Assembly (NCBI GenBank): GCA_946554335.1 | Contig: CAMNSA010000004.1 | Location: forward strand, 124,001 to 188,000 | Direction: 5' to 3' | DNA length: 64,000 bases | From: an uncultured Neglectibacter sp. | GTDB taxonomy: Bacteria > Bacillota > Clostridia > Oscillospirales > Acutalibacteraceae | In this document: positions 1 through 64,000 of the stretch, piece by piece | Layout: each line of letters opens with the position of its first letter | Position numbering within the stretch: the stretch's first letter is position 1 | The notes under the pieces: generated by a model | What the model saw: only the letters and a program-made list of their open reading frames with translations | What the model was told of the DNA's origin: nothing | The model's database searches: none | Translations under genes and position numbers: made by a program

Positions 1-70
1 TATCCTCCGTCAGCTTTCCGGCCTCGATATCAAAGCCCTCTTTCTTTTCCACAAAAACTCTCGTTACCAT
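1..70 (-). CDS. purL: Phosphoribosylformylglycinamidine synthase, N-terminal fragment
   Basis: Only the first 23 codons lie in the window and the rest continues past the left edge. The N-terminus (MVTRVFVEKKEGFDIEA) matches the opening of the long single-chain FGAM synthases of clostridia, which convert FGAR to FGAM with glutamine and ATP in de novo purine synthesis. The start ATG is at 68-70 (complement), preceded by an AAGGATGG-like ribosome binding site. Identification rests on recall of this short conserved start, so it is good but not certain; no catalytic domain can be seen. Confidence 0.6.
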   Translation of the reverse strand, partial: MVTRVFVEKKEGFDIEAGKLTED

Positions 71-164
71 GTTCCGCCATCCTTTCCTTCCTGAAAATGA
101 CCCGCCGTTTCCAACCGCTCCGCCGAAAAAAAGAAGCCCCTGTGACAAAACTCGGTTTTACCCC

Positions 165-193
165 ATTCTATCACAAGAGCCTCATTTTATAAA
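165..193 (-). promoter_or_regulatory. Predicted sigma-A promoter for purL
   Basis: On the minus strand a TAGAAT -10 (165-170) and a weak TTTATA -35 (188-193) are separated by 17 bp. It lies about 95 bases upstream of the purL start. The -35 is poor, so activation or regulation of purine genes would be plausible, but no operator is recognised. Confidence 0.4.
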
Positions 194-258
194 GTTCTCT
201 TTTTTATTTCTTCTTTATTTTCTGCATTTTCCCTAAAGTTTTTCCACGGCCATCTCTT

Positions 259-1635
259 TTACTTGCGGGGGCGGTCGCCCAAGTCTCCGATGGAAAGAGC
301 GGCCGTATGCTTGATGGGCTTCCACTGAACCGTCCCGAACACGGCCACCAGCATGGCGATGCCGAAGGAGAACAAAAACAGAGGGAAGGTAAAGGAATAC
401 CGGATCTTCTTTGCGCGGCCGCAGGGGATCTTTTTCCACTCGGTGAGCAGTGTCACAAGGCCCAAAAGGTACATCATCGCGTAGGAATTCACCGCTCCGA
501 TCAAAACAGAGGCAAAGAAGATCCCCATTTCCTGCCTTGCGCTGGTGATTCCCACAATAAACATAACAGTGTTGAGCAGGATCCCCAACACGGTGAGCAC
601 CACGATGGGAATGGTATTCATCAGCATATCGTAGCAGGCGAAGTTGCCGGTGTTGAGCATGGTCTTTACAAGGCCACCGCCCCGTTTGGCCACCACCTGC
701 AAATACCCCTTCACCCAGCGGGCCCGCTGGGCAATGGACTGGCTAAAACCCACGGGCTGCTCGTCATAGATTATGGCGCTGCCGCAGTAGGCGATCTTCT
801 CCCCTCTGGCGATCATATCCGCGGAAAACTCCAGATCTTCAGTGAGGAGGAAATAATTCCAGCCTCCCGCCTTTTCCAGGATCTCATCCGAAAACAGAAA
901 ACCGGTGCCGGAGACTGCGCAGCTGGTCTTCAAATAATCCCGCGGCCGATTCAAATACTCCGACTCTCTCAAAAAGTAGAGCCCATACCCCGCCGTGATC
1001 CAGTTGTCCCCGAAATTTTTGGTATTCCGATAGCTGGTCACGATCTGGTTCCCATTGGAAAAGATCTTGTTCATCTCTTCCACATAGTGAGGATCCAAAA
1101 GGTTATCCGCATCAAACACGAAATATCCGTCGTACTTTTCTCCCGGAAGCTCTTTCTTGATCTTTTCCAGCAGGAAGCGGAGAGCATAGCCCTTACCGAC
1201 CTGAGCCCTATTCTCCCGGGAAAATACCACCGCTCCACGCTTGGCCGCCACCGAGGCAGTCTGATCGGTACAGTTATCCGCCACTACAAAAATATCCAAA
1301 AGCTCTTCCGGATAGTTTTGGGCGCGGATGCTGTCGATCAGCTGGCCGATCACAGTCTCCTCGTTCCTCGCCGCGATCAGGGCAGCGTACCGGCAAAGCT
1401 TTTTTGCCTGAAAGGTTCTCTTCTTCTTTAGCAGACGAAGAATGAGAAAGACAAATTGATAGCAGTAACAGACGACAAAAATAGCCGCAAACACAAAGTT
1501 GAAATAGGAAAGGGTCTTCACCCTCAGGTCACCTTCCTTTCCCGAAAAGCCATCCCTGATTTTCACCTGGAGGAAGCGCTTTCCGGATTCAGCAAAAAAA
1601 CGTTTCTTTATTTCCAACGCCCTTACAGCGTGCAT
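259..1635 (-). CDS. Membrane glycosyltransferase, family 2 (processive-type)
   Basis: A 458-aa GT-A fold glycosyltransferase of the cellulose/chitin/hyaluronan synthase-like class. After a positively charged N-terminus there is a membrane span at about 44-67, then the nucleotide-sugar domain with AARNEE (about 87), the metal-binding DAD in FDADNLLD (about 175), the acceptor motif TEDLEFS (about 270) and QRARWVKG, the QxxRW signature. Two or three further spans follow at about 340-440. It should build a cell-surface polysaccharide at the inner membrane face; the sugar cannot be told. The ATG at 1635 has an AGGA site 8 bases upstream. It stands alone, with its own promoter, not in a polysaccharide operon. 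Confidence 0.85.
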   Translation of the reverse strand: MHAVRALEIKKRFFAESGKRFLQVKIRDGFSGKEGDLRVKTLSYFNFVFAAIFVVCYCYQFVFLILRLLKKKRTFQAKKLCRYAALIAARNEETVIGQLIDSIRAQNYPEELLDIFVVADNCTDQTASVAAKRGAVVFSRENRAQVGKGYALRFLLEKIKKELPGEKYDGYFVFDADNLLDPHYVEEMNKIFSNGNQIVTSYRNTKNFGDNWITAGYGLYFLRESEYLNRPRDYLKTSCAVSGTGFLFSDEILEKAGGWNYFLLTEDLEFSADMIARGEKIAYCGSAIIYDEQPVGFSQSIAQRARWVKGYLQVVAKRGGGLVKTMLNTGNFACYDMLMNTIPIVVLTVLGILLNTVMFIVGITSARQEMGIFFASVLIGAVNSYAMMYLLGLVTLLTEWKKIPCGRAKKIRYSFTFPLFLFSFGIAMLVAVFGTVQWKPIKHTAALSIGDLGDRPRK

Positions 1636-1680
1636 GATCCATTCCTGAAGTTTCTTACAGCTTCTTATATCGCAAGGTCT

Positions 1681-1709
1681 ATTATAACATGGAATTATGA
1701 TATTGTGAA
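1681..1709 (-). promoter_or_regulatory. Predicted sigma-A promoter for the glycosyltransferase
   Basis: Minus-strand TATAAT (1681-1686) and TTCACA (1704-1709) with a 17-bp spacer, 46 bases upstream of the glycosyltransferase start codon. Confidence 0.6.
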
Positions 1710-1798
1710 CAAATTAATAACAACAGAATAATTTCCTTACAAATTCATAACGGAATTTCCGTTTCAAAAAAATTTTTTAAGCATTTTTGGAATATGGC

Positions 1799-1827
1799 TT
1801 GCTTTTTCCGAAAAAATCATTTAGAAT
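1799..1827 (+). promoter_or_regulatory. Predicted promoter of tRNA-Val
   Basis: TTGCTT (1799-1804), 17-bp spacer, TAGAAT (1822-1827); the mature tRNA begins 16 bases after the -10. Confidence 0.6.
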
Positions 1828-1842
1828 AATGAGGCTGTATTT

Positions 1843-1919
1843 GGGCGCTTAGCTCAGCTGGCTAGAGCACCTGCTTGACGTGCAGGGGGTCAGCGGTTCA
1901 AGTCCGTTAGCGCCCACCA
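1843..1919 (+). tRNA. tRNA-Val (GAC anticodon)
   Basis: A 77-base tRNA including the encoded CCA end. The 7-bp acceptor stem is GGGCGCT/AGCGCCC, the anticodon stem CCTGC/GCAGG encloses the loop TTGACGT, so the anticodon is GAC (valine, GUC/GUU codons), and the T loop is TTCAAGT. Its 3' end, from the T loop through CCA, is the left attachment site of the integrated element, which restores an intact tRNA after insertion. Confidence 0.96.
1897..1919. repeat. attL core (tRNA-Val 3' end)
   Basis: Copy one of the 23-bp direct repeat beginning TTCAAGTCCG and ending GCGCCCACCA. It covers the T loop, T-stem 3' strand, acceptor 3' strand and CCA of the tRNA gene. Confidence 0.92.
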
Positions 1920-1923
1920 CAAG

Positions 1924-1960
1924 AAACCCGCATGAATACTGGATTCTTGCGGGTTTTCTC
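1924..1960 (+). terminator. Element-borne terminator behind tRNA-Val
   Basis: AAACCCGCA (1924-1932) pairs with TGCGGGTTT (1948-1956), with an inner GAAT/ATTC stem and a following T-rich tract. It lies inside the integrated element 5 bases after the tRNA and so replaces the native terminator now displaced to 9399-9432. Confidence 0.75.
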
Positions 1961-1966
1961 TTTGGG

Positions 1967-1979
1967 AATAACACACTTT
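1967..1979 (+). repeat. Candidate integrase arm-type site (left)
   Basis: AATAACACACTTT, 47 bases inside attL and just past the integrase stop codon. The identical 13-mer occurs at 9234-9246, with shorter versions at 9248-9258 and 9332-9341, all in the same orientation and all close to the element ends. The binding role is inferred. Confidence 0.5.
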
Positions 1980-1986
1980 CGATTTT

Positions 1987-3075
1987 TTAACGGTCTTTTT
2001 CGGGGGTTAAAAGCCTCTCAAAAAGGCCGTTTATTTTTTGCGCTGTTTCGATATCTTCCCCGGTGAGAGCGTGGCCGTAAATTCCAAAAGTGTCCATACT
2101 CTGAGAATGGCCCACGAGGTCCTTCACCTCTCCAATGGGGAGTGTCTTTGCCACGGAAACGAAGGTATGACGAAGCTCATAAGGTGTTATGACTGTCATA
2201 CCGTTTGATTTGCAATACTTCTGCCATCGCTCCCGGTATGCCGTGGGTGAGGGCAGCTCAAAGACGAAACCGCTTTCGCTGGGATATTCTCTGAGCTGGG
2301 CGTCGAGCTCTGACCGGGCAAGATCGGACATCACAAAAGATCGGATTGCGTTTTCATTTTTGCCCGTGGTCTCTTCATAGTACACATTGACGGAGCGTTG
2401 TACCATGACTCTTTTTCCGTTGACATTCTCCAATCGTAAGCCTCGCAGCTCTCCCGGTCTCAGGCCTGTCAACACCTGAAAGCGGAAAGCGTGAATATAC
2501 TCTTCCTTGATCCGTTTGCCCTTGTAGATCGTGGTGTCCACGGAAAAGAGGATGGAGAGGTCTGAGGGCTGCAGCACCTTCTTCCCTTTGAGGCGGGCAG
2601 AATCGGGAATGTGTACATCGTCCGGGCGGTAAATGGTTTTCCTATTCCGGCGGCACCATTTCAGAAAGCGGTTTATCATGCCGTTAATATCCTGAATGGT
2701 TTTCTTTGATCGGCCCATCCCTGCCGCTTTATCGAGGATCTTCTGAATATCCCCATCGCAGAGATCAACAGCTTTCTTTCTGCCCAGGTTTGGAACGATC
2801 CAGACCCGGCCTATGCTCTCTACATGCTTATATTCTGTGGTACTGAGGATATCTTTACTTTCTATCCGAAACTGTTCAAAGAGGTCGCTGACCCGCTCCC
2901 CTGAAGAGCTGATCCCGTGGTCTAACCATGCGTCTGCTTTCGCGTTTGCTTCCCTTTGTCCGGTTCTGCCGGGCGTGGAGCTGTAGAAGCTTTTCCGCTT
3001 TCCGTCCTTCTGGACATTGATTTGCCACCGGCTGTATTTTTCGGACCATACCGCCGTGTTTGTCCGTTTTCCCAT
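1987..3075 (-). CDS. int: Tyrosine integrase of the tRNA-Val element
   Basis: A 362-aa phage-type tyrosine recombinase that should catalyse integration and excision between the tRNA-Val site and the element's attP. It has an N-terminal arm-binding region, a core-binding SAM-like domain (about 60-150) and a catalytic domain (about 170-350). The catalytic set is visible: Arg in LTGLRPGELRGL (about 206), HxxR-type LRHTF (about 302), His in VGHSQSMDTFG (about 323) and Tyr in FGIYGH (about 333). The ATG at 3075 was preferred over the in-frame GTG nine bases upstream because GGGAG sits 7 bases before it. The gene reads towards attL, as usual for such islands. Confidence 0.93.
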   Translation of the reverse strand: MGKRTNTAVWSEKYSRWQINVQKDGKRKSFYSSTPGRTGQREANAKADAWLDHGISSSGERVSDLFEQFRIESKDILSTTEYKHVESIGRVWIVPNLGRKKAVDLCDGDIQKILDKAAGMGRSKKTIQDINGMINRFLKWCRRNRKTIYRPDDVHIPDSARLKGKKVLQPSDLSILFSVDTTIYKGKRIKEEYIHAFRFQVLTGLRPGELRGLRLENVNGKRVMVQRSVNVYYEETTGKNENAIRSFVMSDLARSELDAQLREYPSESGFVFELPSPTAYRERWQKYCKSNGMTVITPYELRHTFVSVAKTLPIGEVKDLVGHSQSMDTFGIYGHALTGEDIETAQKINGLFERLLTPEKDR

Positions 3076-3178
3076 GCGCTCCACTCCCTTTGATAGCTAA
3101 AGCGGCGGGAATGCCTCTTCCTGCCGCTTTTGCGGTTTCATGGTGTAAACAACACTTGCTTTAAAAGCAAAAAGTGAT

Positions 3179-3460
3179 TTAAACGGCATTTATATGCCCA
3201 TAGAGATATTCCGGCGCTATATCAATTTCCCCATCGTTCCAGACAGGAACGCCATAATCGAGATATACGCCATGAAAAACATCCGGGTTTTTGAGCGGCG
3301 CATAGCAAGGTGTTTCCAGGATCGGTTTGCAGTCGAAGATTCCGCTTTCCTCATTGCTGAATCTGACCCAGAGCTTAAAATCTTCCAGCGGCCGAATACC
3401 AGACACTTTCAGCACAGGCCTTGGATCCCCCGCATAAGCGATTCCGTCTTTTTTGAACAT
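3179..3460 (-). CDS. DUF2442-type protein, second copy
   Basis: A 93-aa protein similar in layout to the gene just upstream (3465-3704): PRPVLKVSGIRPLEDFKLWVRFSNEES resembles the DUF2442 core, followed by IFDCKPILETPCYAPLKNP, matching IFDVKPLLSLPLYRPLQNN of its neighbour. The two look like a tandem duplication that has diverged. The ATG at 3460 lies 4 bases after the previous stop, implying translational coupling; no good ribosome binding site is seen. DUF2442 proteins often sit beside DUF4160 proteins, and toxin-antitoxin roles have been proposed for such pairs. The biochemical function is unknown. Confidence 0.75.
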   Translation of the reverse strand: MFKKDGIAYAGDPRPVLKVSGIRPLEDFKLWVRFSNEESGIFDCKPILETPCYAPLKNPDVFHGVYLDYGVPVWNDGEIDIAPEYLYGHINAV

Positions 3461-3464
3461 GGTT

Positions 3465-3704
3465 TTAACTGATCGGCCGGGAATCGGAGTAGACCATGTC
3501 CGGGCACAGATCAATGTCCTCATTCCAGTAAACACACATACCGTCTGCCCTTGCCTGCATGAAAAGCCCATTATTCTGCAAAGGCCTATACAATGGCAAG
3601 GACAGAAGCGGCTTTACATCAAAAATCTTCCGTTCTCCGTTTTGAAAGGTAACAAGCAGTTCAAAATTATCCAGAGCTTTTACAGCAACAGGCCTGGGAT
3701 TCAT
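3465..3704 (-). CDS. DUF2442-type protein, first copy
   Basis: A 79-aa protein of the DUF2442 family (MNPRPVAVKALDNFELLVTF, then FDVKPLL and a C-terminal ADGMCVYWNEDIDLCPD). The start ATG at 3704 has a GAGGTGG site 6 bases before it; a start further upstream would remove that spacing. It follows the DUF4160 gene closely and precedes a second DUF2442 copy. The acidic C-terminal motif resembles small proteins that bind a partner, which here would most simply be the DUF4160 protein. Function is inferred only from gene pairing. Confidence 0.8.
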   Translation of the reverse strand: MNPRPVAVKALDNFELLVTFQNGERKIFDVKPLLSLPLYRPLQNNGLFMQARADGMCVYWNEDIDLCPDMVYSDSRPIS

Positions 3705-3715
3705 AGTATTCCACC

Positions 3716-3982
3716 TCATTTCAGCGGCTCAATTTTGAAAGCCGGTTCGCCGTCACACAGCAGCTTCCAGTTTGCTTCTAATTCGTCCCGGTGTATTTCC
3801 ATCCACGCATATAGAAGCTGCATTTTGCCTTTCGGCAATTCACCTTCAAGAACCTCTCCATCAAGCGATACCACGACTTCATCACCGCCATAAGCGGCGT
3901 GAAGATGTGGCGTGTGGTGCTGACCGTTCTTTTCGGCAAACATACGGACAATGATTCCATAAAACATTGATAGTGTTGGCAT
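3716..3982 (-). CDS. DUF4160 family protein
   Basis: An 88-aa protein with the DUF4160 signature: MPTLSMFYGIIVRMFAEKNG then HHTPHLHAAYGGDEVVVSLDG, in which the H-x-P-H-x-H cluster could bind a metal or be catalytic, and a C-terminal helix ending IEPLK. It is the first gene of a leftward DUF4160-DUF2442-DUF2442 trio next to the repressor, at the element's accessory position. Partners of this kind are commonly predicted as a toxin-antitoxin-like or stability module. That role is a prediction; the sequence shows only the family and the linkage. Confidence 0.8.
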   Translation of the reverse strand: MPTLSMFYGIIVRMFAEKNGQHHTPHLHAAYGGDEVVVSLDGEVLEGELPKGKMQLLYAWMEIHRDELEANWKLLCDGEPAFKIEPLK

Positions 3983-4002
3983 GAATATCCTTCCTTTCGC
4001 TT

Positions 4003-4554
4003 CTATTGCCCCTCTGAGGGGCTTTTCTTGTTTTCGGGGGTAGTTTCACTTTTTAAGGGCGAGGAGGCTTCCTGAACGCCTAAGGGTGGTTTACGCTGGT
4101 ATTCAGGCATATTTGCCAAAACCTTCATATTCTCTACAGCTTTCTCGCGTCCAATATCATTCATACTGTAAAAATCCTCAATTAAGGAGGCGGGTATAAC
4201 ACCTTCTTTTTCTTGCAATATAAGCATTCTGGCTTCGTCTTCTGGAACATCAAACTTTGGAAAGAGACGGTTTAGTTTCTCAATGCGTTCATCAGTCGAA
4301 AGCCATATATCATCAAATCCAAGGAGATCTCTTTCTTCTTGCCATGCTGCATGATATTTATCACTCCCCATCATACGAGACACGGGCAAATTTAAAGCTT
4401 TCGCAATTTTGCGCAAAGTTTCAAATTTAGGATTTAACTTTCCTAATTCATATCGCCTAATAGTTGGTTCAGCTATTCCGCACGCTTCACCTAACTGCTT
4501 TTGTGTATAGCCTTTGGCCTTTCGAGCTGCCCTAATTCTATCGCCGGTTGTCAA
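4003..4554 (-). CDS. XRE-family CI-like repressor of the element
   Basis: A 183-aa regulator with an N-terminal XRE helix-turn-helix (about 6-60: RAARKAKGYTQKQLGEACG, then TIRRYELGKLNP) and a longer acidic C-terminal part with no visible LexA-type protease Ser/Lys motif or ImmA-like zinc site. It should hold the rightward early promoter off by binding the TTTCTG repeats in the divergent intergenic region. Derepression would therefore need an antirepressor or helper-phage protein instead of RecA-stimulated self-cleavage, as in satellite repressors; that is inference. Its own promoter is at 4577-4605. Confidence 0.88.
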   Translation of the reverse strand: MTTGDRIRAARKAKGYTQKQLGEACGIAEPTIRRYELGKLNPKFETLRKIAKALNLPVSRMMGSDKYHAAWQEERDLLGFDDIWLSTDERIEKLNRLFPKFDVPEDEARMLILQEKEGVIPASLIEDFYSMNDIGREKAVENMKVLANMPEYQRKPPLGVQEASSPLKSETTPENKKSPSEGQ

Positions 4555-4576
4555 AAAATCACTTCCTTACAGAAAC

Positions 4577-4605
4577 AGCATAACACGCGTGAAGAAAAAC
4601 AGCAA
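4577..4605 (-). promoter_or_regulatory. Repressor promoter
   Basis: Minus-strand TTGCTG (4600-4605), 17-bp spacer, TATGCT (4577-4582), 23 bases upstream of the repressor start. It overlaps the end of the 4567-4576 operator-like repeat, allowing autoregulation. Confidence 0.6.
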
Positions 4606-4635
4606 GAAAAATTTCTGTAAAATTCAAGATTAAAA

Positions 4636-4664
4636 TTGACAGTAATAAAAGTTTCTGTTACAAT
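4636..4664 (+). promoter_or_regulatory. Early rightward promoter of the element
   Basis: Consensus TTGACA (4636-4641), 17-bp spacer, TACAAT (4659-4664), 36 bases before the Cro-like ATG. A TTTCTG operator-like repeat covers the spacer and -10, so repressor binding would block it. Confidence 0.8.
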
Positions 4665-4699
4665 ATGAGTAACAAAAGTTTCTGAATCGAGGTGAGATC

Positions 4700-4900
4700 A
4701 TGAATATCAGCAAAACCAAGATCGACATTTTACAGGGAGAACGAGAGATCAATAACACTAAACTTGCGGAATTGTCAGGCATATCCCGGCAAAATATTTC
4801 CACTATCAAGTTGCGGGGGACGTGTTCACCTGTGAATGCGGCAAAGATAGCTAAAGGTCTGAATGTGCCAGTATCAGAAATTCTTGAAAGTGAGGTGTAA
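4700..4900 (+). CDS. Cro-like XRE regulator
   Basis: A 66-aa single-domain helix-turn-helix protein (LAELSGISRQNISTIKLRGT, then AAKIAKGLNVPVSEILE). It is the first gene of the rightward operon, divergent from the repressor, with the site GAGGTGAG 5 bases before the ATG. By size and position it is the Cro counterpart of the 183-aa repressor and should compete for the same TTTCTG operators. Confidence 0.85.
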   Translation: MNISKTKIDILQGEREINNTKLAELSGISRQNISTIKLRGTCSPVNAAKIAKGLNVPVSEILESEV

Positions 4901-4903
4901 CAT

Positions 4904-5548
4904 ATGACCGAATTAGCATTAAGGGAATACCGCGGACAAGCGGTAGTAGACAGTCGAGACGTGGCGGAGCTGATAGGAAGACCGCATAAGCAGCTTTTGC
5001 GGACGATCCAGACGATGATCGATCATCTCAGCAGTGAAAGCGGAAGCGGCAACCGGCACACTTTTGCGCCCGTTAAATTCTTTATCCCGGCTACATACAG
5101 AGACGAAAAGGGAGAGGAACGCCCCGGATATTATCTTACCCGGGAGGGCTGCGATATGATTGCCAACAAAATGACCGGCAGGAAAGGAACTCTTTTCACA
5201 GCTGCCTATGTCAGCCGCTTTCATGAGATGGAAAAAGAGCTTCAAAAGCGGCGGGAGCTGAGGCTCGAGGGAAATCCTGTTCGCCGGAGCCTTACGGATA
5301 TGATACGGGACAACCCCGATCATAACCGATGGGATTATAAGCTGTATACCGATCTGGCCTATAAGGCGGCGTTTGGAAAGACGGCCGGGCAGATGAAGAA
5401 AGAACGGGCCGGGAAAGGCAAAGCTATTGATCTTTTAACCGCTGAAGAGCTGAGAGAGTACCAGAAGCAGGAAGCGGCGGTATCGGCCCTGTACGGAATC
5501 GGGATGGACTATCAGACCATGAAAGCCGTATTGATCAAAGAGGTGTAA
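4904..5548 (+). CDS. Rha-family phage regulatory protein
   Basis: A 214-aa protein with the Rha/phage-regulatory (pRha) domain at its N-terminus: VVDSRDVAELIGRPHKQLLR, then FFIPATYRDEKGEERPGYYL and TREGCDMIANKMTGRKG. A C-terminal region rich in charged helices follows (about 120-214). Rha proteins are phage and island regulators that interfere with helper or host growth. The gene starts 3 bases after the Cro-like stop with GAGGTG upstream, so both are co-expressed once repression is lifted. The C-terminal function is unknown. Confidence 0.82.
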   Translation: MTELALREYRGQAVVDSRDVAELIGRPHKQLLRTIQTMIDHLSSESGSGNRHTFAPVKFFIPATYRDEKGEERPGYYLTREGCDMIANKMTGRKGTLFTAAYVSRFHEMEKELQKRRELRLEGNPVRRSLTDMIRDNPDHNRWDYKLYTDLAYKAAFGKTAGQMKKERAGKGKAIDLLTAEELREYQKQEAAVSALYGIGMDYQTMKAVLIKEV

Positions 5549-5550
5549 AA

Positions 5551-5769
5551 ATGGCAAAGAAATCAAAACTTCAAACACTCCTATTCGCGCGGGACATCAC
5601 GCAGCCCGAGATTGCGGAGGCGATCGACAAAGGCACAAGCTATGTATCCCACAGAGTCACCGGGAAAAAACCGTGGACCACAAAGGACATGGAGATCATT
5701 GGGAAAATACTTGAGATCCCCAGGGAAGAATGGCTGGACTACTTCATATCTGGGAGGGCTGAACAATGA
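5551..5769 (+). CDS. Small XRE-type helix-turn-helix protein
   Basis: A 72-aa protein with a compact helix-turn-helix (ARDITQPEIAEAIDKGTSYV, then SHRVTGKKPWTTKDMEII). It begins 2 bases after the Rha stop with GAGGTG upstream and overlaps the next gene by 4 bases (ATGA). It may be a third DNA-binding regulator or an excisionase-like protein of the element. Excisionases are often this size and helix-turn-helix, but the assignment cannot be made from sequence alone. Confidence 0.75.
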   Translation: MAKKSKLQTLLFARDITQPEIAEAIDKGTSYVSHRVTGKKPWTTKDMEIIGKILEIPREEWLDYFISGRAEQ

Positions 5770-6017
5770 CAAGGGAGAAGCGACCAAGCTGGTTCAAGAT
5801 GAAAATAGAACGGCGAGAGCTGGTAAAACAGCTTGCGCCGGAAACAACTGTGAATGTTCTACTGGCCTGCTGGGACTATCTGGAAACCGGGGAAAAGGGG
5901 ACGGCACTTTCACCGCTGGAAGAAGTAGCCTTTGCCGCTTTCCTTCCAGATCTTCAGGAATCATGGGAGAAGTACGAAAAGAGAATTGAAAGCGGTAGGA
6001 AAGGATGTCGCCAATAA
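5766..6017 (+). CDS. Small element protein of unknown function
   Basis: An 83-aa protein not assigned to a family. It is predicted mostly alpha-helical, with a basic N-terminus (TREKRPSWFKMKIERRELVK) and a middle resembling conserved phage ORFs (VLLACWDYLETGEKGTALSP, then AFAAFLPDLQESW). The ATGA overlap with the upstream helix-turn-helix gene puts it firmly in the early operon. Confidence 0.65.
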   Translation: MTREKRPSWFKMKIERRELVKQLAPETTVNVLLACWDYLETGEKGTALSPLEEVAFAAFLPDLQESWEKYEKRIESGRKGCRQ

Positions 6018-6109
6018 AACCATACGGTACCATACGGGGCCATACGGTACAGAAGAAGAAACAGAAAAAGAAACAGAAGAAGACTCAAGGAAAGAGAAAA
6101 AGGTCGTAG
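6005..6109 (+). CDS. Possible 34-aa basic peptide
   Basis: A short reading frame with ATG at 6005 behind AGGAAAGG, running through the CCATACGG repeat array to a TAG at 6107-6109. The peptide is MSPIKPYGTIRGHTV followed by about 15 mostly Lys/Gln residues. It overlaps the end of the 83-aa gene. The lysine run reflects an A-rich DNA tract, so it may be only a by-product of the repeat and the purine-rich sequence. Confidence 0.25.
   Translation: MSPIKPYGTIRGHTVQKKKQKKKQKKTQGKRKRS
6020..6049. repeat. Three tandem 10-bp repeats (CCATACGGTA type)
   Basis: CCATACGGTA, CCATACGGGG, CCATACGGTA at 6020, 6030 and 6040, exactly 10 bp apart and followed by a purine-rich tract (6050-6130). The helical phasing is typical of protein-binding arrays such as iterons. 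Confidence 0.75.
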
Positions 6110-6304
6110 GGAAAGGGGAAAGGGAGATACCCCATCAAAAACCCAAAAAAGCCACTGGTTTTTAAAAAAGCATTGGGTTTTGAAAGTCCGATTTTCCCGG
6201 AAATTCTGGGGTTCTCACATCCCAAATACAAAAGCAAATGAAAGCAAAGCTAAGCAAAACAAGCAAAAGTTGAATTTGCTTAGCAAAGAAAGGAGAATTA
6301 CAAC
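6107..6304. other. AT-rich gene-free stretch before the Lar-like gene
   Basis: No convincing gene. It holds an A/G-rich run, short complementary segments around 6130-6180, and the phased AAGCAAA array just before the 6305 start codon. Its composition is clearly more AT-rich than the flanking chromosome. Confidence 0.5.
6232..6287. repeat. Phased AAGCAAA array with inverted copy
   Basis: AAGCAAA begins at 6232, 6242, 6252 and 6261 (spacing 10, 10 and 9), and an inverted copy TTTGCTT lies at 6275-6281, forming a TTTGCTTAGCAAA palindrome. It ends only about 18 bases before the next ATG, so it could be an operator or part of an origin. Confidence 0.7.
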
Positions 6305-6742
6305 ATGACCGAAACAAAAAGAAATGCGCCCTGCACGGAGGCAACCGGCAAAGGCGCAAAGGTAGTACATACCACGGAAAATGATAACAGGAAAGCGGCG
6401 GGAAGTCAAGGCCGCCGTTTCCGGGATTATCATATTGAACGCTTAGACATAAGATTCAGAGAATTCGGCAGCATGAACCGGATCAAGGCGGTAGATCGGA
6501 TTTGTGATGAAGCAGAAGAGACTTTGAAGCCCTGTCCTTTTTGCGGCGGCAAGGCGGTGATCCAGGCAACCTTTGGCTATTACTTGCCCGGAGTATATAC
6601 TGGCTGTACGCATTGCCACGGTAATAGCGGTGTTGTAACGCAAGGAAAGAACCTTCTTACCGGAAAATATGTGGCTATAGAAGAGTGTATAGAAACCTCA
6701 GTAAAGCGATGGAATTCAAGAAAGGAAGCTGAAACGGTATGA
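6305..6742 (+). CDS. Lar-like zinc-ribbon protein
   Basis: A 145-aa protein whose C-terminal half has the Lar/restriction-alleviation-like zinc ribbon: LKPCPFCGGKAVIQ (about 77-90), then TGCTHCHGN, and the closing IEECIETSVKRWNSR that is typical of this family. The first 70 residues are basic and of no known fold. Lar proteins modulate type I restriction; many phage homologues are only assigned by the domain. AAAGGAG lies upstream of the ATG. The stop overlaps the start of the next small ORF (ATGA). Confidence 0.72.
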   Translation: MTETKRNAPCTEATGKGAKVVHTTENDNRKAAGSQGRRFRDYHIERLDIRFREFGSMNRIKAVDRICDEAEETLKPCPFCGGKAVIQATFGYYLPGVYTGCTHCHGNSGVVTQGKNLLTGKYVAIEECIETSVKRWNSRKEAETV

Positions 6743-6906
6743 AGGCACAAGAAATAAGCGAGGTCATCCTGTGTGAAAAAATGCAGAAAAAGTGGCAACG
6801 GAAAAAGCGTAGCTACTGTGTGATCGTCTCGCGATTCGCCGCAATATGCGGCGAGTTGCGGCAAGTTGCGGCAAGTTGCGGCAAGTTGCGGCAAGTTGCG
6901 GCCTGA
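6739..6906 (+). CDS. 55-aa ORF ending in a repeat-encoded tail
   Basis: Starts by an ATGA overlap with the Lar-like gene. The first 33 residues (MKAQEISEVILCEKMQKKWQ...) look like normal coding sequence; the last 20 are encoded by the 10-bp GCAAGTTGCG repeats and read as alternating LRQVAA / SCGK. The coupling to the upstream gene supports translation, but the tail has no independent support and the repeat may have extended or truncated the gene. Confidence 0.4.
   Translation: MKAQEISEVILCEKMQKKWQRKKRSYCVIVSRFAAICGELRQVAASCGKLRQVAA
6851..6900. repeat. Five tandem 10-bp repeats (GCAAGTTGCG)
   Basis: One GCGAGTTGCG unit followed by four identical GCAAGTTGCG units at 6851-6900, with a degenerate unit (GCAATATGCG) just before. 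Each unit contains the short palindrome GCAAnnTTGC across the junction. It is the third 10-bp-phased array within 900 bp of this element. Confidence 0.85.
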
Positions 6907-6955
6907 ATCCAAAAATACCCCTATCCCCTCAAGGAAAATGTAAGATGGTGAAAAA

Positions 6956-7039
6956 ATGAATGAATGGCTGGACAAAGAGATCCCTCAGATTGAGGACTGT
7001 CCTTTCTGCCCTATCGCTTCTCTGAATAATTTTCCGTAA
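6956..7039 (+). CDS. Possible 27-aa peptide with a CPFC motif
   Basis: ATG at 6956 gives MNEWLDKEIPQIEDCPFC followed by nine residues. It ends 16 bases before the next gene. The CPFC pair echoes the zinc ribbon of the Lar-like protein and could mark a decayed second zinc-ribbon gene. No strong ribosome binding site is seen. Confidence 0.25.
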   Translation: MNEWLDKEIPQIEDCPFCPIASLNNFP

Positions 7040-7055
7040 TTGAGTTAGATAGGAG

Positions 7056-7436
7056 GTGAACAATATCGCGAAATATCAGGAATGGACAAGCCCTGAAAAA
7101 CAGGTCCTCTTGGAGGGCTGGGCAAAAGACGGCTTGACAGATGAACAGATCTCCCATAATATGGGAATTTCCGCTTCCACGCTTTACGAATGGAAAAAGA
7201 AGCATCCGGAGTTTTCGGAGACCATAAAAAAGGGAAAAGAAGTTGTCGACTATGAGGTTGAAAACGCTCTTCTTCAACAGGCCATGAATGGAAATGTTAC
7301 AGCCTGTATCTTTTGGCTGAAGTGCCGGAGACCGGAGAAGTGGAACGATCAAAGAAAGCCAGATGTTAAACCGGATATGGAAGACGATCCCATTACGGCA
7401 GCGCTGAAGAGAGAACTTGAGAACGGAACCCTTTAA
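7056..7436 (+). CDS. Terminase-small-subunit-like helix-turn-helix protein
   Basis: A 126-aa protein with an N-terminal helix-turn-helix (GLTDEQISHNMGISASTLYE, then WKKKHPEFSETIKKGKEVVD) and the closing VTACIFWLKCRRPEKWND, a combination seen in small terminase subunits and related phage helix-turn-helix proteins. A small subunit would select DNA for packaging; satellites use their own copy to redirect a helper phage's packaging motor. No large subunit is present. The start is odd: the only in-frame standard start, GTG 7056, lies inside the AGGAGGTG ribosome binding site. Confidence 0.68.
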   Translation: MNNIAKYQEWTSPEKQVLLEGWAKDGLTDEQISHNMGISASTLYEWKKKHPEFSETIKKGKEVVDYEVENALLQQAMNGNVTACIFWLKCRRPEKWNDQRKPDVKPDMEDDPITAALKRELENGTL

Positions 7437-7515
7437 GACCTGAAAAAAAGAGCCGCCCCCGATCAGCGGGAACAGCCCTTCACCTCTATTCCCATGATAC
7501 CAGAGGAGGGACGGC

Positions 7516-8247
7516 ATGTCAAATGAAGAGCTATGGGCAGCGGGGAAGCTGCCGGAGCTTTGGGAACAGGTGGAAGGGCTATTGTATCAGATGGCCCGCC
7601 GCTTTTATTTCCACCACGGGAAAGAATCCTGTGACCGGCACGGCGTGACCCTTGACGATCTTCAACAGGAATGTTATTTTGCCTTTCTGGACGCTGTGAG
7701 GGCCTATAAGCCGGAAAAGGGCTTTCGCTTCACCAGTTATCTTTCCTACCACGCAAAGAACCATTTCCGGGCCTGTATGGGGATATTCCGAAAGCTGGAC
7801 GCCCTCAATTATGCGGACAGTATGAACGCCCCGGCAGCAGAGGACAGCGAAACGGAAAGCGGCGATCTGATCCCTGATCCGGCGGGAGAGGCCCCGCTGG
7901 AAGCCGTGGACGATGAAGCGGAGCAAGAGTATTTCCGCAAGCACCTGGAAGCGGCTTTGGCCGATCTTTCCCCTATTCAGGCGGCGGTGATCCGGGGGAA
8001 GTATTACAGGCAGCAGACAAATCCACAAATAGCTGAAACGCTGCATGTCACGCCTCAAGATGTGCGCAGGGAGCTGGGAAAAGGCTTGCAGGAATTGCGT
8101 GGAAAAAAACAGGTGTGGAAGATAAAGAGGGACTACCTGGAAGCTGCCGCTTTCCACGGTACAGGCTGGAATTCTTGGTATTATGAGCATGGCAGCGTGG
8201 AGGAAAGGACGATAGAGGGCATGGAAAAGAAAGGCTTGCTAGATTGA
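7516..8247 (+). CDS. Phage-type sigma-70 family factor
   Basis: A 243-aa sigma-like protein. Region 2 is seen at about 15-100 (LDDLQQECYFAFLDAVRAYKP, then FRFTSYLSYHAKNHFR), an acidic linker at about 108-145, and region 4 with a helix-turn-helix at about 155-200 (LSPIQAAVIRGKYYR, then NPQIAETLHVTPQDVRREL). It probably directs RNA polymerase to element or helper late promoters. AGAGGAGGG precedes the ATG. It is the last gene of the rightward block, ending before a bidirectional terminator. Confidence 0.85.
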   Translation: MSNEELWAAGKLPELWEQVEGLLYQMARRFYFHHGKESCDRHGVTLDDLQQECYFAFLDAVRAYKPEKGFRFTSYLSYHAKNHFRACMGIFRKLDALNYADSMNAPAAEDSETESGDLIPDPAGEAPLEAVDDEAEQEYFRKHLEAALADLSPIQAAVIRGKYYRQQTNPQIAETLHVTPQDVRRELGKGLQELRGKKQVWKIKRDYLEAAAFHGTGWNSWYYEHGSVEERTIEGMEKKGLLD

Positions 8248-8272
8248 AAAAGAAAACGGGCCGTGGTATAAT
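8244..8272 (+). promoter_or_regulatory. Promoter-like site at the sigma gene end
   Basis: TTGAAA (8244-8249), 17-bp spacer, TATAAT (8267-8272). Transcription would start near 8279, only some 8 bases before a terminator hairpin, giving an RNA of about 45 bases. The 11-mer CGTGGTATAAT around its -10 recurs at 9268-9278. Confidence 0.45.
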
Positions 8273-8286
8273 AAACCACAGCTCGA

Positions 8287-8321
8287 GCCCTTATAGTCTG
8301 CTTCCCGGCGGATACTGTAAG
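8287..8321. terminator. Bidirectional terminator between convergent genes
   Basis: GCCCTTATAGT pairs with ACTGTAAGGGC around the loop CTGCTTCCCGGCGGAT, followed by CCTTTTC on the plus strand. It separates the rightward sigma gene from the leftward gene ending at 8331. Confidence 0.7.
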
Positions 8322-8330
8322 GGCCTTTTC

Positions 8331-8597
8331 TTATGCCACTACAAAGCGGCGGGTTTCTGTTCGCTTCAAATATCGGCGGTACAGCTCTTCATTCTCTTCC
8401 TTGAATGACACCGTGTCAAAGCGATTGGAAACGATCCTTGCATACCGGACGCTGAAAACCCCGGCTCTCATTTCTTCCACGCCTCTTTCCCTCATTTCCG
8501 CCTTGATTTCATCCTTCAGCGTTTCGGCCTGTTCCATGAGCTCCGCCGCTTCTGCTTCCAGCTTTCGCAGCTGCTTCACCTTTTTTGCAAGCTCCAC
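8331..8597 (-). CDS. Small coiled-coil phage-type protein
   Basis: An 88-aa protein with an N-terminal coiled coil (ELAKKVKQLRKLEAEAAELM, then EQAETLKDEIKAEMRERG) and a basic tail (VRYARIVSNRFDT, then YRRYLKRTETRRFVVA). This plan is seen in conserved phage and island ORFs found near recombination or host-nuclease inhibitor genes, but no function can be given. The GTG at 8597 was chosen because AAAGGGGGCG lies just upstream and because coding character begins there. It overlaps the end of the upstream gene in another frame. Confidence 0.7.
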   Translation of the reverse strand: MELAKKVKQLRKLEAEAAELMEQAETLKDEIKAEMRERGVEEMRAGVFSVRYARIVSNRFDTVSFKEENEELYRRYLKRTETRRFVVA

Positions 8598-8784
8598 TCT
8601 TTCGCCCCCTTTCCTCAAGCTCAAACACGAGAGATTCATGATATCCGGGATACAGATACTTGATCTCCATGTCCAGGTATTGATCTTGATTTTCCACGGT
8701 TAGAGGTTCACAGCTTCCTCTTCCCGTTCTGACTAGGATTTCACCGTCTATTCCCATCTGCTGTACCATCTCCCGGATCGTCAT
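8509..8784 (-). CDS. Small element protein, long overlap with next gene
   Basis: A 91-aa frame beginning MTIREMVQQMGIDGEILVRT at ATG 8784, behind AAGGAGAGG. A longer reading from ATG 8892 (MSSRKVKERDKVRAEQELRR...) is in the same frame and is the first start after the promoter at 8925-8953. The first 60 residues look coding; the last 30 overlap the downstream gene and are Gly/Ala-rich, as expected of a shadow frame. Either the true C-terminus was lost by a frameshift or the genes genuinely overlap by 89 bases. No family recognised. Confidence 0.55.
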   Translation of the reverse strand: MTIREMVQQMGIDGEILVRTGRGSCEPLTVENQDQYLDMEIKYLYPGYHESLVFELEERGRKSGACKKGEAAAKAGSRSGGAHGTGRNAEG

Positions 8785-8924
8785 GATCCTCTCCTTTCCG
8801 GAAAGCGGCGGGAGGCTCTGTGTCGACCTTATCCGGCGCAACTCCTGTTCCGCTCTTACCTTGTCGCGTTCTTTCACCTTTCGGCTACTCATTCGACCTT
8901 GGCTTTCCTGTTTGGTATGGTTAT

Positions 8925-8953
8925 ATTATAATATATGCGTACACATATTTCAA
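8925..8953 (-). promoter_or_regulatory. Leftward promoter with overlapping operator
   Basis: Minus-strand TTGAAA (8948-8953), 17-bp spacer, consensus TATAAT (8925-8930). The spacer holds the GTGTACGCAT part of an inverted repeat shared with 8990-9007. Confidence 0.75.
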
Positions 8954-9007
8954 GATGGAATATTGTCCAAAGATGAGGGCATATTTTTGTGAAATATATA
9001 TGTGTAC
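8939..9007. promoter_or_regulatory. Divergent operator, paired inverted repeats
   Basis: GTACACATATTTCA (8939-8952) and the inverted TGAAATATATATGTGTAC (8990-9007) flank a 37-bp centre between the divergent genes at 8892 and 9050. One half lies in the leftward promoter, the other at the -35 position of the rightward gene. The adjacent ribbon-helix-helix protein is the obvious candidate ligand. Confidence 0.55.
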
Positions 9008-9021
9008 ATTTTCTTTTCATT

Positions 9022-9031
9022 TTGCTATACT
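9022..9031 (+). promoter_or_regulatory. Extended -10 promoter of the ribbon-helix-helix gene
   Basis: TGCTATACT forms an extended -10 (TGnTATACT, 9023-9031), 19 bases before the ATG at 9050. No good -35 is present; the operator half-site ends at 9007 where a -35 would be. Confidence 0.5.
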
Positions 9032-9049
9032 CATTGAGAGGTGATACCT

Positions 9050-9238
9050 ATGCCGGTGAGTGAGGCACAAAAACGAGCAATGCAAAAGTATAAATCGAAA
9101 AGCATTAAACGAGTGCCGCTTGACATGCAAACATCGGATTATGAGAGTATGAAAAAGCACACCGAGAACACGGGGGAAAGCGTCAACGGCTTTATTAAAA
9201 GGGCTATTGCTGAGACGATGGAGAGGGAGAAAAAATAA
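9050..9238 (+). CDS. Ribbon-helix-helix (Arc/MetJ-like) protein
   Basis: A 62-aa protein: MPVSEAQKRAMQKYKSKS, then KRVPLDMQTSDYESMKKHTE and TGESVNGFIKRAIAETME. The pattern of a short basic strand followed by two helices with the N-GF-IKRAI signature is that of Arc-type ribbon-helix-helix DNA-binding proteins found on clostridial mobile elements. The ATG at 9050 follows AGAGGTG with good spacing. It is transcribed towards the right end, divergent from the two small leftward genes, and probably binds the inverted repeats in between. Confidence 0.78.
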   Translation: MPVSEAQKRAMQKYKSKSIKRVPLDMQTSDYESMKKHTENTGESVNGFIKRAIAETMEREKK

Positions 9239-9258
9239 CACACTTTGTAACACACTTT
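9234..9258 (+). repeat. Candidate integrase arm-type sites (right pair)
   Basis: AATAACACACTTT at 9234-9246 and TAACACACTTT at 9248-9258, directly repeated 14 bp apart and overlapping the ribbon-helix-helix stop codon. The 13-mer is identical to the one at 1967-1979 near attL. Confidence 0.5.
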
Positions 9259-9331
9259 TTCTTTTTCCGTGGTATAATGGCCATGTTTTCCTGCACTGCT
9301 TCCAGTGTGAAAATCAAGGAGTTAAGCGGGA

Positions 9332-9341
9332 AATAACACAC
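9332..9341 (+). repeat. Candidate integrase arm-type site (right, inner core side)
   Basis: AATAACACAC, preceded by GGGA as in the left site at 1964-1976, 32 bases before attR. Confidence 0.45.
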
Positions 9342-9372
9342 CAAGAATGGCTTAAAACCTGACAAAGAGCGA

Positions 9373-9395
9373 TTCAAGTCCGTTAGCGCCCACCA
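9373..9395. repeat. attR core
   Basis: Exact 23-bp copy of the tRNA-Val 3' end at 1897-1919. The chromosomal sequence resumes after it. Confidence 0.92.
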
Positions 9396-9398
9396 AGG

Positions 9399-9432
9399 CC
9401 TGCGGTCGGCATGACACGATCGCAGGTTTTTT
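9399..9432 (+). terminator. Original tRNA-Val terminator, displaced by the island
   Basis: CCTGCGGTCG (9399-9408) pairs with CGATCGCAGG (9417-9426), loop GCATGACA, followed by six T. It lies 4 bases beyond attR, exactly where the tRNA terminator would sit in an empty site. Confidence 0.8.
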
Positions 9433-9671
9433 CTATGTTCCCGCTGCTTTCGCCTTTATGACAGAGTGAAAACGAACGCCGGACAACCCCGAATATCGCG
9501 AAAACTATGAGGCGCTGCCATGCCTCTTTGACGGCGAGGCTTTCAGCAGGACAGCCGCCTTTGGCCGTCACCGGCCGAAACAGCGGAGAAGCCGTAAAAG
9601 CCCGCGCGCTGGGCCGTAAACTGCGATGGCCGGGGCATCACCATAAAAAATAATGAAGAGGAGGACTAAGC
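9433..9671. other. Gene-free interval with possible decayed coding sequence
   Basis: No intact gene. One plus-strand frame at about 9477-9620 stays open and reads DNPEYRENYEALPCLFDGEA, but has no start signal, so it may be a gene remnant. Confidence 0.35.
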
Positions 9672-10613
9672 GTGGAAGTAAAGGAATGGACCTATGAAGA
9701 ATTGCCTGAGTACGAGGACAGGCCAGAGGGTGTAAAGGTTATTGAAACTACAGGCGACGAGCTTGGCGTAAGCTATCTGCACGATGTGGAGTATGCCAAG
9801 ATAAACGGCACTCCCCTGCATTTACAGATCCTGACTCCCAACTCGCGGAATCACAGCCATTTCCCTTTGGAAAAGAAGCAGCTATTCACGCTGCCCTGCT
9901 ATGTCTTTGTACAGGGCTCTGCCTGGATGCCTCAGTATGTTTACGGCAATGTTCCCGCGCTGTGCAGGCTGGTGCTGCGCGGGTATGTGTGCGCCATTGT
10001 AGAGTACCGCCATTCGGGGATCGCATCCTTCCCGGCGCAAATCAAGGACGCCCGCAACGCCATCCGGTTCCTGCGCAAAAATGCCGACAAATATGGAATT
10101 GACCCGGAAAAGATCGTCATCGCCGGAGATTCCTCCGGCGGGCACACTGCCATGTGGGCGGGAATGCTTCACGACGACGACACCGCGGACAATCTCTTTC
10201 CCGGCATCAGCGGCGAGCCCTGCGGAATCGTGAACTATTATGGCTCTACCTCCGTGATGGCGCCGGACTCCAATCCCATACAGATTTTCCACTGCCTCCC
10301 GGAAAGCCCGGAAGGCAGAGTGATGGGCGGTAAAAACCTGCTGAAAAACCCGGAGCTGGCGCGCCAGCTCTCAGTGGAGTGCAATATCAGCACTGATACG
10401 GTCATTCCTCCCGTGCTCATGTTCCACGGCACCAAGGATAGAGTCGTAAACTGCGCCTGCAGCGCTCTCGTCTATGAACAGCTGAAGAAAACCGGGCACC
10501 CGGCAGATTTTTATCTCATAAAGGGCGCGGATCACGGCGGGCCGGAGTTTTGGACAGACCGGGTGCTGGATATCGTAGATACATTCTGCAAAAACTGCTT
10601 CGCGGGTAAATAA
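9672..10613 (+). CDS. Alpha/beta hydrolase (esterase-like)
   Basis: A 313-aa cytoplasmic alpha/beta hydrolase of the acetyl-esterase/lipase-like group. The nucleophile elbow GDSSGG gives Ser about 154, the oxyanion region is QGSAWMPQ (about 81-88), an acidic residue is in MFHGTKDRVV and the catalytic His in GADHGGPEFW. Such enzymes hydrolyse acyl esters on sugars or xenobiotics; the substrate is unknown. The GTG at 9672 has GAGGAGGA upstream. It is followed 83 bases later by a nucleoside hydrolase in the same direction, so they may form a small operon. Confidence 0.85.
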   Translation: MEVKEWTYEELPEYEDRPEGVKVIETTGDELGVSYLHDVEYAKINGTPLHLQILTPNSRNHSHFPLEKKQLFTLPCYVFVQGSAWMPQYVYGNVPALCRLVLRGYVCAIVEYRHSGIASFPAQIKDARNAIRFLRKNADKYGIDPEKIVIAGDSSGGHTAMWAGMLHDDDTADNLFPGISGEPCGIVNYYGSTSVMAPDSNPIQIFHCLPESPEGRVMGGKNLLKNPELARQLSVECNISTDTVIPPVLMFHGTKDRVVNCACSALVYEQLKKTGHPADFYLIKGADHGGPEFWTDRVLDIVDTFCKNCFAGK

Positions 10614-10696
10614 TCGCAAAAGCTCTGCCGAATAGAAGCCATTTTCCGCTCTGCCTTCCCGGCATAGACATCAAAAAAAGAAAAAGGAGCTCTGTT

Positions 10697-11581
10697 ATGG
10701 AAAAGATTCTGTTGGACACCGATATCGGCAGCGACATCGACGATTCCGTGGCTCTCGCCTATCTTTTGAACCACCCGGACTGCGATTTGCTGGGTATCAC
10801 CACCGTGACCGGGGAACCGGTGGAGCGGGCAAAGATCGCCAGTGTGCTGTGCTGGGCCGCCGGACGGAAGGATATTCCCATCTATCCCGGCGCCGCTGAG
10901 CCCCTGATCATCCCCCAGAAACAGAAAAGCCCCCACCAGGCTGTAAAGCTTCCGAACTGGCCCCACCAGACAGAGTTTCCCCAAAACGAGGCGGTGAACT
11001 TTATGCGCCGCACGATCCGGGAAAATCCGGGAGAGGTGACTTTGCTTGGGATCGGCCCCATGACCAACATTGCCCTGCTGTTTTCTCTGGAACCTGAAAT
11101 TCCCACCCTGTTAAAGCAGTTGGTTATCATGTGCGGGGTGTTCACCTACGGCATGGAGGCCTACACCTGCCTATCCGAGTGGAACTCCCGCTGCGACCCT
11201 CACGCCTCTGCCATCATCTATCGGGCTCCGGTGAAAAAAATTGTCTCTGCCGGTCTGGATGTGACCACACAGGTAATCCAGAATAAGGAGGAGATTTTAA
11301 AAGCCTATACTGGGAAGCTACTCAAAACGGTGCTGGACTTCTCCGGCATCTACGAGGGCACCCGCCAGTCTATCACCTATCACGATCCCCTGGCAGCTGC
11401 CCTGATCTTTGAGCCCTCCCTTTGCACCTACGGTGTGGGACATGTAGAGGTGGAGCTGCAAAGCACCAAGCTGGAAGGACTTACAGAGCTTCAGAAGGAC
11501 CCGGAAGGCAATAACTATGTGGCTCTGGATGTAGACCGCGGCCGCTTCTTCCGTCATTTCCTGGAGATCGCCAATCGGTAG
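10697..11581 (+). CDS. Inosine/uridine-preferring nucleoside hydrolase
   Basis: A 294-aa member of the IUNH family, which cleaves the N-glycosidic bond of nucleosides to ribose and base. The calcium-binding N-terminal signature is intact as DTDIGSDIDD (about 7-16), with LGIGPMTNIALL (about 116) and the later SITYHDPLAAA motif supplying the other metal ligand. AAAAAGGAG precedes the ATG. The length is typical. It probably salvages purine or pyrimidine nucleosides; base preference cannot be read reliably. Confidence 0.92.
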   Translation: MEKILLDTDIGSDIDDSVALAYLLNHPDCDLLGITTVTGEPVERAKIASVLCWAAGRKDIPIYPGAAEPLIIPQKQKSPHQAVKLPNWPHQTEFPQNEAVNFMRRTIRENPGEVTLLGIGPMTNIALLFSLEPEIPTLLKQLVIMCGVFTYGMEAYTCLSEWNSRCDPHASAIIYRAPVKKIVSAGLDVTTQVIQNKEEILKAYTGKLLKTVLDFSGIYEGTRQSITYHDPLAAALIFEPSLCTYGVGHVEVELQSTKLEGLTELQKDPEGNNYVALDVDRGRFFRHFLEIANR

Positions 11582-11604
11582 ATTCTCCCTTTGTCAGCAC
11601 CCAA

Positions 11605-11640
11605 AAAGCGCTTTGGAAATTCTTCCAAAGCGCTTTTTCT
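11605..11640. terminator. Bidirectional terminator
   Basis: Perfect 14-bp stem AAAGCGCTTTGGAA / TTCCAAAGCGCTTT (11605-11618 and 11623-11636) with loop ATTC and T-rich flanks on both strands, between the nucleoside hydrolase and the convergent MATE gene. Confidence 0.9.
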
Positions 11641-11680
11641 TTGATAAATCGGAGAAAACAGCCATCTTGCTATCCTGCTG

Positions 11681-13099
11681 TCAGCCCTCTGCGGTCATAT
11701 CCTTTGCCTTATGGATCCACTTCCCGCTTTTCAGGCGGAAGACAAGCCAAACAGCCTTGATGATAAAGTCGATCCGCAGGGCGACCAGCACAATGGCGGG
11801 ATCCAAGTGCAGCACCAACCCGGCTACGGCGCCCAGGGGGATGGAGGCCACCCACTGGAAAATAATATCCGCTATCATCAGGAATTTCGTATCTCCTCCG
11901 CCCCGAAGGATCCCTTTGGAAAGGGCGCTCTGTATGGCCTGGAAAAACACAATTACGGCGCTTGCCTCCATCATGCGGACAGTGATCTCCACCGTAGAGG
12001 GCTCGATCTTATACAGTCCGATAGACCACTCTCCCAAAAAGAGTACCAGGATCCCGCCGAAAATACCGATCAGGACAGACAGGATCAGGAAGGTCCAGCC
12101 CTCCTTTTGAGCCCGCTCGAACGCTCCCTCTCCCACGGTCTGTCCGATGACGACTCCCGCGGCGCTGGTGGCTCCCTGAATGGCCACTGTCGCCATCCTG
12201 TCCATCACGGTGACAATGGCATAGGCGGAAACCACTTCTTTTCCCATATGCCCCAGGATGATGGAGAAGATGCTGGCCGCCAGGGCAAGCAGGCTGTCAG
12301 AGATAATGGCAGGCATTCCCAGCCTGCGAAACTCCCGGAACAGCTCCTTGGTAGGCGCCTTCAAAAGCCCTCCTATCCGGTATTTCAAAACCTTTTCAAA
12401 TTTCAAGACATAGATGGCGCAGAAAAGAAGCTCTACGCTGCGAGCGATCAAAGTGCCTACCGCCGCACCCATCACGCCCAGTCTGGGCGCGCCCAGCTTT
12501 CCGAAAATGAACACATAGTTGGCGCCGATATTCACCACAAAGGAGGCGACAGACACATAAAGCCCCAGCTTCGCATTGCCGATGGAACGCATTACATTGC
12601 TGAACACCAGACTGATGCCGTGGGGAAGATAGATCAGTGCCGTGATCCGAAGATACTGGGCGCCCAGCTCGATCACATCCGCCTCCCTGGTAAAGATCCC
12701 CATGATCTGGGTGGGCAGCAGAAAGGTCACCACGGCGAAGGCCGCCCCGCCCAGGATTACGATCTGCAGCACCAGATCAAACACTCTGCGCACGGTCTTC
12801 ATGTCCTTTGCACCGAAATACTGGCTGGAAAGCACCAACCCTGCCGCACTGATCCCCATGCACAGGAAGGTAAAGATATTATAAAACTGATTGGCAAGGC
12901 TGGAAGCCGAAATGGAGACTTCTCCCAGGTTTCCCACCATCACGGTGTCCATCATATTGACGCCCTGATTGATAATGGACTGCAGCACGATGGGGACCAG
13001 GATCAGCAGTACCTTCTTGTAAAAGCTCTTATCCCGCACCCAATATTGATCGATCCAGCGTTCTTTTTTTATTCCTTCACTACCCACTGCTTCTTTCAC
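11681..13099 (-). CDS. MATE family efflux transporter
   Basis: A 472-aa protein with 12 predicted membrane spans in two homologous halves, typical of NorM/DinF-type exporters. The first half opens with VLLILVPIVLQSIINQGVNM and DTVMVGNLGE, and carries VLSSQYFGAKD; the second includes QGATSAAGVVIGQTVG. It should export cationic drugs or metabolites by Na+ or H+ antiport. The GTG at 13099 lies directly on a GAGGTG site; an in-frame GTG 12 bases downstream is an alternative. It shares the terminator at 11605-11640 and is probably monocistronic. Confidence 0.9.
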   Translation of the reverse strand: MKEAVGSEGIKKERWIDQYWVRDKSFYKKVLLILVPIVLQSIINQGVNMMDTVMVGNLGEVSISASSLANQFYNIFTFLCMGISAAGLVLSSQYFGAKDMKTVRRVFDLVLQIVILGGAAFAVVTFLLPTQIMGIFTREADVIELGAQYLRITALIYLPHGISLVFSNVMRSIGNAKLGLYVSVASFVVNIGANYVFIFGKLGAPRLGVMGAAVGTLIARSVELLFCAIYVLKFEKVLKYRIGGLLKAPTKELFREFRRLGMPAIISDSLLALAASIFSIILGHMGKEVVSAYAIVTVMDRMATVAIQGATSAAGVVIGQTVGEGAFERAQKEGWTFLILSVLIGIFGGILVLFLGEWSIGLYKIEPSTVEITVRMMEASAVIVFFQAIQSALSKGILRGGGDTKFLMIADIIFQWVASIPLGAVAGLVLHLDPAIVLVALRIDFIIKAVWLVFRLKSGKWIHKAKDMTAEG

Positions 13100-13217
13100 A
13101 CCTCATTTTAAAATACAATAGCCACTTAAAATTATAAAGCCAACAGAAAATAATTGCAAGTGCAACTTTTTCTCCCGGCCTTTTCTTTGTCTGACTATAG
13201 CCATCACCTGCGCAATA

Positions 13218-13254
13218 AGAAGAGAAGCCGTGGGCTTTCCCATGGCTTCTCTTC
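13218..13254 (-). terminator. Terminator of the surface-pilus gene cluster
   Basis: A long stem (AGAAGAGAAGCCGTGGG against its near complement, one mismatch) 47 bases beyond the PilT stop, with TTCTTATTG on the minus-strand 3' side. It closes the 20-kb leftward cluster. Confidence 0.7.
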
Positions 13255-13300
13255 TGGCCATTTCCTGCGCAAAGAAGCGCACACGCTCCTTTTTAGTCCC

Positions 13301-14359
13301 TCATACACCCAGCCGCTTCTCCATCACATCGTAATGAGCGCAGTACACCAAAGCCGTTTCCCGGGTGATCCTGCCCTCCCGGTAAAGCTTCAAAAGGCTT
13401 CCGTCCATAGTGCACATCCCCTCCGCCGCTCCCGCCTGCATGACGGAATCCAACTGGTGGAGCTTGTCCTCCCGGATCATATTCTGGATGGCGTTATTGG
13501 TCTTCATGATCTCAAACACCGGCAAAAGCTTTCCCTCTTTGTCCGGCACCAGCTGCTGGCACACCACGCCCTTGAGCAGCTGGGAAAGCTGGATCTTCAC
13601 CTGGTTCTGCTGATTGGCCGGGAACACATCCACGATCCGGCTGATGGTATTGGCGGCGCTTCCGGTGTGAAGGGTGCTGAACATCAGCACTCCGGTCTCC
13701 GTGGCGGTGATGGCGGCGGAAATCGTATCATAATCCCGCATTTCTCCCAGCAGGATCACATCCGGGCTCTCCCGCAGGGCGGAGCGCAGAGCCGCGGGGT
13801 ATCCCTGAACATCGATGGAAATCTCCCGCTGGGTGACGATGGCCTTCTCGTGGCGGTAGATGTATTCGATGGGGTCCTCCATGGTGATGATATGACAATC
13901 CCGGCTCTCATTGATGCGCTGGATCATGCAGGCCAGGGTGGTGGATTTTCCGGTGCCCACCGCGCCGGTCACCAGGATCAGTCCCTTCTGGTTTTCCGTC
14001 AGAGAAAGCACCTCTTCCGGGATCCCCAGCTCCTTGGGATCCGGCAGGCCGAACCGAATCAGCCGGATCACCGCCGCCAAAGAGCCGCGCTGGCGAAAAA
14101 TATTCACCCGAAACCTGCCTAATCCGGAGACGGCAAAGGAGAAATCATCATCCTTTCCCTCTGTGAGATGGGTCTCTTCCCGGCCGCTCAGGGCGTATAT
14201 CCCCTGAATCAGGCGCTGGGTGTCCTCCGGCATCAGCCGCTCCTGGCCCCAGCGGGACTGATGGCCCTTACACTTGACGGTAATGGGAAGCCCGGCAATC
14301 AAAAAGATGTCTGAAGCCTCCTGCCCGATAGCCTGCTGCAATACTTCCTGTATCTCCAT
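13301..14359 (-). CDS. pilT: PilT-like type IV pilus ATPase
   Basis: A 352-aa hexameric secretion ATPase of the PilT (retraction) type. Visible are the N-terminal PAS-like region with DFSFAVSGLGRFRVN, Walker A GAVGTGKST (132-140), the Asp box around IITMEDPIEY, Walker B VILLGEMRD (201-209), the His box STLHTGSAA and AIQNMIRED, close to the AIRNLIRE motif that marks PilT. No PilB/GspE is present nearby, so this protein may act alone on the PilC platform encoded upstream. The ATG at 14359 has GGAAGGA in front and was preferred over an upstream start. It is the last gene of the cluster. Confidence 0.92.
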   Translation of the reverse strand: MEIQEVLQQAIGQEASDIFLIAGLPITVKCKGHQSRWGQERLMPEDTQRLIQGIYALSGREETHLTEGKDDDFSFAVSGLGRFRVNIFRQRGSLAAVIRLIRFGLPDPKELGIPEEVLSLTENQKGLILVTGAVGTGKSTTLACMIQRINESRDCHIITMEDPIEYIYRHEKAIVTQREISIDVQGYPAALRSALRESPDVILLGEMRDYDTISAAITATETGVLMFSTLHTGSAANTISRIVDVFPANQQNQVKIQLSQLLKGVVCQQLVPDKEGKLLPVFEIMKTNNAIQNMIREDKLHQLDSVMQAGAAEGMCTMDGSLLKLYREGRITRETALVYCAHYDVMEKRLGV

Positions 14360-14404
14360 GGTTCCTTCCCTTTCCTCATAAACTTTCGTTCTCAAAGGCT
14401 GTTT

Positions 14405-14800
14405 TCACCGGAGAGCAGTTTCGTTTCCGCTCCACAGGCCGCCCATATTCTCATCGGCCTCCCAATCCCTGCTAAAGCGCCAGCTCACCACCTGACAGCT
14501 TTTTCCCTCTATCTTCAGACCGATCTGAAGGCTTAACTCCCCTTCCTGCAGGGTCTTCCGGTAAACGCCGTCCTCCGCTTCCTCCAAAAGGGCCTCAGGG
14601 TCCTCATAGGCTTCTTGCAAAAAGCTTTGCCCCCGGCTTTCCAGCAGATAGCGGGTCTCTACAGTCTGTGCATATTTCTCCGCCATGGAAAGATCAGCCC
14701 GGGCAGTTGTGAAGGTGAGGATCCCCAGCACAGTCATACAGATGGAGATCACCATCAAAAGCAGCGCCAGAGGGCCCAGGCGCATGGGGATCTGTTTCAT
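14405..14800 (-). CDS. Pseudopilin-like single-span protein (131 aa)
   Basis: A short cytoplasmic N-terminus, one membrane span at about 10-34 (PLALLLMVISICMTVLGILTF) and an extracellular region beginning with a long helix (DLSMAEKYAQTVETRYLLES). This is the plan of type IV pilin-like proteins, but the prepilin G-F-x-x-x-E cleavage site is absent. The ATG overlaps the previous stop as TGATG, with AAAGGAGGA upstream. It probably works with its three small neighbours on the PilC/PilT machine. No close family is recognised. Confidence 0.7.
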   Translation of the reverse strand: MKQIPMRLGPLALLLMVISICMTVLGILTFTTARADLSMAEKYAQTVETRYLLESRGQSFLQEAYEDPEALLEEAEDGVYRKTLQEGELSLQIGLKIEGKSCQVVSWRFSRDWEADENMGGLWSGNETALR

Positions 14801-15234
14801 CAGGCTTCCTCCTTTAAGTAGACTGCGGTATCCAGAGTATAAACGGGGCTTGCGTCCTCCTGCCAATAGACGGAGATCCTGGTTTTCGCAAGCCCTCCCT
14901 CCTGATCCCAGGTGGCGGTCACACGGAAATCCCCTTCAGAAGAGACCTCCATCCGCCTGTCAAACCAAGCCTCCAGCATCTTTTCCTCTCTGAGCCAATG
15001 AGCGCCTTCCCCCTCGCCCAAAAATTCCAGGAATTCCGCCGGGCTTTCGCTTGCGGAAAAAAGCTCTGCCGTATTTTCCGCAAGGCGCACCGCACGGGTC
15101 AGCACCTGGGCCCTGCCGCTTTGCCCCTTGGAGAGGGCAAACACCTGGGTCAGGGTGAGGATCACCGCCAGAAACACGGAGATCAGCCCTAAAAGCTCCA
15201 TATAAAACGCCGTGATGCGCTGATGTTTTCTCAT
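14800..15234 (-). CDS. Pseudopilin-like single-span protein (144 aa)
   Basis: N-terminal RKHQRITAFYMELLGLISVF, then a hydrophobic stretch to about 32 and an extracellular domain with a Trp- and Glu-rich middle (AHWLREEKMLEAWFDRRMEV). The Glu in AFYMELLG sits near the +5 glutamate of type IV pilins, but the residue before the expected cleavage point is not Gly. It overlaps both neighbours (ATGA upstream, TGATG downstream), so it is tightly coupled to the other small genes. Confidence 0.7.
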   Translation of the reverse strand: MRKHQRITAFYMELLGLISVFLAVILTLTQVFALSKGQSGRAQVLTRAVRLAENTAELFSASESPAEFLEFLGEGEGAHWLREEKMLEAWFDRRMEVSSEGDFRVTATWDQEGGLAKTRISVYWQEDASPVYTLDTAVYLKEEA

Positions 15235-15689
15235 ATTCCGCCCTCACTCCTTACGCGGAAAATTACCGTGCCCGCGTCTGTATGCACCCAAAAGGCGCCG
15301 GGGGTCTTCTCCTCTATTTCAAAGGTCTCTGTCTCTCCGATAACGGAGGCGTTCTTCGGATCCAGAGGGGCGGAGATCTTGCCGTAATCCTCTACAAGCT
15401 TTCCTTCGTGGCGGTAGATGCGCACCGCGTATTCCGCGGTTTCATCCGCTACCACCAGCGCCGTGGTCCCGTCCTCTTTCAAAACACGGACGGCCCCGGC
15501 GGCGTCGTTTGTCCGCGCGCAGGTGGACAGATAGCTTAAAAGCGCCCTCTCCCCGTTATTTCTGTTTTCGCTTTCCACTGCCTCCCGATAAATTCCCGCT
15601 CCGAACACGATCAGCACAAAAAAGCCCAGCAGGAACAATCCGGCGATTCCCAGGGTAAAGAAGGGGACAGGGGAACTTCTTCTCTTCAT
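15231..15689 (-). CDS. Single-span membrane protein of the PilC/PilT set (152 aa)
   Basis: Membrane span at about 9-31 (FFTLGIAGLFLLGFFVLIVF), then NRNNGERALLSYLSTCARTN and a beta-rich outer domain (GAVRVLKEDGTTALVVADE). The layout recalls DUF4860-type proteins that accompany GspF-like genes in Oscillospiraceae; that match is from memory and unconfirmed. It lies between the pilin-like 105-aa gene and the 144-aa gene, overlapping the latter by 4 bases. Confidence 0.68.
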   Translation of the reverse strand: MKRRSSPVPFFTLGIAGLFLLGFFVLIVFGAGIYREAVESENRNNGERALLSYLSTCARTNDAAGAVRVLKEDGTTALVVADETAEYAVRIYRHEGKLVEDYGKISAPLDPKNASVIGETETFEIEEKTPGAFWVHTDAGTVIFRVRSEGGI

Positions 15690-15727
15690 TGCTTTCTTCC
15701 TTTCCAGTCAAGGTCCTCCCGGGCTGC

Positions 15728-16045
15728 TTACGGCTTGCTGATCACCTGGATCTCCGGCGGCATATTGGAGGCAAAGGCACGGTAGATCACATAGAAATCC
15801 TCGCGGTTGATCTGCAGGCCATAGCTGTTTTCCAGATACTCAAGATCCGGCGGGTAGACTCCCTCCACCACATAGCACTGCGTGGCGCACCGCTCCACAG
15901 CCGCTTTAAGGGCGGTCGCTCCCTCCGCTCCCACATCCTCGCGGGAGTGCCTTTCCAGCCTCCACACAAAAAGCGACAGGGAAAGAAGGACGATCACTCC
16001 CAGCAAAGCCAGGGGCCAGCCGCGTTTTCTTTTGTCTGTATACAT
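15728..16045 (-). CDS. Type IV pilin-like protein (105 aa)
   Basis: A span at about 10-28 (WPLALLGVIVLLSLSLFVWR) followed by ALKAAVERCATQCYVVEG and VYPPDLEYLENSYGLQI. The latter closely resembles the alpha1-helix continuation and YPPSLDYLEENYGL-type motif of small Gram-positive major pilins, including the paired Cys. The prepilin peptidase site is missing (RGWPLALLG instead of G-FTLIE). It lies 14 bases after the PilC gene and is the best candidate for the pilin subunit of this reduced system. Confidence 0.72.
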   Translation of the reverse strand: MYTDKRKRGWPLALLGVIVLLSLSLFVWRLERHSREDVGAEGATALKAAVERCATQCYVVEGVYPPDLEYLENSYGLQINREDFYVIYRAFASNMPPEIQVISKP

Positions 16046-16058
16046 GGCGCGCTCCTTT

Positions 16059-17105
16059 TTATCCGATCGAGCTCATGATCCCCAACAGCGGCAGCATAAC
16101 GCTGAGCAGCGAGATCCCCACCGTTACCAGCAAAATTCCGGAAAGCAGCGGGTCGATCACCTCCACCAGGCGGTCCGCCAGGTTCACCGTATGTTCCTCC
16201 AGAAGGTCGGAGAGCCTTTCCAAAACGGATTCCAGGTTTCCGCTGCGCTCTCCCGCCAGCAGCATCCGGCCGTAGACCGGCTCAAACAGTTCTTCCTGAT
16301 AGGCGGCCTGGGCGATACCGTGGCCCTCCTCCAGGTGCTTCATGCACCGCTTAACCTTTTCCTCTACCGGCTTGCAGTCGATCATCGTGAGGCTTTTCGC
16401 CACGGCGATATCCTGCACCTCGCCGCTGGCTAAAAAGACGGACAATGCCATGGTGAAGCGGTAAGTACCCAGCTTCTCCAGGATCTCTCTGCACACCGGA
16501 AGCTTATACAGCACCCCTTCCACAAGGGGCCGCTTTTTGCTGTTCCAAAGCAGAAGCCCCAGGATCAGGGAAAGGGCCAGAACCACCATCACAATCAGCG
16601 CGGCCCAGCAGAAGCCATAAGCCCAGCCAATATACCGGTAGGCTGAAGAAGCCATACTTCCGGTGAGGCGGTTGTACACCTGGGTAAAGGCGGGCAGCAC
16701 CATCGTCAGCATCAACGCCAGCACCACGATGATCAGGATCAGCATGGCCGCGGGATAAGTGACCGCTCCCTTCAGCTTTTCCCCCATGGCCTTCTGCTCC
16801 CGATAATACCTGCTCAGGCGAAACAGCACATCCTCCAGGCGTCCGGAGCTTTCTCCCATCTCCACCATCTTCAGGGCATAGGAGGGGAAAATTCCGGAAG
16901 CTTCCATGGCAAAGGACAGGGAATTCCCCTCTTCCAGCGCTTTCTGCATCACCGCGAGGCCCGCTTCCAGGATCCCGTGACTCTTTTCACTTTCCCCATG
17001 CAGCAGGGAAACCGCCTCCTGCGTCTGGATCCCGGACTGGAGCATCATGGCCATGCTCTCGCAGAATGCGCTGATCCCCAATGTATCCAGCTTCTTCTTT
17101 TTCAC
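16059..17105 (-). CDS. pilC: Type II secretion F / PilC platform protein
   Basis: A 348-aa GspF/PilC-family inner membrane platform with the two duplicated GspF domains: FCESMAMMLQSGIQTQEAVS (about 12-32), then LEDVLFRLSRYYREQKAMGE and a span pair at about 120-190, and the second copy with YRFTMALSVFLASGEVQDIA and SGNLESVLERLSDLLEEH. A final span is at about 315-340. PilC couples an ATPase motor to pilin assembly or extraction. The GTG at 17105 with AGGTGG upstream was chosen; the in-frame sequence before it is a shadow of the upstream gene. Confidence 0.9.
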   Translation of the reverse strand: MKKKKLDTLGISAFCESMAMMLQSGIQTQEAVSLLHGESEKSHGILEAGLAVMQKALEEGNSLSFAMEASGIFPSYALKMVEMGESSGRLEDVLFRLSRYYREQKAMGEKLKGAVTYPAAMLILIIVVLALMLTMVLPAFTQVYNRLTGSMASSAYRYIGWAYGFCWAALIVMVVLALSLILGLLLWNSKKRPLVEGVLYKLPVCREILEKLGTYRFTMALSVFLASGEVQDIAVAKSLTMIDCKPVEEKVKRCMKHLEEGHGIAQAAYQEELFEPVYGRMLLAGERSGNLESVLERLSDLLEEHTVNLADRLVEVIDPLLSGILLVTVGISLLSVMLPLLGIMSSIG

Positions 17106-17119
17106 GCTGCCACCTGCTT

Positions 17120-18130
17120 TCAATAAAAATAGACATTGGCGTAGTTTTCTCCGTCGCCGATAAACTGCGCATCCGCTCCGTTGGCGGAAAAGGTGAGGTC
17201 CAGCCGGTTCCAGGTGTTGGATTCCACCTGGTATTCCACCGTGACCCACCCGCTTTCCTCAGTGTAGAACATATTCCAGGCATGGTACAGGTCGTTGGGC
17301 TGCACATAGCCGAACACCACCTTGACGGGGATCCCCTCACTGCGCAGCATGGCCGCCGCCAGGCTCGCGTAATCAAAGCAGATCCCCTTTCCGCTGGAAA
17401 GGGTCTCGTCCGGGTCCGGCAGATACCCGCTTGTCCCGGAAACAGCCTGGGCCTTCTCCTTGTCGTAGGTGATGTGCTGGCAGATATAGTCAAACACAGC
17501 CTCCACCACACCCAGGGCGTCCTCCTGCCCGGCGGCAAGCTTCTCCGCCTCCTTGACGCACTGAGAATCCCGGCTGTAGCTCACATATTCACTGGGGCGC
17601 AAAAAGGGCTGAAACTCGTCTTTGAGGGAGACCTCTTTGTCCGTGGAATACAGCACGGCATATTTTTCCGCCGTGATATTCTCCATGACCCGGAAGGTGT
17701 AGCTTCCGTCGCCGCATTGCAGGGGAAACACCGCGGGCTCTCCCCCGGAGGAAACATCATAGGTATAGGTGCTGTCTCCCATGAGCACCTGGAATTTCAA
17801 TCGTTTTTCTGACTGGGCCGAAACTCCCACATACCCCTCCTCTGTTTTGGAGAGGTCTAACAGGACCCCGTTTTCCCCCTGGGCCTCGCTTTCTTCAAAC
17901 ACCGCGTCTAAAAATTCCGGAGCCTGATAAGGGGTAAATTCCACCTGAGAGGCTGTGCCGGACTCTTCTGGCACAGGGGCGCTCTCTTCCTGAGGCGCGG
18001 CGCTTTGGGTCTGTGCCCTGCTTTCCGCCTTGGGAGGCGTTTGCTCCGGAAGAGGCTCCACGCTCGTTTGGCATCCCCACAGGCAAAGCAAAACGAGCGG
18101 CAAAAGCCACCGGATCTTTTTCCTCAGCAT
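17120..18130 (-). CDS. Transglutaminase-like lipoprotein
   Basis: A 336-aa exported protein. The signal peptide ends in the lipobox LCLWGC (Cys about 20), then a low-complexity Gln/Pro/Ser linker to about 65, a beta-rich domain and a C-terminal transglutaminase-like domain with catalytic Cys in GKGICFDYASLAA (about 251), His in LYHAWNMF (about 283) and a likely Asp in WNRLDL. Such domains can form isopeptide bonds or hydrolyse them. It is embedded between the class B sortase and PilC, so a role in crosslinking or trimming surface fibres is plausible. Confidence 0.87.
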   Translation of the reverse strand: MLRKKIRWLLPLVLLCLWGCQTSVEPLPEQTPPKAESRAQTQSAAPQEESAPVPEESGTASQVEFTPYQAPEFLDAVFEESEAQGENGVLLDLSKTEEGYVGVSAQSEKRLKFQVLMGDSTYTYDVSSGGEPAVFPLQCGDGSYTFRVMENITAEKYAVLYSTDKEVSLKDEFQPFLRPSEYVSYSRDSQCVKEAEKLAAGQEDALGVVEAVFDYICQHITYDKEKAQAVSGTSGYLPDPDETLSSGKGICFDYASLAAAMLRSEGIPVKVVFGYVQPNDLYHAWNMFYTEESGWVTVEYQVESNTWNRLDLTFSANGADAQFIGDGENYANVYFY

Positions 18131-18141
18131 GGAGCTCTCAC

Positions 18142-18933
18142 CTACTTCTCTACTTTGGATAGCTTTCCGTGCAAAACATACCTGGCGTCGTCAAACTCAT
18201 AGGCGCAGGTGGACAGCACCACATAGCGCCCGTCTCGTTCCAGAGGCACCTGTGCTGTGAAGTCGGACTGTGCCTTCGCTTTGGCAAGATAGTCCTCCAG
18301 CTGATCGCAGGGATTCCGGAAGATCGTGTAGGTATCGGAATAAGCGGAGGTAGTATAGCCGCTATACAGGGCGATCTTGTAATCCGCGTCCGGGGTCAGC
18401 AGCCACATCACAGAATGTTTCTCAAAATAGGCCTGATCCTCCCAGTCCTCCAGCCTGGAGAACATGGAGCCGTCGCTCATGGAGTGGCCGTAGATCACGG
18501 TATTGGAGTCCCGGAAGATCTCGGCGCTTTGCGCGTCCATAAAAACAGCGCCCGAGCGGATCTCCTGCCGGTCGTAGCTGTGGGAAAGATAATAGAGATT
18601 GTCCTCCCCGTGCATCACGGGATAATTGAGATTGGTCCCCTCGCAGTATAGCCACCCCACCACCTCGGGGTTCACCTTCTGTAAGGCGGTAAAATCCACA
18701 GAAATAGGGGCCGCCGCCTCCTCCTGGGAGGGAACAGCGTCCCCCTGTTTTTCGCTTTGAGCGCTCGAAGCCGGCGCCTGACTCTCTTTTTTTGCCGTAT
18801 AGCTTTCCGCCGCTTGATGATAGATCTCCCGGCTTTTCCCATAGCGAAGCTGAGTGGTTACAATCGTGCCTCCTGCTCCGAAAAAGACCACCAGCAATAA
18901 AACCAGCACGATCCATTTCAGTTTCTTTCTCAT
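18142..18933 (-). CDS. srtB: Class B sortase
   Basis: A 263-aa membrane-anchored transpeptidase: N-terminal span at about 6-26, an Ala/Ser/Gln linker to about 75, and a SrtB fold with VGWLYCEGTNLNYPVMHGED, catalytic His in VIYGHSM (about 150), Cys243 in VLSTCAYEF and Arg251 in DDARYV. Class B sortases attach specific substrates with NPxTN-like signals. The likely substrate is the KTGDDTN-tailed protein at 20443-21180. It sits 42 bases after the SipW-type peptidase and 11 before the transglutaminase-like gene. Confidence 0.93.
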   Translation of the reverse strand: MRKKLKWIVLVLLLVVFFGAGGTIVTTQLRYGKSREIYHQAAESYTAKKESQAPASSAQSEKQGDAVPSQEEAAAPISVDFTALQKVNPEVVGWLYCEGTNLNYPVMHGEDNLYYLSHSYDRQEIRSGAVFMDAQSAEIFRDSNTVIYGHSMSDGSMFSRLEDWEDQAYFEKHSVMWLLTPDADYKIALYSGYTTSAYSDTYTIFRNPCDQLEDYLAKAKAQSDFTAQVPLERDGRYVVLSTCAYEFDDARYVLHGKLSKVEK

Positions 18934-18975
18934 GCTCTCGTTTCTCCGTTTTCAGGAAATGATTGACCGCCTCTC

Positions 18976-19470
18976 TCAGCGAGCCCGGTCCCGCAAGCGT
19001 CCCGCCAGCAAATTCAGCATCGCTCCGCAGGCGGCAAAGCAGATGACATAGACCTTTCCTATCGTGCTGGAGTACAGCATCAAAATGCTGCCCAAAAAGG
19101 GAATATGCCGCTCTACCCGGCCGATCAGCCGGTCATAGGGGACCGCGTTCATATCCGCTTCCTCGTTGGCGTCCCCCTTGGTGACGAACTCTCCTTCCAC
19201 AATGCGATTCTCAACCACCCGATGGGTGACCACCGAATCCCGGCTCCAAAAGGCGACGACATCGCCCTCTTCCATCTCTTCCGGCTGTGCCTCGGACACA
19301 TAGATCACGCTTCCCACCGGGATCTCCGGCTCCATGCTGCCGCTGACCACATTGTAGATCTCATACCCCATCAGGCGGGGTACGGTCACCGGAAGACAGG
19401 AGGCGATCACCAGCAGCAGGATGAGGATCCCCAGGACATTACAAAAAGCCGGAATGATCTTTTTTCTCAT
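18976..19470 (-). CDS. sipW: Signal peptidase I, SipW type
   Basis: A 164-aa archaeal/ER-type signal peptidase: N-terminal span, catalytic Ser in VVSGSMEPEIPVGS, the His (instead of Lys) in VVTHRVVE, and acid residues in TKGDANEEAD, with a C-terminal span at about 130-155. SipW processes TasA/camelysin-type substrates; three such candidates are encoded just upstream in the same operon. It overlaps the preceding gene by 4 bases (ATGA). Confidence 0.9.
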   Translation of the reverse strand: MRKKIIPAFCNVLGILILLLVIASCLPVTVPRLMGYEIYNVVSGSMEPEIPVGSVIYVSEAQPEEMEEGDVVAFWSRDSVVTHRVVENRIVEGEFVTKGDANEEADMNAVPYDRLIGRVERHIPFLGSILMLYSSTIGKVYVICFAACGAMLNLLAGRLRDRAR

Positions 19471-20372
19471 TCTTTCTGCTCCTTTTTATAGAACAGCAGG
19501 ATCCAAAGTCCCAGGCACAGCACGCTTAAAAGCACCGCGCTGCCCAGGATCTTCGCCCAAAGAGGCATGGCGTTCCAGAACATGACGCCGTCCGCTACCA
19601 GAGACTTGGGCTGATCGCCGCCCGGGAAGTTGACCAGAGGGGTATTAGGTTCATCGATGTCGATCACTTCCGCCGGACCATTGTTCTCCTCGGGGGGAGT
19701 GACAGGGGTGGGGTTATCGGGAATGACCACGGGCCCCGGCTCATCGCCCTCTACCACAGTGGCGCCGCCGCCCAGAACGGTCACTTCTTCCTCTGCCGCG
19801 CCGGCTTCAGCTGCGGAATAGAGGAAGGTGAACACATTCTTGGATGCGTCCGCCACCAGCGTTTTCGTGAGATTATAACTCTGGGGCTGATAGCCTTCGA
19901 TATAGAGATAGGCGATCATGGGCTTGTCGCCCACATTGCCGTAATAGGTCTCGCTGGGGGCCAGAGTTTCGCCCTCGGCAGTCTCATAATTCACGGTATA
20001 CTCTACCATATCGCCCATCAGACCATAAGCCACCACAAAGTCCTGATCCTTGGTGACTACAAAAGAGGAGGATGAGCCCCGGGCAACGCCCTGGACCTCT
20101 TCCGTGCCCTTCCCGCTTTCCAGGAAGCCCTTCACATAATATTTGCTGCCGTCTTCCAAAGTCACCAGATTGGGGGAAAAGCTGACGCGCCCGCCATAGG
20201 ATACCTCCGGAAACTCCAGCACAGAGGAGCCATCCTCAAAATGGCCCTGCCCCCCGGCGTAAAGACGGATCCGATAAGTGTACGCTTTTCCCTTGGCCTG
20301 CGCCGTCAGAGAGAAGGAGCAGACTAAAGCAAGGAGCAGGAAAAGACTCAAAAACTTTCTTCCCAGTTTCAT
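19467..20372 (-). CDS. Surface protein with MucBP-like repeats and C-terminal span
   Basis: A 301-aa exported protein: signal peptide (FLSLFLLLALVCSFSLTAQA), a beta-rich domain, then VEYTVNYETAEGETLAPSET and SYNLTKTLVADASKNVFTFL, which resemble a MucBP repeat, a Pro/Glu-rich stalk at about 210-250 and a C-terminal span (ILGSAVLLSVLCLGLWILLF) ending KKEQKE. No LPxTG motif is visible before the span, so it is either membrane-held or carries an unusual sorting signal. The ATG at 20372 was preferred over the one 9 bases earlier by spacing to GAGGA. Confidence 0.75.
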   Translation of the reverse strand: MKLGRKFLSLFLLLALVCSFSLTAQAKGKAYTYRIRLYAGGQGHFEDGSSVLEFPEVSYGGRVSFSPNLVTLEDGSKYYVKGFLESGKGTEEVQGVARGSSSSFVVTKDQDFVVAYGLMGDMVEYTVNYETAEGETLAPSETYYGNVGDKPMIAYLYIEGYQPQSYNLTKTLVADASKNVFTFLYSAAEAGAAEEEVTVLGGGATVVEGDEPGPVVIPDNPTPVTPPEENNGPAEVIDIDEPNTPLVNFPGGDQPKSLVADGVMFWNAMPLWAKILGSAVLLSVLCLGLWILLFYKKEQKE

Positions 20373-20442
20373 ATCTATCATTCCTCATTTCTATCTCTCG
20401 CAGAGGCCCTCTCAGAGGGAGGCCTCTCTCAAGGGCAAAGCG

Positions 20443-21180
20443 TCAGCCCTTCGCAGGGTCCTTCTTCTTTTTCTCTTTTTTCGCGCTGTAAAAAGCCAGG
20501 AGCAAAAGCAGCACGCCGCTGACCCCCAGCATGATATAGAAGGGGGCCAGGTTGGTGTCGTCGCCGGTTTTAACCACCTGTCTGGGAGGATTTCCTCCCG
20601 CAGTGTTCGCCGGCTCCACGGCGAACTCCATTTTCATATCCGCCAGCGTATTCTGGTAGGTGTTGTTCTGAGTTTCGCCGTCCAGGCCCACCGCCAAAAC
20701 GATAGTGCCCGCTTCTCCGCTGGCAAGGTCGCCCAGGAAAAAGTAATCCTTACTCTCCCCGGCGCCGTGAAGGCCTTCCTTGCCCCCATCCTCCATCTCG
20801 CCGCCCAGGGTCGCGCTGTCAAAGAAAACCGTCTCTTCCCCCTTTTGATTCTGATAGGCAAGCCGGTAGGAATAAGCGCCGCCGGAGGCCACAGAACTGG
20901 CGTCCTCCAGAGAATTGATGATCTCATTCTTCATATACCAGCCGGTAGAAAGCTCGTTTTCGTTGCTCAAACGGATCTTCAGCACCGCGTCGTCTCCGGG
21001 CTCCAGCTGGGACAGAACATCGCTTAAATTGTCGCTTCTGAAATTGCTTTCCATCTTGTCACGAAAGGTGACCTGCCATTGAGAACCGCTCTCATAGGTT
21101 TCAGCCTGAGCGCTGACGCTCCCCCATAGGCAAAAAGCCGCCAGAAGAGACGCGCCGATCCTTTTCGCAAATCGTTTCAT
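20443..21180 (-). CDS. Sortase-anchored TasA/camelysin-like surface protein
   Basis: A 245-aa protein with signal peptide (to about 27), a beta-sandwich-like body (WQVTFRDKMESNFRSDNLSD, then LEPGDDAVLKIRLSNENELS), a short Pro/Gly linker and the C-terminal sorting module VVKTGDDTN, a span (YIMLGVSGVLLLLLAFY) and a Lys-rich tail. KTGDDTN resembles signals read by class B or pilus sortases and not canonical LPxTG. The neighbouring class B sortase is the natural enzyme. The ATG at 21180 follows AAGGAG. Confidence 0.78.
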   Translation of the reverse strand: MKRFAKRIGASLLAAFCLWGSVSAQAETYESGSQWQVTFRDKMESNFRSDNLSDVLSQLEPGDDAVLKIRLSNENELSTGWYMKNEIINSLEDASSVASGGAYSYRLAYQNQKGEETVFFDSATLGGEMEDGGKEGLHGAGESKDYFFLGDLASGEAGTIVLAVGLDGETQNNTYQNTLADMKMEFAVEPANTAGGNPPRQVVKTGDDTNLAPFYIMLGVSGVLLLLLAFYSAKKEKKKKDPAKG

Positions 21181-21194
21181 CACTGTTTACTCCT

Positions 21195-21956
21195 TTACGC
21201 CAGGCTGAGGATACCGTCAGAAATATTGACCTGTCGGCCCCACGCGCTCCAGATCGCGTCTTCACCGTTATGGGTCTGCACCGCATTCACTTCCGCTTCC
21301 AAACGGAACTGAACGCCGTCATAATCATAGGTGGTGACAATGGTCGTCCCCCCGTTTTCCTCCCGCTCTTCCTGCGTCACATGAGAGGCGATGCTGGGGT
21401 CGATGGAAAGAGTCTGAACCAGCGCGGGAGTAGTTTCCTCCGCCCCAAGAGGCGATTGATAATAAAACACCAGCCGTTCCTCAGTGGCGGCATCGGGGTC
21501 CTGGATCCAGCCGCTGTTCTCCGCAAATTTCAAATGAATCAAATCGGGAGAAAGAGTGCGAAGCTTGTTGCCGTCCTGGTCCAGCCAGTACCGATAGAGG
21601 CTCACCCGCACATACTGGTCGATGGTCCCGGAGTTGCGCACCGCAAGCTCCTCCTTATAAGCCTTTCCGGGCTGAAGGGTTTCCCCCTCCCCCAAAAGGC
21701 CGGACAACAGCTCGTTTTCTGTGGAAGACCAGCTCCCGTCCGCCTCCTGGCCGTAATTGCGCCAGGAGATCTCCCTGCCGTTCTCCATCAGGGTAACGCC
21801 GATATTTCTCATCTGCATCCGGGAGGTGTAAGCCTCCGAATAGAAGGTCAGCGCCGCGCGGGCTCCGCCCACCGTGCTGGTGAGCAGCATCACGGCCGCG
21901 GCCACGAACATGAGAAGGGTTCCAACAGGGAGGCCCCACTTTTTCCGGTTCTTCAT
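21195..21956 (-). CDS. SipW-dependent TasA-like fibre protein
   Basis: A 253-aa protein: signal span at about 10-35 ending GGARAALTFYSEAYTSRMQM, close to the cleavage region of SipW substrates (RAALTYYSE type), followed by a beta-rich body with LAVRNSGTIDQYVRVSLYRY and VTQEEREENGGTTIVTTYDY. It has no anchor, so it would be secreted or polymerised. It overlaps the preceding gene by 4 bases. Confidence 0.78.
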   Translation of the reverse strand: MKNRKKWGLPVGTLLMFVAAAVMLLTSTVGGARAALTFYSEAYTSRMQMRNIGVTLMENGREISWRNYGQEADGSWSSTENELLSGLLGEGETLQPGKAYKEELAVRNSGTIDQYVRVSLYRYWLDQDGNKLRTLSPDLIHLKFAENSGWIQDPDAATEERLVFYYQSPLGAEETTPALVQTLSIDPSIASHVTQEEREENGGTTIVTTYDYDGVQFRLEAEVNAVQTHNGEDAIWSAWGRQVNISDGILSLA

Positions 21957-22462
21957 TGCTCCCCGCCTCCTTCTCCGGTTTTAAGCGCCTGCGCCCAATC
22001 CGCATAGGGTTCACCGTTTTCATGGTAACGCACCGGCGTGGTCTCATAGACGACGACCACCTGGAACTGAAGCTCCTCCGCCACCTTTTCCGGAACGCCG
22101 TCGATATGGATCAAAAGCTCCGGGGTGGACGCGCCGCCGTTTAAGATCTGATTGTAGTAATAGTAGCCATCGTCGCCCGCGCTCCAGCTGCCCCCCTCAT
22201 CGCTGTAGGTAAGGGGATACTGGCTCCCGCTGAAGGCTCTGGCGCGCACATAGACTGGCTGGGAGCCTGCCTCGCTGGTGATGACCACGCGCTTAGTCCA
22301 GTTGGAAAACTCCTCTGTGATATGGGTGCTTCCGCCCAGATGCAGCACCGCGCCTCCCTGGGCCCGGGTATAGGTGGTAAAATAGGCCAGGGCGCTTGGA
22401 AGGCTTGCCGCGGCAACCAGCACCGCACACAACAGAGCGATCGCCTTAGATGCTCTTTTCAT
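21953..22462 (-). CDS. SipW-dependent-type secreted protein (169 aa)
   Basis: Signal peptide ending LPSALAYFTTYTRAQGG, the AYFT form typical of SipW-processed proteins, followed by a beta-rich domain with VVITSEAGSQPVYVRARAFS and ELQFQVVVVYETTPVRYHEN. No C-terminal anchor. With the 253-aa and 245-aa proteins it forms a trio probably processed by the peptidase at 18976. Confidence 0.78.
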   Translation of the reverse strand: MKRASKAIALLCAVLVAAASLPSALAYFTTYTRAQGGAVLHLGGSTHITEEFSNWTKRVVITSEAGSQPVYVRARAFSGSQYPLTYSDEGGSWSAGDDGYYYYNQILNGGASTPELLIHIDGVPEKVAEELQFQVVVVYETTPVRYHENGEPYADWAQALKTGEGGGEQ

Positions 22463-22477
22463 ATTTCCGATCCCTCC

Positions 22478-23503
22478 TTAGCTTTCGCGGTCATACTGCT
22501 GGGAAAACTGCCAGGAGTCTTCCTCATAGCTAAAGCTGTTGATAACGCTTCCTCCGGGAGGCTCAGCTCCCGCGTAGTCATTGACAAAGCTGAAATGAAG
22601 TACATTGTCCCGTTCCACCACAGCAGACTCGGGAAGGACACTGTCCACCAGGGTGTAGCTTCTGCCGCTGTAGACCTCCGTCACCGTCACGGTGGAACCC
22701 ACCGGGATCCGGTCTACCTGAACGCTCTGCTCCCCCGCCCCGGTAAAGACAAAGGAAACCACATCGCTGAATACCGTCTGCGAGTCCTTTACGGCGGTGA
22801 TCTCAAAAATGAAGGTCGCGGGTTTGGAATTCTCATAGCGCAAAAGAGACTTATCGATCACTAAAGAGCCATATTCATCGCTCATGCCGGGCTTCAGATT
22901 CACTTCCACCTCGTAGGTGTATTCCCCCGCGGCGGCTTCCCCCACCCGGCCGGGAACTGCCACCAGCTCCGGGCGGAACCGGAAGCGATGCTTGAGGCCC
23001 CGGATCCTGGTTACCAGCTTCTGCTCTCCCGATTCGTCCTTGATTCTCTCCACATAGTCTGTGTCGTCCCTGCTGTGGGCGATCACCAGGTAAAGGCCGG
23101 GTCGAAGGTCAGAAATCGTCTCTCCCGCAGGAGCAGAAGCCACTGTGGGAGCCTGGGGATCCTCCGGCTTCAGCGCCAGCTCGGCGGCCTGCTGGGCAAG
23201 AGCATCCCAGGCGGAGTCGTCCTGATCCCATTTGATTTCCAGATTATAGGGCGCAAGCTTTTGGAAGGCCCCGCTTTTGGCAAAGTCGCCCTCTGCCACC
23301 TGGTAGAGGTCTACCACGACCTGCTCCTGCTGAAGCTCTTCAGCCACCTCCGGCTGTCCTGCCTCATTGCAGGCATTGACCGTCAGGGTGCACAGCTCCT
23401 CTTCGCCGGCACCCTCAGTCGCTCCGGCCAAAAGCTGCAACACCATAGCCAGGCAGAGGACTGAACACAGAGCCGCCAGGCGTATCGTCCATTTCCTTTT
23501 CAC
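22478..23503 (-). CDS. CnaB-like pilus-associated surface protein without anchor
   Basis: A 341-aa exported protein with signal peptide (to about 30), a pilin-like first domain with LYQVAEGDFAKSGAFQK and LRPGLYLVIAHS, and a second DUF5979/CnaB-like domain (SLLRYENSKPATFIFEITAV, then VDRIPVGSTVTVTEVYSGRS). It ends at QYDRES with no LPxTG or span, unusual for a pilus tip or minor pilin. The GTG at 23503 has AAGGAGGT 8 bases upstream. It lies 22 bases after the class C sortase stop. Confidence 0.8.
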   Translation of the reverse strand: MKRKWTIRLAALCSVLCLAMVLQLLAGATEGAGEEELCTLTVNACNEAGQPEVAEELQQEQVVVDLYQVAEGDFAKSGAFQKLAPYNLEIKWDQDDSAWDALAQQAAELALKPEDPQAPTVASAPAGETISDLRPGLYLVIAHSRDDTDYVERIKDESGEQKLVTRIRGLKHRFRFRPELVAVPGRVGEAAAGEYTYEVEVNLKPGMSDEYGSLVIDKSLLRYENSKPATFIFEITAVKDSQTVFSDVVSFVFTGAGEQSVQVDRIPVGSTVTVTEVYSGRSYTLVDSVLPESAVVERDNVLHFSFVNDYAGAEPPGGSVINSFSYEEDSWQFSQQYDRES

Positions 23504-23525
23504 AGTGCATACCTCCTTCAGGAAG

Positions 23526-24398
23526 CTAATCTTTCTTAAAGGGACTTTTCAGATCCTCGTCTGTCAATTTCGGACGGCGGCGCCTGAAGTAGATCAGCGC
23601 TGCCAGCAAAAGCAGGAACAGGATGGGAATACCCACCGCGGGAATCACCAGATAATTGGGCACCCGCACCGCCTCTGAGGTGGTGATCACAGGGCCGTCC
23701 TCCAGATTGTCCACCCGTCTCCCCCGAAGCAGCAGCCGGTGGCTGTTGACTCCGTAGGGCGTGCAGGTCTGCAAAGTGCAGTAATCTTTCCCCTTATAGA
23801 GCTTCAGCTCGCTGGTATCCTGGGGCACTACGGTGCGGATCTGTTCTATCTGATAGGTGTAAACCTCACTTAATACGGAGATGGTAAAAACGTCGCCTAT
23901 CTCCAGCCGATCCAGGTCGGTAAAAAGCCTGGCGGAGGGCAAGCCTCTGTGCCCGGAAATAACCGTGTGCACCCCTTCTCCGCCCACCGGCAGAGAGGTG
24001 CCCTCCAAGTGGCCGATGGCCACCTGAAGCACCGATTCCCCGGTGCCGTGGTAGATAGGCAGATTCACTCCGATAGAAGGGATATTCACATAGCCCATGA
24101 TCCCGGTGCCGGTCACATCCAATAGGCTCTCGTATTCCTCCTGCTCCTCCGGGGTAAAGAGCAAACGGTTGTCGTTTTTCCAAAGCCGTTCATTATACTC
24201 CCTGGCGTCGCCGATCAGCTTGTCGATCTCCTCCTGAGACAGGGCGTCTACCTGCTCTACATAGGCCGCGATGGCCTGAGACTGCCGTTGAGAATTCCAC
24301 CAGTCACTGAAGCTGGGATACAGCAGTAAGCAAAGTCCCGCGATGACAATGGCAAACAAGATGATATTGACCCAATTTTTCTTCAACCATTTTGCCAT
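23526..24398 (-). CDS. srtC: Class C (pilus) sortase
   Basis: A 290-aa pilus-polymerising sortase with an N-terminal span (about 9-29), the class C fold with VISGHRGLPSARLFTDLD (catalytic His), Cys about 212 in TLQTCTPYGVNSHRLLLRG (with the catalytic Arg), and a C-terminal span (about 245-270), both typical of class C. No clear lid DPx motif is seen. It follows the major pilin, which carries LPSTG, and should link pilin subunits by Lys-Thr isopeptide bonds. The ATG at 24398 has AAGGAGAG in front. Confidence 0.93.
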   Translation of the reverse strand: MAKWLKKNWVNIILFAIVIAGLCLLLYPSFSDWWNSQRQSQAIAAYVEQVDALSQEEIDKLIGDAREYNERLWKNDNRLLFTPEEQEEYESLLDVTGTGIMGYVNIPSIGVNLPIYHGTGESVLQVAIGHLEGTSLPVGGEGVHTVISGHRGLPSARLFTDLDRLEIGDVFTISVLSEVYTYQIEQIRTVVPQDTSELKLYKGKDYCTLQTCTPYGVNSHRLLLRGRRVDNLEDGPVITTSEAVRVPNYLVIPAVGIPILFLLLLAALIYFRRRRPKLTDEDLKSPFKKD

Positions 24399-24434
24399 AC
24401 GCAAGGCTCTCCTTACCAATGTCCCCCATAGGGG

Positions 24435-24464
24435 GATACCCGCCGCCAAGGGGCGGCGGGTATC
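24435..24464 (-). terminator. Hairpin between pilin and sortase genes
   Basis: GATACCCGCCGCC and GGCGGCGGGTATC form a 13-bp stem 37 bases before the sortase start, followed by a second small CCCCCTATGGGGG hairpin. There is no U-run on the transcribed side, so it more likely stabilises the 3' end of pilin mRNA or weakens read-through, giving more pilin than sortase. Confidence 0.55.
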
Positions 24465-24604
24465 AAATAAAATACTGATTTAACTGTTACATCGAAAGCT
24501 CCGTTTTCCAAAAGCCGTCTCGCTTTTTATGGAAAGCTAAACCACTTTGCAGTCCGGAGGCTTTCCGCCGGATCACGGCAGCCTGCCGTTCTCTTTCAGA
24601 GAAC

Positions 24605-26161
24605 TCAGCTTCTGCTCATGCGCCGCTTGGCAAACAGCAGCACGCCTGCGCCTACCACCAGAACACCGCCTACCACATAGAAGATCGTGGTGCCGATGCC
24701 GCCGGTGCTGGGCAGGGTGGCGCCGGACTTGTTGATGATGGTCAGCGCGGTACCGTCGAGGTTCTCAACGGGAGTGGTATTCTCCCCGTCTATGCTCTCA
24801 CTTTCCACATCTGCTGTGGTCATAGTGATATCGGCATTGGGCACATCGGTATCTTCGGTGAGTACTGCTTCGATGGTGATTGTCTTATCCGGGCAGGTGT
24901 TGTAGCCTTGGGGAGTGGTGGACTCCTTGAGCACATAGTCTCCTGCGGCCAGGCCGGCGAAGTTAAACTCACCGGTACCCTCAGCAGAAACAATCTCAGT
25001 CAGAATCTCCTCTTCCGTTGCATCGGGGAACACTTTCTCACTATACAGCACATAGATGCCGTTTACCAGCACAAACTGCAAAGCGGTATCGCCCTGATAC
25101 AGGGTAAAGCCCGCGCCGGCCAGAATGTCGCCGTCAGCACTGTTGATTTTCTTGGTGCCGTCCAGCTTGAAGGTGTAGACAAAGGCCTTGTCTTCCGTGG
25201 TGTCGCCGGTAGGAGTACCCGCAGGATCCCCAGTGTAGGTAGGATCGTTGGAATAGGTGAGCTTAGCGCCGTTGGCGTTGTCAGTAGGGCCGTCGGCATT
25301 TGTCATGGTGGCCTTCTCATTGAGGTGAGCGTTGTAGGTCACCACGACATTCATCGCGGTTCCCCAAGCCTCTCCCGCAATGGGAACCACATCAGCGATC
25401 TCCACAGTGAGGGTGGTGATACCGGTGTCCTCAGCGGTAACACTGTTAGCCGTATACTGCTCCGCTGTCAGCCTGGTGCCGCCCACCATCACAGAATCAA
25501 TGTTTTCAAAGGTGATACCCGCGGACATGGTGTCGGTGAACACCAGCTTGTAGCTGTCGTACAGGGCAAGGTTGCCTCCGGGCAGAGCAGCGGTCAGCTG
25601 GAACTGGAAGGTTTCACCCACATTGTGGTCAGCCACATCGCTCCAATTCTCGCCGTCCTGCACCGTTTTGTCCAGGGTGGGCTGGTCAGCCTTGGGGGTG
25701 ATGTTCACATTGCCGACCACTTCTACCATATAGGCGGAATAGGAATCGCCCGTCCCTACATTCTCAGTCATATCCTTAATGAGATAGTAGCCTGCGGCAA
25801 GTCCGGACAGCTTGTAGTTGTTCGCAGCGTTCAGTTCGCCACTGTCCACGGTCATGTCCGCCGCATGATCCTTGGCAAAGGTCTCTGCTCCGTTTTCTGC
25901 CAGCTCCTCCAGCTCCTCAGCGGGAACTGCCTGGCCCTCTGTTCCGTAGCCGGAGTTGCCATACACTACATTGGAAAGCTTTCCGTCAGAGGACAGGTCA
26001 CCGGTAAACACCTGGTAAACCTTGTAAACATGGCCCTCCTGGGGGGAGTTCATGGTGATCTCATAAGTAGGCTCTGTGTCTGTTGCGAGGGCAGGAAGCG
26101 CCACCAGCAGACCAAGAGCGAGCACCATAACCACCGCCATCAATTTCTTCATGGTCTTCAT
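24605..26161 (-). CDS. Major pilin, isopeptide-forming fimbrial protein
   Basis: A 518-aa pilin with signal peptide (to about 26), an N-terminal pilin domain (HVYKVYQVFTGDLSSDG, then YKLSGLAAGYYLIKDMT), an isopeptide-forming middle domain (about 165-310), a CnaB-like domain with the E-box-like sequence LAAGDYVLKESTTPQGYN (about 415) and a C-terminal sorting signal LPSTGG, span and RRMSRS tail. Class C sortase downstream should polymerise it. Upstream of the ATG is AAAGGAAA. This is the main fibre subunit of the cluster. Confidence 0.92.
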   Translation of the reverse strand: MKTMKKLMAVVMVLALGLLVALPALATDTEPTYEITMNSPQEGHVYKVYQVFTGDLSSDGKLSNVVYGNSGYGTEGQAVPAEELEELAENGAETFAKDHAADMTVDSGELNAANNYKLSGLAAGYYLIKDMTENVGTGDSYSAYMVEVVGNVNITPKADQPTLDKTVQDGENWSDVADHNVGETFQFQLTAALPGGNLALYDSYKLVFTDTMSAGITFENIDSVMVGGTRLTAEQYTANSVTAEDTGITTLTVEIADVVPIAGEAWGTAMNVVVTYNAHLNEKATMTNADGPTDNANGAKLTYSNDPTYTGDPAGTPTGDTTEDKAFVYTFKLDGTKKINSADGDILAGAGFTLYQGDTALQFVLVNGIYVLYSEKVFPDATEEEILTEIVSAEGTGEFNFAGLAAGDYVLKESTTPQGYNTCPDKTITIEAVLTEDTDVPNADITMTTADVESESIDGENTTPVENLDGTALTIINKSGATLPSTGGIGTTIFYVVGGVLVVGAGVLLFAKRRMSRS

Positions 26162-26307
26162 ACTCTCATTTCCTTTCTACCTGTTTTCCTTTGCAAAAAT
26201 GATTACAAAGCACTTTTGGTTTATATCAAAGACAGCGAAGCTGTCTCAGATATCCTGATTATTGCCTGAGGAAAAATCCCGCCGGCAAATGGCCCGAAAG
26301 ACACGGG

Positions 26308-26904
26308 TCAGATCGTTCCCAAGCCCTTTAAGGGCCAGACTCGGAAGAAAAGCTTCCCCACCACCAGGTCTTTTTCCACCGTGCCCAGCGCGGTGTTTCT
26401 GCTGTCAATGGAGGTTTCCCGGTTGTCCCCGATCACAAACAGCTCTTCATTGGGCACTTTACAGGGAAAGTCGATATTACATTCTCCCAAGGCTTTCTGG
26501 GTGAGATAGGGCTCTGAAAGCTTCACGCCGTTTACCACCACGGTGCCGTCCTCCTCCAGACTGACGGAATCCCCTGAAACAGCTATCACTCGCTTCACCA
26601 GCAGGGTGTTGTTGTGGTAGAACGCCACAATGTCTCCGGGACGGTAGTCCTGAAAGCTGGTGGCGATGACCACATCACCGTTTTCCAGGGTTTCCGCCAT
26701 GGAGTCGCCCTTGATTTGCAGCACGGGGAACATCAGCACTGCCGCGATCACCGCTGCCGCGGTCACCACCACCAGGGTGAAAACCGTGGTTCTGAGCACC
26801 TGACGGAACTCTCTTTTTCTGTTTTCCTTTTTTAGTTCAATTTCTACCTGTGAAACCGTGGGCAGATCCTGTATCTCAACTTTTGCAGGTCCTTTCTTTT
26901 TCAT
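26308..26904 (-). CDS. lepB: Signal peptidase I (second LepB-type in the cluster)
   Basis: A 198-aa type I signal peptidase: N-terminal cytoplasmic segment, one span at about 36-58, catalytic Ser in IKGDSMAETLENGD (about 65), general base Lys in NTLLVKRVIAVSGDS (about 104), and the C-terminal box VIGDNRETSIDSR. Located directly before the major pilin, it is probably devoted to pilin processing. It closely resembles the first peptidase of the cluster (32298-32912), including the YRPGDIVAFYHNN segment, so the two look like a duplication. Confidence 0.92.
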   Translation of the reverse strand: MKKKGPAKVEIQDLPTVSQVEIELKKENRKREFRQVLRTTVFTLVVVTAAAVIAAVLMFPVLQIKGDSMAETLENGDVVIATSFQDYRPGDIVAFYHNNTLLVKRVIAVSGDSVSLEEDGTVVVNGVKLSEPYLTQKALGECNIDFPCKVPNEELFVIGDNRETSIDSRNTALGTVEKDLVVGKLFFRVWPLKGLGTI

Positions 26905-26937
26905 AAGCCCCTCGCCTCCACACTCGCGGCCGCCTTT

Positions 26938-27522
26938 TCAGCGCTTTTTCGCCATTTTTTTGGGCAGGGACATCTTGCTTTTCGGCTGCATCTTCCCGCC
27001 TATCACCTGAACGACCTCCATCACCTGAACCGAAGCCTCAGATGAGGCCTGAGAATTCTCCTGTTTGGAAGTACCGGTTTCTTCCTCTTCTCTTATCGAC
27101 TCCTTTTTCTCTTCCTTGCTCTCTTCTATCTTTTCTTCTGGCTCCTCCTTAGGCTCTCCTTTTGCCTGCTCTTCCGGCTGCTCCTTGGACTCTTCTCCCT
27201 TGGGCTTTGCCCCTTCCTGCTCCGGATGGCGGCCCTCCGCCATGGGCGAGATCTCCAGAAGCTCGCTGAGCTGTGCAGGAGAGGGGGCCAAAGAGGGATC
27301 CACCTTATCAATTTGCTCTCTGAGGGCATTGCGAAGCTTCAGGATGCGGATATCCTTGTCATCCAGTCTGTGCTTCAAGCGTTCATAGCCCTCTTCCAGC
27401 TCCGAAAGCTTCTGCTGCGTCTCCTTGAGAGACTGCTTTGCCTCTTCCGCTTCCCTTGCCTGGGCAAGCAGCAGCTGCAAAAGCTCTCTTCGTCCTAACT
27501 TGTGCAGTTCTTTATCCGTCAA
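26938..27522 (-). CDS. Coiled-coil protein of the pilus cluster
   Basis: A 194-aa protein: an N-terminal coiled coil (LGRRELLQLLLAQAREAEEA, then KLSELEEGYERLKHRLDDKD), a Glu/Lys-rich disordered middle (about 90-160) and a Val/Lys-rich C-terminus (VMEVVQVIGGKMQPKSKMSL). No signal peptide. Similar coiled-coil proteins occur next to pilin genes in clostridia, with no proven function. Translation seems to start at TTG 27522, 6 bases after AAAGGGAGAC. Its own promoter lies at 27572-27600. Confidence 0.7.
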   Translation of the reverse strand: MTDKELHKLGRRELLQLLLAQAREAEEAKQSLKETQQKLSELEEGYERLKHRLDDKDIRILKLRNALREQIDKVDPSLAPSPAQLSELLEISPMAEGRHPEQEGAKPKGEESKEQPEEQAKGEPKEEPEEKIEESKEEKKESIREEEETGTSKQENSQASSEASVQVMEVVQVIGGKMQPKSKMSLPKKMAKKR

Positions 27523-27571
27523 TGGTAAGTCTCCCTTTCCCGATAAAAGCCCTCACATTCGGTCGTTATCC

Positions 27572-27600
27572 ATTTTAATATAGCCGGTATAAAAAATCAA
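27572..27600 (-). promoter_or_regulatory. Internal promoter before the coiled-coil gene
   Basis: Minus-strand TTGATT (27595-27600), 17-bp spacer, TAAAAT (27572-27577), 50 bases before the TTG start. It could let the pilin half of the cluster be transcribed without the 4.5-kb giant gene. Confidence 0.55.
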
Positions 27601-27723
27601 GTGGGCGCTGCCAAAGCAGCATACCGGAAAGCGCCGCCGGAGGTGCAGAAAGCCGAAGCCCCGGGAGAAGGCCCCTTCCGCCATGCGGTGGAGGCCTTCG
27701 CTCCCGGCGTTCTGATTTCAGCT

Positions 27724-30700
27724 TTATTCCGCCCAGTACGGCCTTTTTCTCAGGCGGAGGATCACAAGCACGCCGCCCAGCAAAAGCAGCGCCGTCCCCG
27801 CCCCTATACCGTACCAAACGCCCGGCCCGCCGGTCTTGGGCAGCTCATAGGCAAGGTACTCGTTGGAAACGCTTACCAGCTGCGCCTCATTCGAGGTAGG
27901 CGTCACAATAACGCCCTCCACCTTCGCTAACTCATCCGCACCCGGCGTCACAGTTGTCACATCGCCGGTAAAGACAGAAGTGTATTCATAATCTGTCTTC
28001 CCAGTGGTCAACTGCAACTCGCCGTTGGGAAGCTCCGTCTTTCCCGTCACCACATTCTTTATCTCGGCGATGGTGTATTTAGTGCCCACCGGCAGGTGGT
28101 TAATCTCAATATACTCGCCATGCTTCAAAGTGATATAGGCGCCGTTATAGACCTCGGAATTTTCCAGAAGGAAGTATTCTCCATCTCCGCCGGAGCCGTC
28201 CGGATTGTTGGGGCTGTATTTCACATAGTTATAGTCGTCCGCCAGCTGATTGCCGTCCTTGTCAGTCAGGGTGAGCTGGAACACAAACTCTTCGCCGTTG
28301 TCATAGGCGTCTCGTTCTTTCTCCTCCTGGCCGTTCATGATGATCCGCTCAAGCTGTTTTTCCAGCCTCAGGCTGCCGAAATCGGAATCCTTTAAGGGGC
28401 CGGCAAGGTCGCCGCTGTAAACAGAGGGAAGGGTGAACTGCATCCAGCAGGTAGAGCCGGAAGCGCCGCGCTCCGTATAGCAGAAATCCAGACGATATTT
28501 GGAGGCTGAATGTGCCTTGGTCTGAGCGTTGTGAGGAATATAATCCCAAAGGTCCACATACTCGCCCTGGGAGGTATGCACGCCGCCGATATCGCAGACC
28601 AGCTGCTGGCCGCTGCCCGTGGCGTTGCCGTTCTTGTCGATTTCTGTCAGGAACACCCACATATCGTCGTCGCCGAAGAACATGTACTCCAGAGGACCTA
28701 CATACTCTTCCACCAAATCAAAGGTGACATAGTAATGCATACCGAAATAGTTATTGTGGTCCGCGCCGTCGTCAGCCTTAGGCAGATTACCCGGACTACC
28801 AGCACCGCTGAATTTCCGCAGACTTTCTCGCGTGTAATCGCCAAATGCTAGGTCCTTCGCGTACAGGGCGGAATCCAAGGGCCAGAAGTTATTGGTCCAG
28901 GTGGAAGTATGGGTTGTGCTGCCGCATGTGGGGTTATATAAACGCTCCAGGCTGCTTGCCCCGCCCGCGCCTTCCACACTGGCGGTGGAAAGAGTATAGG
29001 TATCTCCCACGCGGGTGAAGGACAAGCTGCCGGGGTAGTAGGTTTTCCCCTTGGTTTCCACAGAGGCATTTAGGAAGCCGTCCGGTCCGGAAATTCCATC
29101 GGAGAAGGTGATATTCCCGCTGGTATCCACGCCGCTGACCATTCCGAAGGTACACTTTCCATAGCTGATATCTGCTGTTCCCCAACCGCCTACGCGGTTG
29201 GCCATATTGATTGCATTGTTCACGCCGGCATTCTGCCATCTCTCATCCTTCAGGCCGGTGCCGGTATTGGCGTTGCCGAAGCCGTACTTTGCACCGCTGC
29301 CGCTGTAATTTCCGGCGGAGTTGATCCCCTGGCGGTTGGTTTTCATCGTACCGTCTGTCTTCCCCTTAAAATCTACGGAGTTGATATCGTAATCAAAGAA
29401 ACTGGTGGGGGAACTGAAGGTACCGGAAAGGGGCTCATAGATCAGCCGGATATTCGCGCCATCCTGGATATAGATGCAGTCGTTGGCCTGAGACTCCGGA
29501 CGGTTGGTAAAATGGATCTTTCTGCAATCCGAAACGGCTTTATCAGGCGTTACCCCCTTATAGGCCTCGCCATACACTACCCAATCGCTTCTGTTTGAGC
29601 TGTCAGCGGACTTGCCGTCCTTCAGGATCCAGATCTGCCTCAGGCGGAAGGAATACTGGTTGTTGTCGTCTACAGCAGAGTTGGTCAGGGCGTCAAAATA
29701 CTTCAGATTGGGCTTTTCAAAATAGCTGCAGTCCTCGCTGCGGTAGATCTCTGTCAGGGTATTCTGCGTACGCATTGTGCCGTCAGAATTCAGCCCCAGG
29801 GAGAAGGTGGGCAGATTGGTATTGCCGTTTACCGGCAGATTTCCTCCGCGCGTATCGATCAGCGGGATGGTACTGCCGTCTTTCCGCACGGTATCCAGGT
29901 AGGAATAATACTGTACCTTGAAATGAGGATTGACATGAGTGCTGGAAATCAGGCCGAAGGTGCTCGCCTCCTGCCCGGCGCTCTTTGCCATCACACTCAT
30001 TCCCGCTCCGTCCTCTTCGGAGCCTACCTGATAGGCGGACGCCGCGCAAATCTCACCGGATCCTTCGGAAAATTCCTCCTCTGCAAGTCCCAGAAGAGTT
30101 TCATCTTCCTCCGCACTTTCCTCCCGGCGCGTCGTATAAATGCGCTCATCTATATGGAAGCCGGGCGTTTGAGGCTCGCTGCTCCCCGTCCCGTCAGAGG
30201 GGACCAGAGCGGTGATCAGCACGCCTCCGGATTCGACTTCAGATTTGATATTGGAGGCTTTTTCCTCCTTGAGGGCCTCTTCCTCCGCCTCTTTTGCTTT
30301 CTCCTCCAGCTCCTGCTTGGAGGTGATGGTGACGCTCACAGAGCAAAGAGTCATATCCAGCTCATGTCCGTAATAATACAAGCGGTAAGAGAACACCTCC
30401 AGGGGAAGCAGCTCCTTCTCCCGGTCCTCCAGCTTGACGAATTCAGCATAGCGCAGGTAGTCCTCTGCCTCCTGAGACAGGGGCTCTACGATAAAGGTCA
30501 GAGGCTGAGAGGGGTCATAAGTGAGGCCAGTGTTGGCGGGCAGCGTCTCGGCGCCGGTGATCTCCACCGCGGAGGGCGTCTGCGCATCATTGGAAGCGGC
30601 GCTATCCTCCGCTTCATCATTCACCGGCAAAGAGGTTTCTTCCCCGGAAACGGCGGAAGCTTCCTCCGCACCGCTCAAGGTATCATCAGACAGCCCCGAG

Positions 30701-32235
30701 GAGGTGTTTTCCTCCTGAGAGGCTTCCAAAGAGGAATTATCCTCCGAGGAATTATCCTCCGAGGAAGCGTCCCCCTGCGTCAAGGCTTTCCCGTCGGCGC
30801 TTTCTCCGGCGCCCTCCGGCTGTGACAGAACGCTGTGTTCCTCCGCGGCCGAAACGGTCTCCGCATTTTGGGCAGACCCTTTGGGCACGGCTACGCCGGA
30901 CACATGGAATTCCATGTGGAACAGGGGATCCTCATCATAGGCAAAGGACTGAGAGATCTGCAGGGATTCCGGCAGTTCCACGCTTGCCAAGGGGGCGGAA
31001 GAGGAAGTCCCTTCCTCCGGGTTTTCCGCCGCGGCGCCGCCAAAGGCCACCAGGGCCGGAGCGTCCAGCCTGAGGCTGTAGGCGCCGTCCTCGGCCTTTG
31101 CAAGCTCCAGAACCTGCGCCTTGGGGGATGCCTCTGAAGCGTCCTCCTGTCCTTCGGAAATCATCACCGCCGTTAACGCCTCCTGCGGCTTTAAGGGTTC
31201 AATAATAAGCTGTACCGGAGAGGCAAAGGGCTCTCCCTCCGTCTCGCTGATAAAGCTGAGCTTCATAAGCGACAGCAGCTCAAACGTCTCGTCCCCCGCC
31301 GCTTCCCGAAGCTGATCCTTTCCGGCAAGAAGCTGCTCTTCGCCCGAAATATCTTCAAAACCCAGCAGCGTCTTTTCCGGAAGAGGCTTCTCGCACCGAG
31401 CGGTGATCTTCAACTGATCGTTTTCGTACAGGGTCACCGCGGCGTCCGGCTCCTCCTCCGGAGAAACGCCGGAAACGGAGGATTCCTCCTTGTCCCGGGG
31501 AACGTTTACCATGCACTCGTCGCCGTGGACATGCTTTTTGACTTCCAGAAGTCCGCACTGCAAAACGGGCTCGCCGCTTTCATCTGTCACCTTGTTCCCG
31601 TTTTCGTCCAGATAACAGCTCTCGTCATGGGTGTGCAGAATCACCTCGGGCTTCTCGCACACCAGAACCTTCTGCTCCGTATAGCAGTCATCCCCATGGG
31701 TATGAGCGCCCTCACCCTCTTCCAGCGTGCAGATGAGGGTCTTTTCATAGCACTCCTCTGTGTGGGTATGCTCTTCGCTTTCCTCCAAACCGCAGATGAG
31801 GACCTGCTCATAACACTCGTCCGTGTGGACATGTCCTTCGCTTTCGGGGATGGTGCAGGCAAGCTCTCTGCGGGTCTCATAACATTCGTCTGTATGCTTA
31901 TGCTCCTTGACTTCCGGCAGGGTGCATACCAGCTCGCCTTCCTTATTGTAGCAGGCCTCGTTGTGCTCATGCGCCACAAAATCGGCGTAGCCGCAGGACA
32001 GGACCTTCTCTCCCTCCGGCGTTTGGGTATAGCACGCCTCCGTATGCTGATGTACAGGCTCTCTTTCCAGGATGCAGCTGAGCTTCAGCTGGTTCATGGC
32101 GCGGCCGTTCATGCGCAAAGCGACTCCCGTTCCCACCACGACTATCAATGCCAAACAGGCAAACACCGCCATTCTTCTATGGCGTTTCTTCTGCTCCGAT
32201 AAAATTTCTGCAGCCTGCTTTTTGGGAGATTCCAT
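27724..32235 (-). CDS. Giant LPKTG-anchored surface protein with His/Cys repeats
   Basis: A 1503-aa surface protein. An N-terminal span (about 22-44) is followed by eight tandem repeats with H-x-H-x(3)-C-Y (such as EEHTHTEECYEK), each followed by a second Cys (about 60-245). Next come a Ser/Glu-rich region (about 250-700) and a large central domain with no clear family. A fibro-slime-like domain follows at about 1150-1270 (EYMFFGDDDMWVFLTEID). A CnaB-like domain and LPKTGG (about 1464), span and tail end the protein. It is probably the pilus tip or major adhesin. The ATG at 32235 follows AAGGAGG. Confidence 0.9.
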   Translation of the reverse strand: MESPKKQAAEILSEQKKRHRRMAVFACLALIVVVGTGVALRMNGRAMNQLKLSCILEREPVHQHTEACYTQTPEGEKVLSCGYADFVAHEHNEACYNKEGELVCTLPEVKEHKHTDECYETRRELACTIPESEGHVHTDECYEQVLICGLEESEEHTHTEECYEKTLICTLEEGEGAHTHGDDCYTEQKVLVCEKPEVILHTHDESCYLDENGNKVTDESGEPVLQCGLLEVKKHVHGDECMVNVPRDKEESSVSGVSPEEEPDAAVTLYENDQLKITARCEKPLPEKTLLGFEDISGEEQLLAGKDQLREAAGDETFELLSLMKLSFISETEGEPFASPVQLIIEPLKPQEALTAVMISEGQEDASEASPKAQVLELAKAEDGAYSLRLDAPALVAFGGAAAENPEEGTSSSAPLASVELPESLQISQSFAYDEDPLFHMEFHVSGVAVPKGSAQNAETVSAAEEHSVLSQPEGAGESADGKALTQGDASSEDNSSEDNSSLEASQEENTSSGLSDDTLSGAEEASAVSGEETSLPVNDEAEDSAASNDAQTPSAVEITGAETLPANTGLTYDPSQPLTFIVEPLSQEAEDYLRYAEFVKLEDREKELLPLEVFSYRLYYYGHELDMTLCSVSVTITSKQELEEKAKEAEEEALKEEKASNIKSEVESGGVLITALVPSDGTGSSEPQTPGFHIDERIYTTRREESAEEDETLLGLAEEEFSEGSGEICAASAYQVGSEEDGAGMSVMAKSAGQEASTFGLISSTHVNPHFKVQYYSYLDTVRKDGSTIPLIDTRGGNLPVNGNTNLPTFSLGLNSDGTMRTQNTLTEIYRSEDCSYFEKPNLKYFDALTNSAVDDNNQYSFRLRQIWILKDGKSADSSNRSDWVVYGEAYKGVTPDKAVSDCRKIHFTNRPESQANDCIYIQDGANIRLIYEPLSGTFSSPTSFFDYDINSVDFKGKTDGTMKTNRQGINSAGNYSGSGAKYGFGNANTGTGLKDERWQNAGVNNAINMANRVGGWGTADISYGKCTFGMVSGVDTSGNITFSDGISGPDGFLNASVETKGKTYYPGSLSFTRVGDTYTLSTASVEGAGGASSLERLYNPTCGSTTHTSTWTNNFWPLDSALYAKDLAFGDYTRESLRKFSGAGSPGNLPKADDGADHNNYFGMHYYVTFDLVEEYVGPLEYMFFGDDDMWVFLTEIDKNGNATGSGQQLVCDIGGVHTSQGEYVDLWDYIPHNAQTKAHSASKYRLDFCYTERGASGSTCWMQFTLPSVYSGDLAGPLKDSDFGSLRLEKQLERIIMNGQEEKERDAYDNGEEFVFQLTLTDKDGNQLADDYNYVKYSPNNPDGSGGDGEYFLLENSEVYNGAYITLKHGEYIEINHLPVGTKYTIAEIKNVVTGKTELPNGELQLTTGKTDYEYTSVFTGDVTTVTPGADELAKVEGVIVTPTSNEAQLVSVSNEYLAYELPKTGGPGVWYGIGAGTALLLLGGVLVILRLRKRPYWAE

Positions 32236-32297
32236 TGTGCTGCCTCCTTCCCCCAGATCCATTTCTATATCTTAACTTCAGTTAAACTCAGTTAGTT

Positions 32298-32912
32298 TCA
32301 CGCTGTTCCCATCTTGGAAAATTCCTGCTCAGAGCCCAGGATCCTTCCCAGGCGGTTTAACGGCCAGATCCGCAGAACCACCCGTCCCAAGATCATTTCA
32401 TTGCTCACGCACCCTACAGCGGCATGACGGCTGTCGATGCTGGCTGAGCGGTGATCGCCCAATACAAAATACTGGCCGGCCGGAACCTCATAGGGAAATT
32501 TCACATCACAGCTTCCTCTGGCCTTTTCTTCTAAATAAGGCTCCTCCAGAAGCTGGCCGTTGCGGTACACGGCCCCGTCTTCGTCTATATTGATCTGGTC
32601 TCCGCCGATGGCTACTACCCGCTTGATCACCACGCTGTTGTTGTGGTAAAAGGCGATCACATCCCCCGGCATATACTCCCCGCGGCTCACGGTGATGGTC
32701 ACATCGCCCGTCTGCAAATTGGGGGTCATGGAAGTGCCGTCGATCTGCACCACAGGAAACAGAAATACGACTATCAAAACCACCGCCGCCGCCACCACGG
32801 AAAGGAAGAACACTGTGTTGCGCAGAATAATGCGGCGGTTGTGCTTATCCTGCTCTATCTTCAATTCGCGCTCCAGCTGTTCCACTGTAGGGCGCTTTTC
32901 AGAAGCCTCCAT
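32298..32912 (-). CDS. lepB: Signal peptidase I (first gene of the surface cluster)
   Basis: A 204-aa type I signal peptidase: N-terminal span at about 31-54, catalytic Ser in IDGTSMTPNLQTGD, Lys in NNSVVIKRVVAIGGD and the C-terminal VLGDHRSASIDSRHAAVG box. It leads the cluster, behind the strong promoter at 33250-33278 and a leader of about 330 bases. It probably matures the giant surface protein encoded 62 bases downstream. The ATG at 32912 (spacing from AGAAGG) was preferred over the GTG 9 bases before it. Confidence 0.92.
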   Translation of the reverse strand: MEASEKRPTVEQLERELKIEQDKHNRRIILRNTVFFLSVVAAAVVLIVVFLFPVVQIDGTSMTPNLQTGDVTITVSRGEYMPGDVIAFYHNNSVVIKRVVAIGGDQINIDEDGAVYRNGQLLEEPYLEEKARGSCDVKFPYEVPAGQYFVLGDHRSASIDSRHAAVGCVSNEMILGRVVLRIWPLNRLGRILGSEQEFSKMGTA

Positions 32913-33249
32913 GAAAAACACCTTCTGCCCGCCCCTTCCGGGAAGCCGATTTCAAGGGGACGGCTTTCACAGGAGCTGATACCATCTATTCATACGATCA
33001 CGGTCGTAAAATCATTTCTCAAAATGCCCGAGAGCAGTCCAGCCTGACAGAAAACCCCTTCGTCTCAGGTCTATCCCATCAAAGGATAATCCGAGAAAAA
33101 GGGGGCTTGTTTCAAGAGAAAGCGCGCCATTTCATTCATTTTCAGGGGAAACAGCGACTCCTTCATTTTCCGCCGCAAGGTAAAAATCGGTGCGCAAACA
33201 TGCCCTCTTTCAGATCGCAGGTTCAAAAGAAGACTAATTTTCATTTTCC
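32913..33249 (-). other. Long 5' leader of the surface cluster
   Basis: About 330 bases between the promoter and the first start codon. A 57-codon open frame at 33071-33244 starts exactly at the predicted transcription start and has no ribosome binding site, so it is not called. No recognised riboswitch is seen. The length suggests post-transcriptional control. Confidence 0.5.
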
Positions 33250-33278
33250 ATTATATTCTCTGGCTTCGGAATTGTCAA
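33250..33278 (-). promoter_or_regulatory. Strong sigma-A promoter of the surface cluster
   Basis: Consensus TTGACA (33273-33278), 17-bp spacer and TATAAT (33250-33255) on the minus strand, one of the best matches in the window. Confidence 0.85.
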
Positions 33279-33321
33279 TATTTCATCGAGAAGATTTCCT
33301 CTCCTGGGAAAAGGGAGACTT

Positions 33322-35007
33322 TTATTTTTCTTCGTCCGCTTTCCGAATCTGGGCCCGTTTGATCTTCCCGCCCAGGGTTTTGGGAAGCTCCTCCACATAC
33401 TCCACCACTCTGGGATATTTATAGGGGGCCGTAACCTTCTTCACATAGTTTTGCAGCTCCTTCGTGAGCTCCGGCGTGCCCTCATAGCCCTTCGCCAGCA
33501 CGATGGTGGCCTTTACCACCTGTCCCCGCACAGGATCCGGCGCTCCGGTGATGGCGCACTCCACCACGGCGGGGTGCTCTACCAGAGCCGACTCCACCTC
33601 GAAGGGCCCGATGCGGTAGCCGGAGCATTTGATCACGTCGTCGTTTCTGCCTACGAACCAGAAATAGCCGTCGCTGTCTCTCCAAAGCATATCGCCGGTG
33701 TTATACCCCGCTGCGCCCAAGTGCTCTTCCGTCATCTGGGGGTTGTGGAAATACCCGGTAAAAAGGCCCACCGGCGGGTGATTTTTCACATCCATAATGG
33801 TGAGGGACCCCTCGTCGCCGTCCTCGCAGAGATTGCCGCCGCCGTCCACCAGCTGGATGTCGTAAAGGGGCGAGGGCTTGCCGGTAGAGCCGGGGATAGG
33901 GGTCACCCAGGGATAGAAGTTCGCCAGCAGCACAGGCCCCTCGGACTGGCCGAAGCCCTCGTAGATCTGCAGGCCTGTCAGCTCCTTCCAGCGTTTTGTC
34001 ACCTCCGGATTCAAGGGCTCTCCGGCGGTCACGCAGTGGTGGATGCAGGAGAGGTCATACTGGCTCAGGTCCTCCTGAAGCATGAAGCGAAAGGTGGTGG
34101 GCGGGGCGCAGAAGGTGGTCACCCGATACTGCTCCACCTTGCTGAGCAGGTTTTGAGGATTGAATTTTCCCTCCATATCGTAGCAGAAGATCACGGCTCC
34201 GCAGATCCACTGGCCGTAGATCTTTCCCCAGCCGAACTTTGCCCAGCCGGAATCGGACACGCTCATATGCAGGTGGTTTTCCTCCACCCGCTGCCAGTAT
34301 TTCGCCGTGATAATGTGGCCTAAGGGGTAAGTGAAGCTGTGCTGCACCATCTTGGGCATCCCGGTGGTGCCGGAGGTGAAATACACCAGCATGATATCGT
34401 TTTTTGTGGTGGCCTCTTCCCCGGTGGGGCGGTCAAATTTCTCCGGAAACTTCATGATCTCCTCGTCAAAGTCCAGCCAGCCCTCTCTGCGCTCTTCCAC
34501 CATGATCTTGGTTTTTAAAGAGGGGATCTCCCCCTCGGCCAGCTCCACCTGGGACACCACAAAGGGGTCGTTTACGCACACCACCGCGCAAACCTGGGCG
34601 GAATTGCCCCGATAGACGATATCCTTTTTCGTCAGCTGCAGGGTGCCCGGGATCAGCACTGCCCCCAGCTTGTGCAAAGCGGTCGCGCACACCCAATACT
34701 CCCAGCGCCTGCGCAGGATCAGCATGACAACCGATCCCTTTTTCACGCCGATGCTTTTGAAGAAATGGGCGGCGCGGTTAGAAAGGCGCATAATATCTGT
34801 AAAGGTAAACACCTTTTCATTCCCGGCCTCGTCGCACCACACAAGAGCCCTTTTTTCCGGCTCCTCCTTTGCCCAGGCGTCCACCACATCAAAGCCGAAA
34901 TTGAAGTTTTCCGGCACATTCACCCGATAGTTTTCTTTAAAATCCTCATAGGAATCGAAGTCGATCCTGGGAAGAAATTTTTTCAGCAGGAAATCCATTT
35001 TCAACAT
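33322..35007 (-). CDS. AMP-forming acyl-CoA synthetase (medium-chain type)
   Basis: A 561-aa ANL-superfamily ligase that activates a carboxylic acid to its acyl-CoA through an acyl-adenylate. The ATP motif is YFTSGTTGMPKMVQHS (about 205), A5 is YEGFGQSEGP, A7 YNTGDMLWRDSDG, A8 WFVGRNDDVIKCSGYRIGP, and the C-terminal Lys lies in KTLGGKIKR. The sequence is closest to acetate/propionate- or medium-chain acyl-CoA ligases of clostridia. A second Met, 9 bases downstream, may be the real start. It follows a cupin regulator in the same direction, a frequent pairing. Confidence 0.9.
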   Translation of the reverse strand: MLKMDFLLKKFLPRIDFDSYEDFKENYRVNVPENFNFGFDVVDAWAKEEPEKRALVWCDEAGNEKVFTFTDIMRLSNRAAHFFKSIGVKKGSVVMLILRRRWEYWVCATALHKLGAVLIPGTLQLTKKDIVYRGNSAQVCAVVCVNDPFVVSQVELAEGEIPSLKTKIMVEERREGWLDFDEEIMKFPEKFDRPTGEEATTKNDIMLVYFTSGTTGMPKMVQHSFTYPLGHIITAKYWQRVEENHLHMSVSDSGWAKFGWGKIYGQWICGAVIFCYDMEGKFNPQNLLSKVEQYRVTTFCAPPTTFRFMLQEDLSQYDLSCIHHCVTAGEPLNPEVTKRWKELTGLQIYEGFGQSEGPVLLANFYPWVTPIPGSTGKPSPLYDIQLVDGGGNLCEDGDEGSLTIMDVKNHPPVGLFTGYFHNPQMTEEHLGAAGYNTGDMLWRDSDGYFWFVGRNDDVIKCSGYRIGPFEVESALVEHPAVVECAITGAPDPVRGQVVKATIVLAKGYEGTPELTKELQNYVKKVTAPYKYPRVVEYVEELPKTLGGKIKRAQIRKADEEK

Positions 35008-35112
35008 CCTTTCTCATCCCACGGGTGTGGAGCGCACAGCTTTGTGAGTTTCTCGTCTCCTGGACTCTCACGAATGTGAGCTTCTCATCCCGTGGGCCGC
35101 CTTAAAAAGGCC

Positions 35113-35661
35113 TTACTCCGCGATCACCGTGACGAACCTGGCTTTTTTCTCTCCTAAGCACCGCTGCCCGTGAGGGATGGTGGGGTTAAAGTAAATGGAA
35201 TCTCCCGCCTTGAGGGAAAATTCCTTGTCTCCCAGGCACACCATCACTTCGCCCTCCAGCACCAGGTTGAATTCCTGTCCGCTGTGGGTGATGAGCTCGG
35301 CCGGTTGGTCCGTAGGCTCCAGGGTGACCAGCAGCGGCTGCATCACCTTGTCCGCGTAGCGATAGGCAAGATCTTCAAAATGGTATTCCGGATTGCGGTT
35401 CACCACTCGTCCCTCTCCCCGCCGGACCACATGGTAGGTGGCAAGGCGCGCGGGAGTCCCGGTGATGATCTCCGTAAAATCGATATGGAGTTTATTGGCT
35501 ATCTCATAGATGACGCTGATGGGGATGTTGCTGCCGTCGTGCTCATAGCCCCGATAGACCTCCACATCCAAGCCCAGCTCCTTTGCCAGCTGCTCCTGCG
35601 TATAGTCGCTTGCTTCCCGAAGCTCTCTCAGCCTCGCGCCGATCTCGTTGATCTCGCTCAT
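35113..35661 (-). CDS. XRE-cupin transcriptional regulator
   Basis: A 182-aa regulator with an N-terminal XRE helix-turn-helix (LRELREASDYTQEQLAKELG, then YEHDGSNIPISVIYEIANKL) and a C-terminal cupin domain (ELITHSGQEFNLVLEGEVMV, then LKAGDSIYFNPTIPHGQRCL), which may bind a small carboxylate or metal. It lies 105 bases before the acyl-CoA synthetase and probably controls both. The ATG at 35661 follows AAGGAGGA; the 27 in-frame residues before it lack coding character. Confidence 0.9.
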   Translation of the reverse strand: MSEINEIGARLRELREASDYTQEQLAKELGLDVEVYRGYEHDGSNIPISVIYEIANKLHIDFTEIITGTPARLATYHVVRRGEGRVVNRNPEYHFEDLAYRYADKVMQPLLVTLEPTDQPAELITHSGQEFNLVLEGEVMVCLGDKEFSLKAGDSIYFNPTIPHGQRCLGEKKARFVTVIAE

Positions 35662-35778
35662 GAAGGATCCTCCTTTTGACGTCCGCCGGAAGAGCTTTTC
35701 CGGGCTGTGTTCAGCCCCCGCTTTTCCTGTTTGGCTTTTCATTATATCATTTTATTGCACCGTTGTAAATTGACAAAC

Positions 35779-37056
35779 TCAACTCTCCCCCAAAACCGCC
35801 ATGGCGTTTTTCACCTCTTCCCGGGTGGCCTCCGATTCCAGGTACTGAGAGGAATAAAACACCACCCCATTAAGACCTGCTTTCCGGGCCGCTTCGATCT
35901 GCCGCTTCAGGATATCCGTCTCCCCCTCCCAGGTGCCCTGGTCCGCGTCGCTCCCCGCCTTATAGAGGGCCAGCCCCGCAAACAGCCGGACGCTTTCCTG
36001 CCGGGGGATTTCCACCCACTCCTCCAGGGCCTCCTCATAGCCCAGCGCCTCGTTTTCAAAGCTGTAGTAGAGCTGGGGGCACAGGTAGTCCACATACCCC
36101 TCTGTTTTGCACCAGGTTTTTACATCCGCCCCCATCCGCTCATCGTTTTCGATGTTCCCCTGGGGAGAGATGCCGAACACCGCTTTCGGGTTTGCCTTCT
36201 TTACCGCCCGGTACACCTCCTCTACCATAGCGCTGATGTTGGCACAGCGCCACTGGGAGATGGGAAGGGGCTCGGCCACCGTCTCACAGTAGAGATCATA
36301 GGCCTCTTCATCCGAGCTTTCCCAGAGGGAGAAGTCTTCCTCGGAAGAGGGGTAAAAGTAGTCGTCAAAATGGATCCCGTCCACCGGATAGTTTTTTACG
36401 ATCTCTTCCACCCCCTGGGCGATGAGGCTGCGCACATAGGGATAGGCCGGATTCCAGTAGACTCCGCCATCCCATTTGAGAAAGTAATAGGGAGAGTCCT
36501 CCGAAAGGGTCAGATAGGGGTTTTCCGAAGAGAGGGAAGCGGGCGTCTGCGCCGTTTTGATGCGCAAAGGGTTCAGCCACGCGTGAAAGGCCAGTCCCTG
36601 CTTTTTCGTGTATTCCACCATGAATTTCAAAGGGTCATAGCCCGGATCCTTCCCCTGCTCTCCGGAGAGCAGATGGGACCAGGGAAAAAGATCTGAGGGA
36701 TAAAAGGCGTCGCAGAAAGGACGGATATGGACAAACAGGGCGTTGAACCCCTTGTCTTTCGCAAGGTCCGCGATTTTCCGGAAATTGTCCTCAAAGGCCT
36801 TTTGTCCCTGCTCTTCTGTCTGTAAGGCAAGGTAGGGCACCCAAAGGCCCTTGAGCTCTTCCGACTGTCCCGCCTGTTCCGGGACGGCGCCCGCCTCTGA
36901 AGCCTCTCCTTCCGAAGCGCTTACGGCAGAGGAAGACAGAGAAAGCGGCTCCTCCTCTTTCCTGCTTTTTCCAAAGAGCCAGGCCCCGCCCACTGCCAGC
37001 GCGAACAGGAACCACAGAAGCACATAGGAATACCTGCCAGACAAGATTTTTCTCAT
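35779..37056 (-). CDS. Membrane-anchored family 10-like glycosyl hydrolase (DUF187/GHL10)
   Basis: A 425-aa protein with an N-terminal span (about 8-30), a Ser/Glu/Ala linker to about 62, and a TIM-barrel of the glycosyl-hydrolase-like 10 family: GLWVPYLALQ, KGFNALFVHIRPFCDAFYPS, AFHAWLNPLRI, YPVDGIHFDDYFYPSSEEDF and AVFGISPQGN. Proteins of this family occur in spore-formers and are thought to act on peptidoglycan or other surface glycans. The ATG at 37056 is behind AAGGAAAAG. No operon partner is obvious. Confidence 0.85.
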   Translation of the reverse strand: MRKILSGRYSYVLLWFLFALAVGGAWLFGKSRKEEEPLSLSSSAVSASEGEASEAGAVPEQAGQSEELKGLWVPYLALQTEEQGQKAFEDNFRKIADLAKDKGFNALFVHIRPFCDAFYPSDLFPWSHLLSGEQGKDPGYDPLKFMVEYTKKQGLAFHAWLNPLRIKTAQTPASLSSENPYLTLSEDSPYYFLKWDGGVYWNPAYPYVRSLIAQGVEEIVKNYPVDGIHFDDYFYPSSEEDFSLWESSDEEAYDLYCETVAEPLPISQWRCANISAMVEEVYRAVKKANPKAVFGISPQGNIENDERMGADVKTWCKTEGYVDYLCPQLYYSFENEALGYEEALEEWVEIPRQESVRLFAGLALYKAGSDADQGTWEGETDILKRQIEAARKAGLNGVVFYSSQYLESEATREEVKNAMAVLGES

Positions 37057-37605
37057 AAGGGATCTTTTCCTTTCCCCCAACTGTTTGACAGCGGGAATAA
37101 ATTGAAGTATCATGCTAAAAAAAGCTTGACCCTCTCTAAACCTTATGCTGTCAAGGGCTTTTCCATTCCTGACGGGGGGTAGTGGTTAGTGGTCAGATAT
37201 TAGTTATTAGACTTGGCTCTCCCAGAGGGAGAGCCAAGTGAGGGGCTGCGAACCGCAGAAACCCCTTGCCTCTCCTCATGGGGTGAGTACGCCCCAGTGA
37301 GGCGTTGCCACGAACTGGTCTACGCTGCCGCTCCGGTCGTTGCTGGGCGTGCCCCACTGGGGCACAGCAACCGAGCCGGCAGGCGAGACGTTGGCATGGC
37401 GAAGCCATGACGGAGAGGGCAAGAATCAGTTGTCAGTTTTTAGTCGTCAGTGGTTAGAGAAGAACAAGGGGCCCTTTCCCTTGACCTTATCTAACAACTA
37501 ATATCTAATATCTAACAACTACCACGGGGCGCCGAGTCTAACATCTAACATCTAATATCTAACATCTAACATCTAAAATCTAACAACTGGAAAAGGAGCG
37601 ATCTC
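37057..37605. other. Gene-free stretch holding a dispersed repeat copy
   Basis: No gene; filled almost wholly by the repeat at 37179-37590. The frames open on it are repeat artefacts. Confidence 0.7.
37179..37590. repeat. MITE-like dispersed repeat, copy 1
   Basis: Left edge GTAGTGGTTAGTGG... followed by the perfect hairpin CTTGGCTCTCCC / GGGAGAGCCAAG (37212-37238), a middle with GGGCGTGCCCCACTGGGGCAC, then right-hand arrays CTAACAACTAATATCTAA (37491-37522) and a 7-bp tandem array CTAACAT/CTAATAT (37538-37586, seven units). Related to 55201-55355 and 61337-61660. Confidence 0.75.
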
Positions 37606-38298
37606 ATGGCCCGTTACCCCTATTTACTGCTGGATCTGGACAACACTCTGCTGGACTTTAACGCGGATATGACCCACGCCTTTGAGCGGCTCTATCGGAC
37701 CTGCGGCTTTGAAAAACAGCGCCCCTATTCCACAGAGCTGCTGGACCTCTACGAGGAATATAACGACCGCTGGTGGAAAAAATTTGAGCGGAAAGAGTGC
37801 ACCAAACAGGAGCTTTACATCGGGCGTTTCGTGGACTTTTTAAAGGAGACGGGGCTTTCCGGAGACCCGGAAAAGATCAACACGCTCTATTTTGAATTTT
37901 TAGGCAGCGGCGGAACCATGCTGCCCGGGGCTGAGGAATTCCTTGAGGCTCTCAAAGCGGACCATCAGCTCTACATCATCACCAACGGAAACGCCGTCGC
38001 CGCCAGGACCCGGATCCTGAATTCCGGCGTTTTCCGTTACATCGAGAACTATTTCGTCTCCGAGGCCGTGGGCTTCGCCAAGCCGGACGTCCGCTATTTT
38101 CAATATGTGGCAGAGCATATTCCCGGCTTCGAAAAGAAAAAGGCTCTGGTCATCGGGGACTCCCTCACCTCTGACATTCAGGGGGCAAAAAACTTTGGGC
38201 TCACTTCTCTCTGGTATCACCCCCGGGAGGAGGCAAACATTCCGCCCATCTGGGACCTGGAAGCCAAAACCTATGAAAAGATCCTGGAGCTTTTATAA
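37606..38298 (+). CDS. yjjG: YjjG-family HAD nucleotidase
   Basis: A 230-aa haloacid dehalogenase phosphatase. Motif I DLDNTLLDFN (about 10-19), motif II ITNGNA (about 125), motif III Lys in VGFAKPDVRYF and motif IV IGDSLTSDIQGAKN. The YjjG subfamily dephosphorylates non-canonical and canonical pyrimidine nucleoside monophosphates, cleaning the nucleotide pool. AAAAGGAG precedes the ATG. The stop overlaps the response regulator start (TAATG), though there is no known functional link between them. Confidence 0.88.
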   Translation: MARYPYLLLDLDNTLLDFNADMTHAFERLYRTCGFEKQRPYSTELLDLYEEYNDRWWKKFERKECTKQELYIGRFVDFLKETGLSGDPEKINTLYFEFLGSGGTMLPGAEEFLEALKADHQLYIITNGNAVAARTRILNSGVFRYIENYFVSEAVGFAKPDVRYFQYVAEHIPGFEKKKALVIGDSLTSDIQGAKNFGLTSLWYHPREEANIPPIWDLEAKTYEKILELL

Positions 38299-38969
38299 TG
38301 TATAAGATTTTTCTCATTGAGGACGATCCCGCGATCTCCAAAGCGGTGGAGGAACATCTCGCTCTGTGGGGCTATGAGGTGCGCGGGGTGAAAGATTTTC
38401 AAAGGGTGTGGGAGGATTTTCTGGATTTTTCTCCTCACCTGGTGGTGCTGGACCTGTCTCTCCCCTTTCAGAACGGGTTTCTGTGGTGCGAGAAGATCCG
38501 GGAAAGCTCCAAGACTCCCATCATCTTTCTCTCCGGCGCTGACAGCAGGGAAAACATCGTTACGGCCATCAATCTGGGAGGGGACGATTTCATTCCAAAG
38601 CCCTTCGACCTCTCCGTGCTCACCGCCAAGATCCAGGCCGTTCTGCGTAGGACCTACTCCTTTCCCGGCGGAGCAGACCGGCTGGAGCGTGCCGGGGCCG
38701 TGCTGGATCTGGGAGACGCCTGCCTTACCTATGAGGGAAAACGGCTGGAGCTTACCAAAAACGAGCTGAAGATCGTAAGGGTCCTGTTGGAAAACGCCGG
38801 GCATCCTGTTTCCCGCCGGGAGCTGATGCAGCGCCTTTGGGAAAGCGAAAGCTTTATTGACGGGAACACTTTGACCGTGAGCATGACAAGGCTCAGGAAA
38901 AAGCTCAGTGAGTTAGGGCTTACGGATTTCATTGTGACACAGAAGGGTCTTGGTTATCTGATTCACTAG
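38298..38969 (+). CDS. OmpR-type response regulator of a Bce-like system
   Basis: A 223-aa regulator: receiver domain with acidic pair EDD (8-10), phospho-acceptor Asp52 in VVLDLSLP and Lys in FIPKPFD, then a winged-helix domain with ELTKNELKIVRVLLENAG and TVSMTRLRKKLSELG. It pairs with the intramembrane-sensing kinase immediately downstream and should activate the BceAB-type transporter genes beyond it when peptide antibiotics are met. Confidence 0.9.
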   Translation: MYKIFLIEDDPAISKAVEEHLALWGYEVRGVKDFQRVWEDFLDFSPHLVVLDLSLPFQNGFLWCEKIRESSKTPIIFLSGADSRENIVTAINLGGDDFIPKPFDLSVLTAKIQAVLRRTYSFPGGADRLERAGAVLDLGDACLTYEGKRLELTKNELKIVRVLLENAGHPVSRRELMQRLWESESFIDGNTLTVSMTRLRKKLSELGLTDFIVTQKGLGYLIH

Positions 38970-39012
38970 TCGGATGGTTCCCATTCACTCCGTCCGGATG
39001 GAGGAGGCGCCT

Positions 39013-40005
39013 ATGAAGCTTTTAAAACGATATTTGAAAGACCGCAGGCGGGCTTTGCTGTGCGCCCTTACCCTTTTCGCTGTCTGCGCGTTTCTGTTGT
39101 TTCTTTACGCCTTTTCCATAGAGGACTTTTGCTATCTGAGCGCTGTGCTTGCCGCTGTTTTCCTGCTCTTTTTTATTTTTCCGGATTTTGTCTCCTACCG
39201 AAAGAAGGCCCAGGCCCTCTCACTTTTGAAGGAACATCCTCTGCAAAGTTCCCTTCCTTTAAGCTTTTCCCCCTCTCTTCCGGAAGAGCTTTTGCTGCAC
39301 GCCCTCGAAGAGCTTTCCCAGGCGCAGCGGGAGCTTTCTGCCGGGGTCCAGAAGGACCGGGAGGATCTGATGGACTATTACGCCTTGTGGGTCCATCAGA
39401 TCAAGACCCCGCTGACGGCCATGCGGCTGATCCTACAGTCGAAGCCGGAAGCGGAAAGCGAAGCTCTGCTACAGGAGCTGTTCCGGGTGGAGCGGTATCT
39501 GGAAATGCTCTTGGGATATCTGCGCCTGGGATCCTTTCATCAGGACCTTCGGCTGGAGCGCTGTGAGCTGAGGATGCTTGTGAGCGAGGCGGTAAAGAAG
39601 TTTGCGCCCGTATTTCTCTATCAGGACATCCGTTTAGAGCTTGCTCCCTTCCGCAAAGAGGTGATTACGGATCGGAAATGGATGGTCTTTGTGCTGGAAC
39701 AGCTGATCTCCAACGCCTTGAAGTATACGAAGGAGGGATCCCTCTCTATCCGGCTGGAGGAGGAAAGCACTTTGGTTTTGGAGGATACCGGCATCGGGAT
39801 CCTTCCGGAGGATCTGCCCAGGATCTTTGAACGGGGCTTTACCGGTTTCCAGGGCCGGAAAGAGAAAAGCTCTACCGGGCTGGGGCTGTACCTGGCAAAA
39901 CAGGTCCTGGACCGGCTGCGCACTCCCATTAAGATCACTTCTGTCCCGGGAAAGGGCACTGTCGTGCGCCTTTTTCTCGGGCGGGAAGACTTAGAGCATT
40001 ATTGA
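39013..40005 (+). CDS. BceS-like intramembrane-sensing histidine kinase
   Basis: A 330-aa kinase with two spans near its N-terminus and almost no outside loop (about 12-60), as in BceS-type kinases that sense through their transporter. The H box is WVHQIKTPLTAMR (His128), the N box EQLISNALKYT, the G boxes LEDTGIGI and STGLGLYLAK. The ATG at 39013 after GGAGGAGG was chosen over an upstream in-frame Met. It lies 43 bases after the response regulator. Confidence 0.9.
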   Translation: MKLLKRYLKDRRRALLCALTLFAVCAFLLFLYAFSIEDFCYLSAVLAAVFLLFFIFPDFVSYRKKAQALSLLKEHPLQSSLPLSFSPSLPEELLLHALEELSQAQRELSAGVQKDREDLMDYYALWVHQIKTPLTAMRLILQSKPEAESEALLQELFRVERYLEMLLGYLRLGSFHQDLRLERCELRMLVSEAVKKFAPVFLYQDIRLELAPFRKEVITDRKWMVFVLEQLISNALKYTKEGSLSIRLEEESTLVLEDTGIGILPEDLPRIFERGFTGFQGRKEKSSTGLGLYLAKQVLDRLRTPIKITSVPGKGTVVRLFLGREDLEHY

Positions 40006-40036
40006 TCTGTGTTCATCCCGGCTCCTTTTCTGCCGC

Positions 40037-40072
40037 AAAGAGCGGACTTACAATTTTGTAAGTCCGCTCTTT
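40037..40072 (+). terminator. Terminator / palindrome after the kinase gene
   Basis: AAAGAGCGGACTTACA (40037-40052) and TGTAAGTCCGCTCTTT (40057-40072), a perfect 16-bp stem with loop ATTT and a short T tract. TTGTAAG/CTGTAAG sequences recur at 40078-40084 and 40100-40106, so the inner palindrome might also serve as a regulator site. Confidence 0.75.
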
Positions 40073-40168
40073 CGTTATTGTAAGCCTGTCTTATAAATTC
40101 TGTAAGAAACGGCTTTTATACTTTCCTCAGAAACAAAAATCGTTATGCTGCAAAAAGGAGAGATCAAA

Positions 40169-40933
40169 GTGGCACTTTTAACCGTCGAGCATCTGAAAAA
40201 AATTTATACCACCCGTCTGGGCGGGGCGCAGATACAGGCCCTGTCCGATGTGAATTTCACGGTGGAAAAGGGAGAATTCGCCGCCATTATGGGAGAATCC
40301 GGTTCCGGAAAAACCACCCTGCTCAATGTGCTGGCCGGGCTGGACAAGCCCACCTCCGGCGAGGTTTTCCTCAATATGCGCAGCATCGTCTCCCTGGGAG
40401 AAAAGGAGATCTCCGCCTTTCGCCGGAACAACCTGGGCTTTGTGTTTCAGGACTTCAACCTCCTGGACACCTTCTCGGTACAGGACAACATCTTCCTGCC
40501 GCTGGTGCTGTCTGGGAAAAAATACGAGGAAATGCACCTAAGGCTCACGCCCATCGCTCAAAAGCTGGGGATCACGGACATCCTGCAAAAATTCCCCTAT
40601 GAGATCTCCGGAGGCCAAAAGCAGCGCACCGCCATTGCCCGGGCGATCATCACCAATCCTCAGCTGATTCTGGCGGACGAGCCCACCGGGGCCCTGGATT
40701 CCCGCTCTGCCGGTCAGATCATGGACATTTTCTCCGGCCTGAACCGGGAGGGCCAGACCATTTTGATGGTGACCCACTCCATCCAAGCCGCCAGTAAGGC
40801 AAACCGGATCCTCTTCATCGCGGACGGACAGGTGTTCCACCAGCTCTACCGCGGCGAAATGAGCGACCAGGAGCTGTACGGCAAGATCTCCGACACCCTC
40901 ACGGTGCTGGCCTCCGGAAGGGAGGCGCTGTAA
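40169..40933 (+). CDS. BceA-like ABC transporter ATPase
   Basis: A 254-aa MacB/Bce-type ATPase. Walker A GESGSGKTT, Q-loop FQDFNLLDTFSVQDN, signature ISGGQKQRTAIARA, Walker B LILADEPTGALD and the switch His in VTHS. It powers the FtsX-like permease downstream and should confer resistance to cell-wall-binding peptide antibiotics such as bacitracin. The GTG at 40169 is used because AAAGGAGAG lies 5 bases upstream; an ATG 24 bases earlier would leave no site. Confidence 0.93.
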   Translation: MALLTVEHLKKIYTTRLGGAQIQALSDVNFTVEKGEFAAIMGESGSGKTTLLNVLAGLDKPTSGEVFLNMRSIVSLGEKEISAFRRNNLGFVFQDFNLLDTFSVQDNIFLPLVLSGKKYEEMHLRLTPIAQKLGITDILQKFPYEISGGQKQRTAIARAIITNPQLILADEPTGALDSRSAGQIMDIFSGLNREGQTILMVTHSIQAASKANRILFIADGQVFHQLYRGEMSDQELYGKISDTLTVLASGREAL

Positions 40934-40935
40934 CC

Positions 40936-42939
40936 ATGGGAAAGGGCTTCTACTGGAAGCTTGCGCTGCAAAGCCTCAAAAAGAACCGCCGCGTTTACTT
41001 CCCCTTTCTGCTCTCCTCCACCGGCATCGTCATCATGTATTACATCTTAAACGCCCTGTCTCTGAGCATCGACCAGGACGCCATGTACGGAGGCGGCAGC
41101 GTGGCCGCCGTGATGGCGCTGGGCGTGTATGTGATCGCCGTTTTCGCCGTCCTGTTCCTGTTTTACACCAACAGCTTCATCATGAAACGCAGAAAAAAGG
41201 AGCTGGGGCTTTACAACATTCTGGGAATGCAGAAATGGCATATTGCGAAAATGATTTTTCGAGAGACTCTGCTCACCGCCGCCTGCGCCATTCTGTTGGG
41301 TCTGGGGCTGGGGGTCCTGTTCTCCAAGGCCATGTTTCTGCTTTTGGGAAAGATCCTCGCCGTAGAGCTTCCCATCCTGTTCCTGGTTCCCCCTCGGGCC
41401 GTGCTGAACACCGTCTGGCTCTTCTTCGGGATTTTCTTCGCCATCATGCTCTACAATATTTTACAGGTGCGTCTATCAAAGCCTATTGAGCTGCTTCACG
41501 GCGGGGAGACCGGCGAGAAAGAGCCCAAGGCTCACTGGCTGCTGGCGGTGTTGGGCATCCTGCTGCTGGGAGGCGGCTACTATCTGGCCGTTACCATCAC
41601 CTCTCCGCTGGACGCCCTTTCCTTCTTCTTCGTGGCGGTCATTCTGGTGATCTTAGGCACTTATCTGCTGTTTATCACCGGCATTACGGCTCTTTTGAAG
41701 CTATTGAAAAAGAATAAAGGCTTCTACTACCGGTCGAACCACTTCACCACCGTCTCCGGGATGCTGTACCGCATGAAGCAGAACGCGGCGGGCCTTGCCT
41801 CCATCTGTATTCTCTTCACCTGCCTGCTGGTGACGGTCTCCACCACCTTCTGCCTGTACACCGGAATGGACGACCTCATCCGCGCCCGTTATCCCCGCAA
41901 TATCATGATCTCCGCCGTAAATGCCAACGAAGCCGCTAAGGAGGGAATCCGCACAGCCGTGGAGGAAGAGTGCGAAAAGGCGGGGGTGAAGCCTTTGCGG
42001 GTGCTGGACCGCACCTATCGGTTCCTCACCGCTGCTCGGAAGGACAACCGCTTTTTGATGGACGAAAGCTTTTCCAGCACCTACAGCGTGATCGAACTTT
42101 TTACCCAGGAGGAATTTGTCCGGTTTTCGGGGCAGGACCCGAAGCTTACGGAAAATGAGGTTCTTCTTTCCGATCCAAGAAACACCTTCCCCCAAACGGA
42201 CAGCCTCGTTTTAGGCAGCACGGAATTCCGGCTCAAGAAAACCGATTATGATTTTTCCGGCGGAGAGCTCAATGCCCTGATCTATGAAACCTATTACCTC
42301 GTACTCCCCGATGAGGCCGCTGTGGAAAAGGCCCTGGGAACTATGGAAGGCGAATATGAAGCGCTTCCCCGGTATGCCTATGAATTTGACATAGAGGGAG
42401 GACGCGAGGAGATTGCCTCCCTGAGCCGCACCCTGGAAGAGCGTTGGGCCTCCGGCAAAATGGGCTCCGCCGTTAGCTTTGAGTACCTTTCCATTGAGGA
42501 TTCAGCCAGATCCTATGAAAGCTTTTTCTCTCTGTACGGCGGCCTGTTTTTCCTGGGAATGTTCCTGGGGCTCCTGTTTTTGCTGGGGACCGTGCTCATC
42601 ATCTACTACAAGCAGGTGTCCGAGGGCTACGAGGACGCAAAGCGCTTTTCCATCATGCAGCAGGTGGGTATGAGCCATAAAGAGGTGAAGAAGAGTATTC
42701 ACAGTCAGGTGCTTCTGGTATTTTTCCTGCCGCTTTTCACGGCGGTGCTGCATCTCATCTTCGCCTTTCCCATGCTTCGGAAGATCTTGGCCCTTTTGAA
42801 CATGGGGAACCTGTCGCTGATTCTGCTTTCCACTGTGGGAAGCATTGTAGTGTTCACGCTGATTTACACCGCGATCTATGCCGTCACAGCGCGCACCTAC
42901 TATAAAATCGTGTCCACTGAAGAGGAAAGCCGCCAGTAA
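40936..42939 (+). CDS. BceB-like ABC transporter permease
   Basis: A 667-aa permease with ten predicted spans. It has an N-terminal FtsX domain with MKRRKKELGLYNILGMQKWH, a large extracellular region between spans 7 and 8 (about 305-520), as in BceB proteins, and a C-terminal FtsX domain with EDAKRFSIMQQVGMSHKEVK. It starts 2 bases after the ATPase stop. The outer domain senses the peptide and signals to the kinase. A 10-bp hairpin follows the stop. Confidence 0.92.
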   Translation: MGKGFYWKLALQSLKKNRRVYFPFLLSSTGIVIMYYILNALSLSIDQDAMYGGGSVAAVMALGVYVIAVFAVLFLFYTNSFIMKRRKKELGLYNILGMQKWHIAKMIFRETLLTAACAILLGLGLGVLFSKAMFLLLGKILAVELPILFLVPPRAVLNTVWLFFGIFFAIMLYNILQVRLSKPIELLHGGETGEKEPKAHWLLAVLGILLLGGGYYLAVTITSPLDALSFFFVAVILVILGTYLLFITGITALLKLLKKNKGFYYRSNHFTTVSGMLYRMKQNAAGLASICILFTCLLVTVSTTFCLYTGMDDLIRARYPRNIMISAVNANEAAKEGIRTAVEEECEKAGVKPLRVLDRTYRFLTAARKDNRFLMDESFSSTYSVIELFTQEEFVRFSGQDPKLTENEVLLSDPRNTFPQTDSLVLGSTEFRLKKTDYDFSGGELNALIYETYYLVLPDEAAVEKALGTMEGEYEALPRYAYEFDIEGGREEIASLSRTLEERWASGKMGSAVSFEYLSIEDSARSYESFFSLYGGLFFLGMFLGLLFLLGTVLIIYYKQVSEGYEDAKRFSIMQQVGMSHKEVKKSIHSQVLLVFFLPLFTAVLHLIFAFPMLRKILALLNMGNLSLILLSTVGSIVVFTLIYTAIYAVTARTYYKIVSTEEESRQ

Positions 42940-42940
42940 A

Positions 42941-42964
42941 AAGACTGGGCTCCCGCCCAGTCTT
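42941..42964 (+). terminator. Hairpin after the Bce-like permease
   Basis: AAGACTGGGC / GCCCAGTCTT with loop TCCC, directly after the stop codon. There is no proper U-run, so termination may be weak. A second stem (GGCTCCGGC, 43034-43042, with GCCGGAGCC, 43061-43069) precedes the next small gene. Confidence 0.5.
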
Positions 42965-43088
42965 CCTCGAATTTTGCTTTGTGATTTGAAAAAATTTAAT
43001 TTGCTGACGCAAACCGCAAAATTTCGTAAAACGGGCTCCGGCGTCCCTGAGAAAAGGGCTGCCGGAGCCAACTGTTAGGAGGATGTGT

Positions 43089-43361
43089 ATGCTCTCGTTT
43101 CTCTTTGATCTGCTCTCGCTGTTGATTCACGGGCTTTTAGGGGTGCTGAAATACTGCTCTCAGGCCCTTTTTGCCGTCCTTTCTTTTCTCTCTTCCCTGC
43201 TGGTCTCTCCCATAAAATGGCTTCTCTCCTTTTTTCATGAGCACTGGGGGCTGCCCCTGCAATGGACCTCGCTCTATCTTCCCGTCCTTTTCTTCCTGTT
43301 CCTGCTATTGGCCCTTCTGGGCGTATGGGCCTTAGCTTCCGGGCTCAGGCGAAAAAAATAG
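43089..43361 (+). CDS. Small hydrophobic membrane protein
   Basis: A 90-aa protein with about three hydrophobic segments (LFDLLSLLIHGLLGVL, FAVLSFLSSLL, LYLPVLFFLFLLLALLGVWA) and a basic RRKK end. The start ATG at 43089 lies 6 bases after a strong TTAGGAGG, the main reason for calling it. Its 3' end overlaps the end of the convergent gerC gene by 30 bases. No family is recognised; it may be a membrane accessory of the Bce module or unrelated. Confidence 0.55.
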   Translation: MLSFLFDLLSLLIHGLLGVLKYCSQALFAVLSFLSSLLVSPIKWLLSFFHEHWGLPLQWTSLYLPVLFFLFLLLALLGVWALASGLRRKK

Positions 43362-44450
43362 GACCTGAAGCCTCGCCACTTCTACCTCTACCCGCACCTC
43401 ATACCGGCATTTTGCCATCAGCTCGCCCCAGCTTTCCCGCTTCTCCTTCCAGTACCCGGGGTGCTTCCGGTACAGAAGGTTCCCAAAGCCGAAAATATCG
43501 CAGTGTCCCTGCTTCACCGATTTTCTGAGCGCCCCCTCCACCTCTTTTTGCAAAAGCAGAGCGGTCTTTTCCTCCAGCTCCCGATAAAGCGACTCCCCGA
43601 TTCTGTCCCTTCCCTGGGAGATGGCGCTTACATCTGCCTGGACCTTCGCCTCAATGGAGAAGCGTGGCTCTTCCCCCGGAGTGATAAGCAGCTGCGTCTT
43701 TCCCGGACAGCTGGAGAGAGACAGGGTGATGTCTCCCGCCTTCTCAGTGGATACCACCATCTCGCTCTGTTCGATCCGATCCTTTACCGCCAGGAACCCC
43801 CTGGTGTCGTTAAGGTCGAGAAAGCCCTTCAGCCGGTACCCCTCAAAAAAGGCGGTGGAGGTGATCTCCACGCCGTTTTCCCCCGGCGCCAGAACGGGAA
43901 GATAAGCAGAACTGCCCTCCCGCTTTACTCCGTTCAAAAATTCCAGAATATCCATTCCCACTGTCTTCCCGTTGTAGCGACTGCTGTGAGAAAGCGTCTG
44001 AAGCTCTGACATTTTCAGGTATTTGCCATCCTTCTGGAAGGAAAGCACCTCTTCTGCTAAGCCCTGCGCCAGAAAAAGCTTTACGCTGGGGCGGGTATTG
44101 TAGTACCTGACGAAGAAGTCAAGAGCGTCCGCGAGGCCCTTTTCCGCACAGTCACTGCCGAACACCACCAGATAGTTGTGGGAATAGAAGGGTTCTCTGC
44201 CGGTGGAAAGAGAAAGGTTATTCAGCGCCTCCAATACGCTTTTCCCCTGGGACTTAAAATATTCCTCTCCCGCGTCATCCTGAGAAAGGGAGGAACGCAC
44301 CGTGACCACATATCCCTCCTCTCCCAGATCGATGCCGATCCCGTGGATCAAAAGCCGCTCATAGAGCTCTAAAAAACCCCTGCACCCGGAAAGGGAAACC
44401 ATCAGCAAAGCCGCCAGCAAAACGCAGCACAGGCGTTTACTTCTCTTCAT
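43332..44450 (-). CDS. gerC: Ger(x)C family germination lipoprotein
   Basis: A 372-aa spore germinant receptor C subunit. The signal peptide has the lipobox VSLSGC (Cys about 22), followed by the GerC domains with LLIHGIGIDLGEEGYVVTV, a central REPFYSHNYLVVFGSDCAEK segment and a C-terminal domain (EKTALLLQKEVEGALRKSVK, then CDIFGFGNLLYRKHP). It is lipid-anchored in the spore inner membrane with GerA and GerB. It overlaps gerB by 14 bases and is last of the operon. Confidence 0.93.
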   Translation of the reverse strand: MKRSKRLCCVLLAALLMVSLSGCRGFLELYERLLIHGIGIDLGEEGYVVTVRSSLSQDDAGEEYFKSQGKSVLEALNNLSLSTGREPFYSHNYLVVFGSDCAEKGLADALDFFVRYYNTRPSVKLFLAQGLAEEVLSFQKDGKYLKMSELQTLSHSSRYNGKTVGMDILEFLNGVKREGSSAYLPVLAPGENGVEITSTAFFEGYRLKGFLDLNDTRGFLAVKDRIEQSEMVVSTEKAGDITLSLSSCPGKTQLLITPGEEPRFSIEAKVQADVSAISQGRDRIGESLYRELEEKTALLLQKEVEGALRKSVKQGHCDIFGFGNLLYRKHPGYWKEKRESWGELMAKCRYEVRVEVEVARLQVLFFSPEPGS

Positions 44451-45528
44451 GGAGCTTCCTCCTTTGCCCAAAGGAATCACACAGCAGCACAATGAGCGGG
44501 ATCAGGAATCCCGCCGCCACCGTGGCGAAAAACTGCCCGCCGGTGTGCAGGACCACTCTCTGCACCGGCCCGGAACGCACGGTGAGAAAACCCAGCCCCA
44601 GCATCAAAAGGCACACAGCGACGGCGGAAAGCCGCTGGCTTTTCCCCTTGCCCAGCACCGAGCAGCACACCCGGCAGGCGTAAATGTCGCAGGCCGCCCG
44701 AATGATGATCCCCATCATCCAGATCCCCACGAACACCGCGTCCACCCGCTGCAAGGACTGGATCTCCGACAGGGAGGACAGGACATACACGGGAAAATTT
44801 TGAGTATAGGCATACCGGCCCAGGCATCCGGACAACAGAAACAGCAGGCCCCCCAAAAAGGCGGCCGCGCCTAAATTCCAAAGGGAGAAGCCCACGCCGC
44901 TTCTCCCTTTGACCATGGGAAGCAGTACCGCCATATCCGCAAACACGGAGGCTCTGGCCACGAAAAGCACCGTGCTGACAAGAGTCTGGTGAAATCCGTT
45001 TTGAAACAGCGGCTCCAGATTCTCCGTTTGGAAACGGGAGATCGCCGATCCAAATACCAGAATCATCCCCAGCATCAGAACCACAAAAATACACACCGCG
45101 CACCGGGACACAGCCTCCAAGCCCTTGATCGCCCCGTAAAGGGCCACCGCTCCGATGGATAAAATCACCCAAACAGAGGAAAAGTCCGGATTTATCGTGT
45201 CCATCAAAAAGATCTCGAACAGGGCAAAAACCGCCGCATTGGACCAAATAAAGTAGAGAAGATAAAATACCGGCACTGCTTTCCCCAGACCCCTCAGGGA
45301 AAGCTTTGCCACATCGTTGACATTGAGATAGGAATATTTTCTGTGCAAAATCCACACGGGAAGCACCATCAAAAACCCCAGCAGCATGGCCCCCACGCAG
45401 GAAACGATGCTGTCCAGCAGGTTTTCTCCCCCGGTGAACTGGGCGTTGAGAGCAATGGTGACCACCGCCCTGGATACGAACATCATCAAAAAGAACTGAG
45501 ACGCGCTGACCTTCGTTTTTCGCTGCAT
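44437..45528 (-). CDS. gerB: GerAB-type germination permease
   Basis: A 363-aa endospore germination permease of the APC-like fold with ten predicted spans, beginning MQRKTKVSASQFFLMMFVSR and ending with the hydrophilic LLCDSFGQRRKLHEEK. The B subunit binds the germinant, usually an amino acid, but the ligand cannot be told here. The ATG at 45528 has GGAAGG 7 bases upstream. It lies 33 bases after gerA and overlaps gerC, so the three form one operon. Confidence 0.93.
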   Translation of the reverse strand: MQRKTKVSASQFFLMMFVSRAVVTIALNAQFTGGENLLDSIVSCVGAMLLGFLMVLPVWILHRKYSYLNVNDVAKLSLRGLGKAVPVFYLLYFIWSNAAVFALFEIFLMDTINPDFSSVWVILSIGAVALYGAIKGLEAVSRCAVCIFVVLMLGMILVFGSAISRFQTENLEPLFQNGFHQTLVSTVLFVARASVFADMAVLLPMVKGRSGVGFSLWNLGAAAFLGGLLFLLSGCLGRYAYTQNFPVYVLSSLSEIQSLQRVDAVFVGIWMMGIIIRAACDIYACRVCCSVLGKGKSQRLSAVAVCLLMLGLGFLTVRSGPVQRVVLHTGGQFFATVAAGFLIPLIVLLCDSFGQRRKLHEEK

Positions 45529-45561
45529 CTGCACCCTTCCTTTCTTCCAACTGTGAGCGCC

Positions 45562-47028
45562 TTACTGCCCGATCTCCCGACTGCCGGGCATATCCTGTAC
45601 CTTGGCGTCCCAGCGGGAAAGGCGCTTCCAGCCGGCGCGCACCAAAACATCCCGAAAGAGAAGCCTGCCCTGAGAGGGGGAAACCGGCGACAGCACCGGG
45701 ACACCAAAAGAGCTTTCCCCACAGAGGTTCATCAAAAGAAAGCCCAGACCGATCATCACGCCCCAGACCCCCAGAAAATTCCCCACCAGAATAAAGGCCA
45801 GGCGAAGCAGCGACAAGGGCTCATAAAGTCTGGGCACCGCGTAGCCCGCAACGGCTGTCAGAGCGATCACCAGCAGGGACGGGGCGCTGACAAGCCCCGC
45901 CGATACCGCCGTATCCCCGATCACCAGCCCGCCCACGATGCTCACGGTGGTGGAAAGGCCCCGGGGCGCTCTAAGCCCCGCCTCCCGCATGATCTCATAC
46001 ATAAAATACAGCAAAAGAGATTCCAGCATGACGGGGAAGGGCGTCTGCGCCTGCGTCTGGGCGATCTTCAGCAGCAGCGCCTCCGGCAGAAGCTCCGGAT
46101 GGTGAGTGGTAACGGCCACATACGCCCCGGGCAGAAAGGCGCTGACAAAAAAGGCCAGGTATTTGAGCAGCCGGATAAAGGTGCCGTAAAAGGGCCGGGT
46201 GAGATAGTCGTCTAAGGTCTGGAAATTTTCCACAAACAGGAAGGGAAGCAGCAGCGCGCCGGGAGTGCCCTCCACCAAAAGCGCCACCCTGCCCTCCTCG
46301 ATCTTTCCGCACACCACATCCGGGCGCTCGGAGATTCCGACACCGCTGAAAACCGAGCCGCCCTTTTCCAGATATTCCACGAGATACCCCGCCCCCAGAA
46401 CCGTTTTCAGGTCGCAGGCGGCAAGGCGCTTGCGCACCTGCTCCAACACAGCTCTGGAGGCCACGCCCTCCAGATAGCAAAGCGCCACCGGTGTGCGGCT
46501 TTGGGTACCCACCACCAGTTTTTCAAATTTCAGAGAGGTGGTCTTCATTCTGCGGCGGATCATGGCCATATTGTTCTGGAAGCTTTCCGTGAAGCCGTCC
46601 TTCGCCCCCTGCTGCATCACCTCGTTCTGAGGCTCCTCCGGCCCGCGGGTGGCAAAGCCCTGTACGCCGAACACCAGCGCTTCCCCGCACCCGTCTATGC
46701 AAAGCACCGCGAAGCCGCTCATCAGGGCTTCCAGGATCTCGCTCATCTGCTTTTTCCTGCCCTGCTCCACAGCCCCCAGCACGCTTTTTTCAATAAACTG
46801 CATTTTTTCTTCGCCGGTCCCCTTGGGGATGCGCATTTCCATCAGCGGATTTAAAATGCTCAAAGTGATGGTCTGCTTGCTCACCAGCCCATCCAGGGAA
46901 AAGAGGGCCGCCCTTGTGCCCTCCAGGTCCAACTGCCTCAGCAGGAAATCCATGGCGTTTTGAAACTGTTCCTTGAAATATTCCTCATTTTCCTCCACCC
47001 TGGAGGAGATTTCCGCAAGCTCCCGCAC
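45562..47028 (-). CDS. gerA: GerAA-type germination receptor subunit
   Basis: A 488-aa GerA-family protein, the expected length. A soluble N-terminal domain (about 1-280) includes RMKTTSLKFEKLVVGTQSRT and GKIEEGRVALLVEGTPGALL, and 4-5 membrane spans follow (about 295-450), with FLPGAYVAVTTHHPELLPE and IVGGLVIGDTAVSAGLVSAP, both conserved in the family. The GTG at 47028 (site AAGGGGAAAG) was chosen; longer in-frame starts would run through a terminator-like hairpin. It opens the ger operon and supports a spore-forming host. Confidence 0.94.
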   Translation of the reverse strand: MRELAEISSRVEENEEYFKEQFQNAMDFLLRQLDLEGTRAALFSLDGLVSKQTITLSILNPLMEMRIPKGTGEEKMQFIEKSVLGAVEQGRKKQMSEILEALMSGFAVLCIDGCGEALVFGVQGFATRGPEEPQNEVMQQGAKDGFTESFQNNMAMIRRRMKTTSLKFEKLVVGTQSRTPVALCYLEGVASRAVLEQVRKRLAACDLKTVLGAGYLVEYLEKGGSVFSGVGISERPDVVCGKIEEGRVALLVEGTPGALLLPFLFVENFQTLDDYLTRPFYGTFIRLLKYLAFFVSAFLPGAYVAVTTHHPELLPEALLLKIAQTQAQTPFPVMLESLLLYFMYEIMREAGLRAPRGLSTTVSIVGGLVIGDTAVSAGLVSAPSLLVIALTAVAGYAVPRLYEPLSLLRLAFILVGNFLGVWGVMIGLGFLLMNLCGESSFGVPVLSPVSPSQGRLLFRDVLVRAGWKRLSRWDAKVQDMPGSREIGQ

Positions 47029-47114
47029 TTTTCTTTCCCCTTTCCGCGTATTTTGCTCTTTCGGAATAGCTTTTCCGGAAAGGGACCTTTTTATGTTGCC
47101 TTTCCCAAAAACCG

Positions 47115-47152
47115 GACAGCCGCCGGAAGCTTTTTCCTTCCGGGCGGCTGTC
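47115..47152 (-). terminator. Terminator-like hairpin upstream of gerA
   Basis: GACAGCCGCCGGAAG pairs with CTTCCGGGCGGCTGTC (one bulge) and is followed on the minus strand by CGGTTTTTGGG. Because it lies 87 bases upstream of gerA, between divergent genes, it could attenuate a gerA leader transcript. Confidence 0.45.
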
Positions 47153-47236
47153 TCATAAAATTTGATTTTTCGGGAACACTGGCTGTGACCCGGATCTGTT
47201 TTGTCCGCAAAAGATCCATAAAAAAGGGGGGCTTTT

Positions 47237-47917
47237 ATGCTCGTCAGCTTATTTCGCACCGTGATCCTCTATCTGGTCATTCTCACCGGCGTCCGCCTGA
47301 TGGGAAAGCGGCAGATCAGTCAGCTGCAGACCTCTGAGCTGGTGGTCACTTTGCTGATCTCCGAGCTGGCGGTCATGCCCATCGAAAAACGGGACGACCC
47401 GCTATGGAGCGGTCTTCTTCCCATTGCCCTCCTGATTCTCTGCGAGCTGCTGGTCTCTTTTCTGATGCTCAAAAGCGGAAAATTCCGCCAGGTAATCTGC
47501 GGAAAGCCTATTGTGGTGATCGAAAACGGAAGGATCCTGCAAGGGCAGATGCGCAAGCTGCGCATGAGCACGGAGGACCTTTTTGAGCAGCTGAGGCAAA
47601 ACGACATCTTTTATCTGGAGGAGGTGGCCTACGCCATCATCGAGACCAACGGCATGATGAGCGTGATCAGAGACCCCGCCTATGACTTTCTCACGCCGAA
47701 GCAGATGGGGATCCAGGCTCCCTTCGACGGCTTGGAGGTGGTCGTGGTAAGCGATGGAGAAATTTCCGAAAACTCCTTGAAGCTGTGTAAAAAAGACAAG
47801 GCCTGGGCGCTTTCAAGGATCTCGGAAAAGGGTCTTTCCCTTCCCCAGGTCTTTCTGATGACCGCCCGAATGGACGGCAATTTTCAGATCGTCAAAAAGG
47901 AAGAGAGCAAAAAGTAA
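47237..47917 (+). CDS. DUF421 (YetF-like) membrane protein
   Basis: A 226-aa protein of the YetF/YkjA type: three N-terminal spans (about 1-75) and a soluble C-terminal DUF421 domain with GVRLMGKRQISQLQTSELVV, GKPIVVIENGRILQGQMRKL and YLEEVAYAIIETNGMMSV. Relatives in Bacillus (including SpoVAE-associated and YetF proteins) reside in spore or vegetative membranes, without a settled activity. AAAAGGGGGG precedes the ATG. It is divergent from gerA and may be sporulation-linked, but that is inference. Confidence 0.9.
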   Translation: MLVSLFRTVILYLVILTGVRLMGKRQISQLQTSELVVTLLISELAVMPIEKRDDPLWSGLLPIALLILCELLVSFLMLKSGKFRQVICGKPIVVIENGRILQGQMRKLRMSTEDLFEQLRQNDIFYLEEVAYAIIETNGMMSVIRDPAYDFLTPKQMGIQAPFDGLEVVVVSDGEISENSLKLCKKDKAWALSRISEKGLSLPQVFLMTARMDGNFQIVKKEESKK

Positions 47918-48021
47918 AAGCCGGAGCTTCTCCGCTTTTCCCAATTTTTCAAAGGGAGAAACGAAGAGGCCCCGAAAGCTTGACACAGTGTCTTTACTTT
48001 TTCAAACCGGAACAGCCTTTG

Positions 48022-48906
48022 TCAGCTTTTCCACAACAGGGAACAGTCCTCAAACAGGACCTGTACCTTTCCCTGATCCCTGAGCCAGGAAAGATAGGAA
48101 CGCACGGTGCTTCCCACCAGAGCATACTGTTCAAAGCTCATATCCAGTCCATACTCCTCAAGGAGCCGTTTTAAAAGAGTCTCAAAGCACATGGGAACTT
48201 TTAAGAGCTCCTGCATTTTTCCCGAGACCTCAAACACCTTCTGCCGGTTCAGCCTGCACAGCGGCCCGATATCCTCTGCTGCCGGCGCGTGAGCCGGTAC
48301 AAAAAGCTTTGCTTCCATTTTTTCCACGACCTCCAATGTATGAAGGTATTCCTGCACATCATACAGAAAGGAGATCTGATATTTTTGAAGCGTGCTCTCG
48401 CTGCTGACACAGTCCGCGAGAAACACCACATCATCCGCCGTGCGTATCCCGATCATGTCGAAGGAGTGTCCCTTCAGAGAAAGCACCTCCAGCTCTTTGG
48501 GAAATGCCTCGTCAGAAAGCTCTGACGCTTCGCTTTCCTGAGCGAGCAGAAACTTGTGCCTCAGGTCTTTACAGGGGTAACCGCCGTACAAAAAAGAGGG
48601 TTCCAGTACAGGGGCGCACACAAACGCCTTTTCGACCCCTCTGGCAAAGATCTTACAGCCCGTCTGCCGTTGCAGATAGCCGTTTCCGCCGATATGATCC
48701 GCGTGGGAGTGGGTGTTGATGATTCCCTTTAACTGCCAGCAATTTTCCTCCAACAGCTTCAAAAGCTTTTTCCCCGCATCCTTGTCGTTTCCGCTGTCGA
48801 TTAGGTATGCTTCCCCATTGTCTGTCAGGCAGATCCCTATTTTCGCAGGGCAATCGACATAATAAGTCTTCTCTCCGGCTCTTTTGAGCTCGAACATTTC
48901 TCTCAT
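48022..48906 (-). CDS. Metallo-beta-lactamase-fold hydrolase
   Basis: A 294-aa cytoplasmic hydrolase: the zinc motif NTHSHADHIGG (about 64), later His in LKGHSFDMIGI, Asp in VVFLADCVS and His in VPAHAPAAED. Such proteins include glyoxalase II-like thioesterases and lactonases; the extra C-terminal helical domain (about 215-290) is typical of clostridial MBL proteins with an unknown substrate. Either ATG at 48906 or the second Met 9 bases later could be the start. Transcribed in the same direction as dacF, with 45 bases between them. Confidence 0.85.
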   Translation of the reverse strand: MREMFELKRAGEKTYYVDCPAKIGICLTDNGEAYLIDSGNDKDAGKKLLKLLEENCWQLKGIINTHSHADHIGGNGYLQRQTGCKIFARGVEKAFVCAPVLEPSFLYGGYPCKDLRHKFLLAQESEASELSDEAFPKELEVLSLKGHSFDMIGIRTADDVVFLADCVSSESTLQKYQISFLYDVQEYLHTLEVVEKMEAKLFVPAHAPAAEDIGPLCRLNRQKVFEVSGKMQELLKVPMCFETLLKRLLEEYGLDMSFEQYALVGSTVRSYLSWLRDQGKVQVLFEDCSLLWKS

Positions 48907-48951
48907 TCCTCTCCGAAGGCTGTCCGCGCGCCCTTCCTTTTGCCCAGAGCT

Positions 48952-50532
48952 CTACATATCCCGATAATGCTTGACTCTTCTCAAGCGCTTCTGCTTTTTT
49001 CGGTAGATCAGCACCAGCAGGATGTAAACGGCCACCAAGGCCAGCACGACCCCTAAAATGATCAGGAACCAGGAGGAGGTGAACAGCGCGCCGCCCTGGA
49101 CCAAGCCCTCCAGCATCTGGCTTTTCGCCACCGATTCCGCCGCCACCAGCGGGACTGTGGCCACCTTCTCTCCCGCGTAGGAGAGCACCGCGTAGCCGAT
49201 CTGTTCCCCCTTTTTCACCGGGGCCTGAACGCTCTCCGGGATCTCGCAATCCACCGTGATGCTGCTCAGGTTCACGCTTTGGGGCAGCAGAGCGCTGGCC
49301 GTTTCTCCCGCCACCAGCTGCAGAGTATCCTTTTTCCAGGCATACAGCAAATTGACCTCTGTCATCAGGTCTCCCTGGGACGCCAGCGTTTTTTTCTTCA
49401 GCTCCACCAGAGCCCAGCGGAACAGCTCTCTGGCGTCTACCATTTCCCCGTGAAAGCCGGTGGGATCGCCGTCTTCGTCCACATAGGGGCTTCCCAGGGC
49501 CACCGCCACATAGGTGTAACCGTCCGCCGTGGCGGAGGCCACAATGCAGTAGCCGGATTCATTCAGCGAACCCGTTTTGATGCCGGTGGTATAGGTGTAA
49601 AAATACCGGCCCTCGTCCTCATACTGAGAAAACATCTTATTGGTGGAGTAGGCGGTGGGCGGATCGCTTCGCATATTGGTGGGCGCGAGATCATAGGCCT
49701 GCGTGCTGGTGATCTCCGTAAAATTCGGCAGACTCATGGCATAGCGGGTGATCTTATACAGGTCTCTCGCCGTGGAATAATGGTTCTCGTTGTGCAGCCC
49801 GTGAGCATTGGTAAAATGGGTGTTCTCACAGCCCAGCTCCTGGGCCTTTCGGTTCATCAGACGCACAAAAAAGCTGTCGCTGTAATTGGTGGGATCCTGC
49901 ACGGGGCCGTCCTCCCCGTCGGAATCGCCCTCATCGGAGTCCTCATCGGAACCGTCCTGGGAAGAAAGGCTTGAAAGGCTCTCCTCTTTGGAGCTGACAG
50001 AATTTTCCGTCGAAGCGGCCGGGGCTTGAAGATCTTCCCGGCCTTCTCCCCCGCCCACGGCGTTGCCCTCCTGGCTGTCGACGATCTTCCCCTCTTCATA
50101 AAGCTGATCCACATATTTTGCCAGCGTCAAAGCGGCGTCGTTTCCCGAGGGGACCATCATCAGGTAGAGAAGCTGCAAACCGGTCAGCTCTTCTCCCGGC
50201 TGAATTCCCGCCTCCGAGCTGTAGGTGCCCTCCAGCTCATCTACTACGGAATCCGGCACGGTGATCACGGTGTTCTCAATATCCGGAATGGTCTCATAGG
50301 CCACGATATACGACATGATCTTGGTAAGCGACGCCATGGGAAGGGGCTCATCCGGGTTCATGGCATAGGCCACCGCGTCCGTGTCCAGATTTACAAGAAA
50401 CAGGGATTTGCAGTGGGGCCCCCCGTCCTCCTCGTTCCAGGTGTAGGGGAATCCTTCGGCGCGGGCGGAGAAAGAGGCGGACAACAAAATGGAAACGGCC
50501 AGAAAAAAGGCCGTGAATCTCTTTTTTTTCAT
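48952..50532 (-). CDS. dacF: D-alanyl-D-alanine carboxypeptidase (DacF-like)
   Basis: A 526-aa penicillin-binding protein of the S11 family: signal peptide (to about 25), SxxK in MASLTKIM (Ser68, Lys71), SxN in MVPSGNDAA (about 135) and KTG in TGIKTGSLNESG (about 330). A C-terminal beta-domain and a final span (about 490-515, WFLIILGVVLALVAVYILLV) anchor it. Between the SxN and the next core segment there is an acidic, Ser/Asp-rich insert of about 60 residues (about 160-225), absent from typical DacF. It trims peptidoglycan pentapeptides. The ATG at 50532 follows AGGAGAG. Confidence 0.9.
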   Translation of the reverse strand: MKKKRFTAFFLAVSILLSASFSARAEGFPYTWNEEDGGPHCKSLFLVNLDTDAVAYAMNPDEPLPMASLTKIMSYIVAYETIPDIENTVITVPDSVVDELEGTYSSEAGIQPGEELTGLQLLYLMMVPSGNDAALTLAKYVDQLYEEGKIVDSQEGNAVGGGEGREDLQAPAASTENSVSSKEESLSSLSSQDGSDEDSDEGDSDGEDGPVQDPTNYSDSFFVRLMNRKAQELGCENTHFTNAHGLHNENHYSTARDLYKITRYAMSLPNFTEITSTQAYDLAPTNMRSDPPTAYSTNKMFSQYEDEGRYFYTYTTGIKTGSLNESGYCIVASATADGYTYVAVALGSPYVDEDGDPTGFHGEMVDARELFRWALVELKKKTLASQGDLMTEVNLLYAWKKDTLQLVAGETASALLPQSVNLSSITVDCEIPESVQAPVKKGEQIGYAVLSYAGEKVATVPLVAAESVAKSQMLEGLVQGGALFTSSWFLIILGVVLALVAVYILLVLIYRKKQKRLRRVKHYRDM

Positions 50533-50635
50533 GATGTACTCTCCTGACAATTTGTGTTACAATTTTAGTATACTGTAAACCGAGCAAAAAGGAAAGTGTG
50601 AAATTCTTAACTTTTTTCTACAGGAGGGCCTTTTC

Positions 50636-51751
50636 TTGAAGCTTTTTCATACCTCTGACTGGCATTTGGGCCGTATGCTTTACGGCAAGAGCCTCTACTC
50701 CGATCAGGAATATTTCCTTGATGAGATCTTTCTTCCCGCCGCAAAGCGGGAAAAGCCCAGCTGCGTGATTCTGGCCGGAGATGTGTACGACAGGCAGATC
50801 GCCCCGCCGGAGGCCATTCGGCTGTTTGACCGCACCCTCGCCCGCCTGACGGAGCTCTCCTGCAAGGTGGCCGTCATCTCCGGCAATCATGACAGCCGGG
50901 ACCGCATGGCTATTTTAAAGGGAGCGCTGAAAAAAAGCGGAGTCTATTTCTCCACCGAGCTTTCCGATGTGTTTTCTCCCCTCGTTTTGGAGGAGGAGGG
51001 AGAAAGGATACAACTTTTCCTGCTGCCCTATTTTGACCCCGCCGAGGTGAGAGACTATTTCTCCGACGACTCCCTTCGAGGGGAAAGCGCCTGCATGAAG
51101 CGGCTCATCGACGAGCTCATTCCTCTGTTTCTTCCGGACTGCGCCCACATTCTCGTGTGTCACTGCTTCGCCGCCGGCTCCCTCTCCTCCGATTCCGAAA
51201 GCACCCTGTTTGCGGGGGGCTCGGGGGAGGTGCCTCCTGCGCTTTTTGAGCCCTTCGACTATGCGGCCCTGGGCCATCTCCACGGCCCGCAGCGGGCGGG
51301 AGAAAAAGGGCGGTACTCCGGCTCTCCCTTGAAGTACTCGGTGGACGAGGCCTCCCAGAAAAAGTCCTTCGTCTCCCTCTCCCTGAAGGACGGCGTTATA
51401 AGCGAAGAACTGATCCCCGTCGCGCCCAAAAGAGATGTGAAAAGGATCTCCGGCCTTTTTGAGGATCTCCTCAAAAGGGAGGAGCCGCTGGAAGACTATG
51501 TGGAGCTCGTTTTGGAGGACAAGTCTCCGGTCATTCTGGCAGCCCAGCGGCTGGCTCCCCTTTATCCCAATCTGCTGGCGGTGAGAAACTCCTGGAGCAG
51601 CGCCCAGGGCACGGGGCGGGCGAAAAAGCTGCAAAACCAGGACGAGCTTACCGTCTTCCGGTCCTTCTTACAGGATGTGTGCGATTTCACGCCGGAGGAA
51701 GAGGAGGAAGCGCTCTTTCGGGAGCTGCTGAAGGAGGTGCGGGACAAATGA
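50636..51751 (+). CDS. sbcD: SbcD nuclease subunit
   Basis: A 371-aa Mre11-like subunit with the metallophosphoesterase motifs SDWHLGR (about 7), LAGDVYDR (about 46), GNHDSRDR (about 84) and HCFAAGS, AALGHLHGPQ (about 205-215). With SbcC it is an ATP-dependent double-strand exonuclease and single-strand endonuclease that opens hairpins. It starts at a TTG (50636) 8 bases after CAGGAGGG. It overlaps sbcC by 4 bases. Confidence 0.94.
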   Translation: MKLFHTSDWHLGRMLYGKSLYSDQEYFLDEIFLPAAKREKPSCVILAGDVYDRQIAPPEAIRLFDRTLARLTELSCKVAVISGNHDSRDRMAILKGALKKSGVYFSTELSDVFSPLVLEEEGERIQLFLLPYFDPAEVRDYFSDDSLRGESACMKRLIDELIPLFLPDCAHILVCHCFAAGSLSSDSESTLFAGGSGEVPPALFEPFDYAALGHLHGPQRAGEKGRYSGSPLKYSVDEASQKKSFVSLSLKDGVISEELIPVAPKRDVKRISGLFEDLLKREEPLEDYVELVLEDKSPVILAAQRLAPLYPNLLAVRNSWSSAQGTGRAKKLQNQDELTVFRSFLQDVCDFTPEEEEEALFRELLKEVRDK

Positions 51752-54477
51752 AACCGCTGCGGCTATTCTTAGAGGCCTTCGGCCCCTATTTGAGTCCTGC
51801 TGAGCTGGACTTTGCCCTTTTGCGGGACGACCCCCTGTTTCTCATCACCGGCCCCACCGGCGGAGGGAAAACCGCGCTGCTGGACGCCATGTGCTTCGCG
51901 CTGTATTGCAGGGCCACCGGAGGAAAACGGCTGTTTCCCGCCATGCGCTGCTCCGCCGCCCCGGAGGAGACCCCCACCACGGTGGAATTTGACTTTTCCC
52001 TGCTGGGAAAAACCTACCGGTTTCGCAGAAGTCTCAGCGTTCGGACGAACCGAAACACCGGGGAAAAGCGGCTGAGAGACACCCACGAGTGCTTTGTTTT
52101 GGAGGAGAAGGGCTTCACCCTCCTGGAAAGCGGCAGCGAAAGCGCCGTACGAAAAAAGGCCGAGGAGCTTTTGCACCTTACCTGTGAGCAGTTCTCCCAG
52201 GTGGTGGTGCTTCCTCAGGGAGAGTTTCTCCGGCTGCTGCGGGCCGGTTCCCGGGAGAAGGGGGAGATTTTAGAGACCCTCTTCTCCGCCGGGCTCTGGC
52301 GGGAACTGATGGACAGCTTTTCCATGCGGGCCAAGGCTTTGGAAAGCGATGTCACCAGGCTTTCCGTCAAACGGGACTCCCTGCTTGCACAGACAGAGCT
52401 TTCCTCCTGCGAAGAGCTTTCCAAGGCTCTGAAAGCCCTTGCCCAAAAGGAAAGCGCCCGCCGGAAGGAGGCGGAGGCCCTGCAAAAGGAGCTTCGGGAA
52501 AAGGAAAAGCTTCTGCGCCTCCTGGAAGACTTTGAGCGAAAGAAAACAGCTTTGCAAAAGGCCCAAACTAAAGCCCGGGAAAGCGGGGAAAAGCTCAAAG
52601 GCTTACAGGACGCCGCTCCCCTCACCGAAGAGAAGCGCAAGAGGGTCCAGGCTCTTCGGCAGCAGGCCGTTCGTGCCGCCAGAGAATCCACTGCTCTGCA
52701 AAAGCAGCGGGAGGAGTGGGAGCGGCTCCAGGAGCAGAAGAAAAAAGCGGAGGAATTGAGCCGTCAGCTCAAGGTGGAAGAAAAGGCCCTGGAAAAGCAG
52801 CAGAACCTTGGGAAAGAGCTTTCCGAACGGCTTTCCAGGGGCGAAAGCTTTGTCCAGCAGGCCCAGGAAAGCACCGCTTTGCTTCCCGCTCTTCTGGAGG
52901 AGGAGGGAAAGCTTCAATCGATCCTTTCGGCCTTTTCGGAGCTTGACGCCCTTGGGAAAGGCCGCGAGGAAGCAGAAAGAGCGCTGGAAGAACAGGAAAA
53001 GCAGGTACAGGCAAAAAAACTGCTGGCCGACGCCCTCAGTGAGAAGCTGGCCGCAGCGGAGGCCATTCTGCGTGGAAACTCCGCCCTGGCACTTTCCCAC
53101 ACTTTAAAACCCGGGAAGCCTTGTCCGGTATGCGGGTCGCCCACGCATCCCCACCCCGCCGCGGGAGCGGAACACGCCCTGGAGCCCGGCGCAATAGAGG
53201 TTTTGCGTGAGGAGGAGCAAAACGCCCGGCAGGAGGCCTTAAAGGCCGTCTCCCGTCACGGGGTGCTGACGGAATCCGCCGCCAAGGCGAGAGGACAGGA
53301 AGAAAAGCAGAAAGCCGTCACAGAGGGCTTTGAAATCTCCCGGGAGCTGGCAGAAAAAAGGGCGGAGGAAAACAGGGCCCTGCTGGAAACCCACAGGGCT
53401 GCCGCGGGAAAGCTTTCCGCCGCCAGGGAAAGGCTTCTTGCGCTCCAACAGGAGAAAGAGAAGCAAAACGCCCTGGAACGGGAGACCACCCTGCGGATCG
53501 TCGGCTTGACGGCTTCCCACAAGGAGGCTTGCGACGCCTTTACTCAGGCGCAGCGGGAGCATCCCTTAAACGGGGAAGCTATCAGCAGGGCGATGGGCGA
53601 AAAGCAGCAGGAATACCGGCGTCTGGAGCAGGAGGCCGAGGCCCTGCAAAAGGAGTGCGAGCAGGAGGCGGCGTCTCTCAAGGCCGCCCAGGAGGAGGAG
53701 CGCTCCGCGAAGGAAGAGGAAGCGCAGGCGCAGGCGGAATTCTCCGCCCTCACCCCTCCTTGGGAAACTCCGCCGGAGCTCACGGTCCTCTACCGGGAAA
53801 CGGAGGAGAAAAGAGAACAGTCCCTCGCCTTTTCCGAAGAGCTGGGGGAACTGAAAAGCAGGCTCACCCTTTTGCAGGACGCCCTTTGTGCCCTCCAGGA
53901 GACGGAAAAAGAGCTTCACAAGGCGGAAGCCCTTCACCGCCGGGCTTCCAGGCTTTCCCACTCTCTTTCCGGCGTGAACGCCTTTAAGACCCCCATCCTC
54001 CAATATGTGCTCAGCATCATGCTGGATGAGGTGCTGGAAAGCTCCAACCGTTTTTTCGACGCCCTGAGCCGGGGCCGCTACGCCCTGAGAAGGATGGAGG
54101 GCCCCAAATCGGGCCGCTCGCTGGGGGGCTTAGACATTGAGGTTGTGGACGGCTCCTCCATGCTGCCCCGCTCCATCGAGACCCTCTCCGGCGGGGAGCA
54201 GTTTTTAGCCTCCCTGTCCCTGGCCTTCGGCCTGTCCGATGTGGTGCAGAGCCATTCGGGAGCCGTGCATCTGGACTCCATTTTCATCGACGAGGGCTTC
54301 GGCTCTCTGGACACGGAGACCCTGAACACAGCCATGAAGGCCCTCTCTATGATCCAGAAAAGCGGCAAGCTGGTGGGGGTGATCTCTCATGTATCGGAGC
54401 TTCGGGGAAGGATCGGCGCCTGCGTTGAGGTGAGCCGTGACAGCTCCGGATTTTCAAAAGCGCGGATCAAAGGCTGA
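51748..54477 (+). CDS. sbcC: SbcC nuclease subunit
   Basis: A 909-aa Rad50-like SMC-type ATPase. Walker A GPTGGGKTALLDAM (about 31), long coiled coils (about 190-450 and 480-720) on either side of the zinc hook GKPCPVCGSPTHPHP (Cys at about 458 and 461), and at the C-terminus the signature SIETLSGGEQFLASLSL, Walker B DSIFIDEGFGSLD and the His-loop GVISHVSEL. It starts at ATG 51748 within the end of sbcD (ATGA). The length is about average for Firmicute SbcC. Confidence 0.95.
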   Translation: MKPLRLFLEAFGPYLSPAELDFALLRDDPLFLITGPTGGGKTALLDAMCFALYCRATGGKRLFPAMRCSAAPEETPTTVEFDFSLLGKTYRFRRSLSVRTNRNTGEKRLRDTHECFVLEEKGFTLLESGSESAVRKKAEELLHLTCEQFSQVVVLPQGEFLRLLRAGSREKGEILETLFSAGLWRELMDSFSMRAKALESDVTRLSVKRDSLLAQTELSSCEELSKALKALAQKESARRKEAEALQKELREKEKLLRLLEDFERKKTALQKAQTKARESGEKLKGLQDAAPLTEEKRKRVQALRQQAVRAARESTALQKQREEWERLQEQKKKAEELSRQLKVEEKALEKQQNLGKELSERLSRGESFVQQAQESTALLPALLEEEGKLQSILSAFSELDALGKGREEAERALEEQEKQVQAKKLLADALSEKLAAAEAILRGNSALALSHTLKPGKPCPVCGSPTHPHPAAGAEHALEPGAIEVLREEEQNARQEALKAVSRHGVLTESAAKARGQEEKQKAVTEGFEISRELAEKRAEENRALLETHRAAAGKLSAARERLLALQQEKEKQNALERETTLRIVGLTASHKEACDAFTQAQREHPLNGEAISRAMGEKQQEYRRLEQEAEALQKECEQEAASLKAAQEEERSAKEEEAQAQAEFSALTPPWETPPELTVLYRETEEKREQSLAFSEELGELKSRLTLLQDALCALQETEKELHKAEALHRRASRLSHSLSGVNAFKTPILQYVLSIMLDEVLESSNRFFDALSRGRYALRRMEGPKSGRSLGGLDIEVVDGSSMLPRSIETLSGGEQFLASLSLAFGLSDVVQSHSGAVHLDSIFIDEGFGSLDTETLNTAMKALSMIQKSGKLVGVISHVSELRGRIGACVEVSRDSSGFSKARIKG

Positions 54478-54500
54478 GCGATCAGAAAGGAATGGTGCAT

Positions 54501-55199
54501 ATGAAGGTCACTTTTATCATCCACAGCTCGTATCTTATTGAGCTCTCCCACTGCTATCTGCTTTTTGATTACTACGAGGGGGCACTTCCGCCCCTTTCGC
54601 CGGAAAAGCCCCTGTATGTGTTCGCAAGCCACAGCCACCCGGATCATTTTTCTCCGGCGGTCTTCTCCCTTCCCGCCCCCGGGCAGGAGGCCTTCTTCCT
54701 GCTGTCTGACGACATCTTTGAACGGCGGGTGCCGGAAAAGTGGAAGGGCCGCACGGTGATGGCCGCCGTCCATCGGTCCTATCAGGCGGGAGAGCTTTCC
54801 TTTTCCACCCTGCGCTCTACAGATCAGGGCGCGGCCTTCCTCGTAGAGTGTGAAGGAAAGCTGATCTATCACGCCGGGGACTTAAACTGCTGGGCCTGGG
54901 ACAGCGCTCCTCTTTTCCAGCAGGAGGCTGTGAAGGACGCATACAAGGAAGAGCTTTCGGCCCTTTCCGGAAAAGACCTGTTCGCCGCCTTTGTCCCCCT
55001 GGACCCCCGGCTGGAACAGAACTACGCCCTGGGCATGAAATACTTTCTGGAAACAGTGAAGGCAAGCTTCGTGTTCCCAATGCACATGTGGGAGGACTAT
55101 TCCGTTATCCCCCGCCTGAAAGCAGACCCCGCCTTTTCCCCCTGGGCGGAAAAGATCATGGATGTTTCAAAGCCGGGGCAGAGCTTTGATTTGGGGTAA
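54501..55199 (+). CDS. Metallo-beta-lactamase-fold (UlaG-like) hydrolase
   Basis: A 232-aa metal-dependent hydrolase. Its motif ASHSHPDHFSPAVF (about 45) and LIYHAGDLNCWAW (about 118) and PMHMWEDYSV (about 195) supply the metal ligands; the fold is like UlaG-type lactonases and RNase Z-like proteins. Substrate unknown. It follows sbcC by 23 bases. The ATG at 54501 was preferred over the in-frame start 9 bases earlier because AAAGGA is correctly spaced. Likely co-transcribed with sbcDC, though no functional link is known. Confidence 0.85.
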   Translation: MKVTFIIHSSYLIELSHCYLLFDYYEGALPPLSPEKPLYVFASHSHPDHFSPAVFSLPAPGQEAFFLLSDDIFERRVPEKWKGRTVMAAVHRSYQAGELSFSTLRSTDQGAAFLVECEGKLIYHAGDLNCWAWDSAPLFQQEAVKDAYKEELSALSGKDLFAAFVPLDPRLEQNYALGMKYFLETVKASFVFPMHMWEDYSVIPRLKADPAFSPWAEKIMDVSKPGQSFDLG

Positions 55200-55200
55200 T

Positions 55201-55355
55201 AACGCCCTCTCAGGCGCTGCGCGCCAGCGTCTACGCTCCACTCCGGTCAGCTCGCGGCGTGTGTCCCACCGGGGCACGCTCGCTCGCCCCTTACGCTGGG
55301 GAGCCAAGGTCAAGATCCTTGCCTAATATCTAAAATCTAAAGTCTAATATCTAAA
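55201..55355. repeat. MITE-like dispersed repeat, copy 2
   Basis: CTCTCAGGCGCTGCGCGCC..., then GGTCAGCTCGCGGCGTGTGT and a CTAATAT/CTAAAAT heptamer array (55323-55355). The GTCAGCTCGCGGC segment is the reverse complement of one in copy 3, so this copy is inverted. Confidence 0.7.
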
Positions 55356-55356
55356 T

Positions 55357-55396
55357 AAAGGAATCCGCCTGTCCTTTCGGACAGGCGGATTCCTTT
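55357..55396. terminator. Bidirectional terminator
   Basis: A perfect 18-bp stem (55357-55374 with 55379-55396, loop TTTC) directly before the dehydrogenase stop codon, with A and T flanks on both sides. It serves the leftward dehydrogenase and rightward hydrolase. Confidence 0.9.
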
Positions 55397-56420
55397 ATTC
55401 CTGTACATTGATGATCACCTTCATGGTGGTTTCCCGGTTTTCGTCTATGTATTCATAGGCCTTCAGATACTCCCGGAAGGGGAAGTGCTTTGACACCAGG
55501 GGCTTGAGCTGCACCTTCTGCTCTTTCACCAGCTCGATGGCCTTCACATAGTCCTCATTGCGGTACATCATGGAGGTGTTGAGATCCAGCTCGTGGTCGT
55601 TGAGCACGGCCAGGTCCAGGTCGCCCCTGGAGGCGAACACCGCCACCAGAATGATGGTGCTTCCCTTTCTCGCATGGGCAATGGCCTGCCCCATGGTGGT
55701 GTTGTTCCCCGCGCAGTCGTAGATCACATCCGCCTTGTCCGGGCCAAAGGCGGAAAGCACCGCCTCACCGAAATCCTTCTCCCGGGTGTTGACGCAGAAA
55801 TCGATCCCGCACTCTTTTGCCTTACCCAGGCGCACGTCGCTGATGTCCGTGATCAGCACGCTTTCTGCGCCCATGCCCTTGGCGGTCTGCGCCACCAGGA
55901 TGCCGATGGGGCCCGCGCCCAGCACCACGATCTTCTGCCCCGTCACATCTCCTGCCCGGCGCACCGCGTGGACCGCCACTGCCAGAGGCTCGATCATGGC
56001 GCCCTCGTCAAAGCTCATCTCCTCGGGGAGCAGGGTCACCTTCTTCGCGTCCACCGCGAAGTAGTGCGAAGCCACGCCCGTGGTCTGGAAGCCCATCACC
56101 TTCAGCTCCTCGCAGAGATTGTACTTCCCGTGGCGGCAGGGGTGGCACTTTCCGCACACCACCTGAGGCTGAATGGTCACCTTCTGGCCGATTTGAAAGC
56201 CGCTCACTCCCTCGCCCAAAGCCGCGATCTCCCCGGATACCTCGTGCCCCTGGGTGATAGGGTATTTGGTGAAGGGATGCTCGCCATGATACACATGGAT
56301 ATCAGACCCGCACACGCCTATTTTCTGGATCTTCACCAGCACCTCGCCCTTTTGGGGAACCGGCGTTTCCACCTCGCGGAATTCAATTTTCCCTGGAGCT
56401 GTCATCACTTGCTGCAGCAT
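55395..56420 (-). CDS. Zinc-dependent alcohol/polyol dehydrogenase
   Basis: A 341-aa medium-chain dehydrogenase: catalytic zinc ligands Cys in KIGVCGSDIHV (about 37), the GHE motif QGHEVSGE (about 60), the structural zinc cluster VVCGKCHPCRHGKYNLCEE (about 88-106), and the NAD(P) site VVLGAGPIGILVAQ (about 168). It is most like sorbitol/threonine/butanediol-type dehydrogenases; the substrate cannot be fixed. AGGAGGAG precedes the ATG. The -10 of its promoter is probably TATAAT at 56484-56489. Confidence 0.88.
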   Translation of the reverse strand: MLQQVMTAPGKIEFREVETPVPQKGEVLVKIQKIGVCGSDIHVYHGEHPFTKYPITQGHEVSGEIAALGEGVSGFQIGQKVTIQPQVVCGKCHPCRHGKYNLCEELKVMGFQTTGVASHYFAVDAKKVTLLPEEMSFDEGAMIEPLAVAVHAVRRAGDVTGQKIVVLGAGPIGILVAQTAKGMGAESVLITDISDVRLGKAKECGIDFCVNTREKDFGEAVLSAFGPDKADVIYDCAGNNTTMGQAIAHARKGSTIILVAVFASRGDLDLAVLNDHELDLNTSMMYRNEDYVKAIELVKEQKVQLKPLVSKHFPFREYLKAYEYIDENRETTMKVIINVQE

Positions 56421-56483
56421 TTTGTTCTCCTCCTGTATGTATATTTATTCTCTCGTTGGTCTCCCTCGGGAGTCTCTGAGAAC

Positions 56484-56514
56484 ATTATAACATGCTTGAA
56501 TCACGAAGTGATTC
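56484..56514 (-). promoter_or_regulatory. Probable dehydrogenase promoter with palindromic operator
   Basis: Minus-strand TATAAT (56484-56489) and the perfect palindrome GAATCACGAAGTGATTC (56498-56514) covering the -35 position, suggesting a repressor site. The same -10 recurs at 56803 with a degenerate palindrome. Confidence 0.5.
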
Positions 56515-56716
56515 GCGCCTGCGGCGGGCACTCGTGATGATGCTTTCCTCAAATGCCCTGCTTTGCGTCCCGAACATAAGTCTTTACAGATATTATAATC
56601 GCCAAAGGCGCTATCTGCTTTGGAGAAGCCCGGTACTTCTCGGGCTTGTGAGAAAAGGAAACCGCTTCGCGGTTTAGGGCTTCTCTCATATGGTCCCGGA
56701 GGGATCATTATTCATC
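56484..56716. repeat. Structured intergenic repeat, copy A
   Basis: Begins ATTATAACATGCTTGAATC, then after a spacer CGCCAAAGGCG..., CTTCTCGGGCTTGTGAGAA, AAACCGCTTCGCGGTTT and the hairpin ATGGTCCCGGAGGGATCAT. Each block recurs in copy B. Confidence 0.8.
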
Positions 56717-56802
56717 CCTGAGGTGAAACGCAATCATGTTTCAATATTCTCTCAGCTGTCCAAAGCTCCGCCTCGCAGAGCTTTAGGTTACAATGTGAGA
56801 AG

Positions 56803-56958
56803 ATTATAACATGCTTGAATCACGAAGCAATTCATCCTCAAGCGCCAAAGACGCCATCTGCTTTGGAGAAGCCCGGTACTTTTCGAGCTTGCGAGAAAAG
56901 GAAACCGCTTCGCGGTTTAGGGGTTCTCCCATATGACCACGGAGTGGTCATTATTTAC
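56803..56958. repeat. Structured intergenic repeat, copy B
   Basis: Same order of blocks as copy A but with 76 bases fewer between the first and second. Its last hairpin reads ATGACCACGGAGTGGTCAT, differing from copy A at paired positions that stay paired. Confidence 0.8.
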
Positions 56959-57106
56959 AGCGTGAGAATATTATACCTGGATTCTCAGAAGATTTCCACC
57001 GCTTTTTCGCCCGTCATTCCCCCCAAAAAAAGGGCTCATGAATTTTTATTCATCCATTTTCACAAAGTTTTTCGGTTATCCACCGTGTAATTCGCTTTTT
57101 TCCCAC

Positions 57107-57134
57107 TTGAAAACAACGGAAATCCATGTATAAT
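57107..57134 (+). promoter_or_regulatory. Promoter of the amino acid transporter operon
   Basis: TTGAAA (57107-57112), 16-bp spacer, TATAAT (57129-57134), 61 bases before the ATG at 57196. Confidence 0.65.
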
Positions 57135-57195
57135 ATACTTCGTAATATGAATTTTATTTCATTTTCGCATTTCAAAACAAAGGAGAAAACCAATC

Positions 57196-57972
57196 ATGAA
57201 GAAACTTGCACTGTTGTTATCCGCCCTGTTGGTGCTGGGCACGCTGTTCGCCGGCTGCGGCGGAAATTCCGGCTCTGAAGTTCCTACTGTGGAAAAGGGC
57301 AAGCTGCATATGTCCACCAACGCCGCCTTCCCTCCCTACGAGATGGTCAAGGACGACGGCAGCTTTGAAGGGATCGATGTTGAGGTGGCCGACGCCATCG
57401 CCAAGAAGCTGGGCCTGGAGCTGGTAGTGGACGACATGGACTTCACCGCCGCCCTCACCGCCGCTCAGAACGGACAGAGCGACATCGTCATGGCCGGCGT
57501 TACCGTGAACGAAGAGCGCAAGGCTGTTTTGGACTTCACGGATTCCTACGCCACAGGCGTGCAGGTGGTCATCGTGAAAGAGGGATCCGATGTGACCATG
57601 GACAATCTGGGCGAGAAGAAGATCGGCTGCCAGAAGGGCACCACCGGCTACATCTATGCTTCCGATACCCCGGAGAACGGGGGCTACGGCGAAGACCATG
57701 TGATCGCCTATGACAACGGCGCCATGGCGGTAGAGGCCCTGAAGGGCGGACAGATCGACTGCGTGATCATTGACAACGAGCCTGCCAAGGCCTATGTGGA
57801 AGCCAACGAGGGCCTCACTCTGCTGGAGGGCGACTGGGTCACCGAGGACTATGCCATCGGTATAAAGAAGGGCAACACGAAGCTTTTGGACGCGGTCAAC
57901 GGCGCGCTGAAGGAACTGATCGCGGATGGCACCGTGAAGAAGATCGTCGACTCCTATATCACCGCTGACTAA
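57196..57972 (+). CDS. Amino acid ABC transporter substrate-binding lipoprotein
   Basis: A 258-aa periplasmic-type binding protein (family 3): lipobox LFAGCGG (Cys about 21), then KLHMSTNAAFPPYEMVKDDG, GSFEGIDVEVADAIAKKLGL, the conserved FTAALTAAQNGQSDIVMAGV and a ligand-loop VNEERKAVLDFTDSYA. It should bind a polar amino acid such as glutamine, glutamate or arginine; which is not clear. AAAGGAG precedes the ATG. It is the first gene of a three-gene operon and is separated from the permease by a hairpin. Confidence 0.93.
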   Translation: MKKLALLLSALLVLGTLFAGCGGNSGSEVPTVEKGKLHMSTNAAFPPYEMVKDDGSFEGIDVEVADAIAKKLGLELVVDDMDFTAALTAAQNGQSDIVMAGVTVNEERKAVLDFTDSYATGVQVVIVKEGSDVTMDNLGEKKIGCQKGTTGYIYASDTPENGGYGEDHVIAYDNGAMAVEALKGGQIDCVIIDNEPAKAYVEANEGLTLLEGDWVTEDYAIGIKKGNTKLLDAVNGALKELIADGTVKKIVDSYITAD

Positions 57973-57994
57973 AAGAGTCTACAGGCCATTTGGG

Positions 57995-58020
57995 GCGGGA
58001 CTGCTGCAAAGCAGTCCCGC
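57995..58020 (+). terminator. Intercistronic hairpin after the binding-protein gene
   Basis: GCGGGACTGCT / AGCAGTCCCGC with loop GCAA, 22 bases after the binding-protein stop. No T-run follows, so it probably stabilises the upstream mRNA or partly ends transcription, favouring binding protein over permease. Confidence 0.65.
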
Positions 58021-58056
58021 TGTTCACCGTAAAACACAGGAGGAGGGAGCCTCTCC

Positions 58057-58776
58057 ATGGAAAAGTTCTGGGCCGACTTTGTTGAAAAATTTAATATGGC
58101 CTTTATCACGGGGGACCGTTGGAAGCTCTATTTGCAGGGCATGGGCACCACGCTGGAGCTGACGGTCACCGCCCTGGTGATCGGCGTGTTCCTGGGGATC
58201 GTGGTGGCAGTTGTCCGCGTCGCTCACGACCAGCAAAACCCCGGTAAGCACAACCCCGCTTTGGGGATCGCAAACGCCATCTGCAAGCTCTACACCACGG
58301 TGATCCGCGGCACGCCCATGCTGGTGCAGCTGCTCATCTGGGGCTTCGTTATTTTCAAGACCAGCCGCAATCGCTTTCTTGTGGGTATGCTGGGGCTGGG
58401 CATCAACTCCGGCGCCTATGTGGCGGAGATCGTCCGAGGCGGCCTGATGAGCGTGGATGCGGGGCAGTCTGAAGCCGGGCGTTCCCTGGGCCTTGGGTAT
58501 CTTCACACCATGATCTATATCGTGATTCCCCAGGCCTTCAAAAACATCCTCCCCGCTCTGGGCAACGAGTTCATCGTTCTGTTCAAGGACACCTCTCTGG
58601 TATCCTCCATCGGCGCGGCGGAGATTCTCTACTACGCCGAGGCTGTAGGCGCCAAAACCTACGAGTACATGTTCCCCTATATCGGCATTGCCGTGATGTA
58701 CCTTCTGTTCTGTATCCTCTTTACCTGGCTGCAGGGAAAACTGGAAAGGAGGCTGAGGCAAAGTGATCGACATTAA
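58057..58776 (+). CDS. Amino acid ABC transporter permease (HisM/GlnP-like)
   Basis: A 239-aa permease with five spans. The N-terminal span region ([20 protein letters not shown]) is followed by [20 protein letters not shown], and the cytoplasmic EAA loop is [20 protein letters not shown] (about 148-165), which docks on the ATPase. GGAGGAGGGAG precedes the ATG. It overlaps the next gene by 14 bases. Confidence 0.93.
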
Positions 58777-59485
58777 GGGACTGGAAAAAGCCTTTGAGGG
58801 CCACCAGGTGCTCAAAGGGATCAACGAACATATTGAAAAAGGAGAAAAAGTGGCGGTGATCGGCCCTTCCGGCAGTGGGAAGTCCACCTTTCTCAGGTGC
58901 CTGAACCTTCTGGAGCAGCCCACCGGCGGGACCATCACCTTTGAGGGCGTGGATATCACAGACCCGAAAAATGATATCAACCGCCTGCGGGCCAGGATGG
59001 GCATGGTGTTCCAGCAATTCAACCTGTTCCCCCATCTGTCCGTCCGGGAGAACATCAAGCTTGCCCCTGTTAAACTCAAGCTGATGACAAAAAGCGAGGC
59101 CGATCAAAAGGCCCTGGAGCTCTTGGAGCGGGTAGGGCTGCCTGACAAGGCAGACGCCTATCCCAAGCAGCTTTCCGGCGGCCAGCAGCAGCGCATCGCC
59201 ATTGCCAGAGCATTGGCCATGAACCCGGACGTGATGCTTTTCGATGAACCCACCTCCGCCCTGGATCCGGAAATGGTGGGAGAGGTACTGGAGATCATGA
59301 AAGAGCTGGCAGACGACGGCATGACCATGGTGGTGGTGACCCATGAGATGGGCTTCGCCCGCTCCGTTGCCACCCGGGTGCTCTTTATGGACGAGGGCGT
59401 CATTGCAGAGCAGAACACACCGGAGGAATTTTTCGCCCATCCTCAGAATCCCCGCCTCAAGGAGTTTCTCTCCAAGGTACTGTAA
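58763..59485 (+). CDS. Amino acid ABC transporter ATP-binding protein (GlnQ-like)
   Basis: A 240-aa polar amino acid transporter ATPase: Walker [11 protein letters not shown] (about 33-42), Q-loop [17 protein letters not shown], signature [17 protein letters not shown], Walker [15 protein letters not shown] and switch His in [10 protein letters not shown]. It begins at GTG 58763 inside the permease end, with GGAGGCTGAGG ahead. Last gene of the operon, followed by the convergent terminator. Confidence 0.95.
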
Positions 59486-59554
59486 GGCTTTTTCAAAAAA
59501 ATGTATACGCAGCGTCCTCCACTGCGGTTTCCGCAGCAGAGAACGCTGCGCTGC

Positions 59555-59590
59555 AAAAAAGGAACTGCTTATCTAGCAGTTCCTTTTCAT
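59555..59590. terminator. Bidirectional terminator
   Basis: AAAAAAGGAACTGCT (59555-59569) with AGCAGTTCCTTTT (59575-59587), loop TATCT, between the convergent transporter and flippase genes. Confidence 0.85.
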
Positions 59591-61221
59591 TTTCGTTTTA
59601 AGTGCAGCGGCTCGTATTTTTGCCGGATATGCAAAAGCTTGATAAGCTTCTCTCCCTTGGGAAGCGCCGCCACATCGTCATAGGTCACAGCCCGGAACAG
59701 CACCGCGCACATCATGTACAGCAGCACCGCGGCTATGATGGAGGGGAACAGCGCGAGCTTCGGGTCCAGCCACAGGCACAGCCCGCGATACAGTCCATAA
59801 GCGCCGGCCCCCATCACAGCCGCGGAGAGCAGCAGGGGCGCGCTCATCAGGAAAAAGCTCTCTAAATTGGGAACGCTTCTTCGCATCACGATGAGGTTCA
59901 GTATCATAATGATCCCATAGGACGCCACCGTACTCAGGGCGGAGCCCATCACATTGATCTCCGGGATCCCGATCAGAACATAGGAGAGGGCCACCTTTAC
60001 CACACCCCCGATGGCCATATTCACCACCGGGATCGTGGGCCTGCCCACCGCCTGCAAAATGGCGTTAGTCGTGAAGAGCGTGCTGTTGAAGACAATGGCA
60101 ATACTGAGCACGGCCAGGAGAGGGGCGGTCCGGGCGGCGGTTTCCGGCTGATTGAACAGCAGCACCCGGCAGATGGGATCCGAAAACAGGAACATCCCCA
60201 CGGTAGCCGGGATAGAGATCATCAGCGTCACCCGCATGGAGGTGTTGGCAATATGGTCCGCCTCCCGTGAATTCTTGGAGGCGATCGCCCCGGCGAGAGC
60301 GGGCAGGAGGCTGGTGGAAATGGGCACCACAAAGGCGCCCGGGAGATCAAAGAACTTTCTTGCGTGACCCAGAATTCCCCGCAGGTCGTCCGCCAACTCC
60401 TGGGAATAGCCCAATGCCCCCTGCAGGCGGTTCATCAGCACCACGGTGTCCACAGTGTCCAAAAGGCTCAGAAAACAGGAGCCCAGGGTGATGGGCACGG
60501 CGAACAAAACGAGGCTTTTGAGCATGGAGGCTCGGGTCTCCCCGGAAGCGCCGGTGTCCGGCAGATCCTTATCCCTGCTTCGCTGCCTGAGCTTATAGAC
60601 CGTCAGATAAAGGGTCCCCAGTCCAGCGCTGATGGAAACGCCTACGATAGCCCCCACGGCGGCCCAGGCGTCAGAGTTATATTGCCTGAGAATGTACACC
60701 GCCAAACCAACGCCGATCACGACCTTGGTCACCGCCTCGATGGTCTGGGAGACTGCGGTAGGCGTCATATTGGAGCGGCCCTGAAAATACCCGCGCAAAG
60801 CGGACATGACAGAGATAAAAAACATGGTGGGCGAAAGGGCCATAATGGCATAGGCGGAGCCCGGACTTCCCATCCAGGCGGCAATGGCGTGAGAACCGAA
60901 AAACATCACAAGGCACCCCACCACGCCGATGCCGAAAAACAGCCAGAAGGCTACACCGAACACCCGGTCCGCCTCTTTTCTGCGTCCCTGAGAGTAGGTC
61001 GCCCCTACCATGCGGGACACCGCCACAGGCAGTCCGGCGGTGGAAAGCATGAGAAACATGCCGAAAATATCATAGGCATTATAGAAGTAGGACATGCTTT
61101 CCGTGCTGATGAGGTTAGCTAAAGGGAAAGAAAACAACAGCCCCAACACCTTCACAAGCAATGTGGAGGCAGTGAGGATGACTGCACCTTTGATAAAGCT
61201 TTGTTTCTTTTCCTTTGGCAT
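59587..61221 (-). CDS. SpoVB/MurJ-type polysaccharide flippase
   Basis: A 544-aa MVF/MATE-superfamily protein with about 14 spans. Starting MPKEKKQSFIKGAVILTAST it contains FPLANLISTESMSYFYNAYD, AGLPVAVSRMVGATYSQGRR (a SpoVB hallmark) and LRGYFQGRSNMTPTAVSQTI. SpoVB is needed for spore cortex peptidoglycan, and related proteins flip lipid-linked precursors; Firmicutes often carry several. GGGAGAG precedes ATG 61221; the upstream in-frame start is less likely. Confidence 0.88.
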   Translation of the reverse strand: MPKEKKQSFIKGAVILTASTLLVKVLGLLFSFPLANLISTESMSYFYNAYDIFGMFLMLSTAGLPVAVSRMVGATYSQGRRKEADRVFGVAFWLFFGIGVVGCLVMFFGSHAIAAWMGSPGSAYAIMALSPTMFFISVMSALRGYFQGRSNMTPTAVSQTIEAVTKVVIGVGLAVYILRQYNSDAWAAVGAIVGVSISAGLGTLYLTVYKLRQRSRDKDLPDTGASGETRASMLKSLVLFAVPITLGSCFLSLLDTVDTVVLMNRLQGALGYSQELADDLRGILGHARKFFDLPGAFVVPISTSLLPALAGAIASKNSREADHIANTSMRVTLMISIPATVGMFLFSDPICRVLLFNQPETAARTAPLLAVLSIAIVFNSTLFTTNAILQAVGRPTIPVVNMAIGGVVKVALSYVLIGIPEINVMGSALSTVASYGIIMILNLIVMRRSVPNLESFFLMSAPLLLSAAVMGAGAYGLYRGLCLWLDPKLALFPSIIAAVLLYMMCAVLFRAVTYDDVAALPKGEKLIKLLHIRQKYEPLHLKRK

Positions 61222-61672
61222 AAACTCTCCCGGTTCTGTTTTTTTCGACCTGCATCTGACTTTTCCATTATATACCAATCAGCGGGGCCCGTCAATTTTT
61301 AGTCTCTGCGAAAAAGGAAAAAACATTCCGGGGGAAGTAGTTGTTAGTTTTTAGATATTAGTCGTTAGAAAGAGCCTTGGCTCTCCCCTTGGGGGAGCTG
61401 TCACCGAAGGTGACTGAGAGGGGCGAGCGTGTCCCTGCGGGACACATGCCGCGAGCTGACCGAGCCGGTAGGCGAGAAGAGCGCCCTTTCTAAATCACTA
61501 ACGACTAAAAACTAACAACTAAAATACCACCCTCTCCGCCGCGGCTATGCCGCGCCGCCTCTCCCAGAGGGAGAGGCAAGAAGGGTTTTGTAGCCGCCCC
61601 TTGGGGCGCCAAGTCCCTTCTAACGACTAACTACTGATAGCTGACGACTAATCAGCGAAGCGGCTTCATTCT
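61222..61672. other. Intergenic region filled by the dispersed repeat
   Basis: No gene. From 61337 nearly the whole region is repeat copy 3; 61222-61336 holds the upstream sequence of the flippase. Confidence 0.7.
61337..61660. repeat. MITE-like dispersed repeat, copy 3
   Basis: Core element 61337-61521 with imperfect terminal inverted repeats: left GTAGTTGTTAGTTTTTAGAT (61337-61368), right CTAACGACTAAAAACTAACA (61498-61521). Inside are the stem CTCCCCTTGGGGGAG, GTCACCGAAGGTGAC and the GCGAGCGTGTCCCTGCGGGA hairpin. A second segment with CTCTCCCAGAGGGAGAG extends to about 61660. Confidence 0.78.
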
Positions 61673-62527
61673 TCATTCCACGACCTTGTCAAGGATCGCG
61701 GAGACACGGCGGATGGCCTCTTCGGGCTCCATTTCCCGGAACCGGCTTTTCCAAGGGTCAAAGGGCTCCGCCACATACAGCGCGTCGCTTTTGTGCCGGA
61801 GGAAGCGGGACAAAACGCCCTTGGAGTCGATGATCCCTGTCTCCAGGGGCAGACGGCGCTCCAGATCCTTCTGTTCCTCCACTGCTCTGCCATCCACGCC
61901 GTCGCTGAGATGCACCGCCACCAGGCGGTCCATGTGCTGCTCCATCAGCATCACATCATCCCAGGCCCCGTGCTGGGAGCAGTACCAGTGGTACACATCG
62001 AAGGCGATGCCCACTCCGCCTCCGGCGGCGTCCGCCAGCGCCAAAGCACCGGACAGGGAATGGATAAACTCATGTGGCTGCAGGGCGCGCAGCTCATAGG
62101 GGCCCAGAAATTCCAACCCGTAGGAAACGCCGTTCTCCGATAAGATCCCGTTTACCGCCCGGATGCGCTTTACGGTCCACTCAAAATTCTCCTCAAAGGG
62201 CCTGGGGCCGGAAGACCACACATGGTTGTAGGCGTGACTGATTCCCAGAACCCTGGCGAAGTCTGCCTCGCGGCGCAGGATCTCCAGCGCCTTCTCAAAA
62301 TCGGAGTCCGTGAGACCCCAGTGGTAGAAGTCGGCAGGCATGGGCATTAAGCCCCAGGAGAGGCCGTTTTCCACCAGCGCCGCAGCCGTTCTTTTTCCCA
62401 CTTCCCGGTTTTCCAGCACCTCTCTGGAAGCGCTGACGGCCTGAAATCCGTATTTTGCCGCCCAGGGGGCGGCCTCTTCCACAGAACAGCTGAGCCCCAG
62501 CATGGAGGCGTCTAAGGTACGAATCAT
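61673..62527 (-). CDS. Sugar phosphate isomerase/epimerase-like TIM barrel
   Basis: A 284-aa AP-endonuclease-2-like protein. Beginning MIRTLDASMLGLSCSVEEAA, it has the barrel strands GLSWGLMPMPADFYHW, ISHAYNHVWSS, YGLEFLGPYELRALQPHEF, VGIAFDVYHWYCSQ and VAVHLSDGVDG, with Glu, Asp, His and Glu metal ligands at the expected strand ends. The family contains isomerases and epimerases for keto-sugars and inositol derivatives; the substrate is unknown. GGAGGAAAG precedes ATG 62527. It lies 87 bases after the ATPase gene and may share its operon. Confidence 0.85.
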   Translation of the reverse strand: MIRTLDASMLGLSCSVEEAAPWAAKYGFQAVSASREVLENREVGKRTAAALVENGLSWGLMPMPADFYHWGLTDSDFEKALEILRREADFARVLGISHAYNHVWSSGPRPFEENFEWTVKRIRAVNGILSENGVSYGLEFLGPYELRALQPHEFIHSLSGALALADAAGGGVGIAFDVYHWYCSQHGAWDDVMLMEQHMDRLVAVHLSDGVDGRAVEEQKDLERRLPLETGIIDSKGVLSRFLRHKSDALYVAEPFDPWKSRFREMEPEEAIRRVSAILDKVVE

Positions 62528-62614
62528 AAAGCTTTCCTCCCAAGGGGAGCCTTCCTCCGTTGGAAGGAAGGCCCCTGTAGTTTTCGTTCTTCTGAAAGGG
62601 CGTTCAAACCCCAT

Positions 62615-63547
62615 TCATTCTTCCCTCTGTTCCTCCTTAGGCTGGGAGATGACGATCTTTCCGTCCTCCACAGCCATCTTGACTCGGCGGCCGTCAAAGC
62701 CCGCCTGCTCAAGCAGCTCCGGAGGCAGCTGCACTCGGTCGTTGCGGTCCAGCACGGCGAATTCCTCATGGGTGCTCCCGTCCATCAGGGTAGCCGCTCC
62801 CAGGGATTCCAGACTGGCCGTCTGGTTGAGCTGTTCCAAATAGTTTTCCCGCATGACCCGTTCGGTGCTGATCTTTCCGTCCCGAATCTGCACAACTCTG
62901 CTCACCTTGCTTGCCACGCTCATATCGTGGGTCACAATGACGATGGTTAAGCCCAGTTCCCGATTGAGACGGCGAAAGGCGTTGAAAATATACGCAGCCG
63001 TTACCGGATCCACAGAGCCGGTAGGCTCGTCTGCCAGCAAAAGCTTAGGCCGGTTCGCCAGCGCGATGGCGATGGCCACCCGCTGCTGCTCGCCGCCGGA
63101 AAGCTCCCGCATATAGCTTTCGGCCCGGTGCTCCATTCCCACCAGCTCCAAAAGCTCCATGGCCCGCTCCTTCTTTGCCTCCTGGGTGCCGAAGAGCATG
63201 GGCATCTGTACATTCTGCCAGGCGCAGAGGTAGGGCAAAAGGTTCCTCGCGTTGTTCTGCCAGACAAAGCCCACCAGATCCCGCTTATAGGCGACCAGCT
63301 CTTTTTCCGAAAGGCGGAACAGGTCCAGCCCGTCCACATAGAGCCTCCCGGCGGTGGGGGTGTCCAGGCCGCCCAGCAGATTCAGGAAGGTGCTTTTCCC
63401 GCTGCCGGAATTGCCGATCACGGCGGTGAGCTCCCCGTAGCGCACCTGAAAGTCCAGGCCCTGCAGGGCCATGACCTCAGTCTCCTCCGTCTTGTAGATC
63501 TTCACCAGATTGTCGCACTCGATGATATATTCCCGCTCATCGCTCAC
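62615..63547 (-). CDS. MacB-type ABC ATPase with AbrB-like C-terminal domain
   Basis: A 310-aa ATPase. The first 230 residues are a standard LolD/MacB-type ATPase: Walker [12 protein letters not shown]-loop VWQNNARNLLPYLCAWQN, signature [15 protein letters not shown], Walker B LLLADEPTGSVDP, switch IVTHD. The last 55 residues (about 255-300) read FAVLDRNDRVQLPPELLEQA, then FDGRRVKMAVEDGKIVIS, which looks like a SpoVT/AbrB swapped-hairpin domain, unusual on an ABC ATPase. It starts at a GTG overlapping the next ATPase by 11 bases, so the two work with the same permease, which lies outside. Confidence 0.9.
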   Translation of the reverse strand: MSDEREYIIECDNLVKIYKTEETEVMALQGLDFQVRYGELTAVIGNSGSGKSTFLNLLGGLDTPTAGRLYVDGLDLFRLSEKELVAYKRDLVGFVWQNNARNLLPYLCAWQNVQMPMLFGTQEAKKERAMELLELVGMEHRAESYMRELSGGEQQRVAIAIALANRPKLLLADEPTGSVDPVTAAYIFNAFRRLNRELGLTIVIVTHDMSVASKVSRVVQIRDGKISTERVMRENYLEQLNQTASLESLGAATLMDGSTHEEFAVLDRNDRVQLPPELLEQAGFDGRRVKMAVEDGKIVISQPKEEQREE

Positions 63548-64000
63548 TGATCACTTCACCGCCTTCCAGCTCATAGACCGCGTCGCCGATCTCCATAAAG
63601 CCTGTGTCGTGGGTAGTCATCACGAAGGTGATCTCCTGATCCGCGCACAGCTCCTTAAACATTTTTACCACGCTGATGGCGGTATTGGTGTCCAGCTCTC
63701 CGGTGGGCTCATCGGCGAAGATCAGCTTCGGCCGGTGGGCGATGGCCCTGGCAATGGCAACGCGCTGCTGCTCTCCGCCGGACATCTGGGCCGGCATATG
63801 ACTGCCCCGGGCTGTCAGCCCCACCCGTTCCAGGCACTCATTGGCCCTGGCACGGCGATCCCCCTGGAAGTTTCCCAGACGCAGGGCGTATTCCACATTT
63901 TCATAGGCGGTCATAGTGGGGATCAGCGCAACCGACTGGAACACGAAGCCGATCTCGTACCGGCGCAGCTGTGTGCGCTGCTCGTCGTCCAGAGCAGTGA
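63537..64000 (-). CDS. MacB-type ABC ATPase, C-terminal part (cut by window end)
   Basis: The 5' part of the gene lies beyond the right edge. Visible, in order: the Q-loop [18 protein letters not shown], signature [17 protein letters not shown], Walker [15 protein letters not shown] and switch His in MTTHDTGFM. It is the upstream partner of the AbrB-tailed ATPase. Paired ATPases of this type usually serve one large FtsX-like permease. The substrate is unknown. Confidence 0.88.

Follow-up and report, generated by a model that had tools for sequence, protein, structure and literature searches.

Gene content of the locus

The window analysed is a stretch of 64,000 nucleotides from an uncultured Neglectibacter sp. 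(assembly GCA_946554335.1, contig CAMNSA010000004.1, positions 124,001 to 188,000 of the forward strand). Its ORF list contains 20 minus-strand open reading frames in one run, from 32921 to 13301 (Table 1). With corrected starts, the last 15 genes, from SrtC to PilT, are separated by -4 to 61 bases, and three wider gaps of 146 to 206 bases are found upstream of SrtC. An earlier note on this DNA had placed the end of the run at 33278, which includes some 360 bases ahead of the first gene. The terminator scan listed no terminator-like site at the SrtB-TGase-PilC junctions; weak consensus matches lie inside the TGase gene, and the total of 25 sites is near chance level (shuffled mean 19.6, sd 4.4). 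The run is composed of two modules placed end to end and inherited separately, a sortase/SipW block and a core module from TGase to PilT.

Table 1. Genes of the 20-gene run, from its upstream end, with positions in the window.
Gene	Position	Strand	Evidence and remarks
Signal peptidase I (SP1)	32298..32921	-	PF10502, E 1.5e-34; TIGR02227, 123 bits
Giant 1512-aa LPKTGG surface protein	27724..32262	-	DUF7601; near-cut-off fibro-slime domain
Charged coiled-coil protein	26938..27522	-	Weak relative in locus L021 (E 0.005), fused to signal peptidase
Signal peptidase I (SP2)	26308..26904	-	Curated model match
Major pilin, isopeptide domains, LPSTGG anchor	24605..26161	-	GramPos_pilinBB, 2.6e-18; TIGR04226, 74 bits
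Class C sortase (SrtC)	23526..24398	-	NF033745, 265 bits (cut-off 160); ATG start 24398
Minor pilin-like protein (DUF5979)	22478..23503	-	Opens five-gene unit
TasA1, TasA/BsaA-like	21953..22462	-	TIGR04090, 26 bits (below cut-off 60)
TasA2, TasA/BsaA-like, family A5	21195..21956	-	TIGR04090, 34 bits (below cut-off 60)
TasA3, secreted	20443..21183	-	No TIGR04090 match; C-terminal VKTGDD, TM and basic tail (sorting-signal-like)
MucBP-like protein, family A6	19467..20381	-	PF06458, 16.4 bits (below cut-off 23); C-terminal TM
SipW-type signal peptidase	18976..19470	-	TIGR02228 (archaeal/SipW-type), 95.6 bits (cut-off 51.85)
Class B sortase (SrtB)	18142..18933	-	TIGR03064, 183 bits (cut-off 153.75)
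Transglutaminase-like probable lipoprotein (TGase)	17120..18130	-	PF01841 (Transglut_core), 3.8e-23; first core gene
PilC platform protein	16059..17105	-	PF00482 (T2SSF), 5.2e-36, two stretches; GTG start 17105 from family alignment
sm1, 105-aa pilin-fold protein	15728..16045	-	Leader MYxD
sm2, DUF4860 protein	15231..15689	-	GspJ-like pilin fold
sm3, pilin-like	14800..15234	-	Class III signal remnant; family A4, invariant E13
sm4, small single-span protein	14405..14800	-	LGPLALLL after short leader; family A3; fourth pilin-like gene by position
PilT-type ATPase	13301..14359	-	TIGR01420, 401 bits (cut-off 319.1); PDB PilT 2gsz, 339 bits

The sortase/SipW block

The presence of a class C sortase together with an LPxTG major pilin carrying isopeptide domains is characteristic of a sortase pilus, and curated models match Gram_pos_anchor and isopeptide pilin domains within the run. 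The fibro-slime match of the giant protein (42.1 bits) lies just below the cut-off of 45. The five-gene unit opened by the DUF5979 gene is found in the linked blocks and in most unlinked blocks. The coiled-coil gene had no match at E<=1e-3 in the 80 PilC-bearing loci; the sequence covered there extends no further than 10,064 bases upstream of PilC and stops at about the place of this gene, so that the lack of matches is uninformative. In the TasA3 family, the motif TG[DE] occurs within the last 70 residues in 29 of 35 members. The SipW-type peptidase passes TIGR02228 while it reaches 89.5 of the 190 bits of the SipW model NF046067. The block exports and wall-anchors surface fibres and is a known kind of cluster.

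The ORFs, curated models and motifs bear out most of what the earlier note had described here: the leftward 20-gene run, the class C sortase pilus with its major pilin and giant LPKTG protein, the SipW-type peptidase and the class B sortase. Concerning its three SipW/TasA-like substrates, TasA1 and TasA2 match the BsaA model weakly, below cut-off, and TasA3 does not match it. The transglutaminase gene does lie at the join, as noted, and belongs to the PilC/PilT module, being present in 79 of 80 loci.

Conservation of the core module

The core TGase-PilC-sm1-sm2-sm3-sm4-PilT is whole and in the same order in 75 of the 80 PilC-bearing loci, and out of order in none. The sm1 gene was detected in 60 of 297 genomes sampled across the order. 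In six hand-picked pairs, dN/dS is 0.016-0.36 for all seven genes, and the PilT motifs are intact in 123/123 sequences. The lipobox of the window TGase is atypical (LWGC), and a lipobox pattern is found in only 71 of 130 members of its family.

The predicted structures of sm1 and sm2 adopt the type IV pilin fold, and the sm2 model resembles GspJ. Neither model had a Foldseek match at E<=0.001, the VIA-align second look at the two being a comparison and not a search. Profile searches of sm1 to sm4 against PDB sequences returned 0 matches each at E<=1. Member-by-member Pfam scans gave scattered weak matches (for example 4/80 sm1 to Pilin_N and 1/52 sm4 to PilX_N), with no family match for the window sm4. 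In sm3, the Glu at position 5 of the one-time class III signal is invariant and Gly-1 is replaced by Thr in the window clade; polymerising pilins use this Glu. Relatives of sm3 retain SGLFLIELL, one passes PF07963, some hold both Glu and Gly-1, and outer sm3 proteins match ComGE/GspI models below cut-off. Gly-1 is kept in 9/26 cases with a prepilin peptidase, 4/25 without and 1/3 with weak peptidase matches, so that its retention does not clearly track peptidase presence. The leader MYxD of sm1 is clade-specific, since it occurs in 70 of 80 loci (window counted) but in only 4 of 59 order loci. At least three of the four small membrane proteins are probably pilin-derived.

Apparent lack of prepilin peptidase and extension ATPase

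No PF01478 match (A24 prepilin peptidase) was detected at E<=1 in the whole 99.39%-complete genome, nor in 20/50 and 29/60 relatives' genomes. PilT is the sole T2SSE ATPase above cut-off in the genome, with no second ATPase of the extension type (PilB/GspE/ComGA/TadA) above it, and the PilB and PilT pair of type IVa pili is represented by PilT alone. The PilT gene passes the PilT model and scores 133.5 bits against the ComGA model (cut-off 300). The same combination, peptidase absent and PilT as lone T2SSE ATPase, was found in 20 of 50 relatives; among 29 peptidase-free order genomes, PilT is the lone T2SSE ATPase in 22, one of which is a single contig.

The core of the type 4 filament (T4F) superfamily comprises a platform, pilins with class III signals, an A24 prepilin peptidase and an extension ATPase, according to PMC10191384; the platform is present here as PilC, with two PF00482 stretches. 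A 2023 review places peptidase and extension ATPase in every type 4 filament system. Open-licence PMC papers that mention a lacking prepilin peptidase concern MSH loci, which may borrow one, and Nanoarchaeota. No open-licence PMC paper was found that combines PilT, PilC, SipW and sortase, that treats DUF4860, or that reports PilT, PilC and transglutaminase in gut Ruminococc-type bacteria. Among the open-licence PMC matches listed, no title or abstract start names a machine with PilT and without PilB. The novelty rests in the core module.

Linkage of the block and the core module

Among the 66 informative loci (at least 2 kb upstream), the TasA-MucBP-SipW run adjoins TGase in 14, with the SipW-SrtB fusion of L036 counted and L052, which has only sortase-/signal-peptidase-like ORFs, left out; the other 52 have the module without an adjacent block. 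In the order sample, the block adjoins the module in 2 of 51 loci, both from the same genus as the window, and in the window itself, and most module genomes are without a TasA block. The PilC/PilT part, presented in the earlier note as joined to the sortase part, is therefore usually unlinked by neighbourhood comparison, and a three-in-one machine is not general.

Part of the proposal stands. Loci that share this junction bear the titles Neglectibacter/Acutalibacter, Lachnospiraceae and Eubacterium, and one more is an Erysipelotrichaceae MAG. At E<1e-50, six different survey genomes have a TasA2-family match, and five of these also carry the module. In 8 further order loci, the module is directly flanked by sortase genes that do not belong to the block. 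Of the 33 tested genomes in which no block adjoins the module, 16 have a strong TasA2 match at another place, and genome G314 has a strong TasA2 but no sm1 match. The PilC tree, quick and with long branches, does not separate gain from loss. Block and module may still have a joint function.

Proposed function and alternatives

In our preferred reading, to which we give a rough probability of 45%, the core module descends from type 4 filament machines, is without peptidase and extension ATPase, and forms, at the wall, a complex of unprocessed pilins that is driven by PilT-PilC and acts on sortase fibres. The four small proteins would keep their cytoplasmic leaders. Because Glu is found in sm3 only, sm1 to sm4 would probably be unable to polymerise into a normal long pilus. 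A short pilin bundle, held by PilC, could be turned or pulled by PilT in ATP cycles; outside the cell, the bundle and the transglutaminase-like protein would act on wall-anchored sortase substrates, by positioning, tensioning or sensing the fibres.

The module might instead be a piston, a T2SS-/Com-like pseudopilus pushing or threading secreted fibre subunits across the thick wall with PilT as two-way motor, which we consider unlikely. The arrangement here, with small pilin-like genes lined up after PilC, resembles that of com and T2SS clusters. The GspJ-like sm2, the ComGE/GspI matches of outer sm3 proteins and the adjoining secreted TasA-like proteins are consistent with a piston, and in Tad one ATPase drives both directions (PMC11300603). 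However, the motor is of the PilT family and not an extension ATPase, sm1, sm2 and sm4 are without the polymerisation Glu, and most module genomes of the order sample are without the TasA block.

Slightly less plausible is a surface sensor, in which the pilin complex reads the state of surface or fibre and signals to regulators, with no mechanical role in fibre building. Of the 61 loci with 2 kb of sequence beyond PilT, 27 have a BTAD-type regulator (c13) directly after it; this regulator occurs at some position in 19 of the 59 order loci and also in one unlinked TasA block (L232). Hpt and GGDEF genes lie near the module in other loci. In C. perfringens, deletion of the type IV pilin gene pilA2 switches on sipW-bsaA throughout the population (PMC7395162), which is in line with a sensor. 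Nevertheless, no c13-type regulator was found in the own-genus loci L143 and L145 or in the 20-gene run, and the need for a transglutaminase-like enzyme is not obvious.

A DNA-uptake pseudopilus, that is a Com pilus variant with PilT replacing ComGA, is improbable. Besides a platform, the Com pilus contains a single major pilin and four minor ones (PMC10191384), and ComEC was detected in 32 of the 34 genomes examined, the module being present in 33 of these 34; but ComEC is also present in G321, without the module, and does not separate this alternative. A Com pilus works with a peptidase and an extension ATPase, neither found here, and the TGase and sortase neighbours would be left unexplained.

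The single obligate three-part machine of the earlier note is very improbable: the tight gene spacing, the junction recurring across families and a TasA2 family that tracks one PilC clade argue for it, and the 52 loci without adjacent block, TasA2 located elsewhere and G314 argue against it. Finally, a decaying type IV pilus remnant, suggested by the missing peptidase and extension ATPase, the degenerate class III signals and the further losses of g31, is contradicted in the main clade by the low dN/dS, the unbroken gene order in 80 loci and the intact PilT motifs, and is hardly tenable.

Our preferred reading of an unprocessed pilin complex would imply, with the same tentativeness, a T4F lineage in which uncut pilin leaders (MYxD of sm1, in this clade) might make direct contact with the motor, PilT is the sole engine, and the machine was recruited more than once to sortase-built fibres: a new architecture of the superfamily and not a pilus. 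A conserved machine without peptidase and extension ATPase in many hosts would make the role of PilT and PilC alone directly testable, as well as the need for pilin cleavage. In addition, a pilin fold is proposed for DUF4860, and the module is a possible motor of the sortase-fibre clusters of gut Clostridia.

Comparison with known systems

With the Com pilus and T2SS pseudopilus of the T4F superfamily, the module shares the PilC platform, the row of pilin-fold membrane proteins and an ATPase of the PilT/PilB superfamily. It differs by the absence of A24 peptidase, extension ATPase and standard cleavage site, by PilT as sole motor, and by a near-constant transglutaminase-like partner. The Com pilus has the ComGA ATPase and no PilT, whereas the window module has PilT and no ComGA.

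The C. perfringens sipW-bsaABC operon with flanking srtB, as described in PMC7395162, also combines SipW, TasA/BsaA-like proteins and a nearby class B sortase gene; its expression there responds to a type IV pilin, and BsaA polymers form without SrtB. In contrast, the window has the genes of a class C sortase pilus in addition, as well as a five-gene unit that includes three TasA-like genes, and the PilC/PilT core. With sortase pili of the SpaH/EbpB type are shared the class C sortase, the isopeptide LPSTG major pilin, the large LPKTG protein and the signal peptidase genes, but here these are joined to SipW/TasA genes, and the SpaH/EbpB subfamily model reaches 75 of 95 bits, below its cut-off.

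The gene run in the window

The continuous leftward run of twenty genes claimed in an earlier note is present in the window as twenty ORFs read in a single direction. The intergenic gaps from the class C sortase SrtC to PilT are comprised between -4 and 61 bases, and larger gaps of 146 to 206 bases are found upstream of SrtC (gaps beside PilC and SrtC were computed with the tabulated starts). The terminator search listed no site at the SrtB-TGase-PilC junctions; terminator-like matches are present within genes, their total being close to chance.

Features of the gene run on the minus strand, 32921 to 13301
Feature	Position	Remark
Two signal peptidases I		
1512-aa protein		LPKTGG
Coiled-coil protein	26938-27522	
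Major pilin		LPSTGG
Class C sortase (SrtC)	start 24398	
Minor pilin		DUF5979
Three TasA-like proteins		
MucBP-like protein		
SipW-type peptidase		
Class B sortase (SrtB)		
Transglutaminase-like protein (TGase)		probable lipoprotein
PilC	start 17105	
Four small single-span proteins (sm1-sm4)		between PilC and PilT
PilT		end of run

The N-terminal part of a signal peptidase from another locus (L021:2032-2775) weakly resembles the coiled-coil protein of the window (E 0.005). Elsewhere in the window, positions 1-10000 have a GC content of 0.46-0.49 vs 0.53-0.60 in the remainder and carry a tRNA-Val (1843-1919); this is possibly a foreign stretch.

Two modules with separate distributions

The sortase/SipW block and the TGase-to-PilT set are two modules. 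Among the 80 loci retrieved via PilC, a biased set of close relatives (best 80 of 83), TGase is present in 79, PilC in 80, sm1 in 79, sm2 and sm3 in 78 each, sm4 in 77 and PilT in 76. The complete seven-gene set is found in 75 of these loci, with no violation of order or strand in the 80, and purifying selection acts on each of the seven genes in the six pairs compared. In an even sample of 297 genomes of the order, sm1 was found in 60, and 59 order loci were fetched, window not counted.

The neighbourhood comparison does not uphold the proximity of the two parts as a rule: a TasA-MucBP-SipW run adjoins TGase in 14 of the 66 loci having at least 2 kb upstream of TGase (L001, L003, L010, L020, L021, L023, L033, L036, L042, L047, L049, L059, L071 and L073), and the block is adjacent in 2/51 order loci with 2 kb upstream, both from the window's own genus. 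SipW or SrtB lies at the edge of three short contigs (L007, L008, L013), L057 and L069 have SipW and SrtB matches at a greater distance from the module, and L052 has a sortase-like ORF with TasA genes absent. The titles of the block-linked records among the 80 loci include Neglectibacter, Acutalibacter, Lachnospiraceae, Eubacterium and one Erysipelotrichaceae MAG. In a third genome of the order sample (G174), the block finishes with SrtB-TGase close to the end of one contig and PilC lies at the end of another, an arrangement which suggests that block and module may be linked across the break. A single 489-aa ORF (L036:7483-8949) has both a SipW and a class B sortase match and appears to be a fusion of the two.

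Eight order loci from other genera carry a non-block sortase gene beside the module on the same strand. SrtB-like genes follow PilT in L154 (4-base overlap), L161 (1-base overlap), L158 and L165 (13 bases), and one overlaps before PilC in L179; SrtC-like genes follow PilT in L190 (4-base overlap) and precede TGase in L181 (4-base overlap) and L150 (195 bases). An automated scan of 48 order loci that extend 1.5 kb to either side recovered seven of the eight, plus L143, and missed L190. Because these sortases match the same profiles as those of the block, they may be relocated relatives.

Possible coupling of the TasA2 family to the module

At E<1e-50, a cut chosen post hoc with the results already known, the TasA2 family matches 5/297 order genomes, four of the five with the module, and 2/398 genomes of the phylum sample, both with the module; the phylum search reported matches to 1e-20 only, the window genome is counted in both tallies and two further positive genomes are of its genus. 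At E<=1e-5, 7 of 15 positive order genomes have the module, vs 60/297 overall (p 0.016). One genome of the window's genus (G321) is a natural double negative, with neither sm1 nor a TasA2-family match. A strong match was observed in 30 of the 50 relatives examined (a subset of the 80), including 16 of the 33 that lack an adjacent block. The unit minorPilin-TasA1-TasA2-TasA3-MucBP is intact in the 19 unlinked or split loci examined, except L245 (TasA3 and MucBP not recognised; genome G314) and L239 (minorPilin match non-adjacent to the rest).

In a quick tree covering 139 PilC proteins, every block-bearing row falls within one clade of 79, in which the Erysipelotrichaceae row is outermost. The block label requires 8 changes, partial loci counted. 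The four order-sample members of this clade (window, G202, G292 and G174) all have a strong TasA2 match, and none was found in the other module genomes of that sample. A functional tie of the module to sortase substrates is likely, but not obligatory.

Module proteins and missing partners

The PilT of the module reaches 339 bits against PDB PilT chains vs 83 against PilB. Walker A and GE[MIL][RK][DT] are conserved in 123/123 long PilT sequences, and an AIxNxIRE-like motif, which serves retraction, in 98/123. In the 130 TGase family sequences, the Cys motif is found in 129, the His motif in 128 and a lipobox pattern in 71. DUF4860 (PF16152; window 15231-15689) looks like a pilin family of the GspJ type. 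A BTAD-type regulator directly follows PilT in 27/61 loci (e.g. L074:11033-12277), often followed by a 166-aa protein with no Pfam match (L024:15145-15642); in L232, the pair is also found next to a TasA block that is unlinked.

In the window's own genome (completeness 99.39%), the A24 prepilin peptidase model PF01478, positive in 12/14 control genomes, has no match at E<=1, and the T2SSE model PF00437 matches this PilT, plus one match of 22.8 bits below the cut-off of 24.9. PF01478 has no match at 0.01 in 20/50 relatives of unstated completeness, each of the 20 with a single T2SSE match; a 21st single-ATPase relative (G032) has a PF01478 match of only 17 bits with four stops, and the remaining 29 have at least two T2SSE matches and a PF01478 match. 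Among the 60 order genomes with sm1, 28 exceed the PF01478 cut-off, 3 have weak matches only and 29 have none. T2SSE matches number one in 22, none in 4 and two in 3 of the negative genomes, and at least two in 27 of the 28 positive ones; the single-contig genome G188 has one T2SSE match and no A24 match. From these counts, the module therefore persists in genomes without a detectable A24 peptidase or extension motor.

Beyond gene content and fold, we infer a mechanism in which uncut pilins would form a short bundle held by PilC, PilT would work this bundle, and bundle and transglutaminase-like protein would act on wall-anchored fibres. The main anomaly for this mechanism is the genus coded g31 (L187, L198-L201), where PilC and pilin-like genes are kept, TGase and PilT were not found, and four of five genomes have no T2SSE match.

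Comparison with known systems

No description of the TGase-PilC-sm1-sm4-PilT module was found in the open-licence PMC literature searched. In the portions of the sources available, a sipW-bsaABC operon is described, controlled by pilA2, with srtB dispensable for BsaA polymers (PMC7395162), and the peptidase is reported undetected only for Nanoarchaeota (PMC4471445). A gut bacterium has PilD, PilB, PilC and PilT genes (PMC8726730), and MSH loci lacking a peptidase are noted in genomes that encode one within other systems (PMC6668835).
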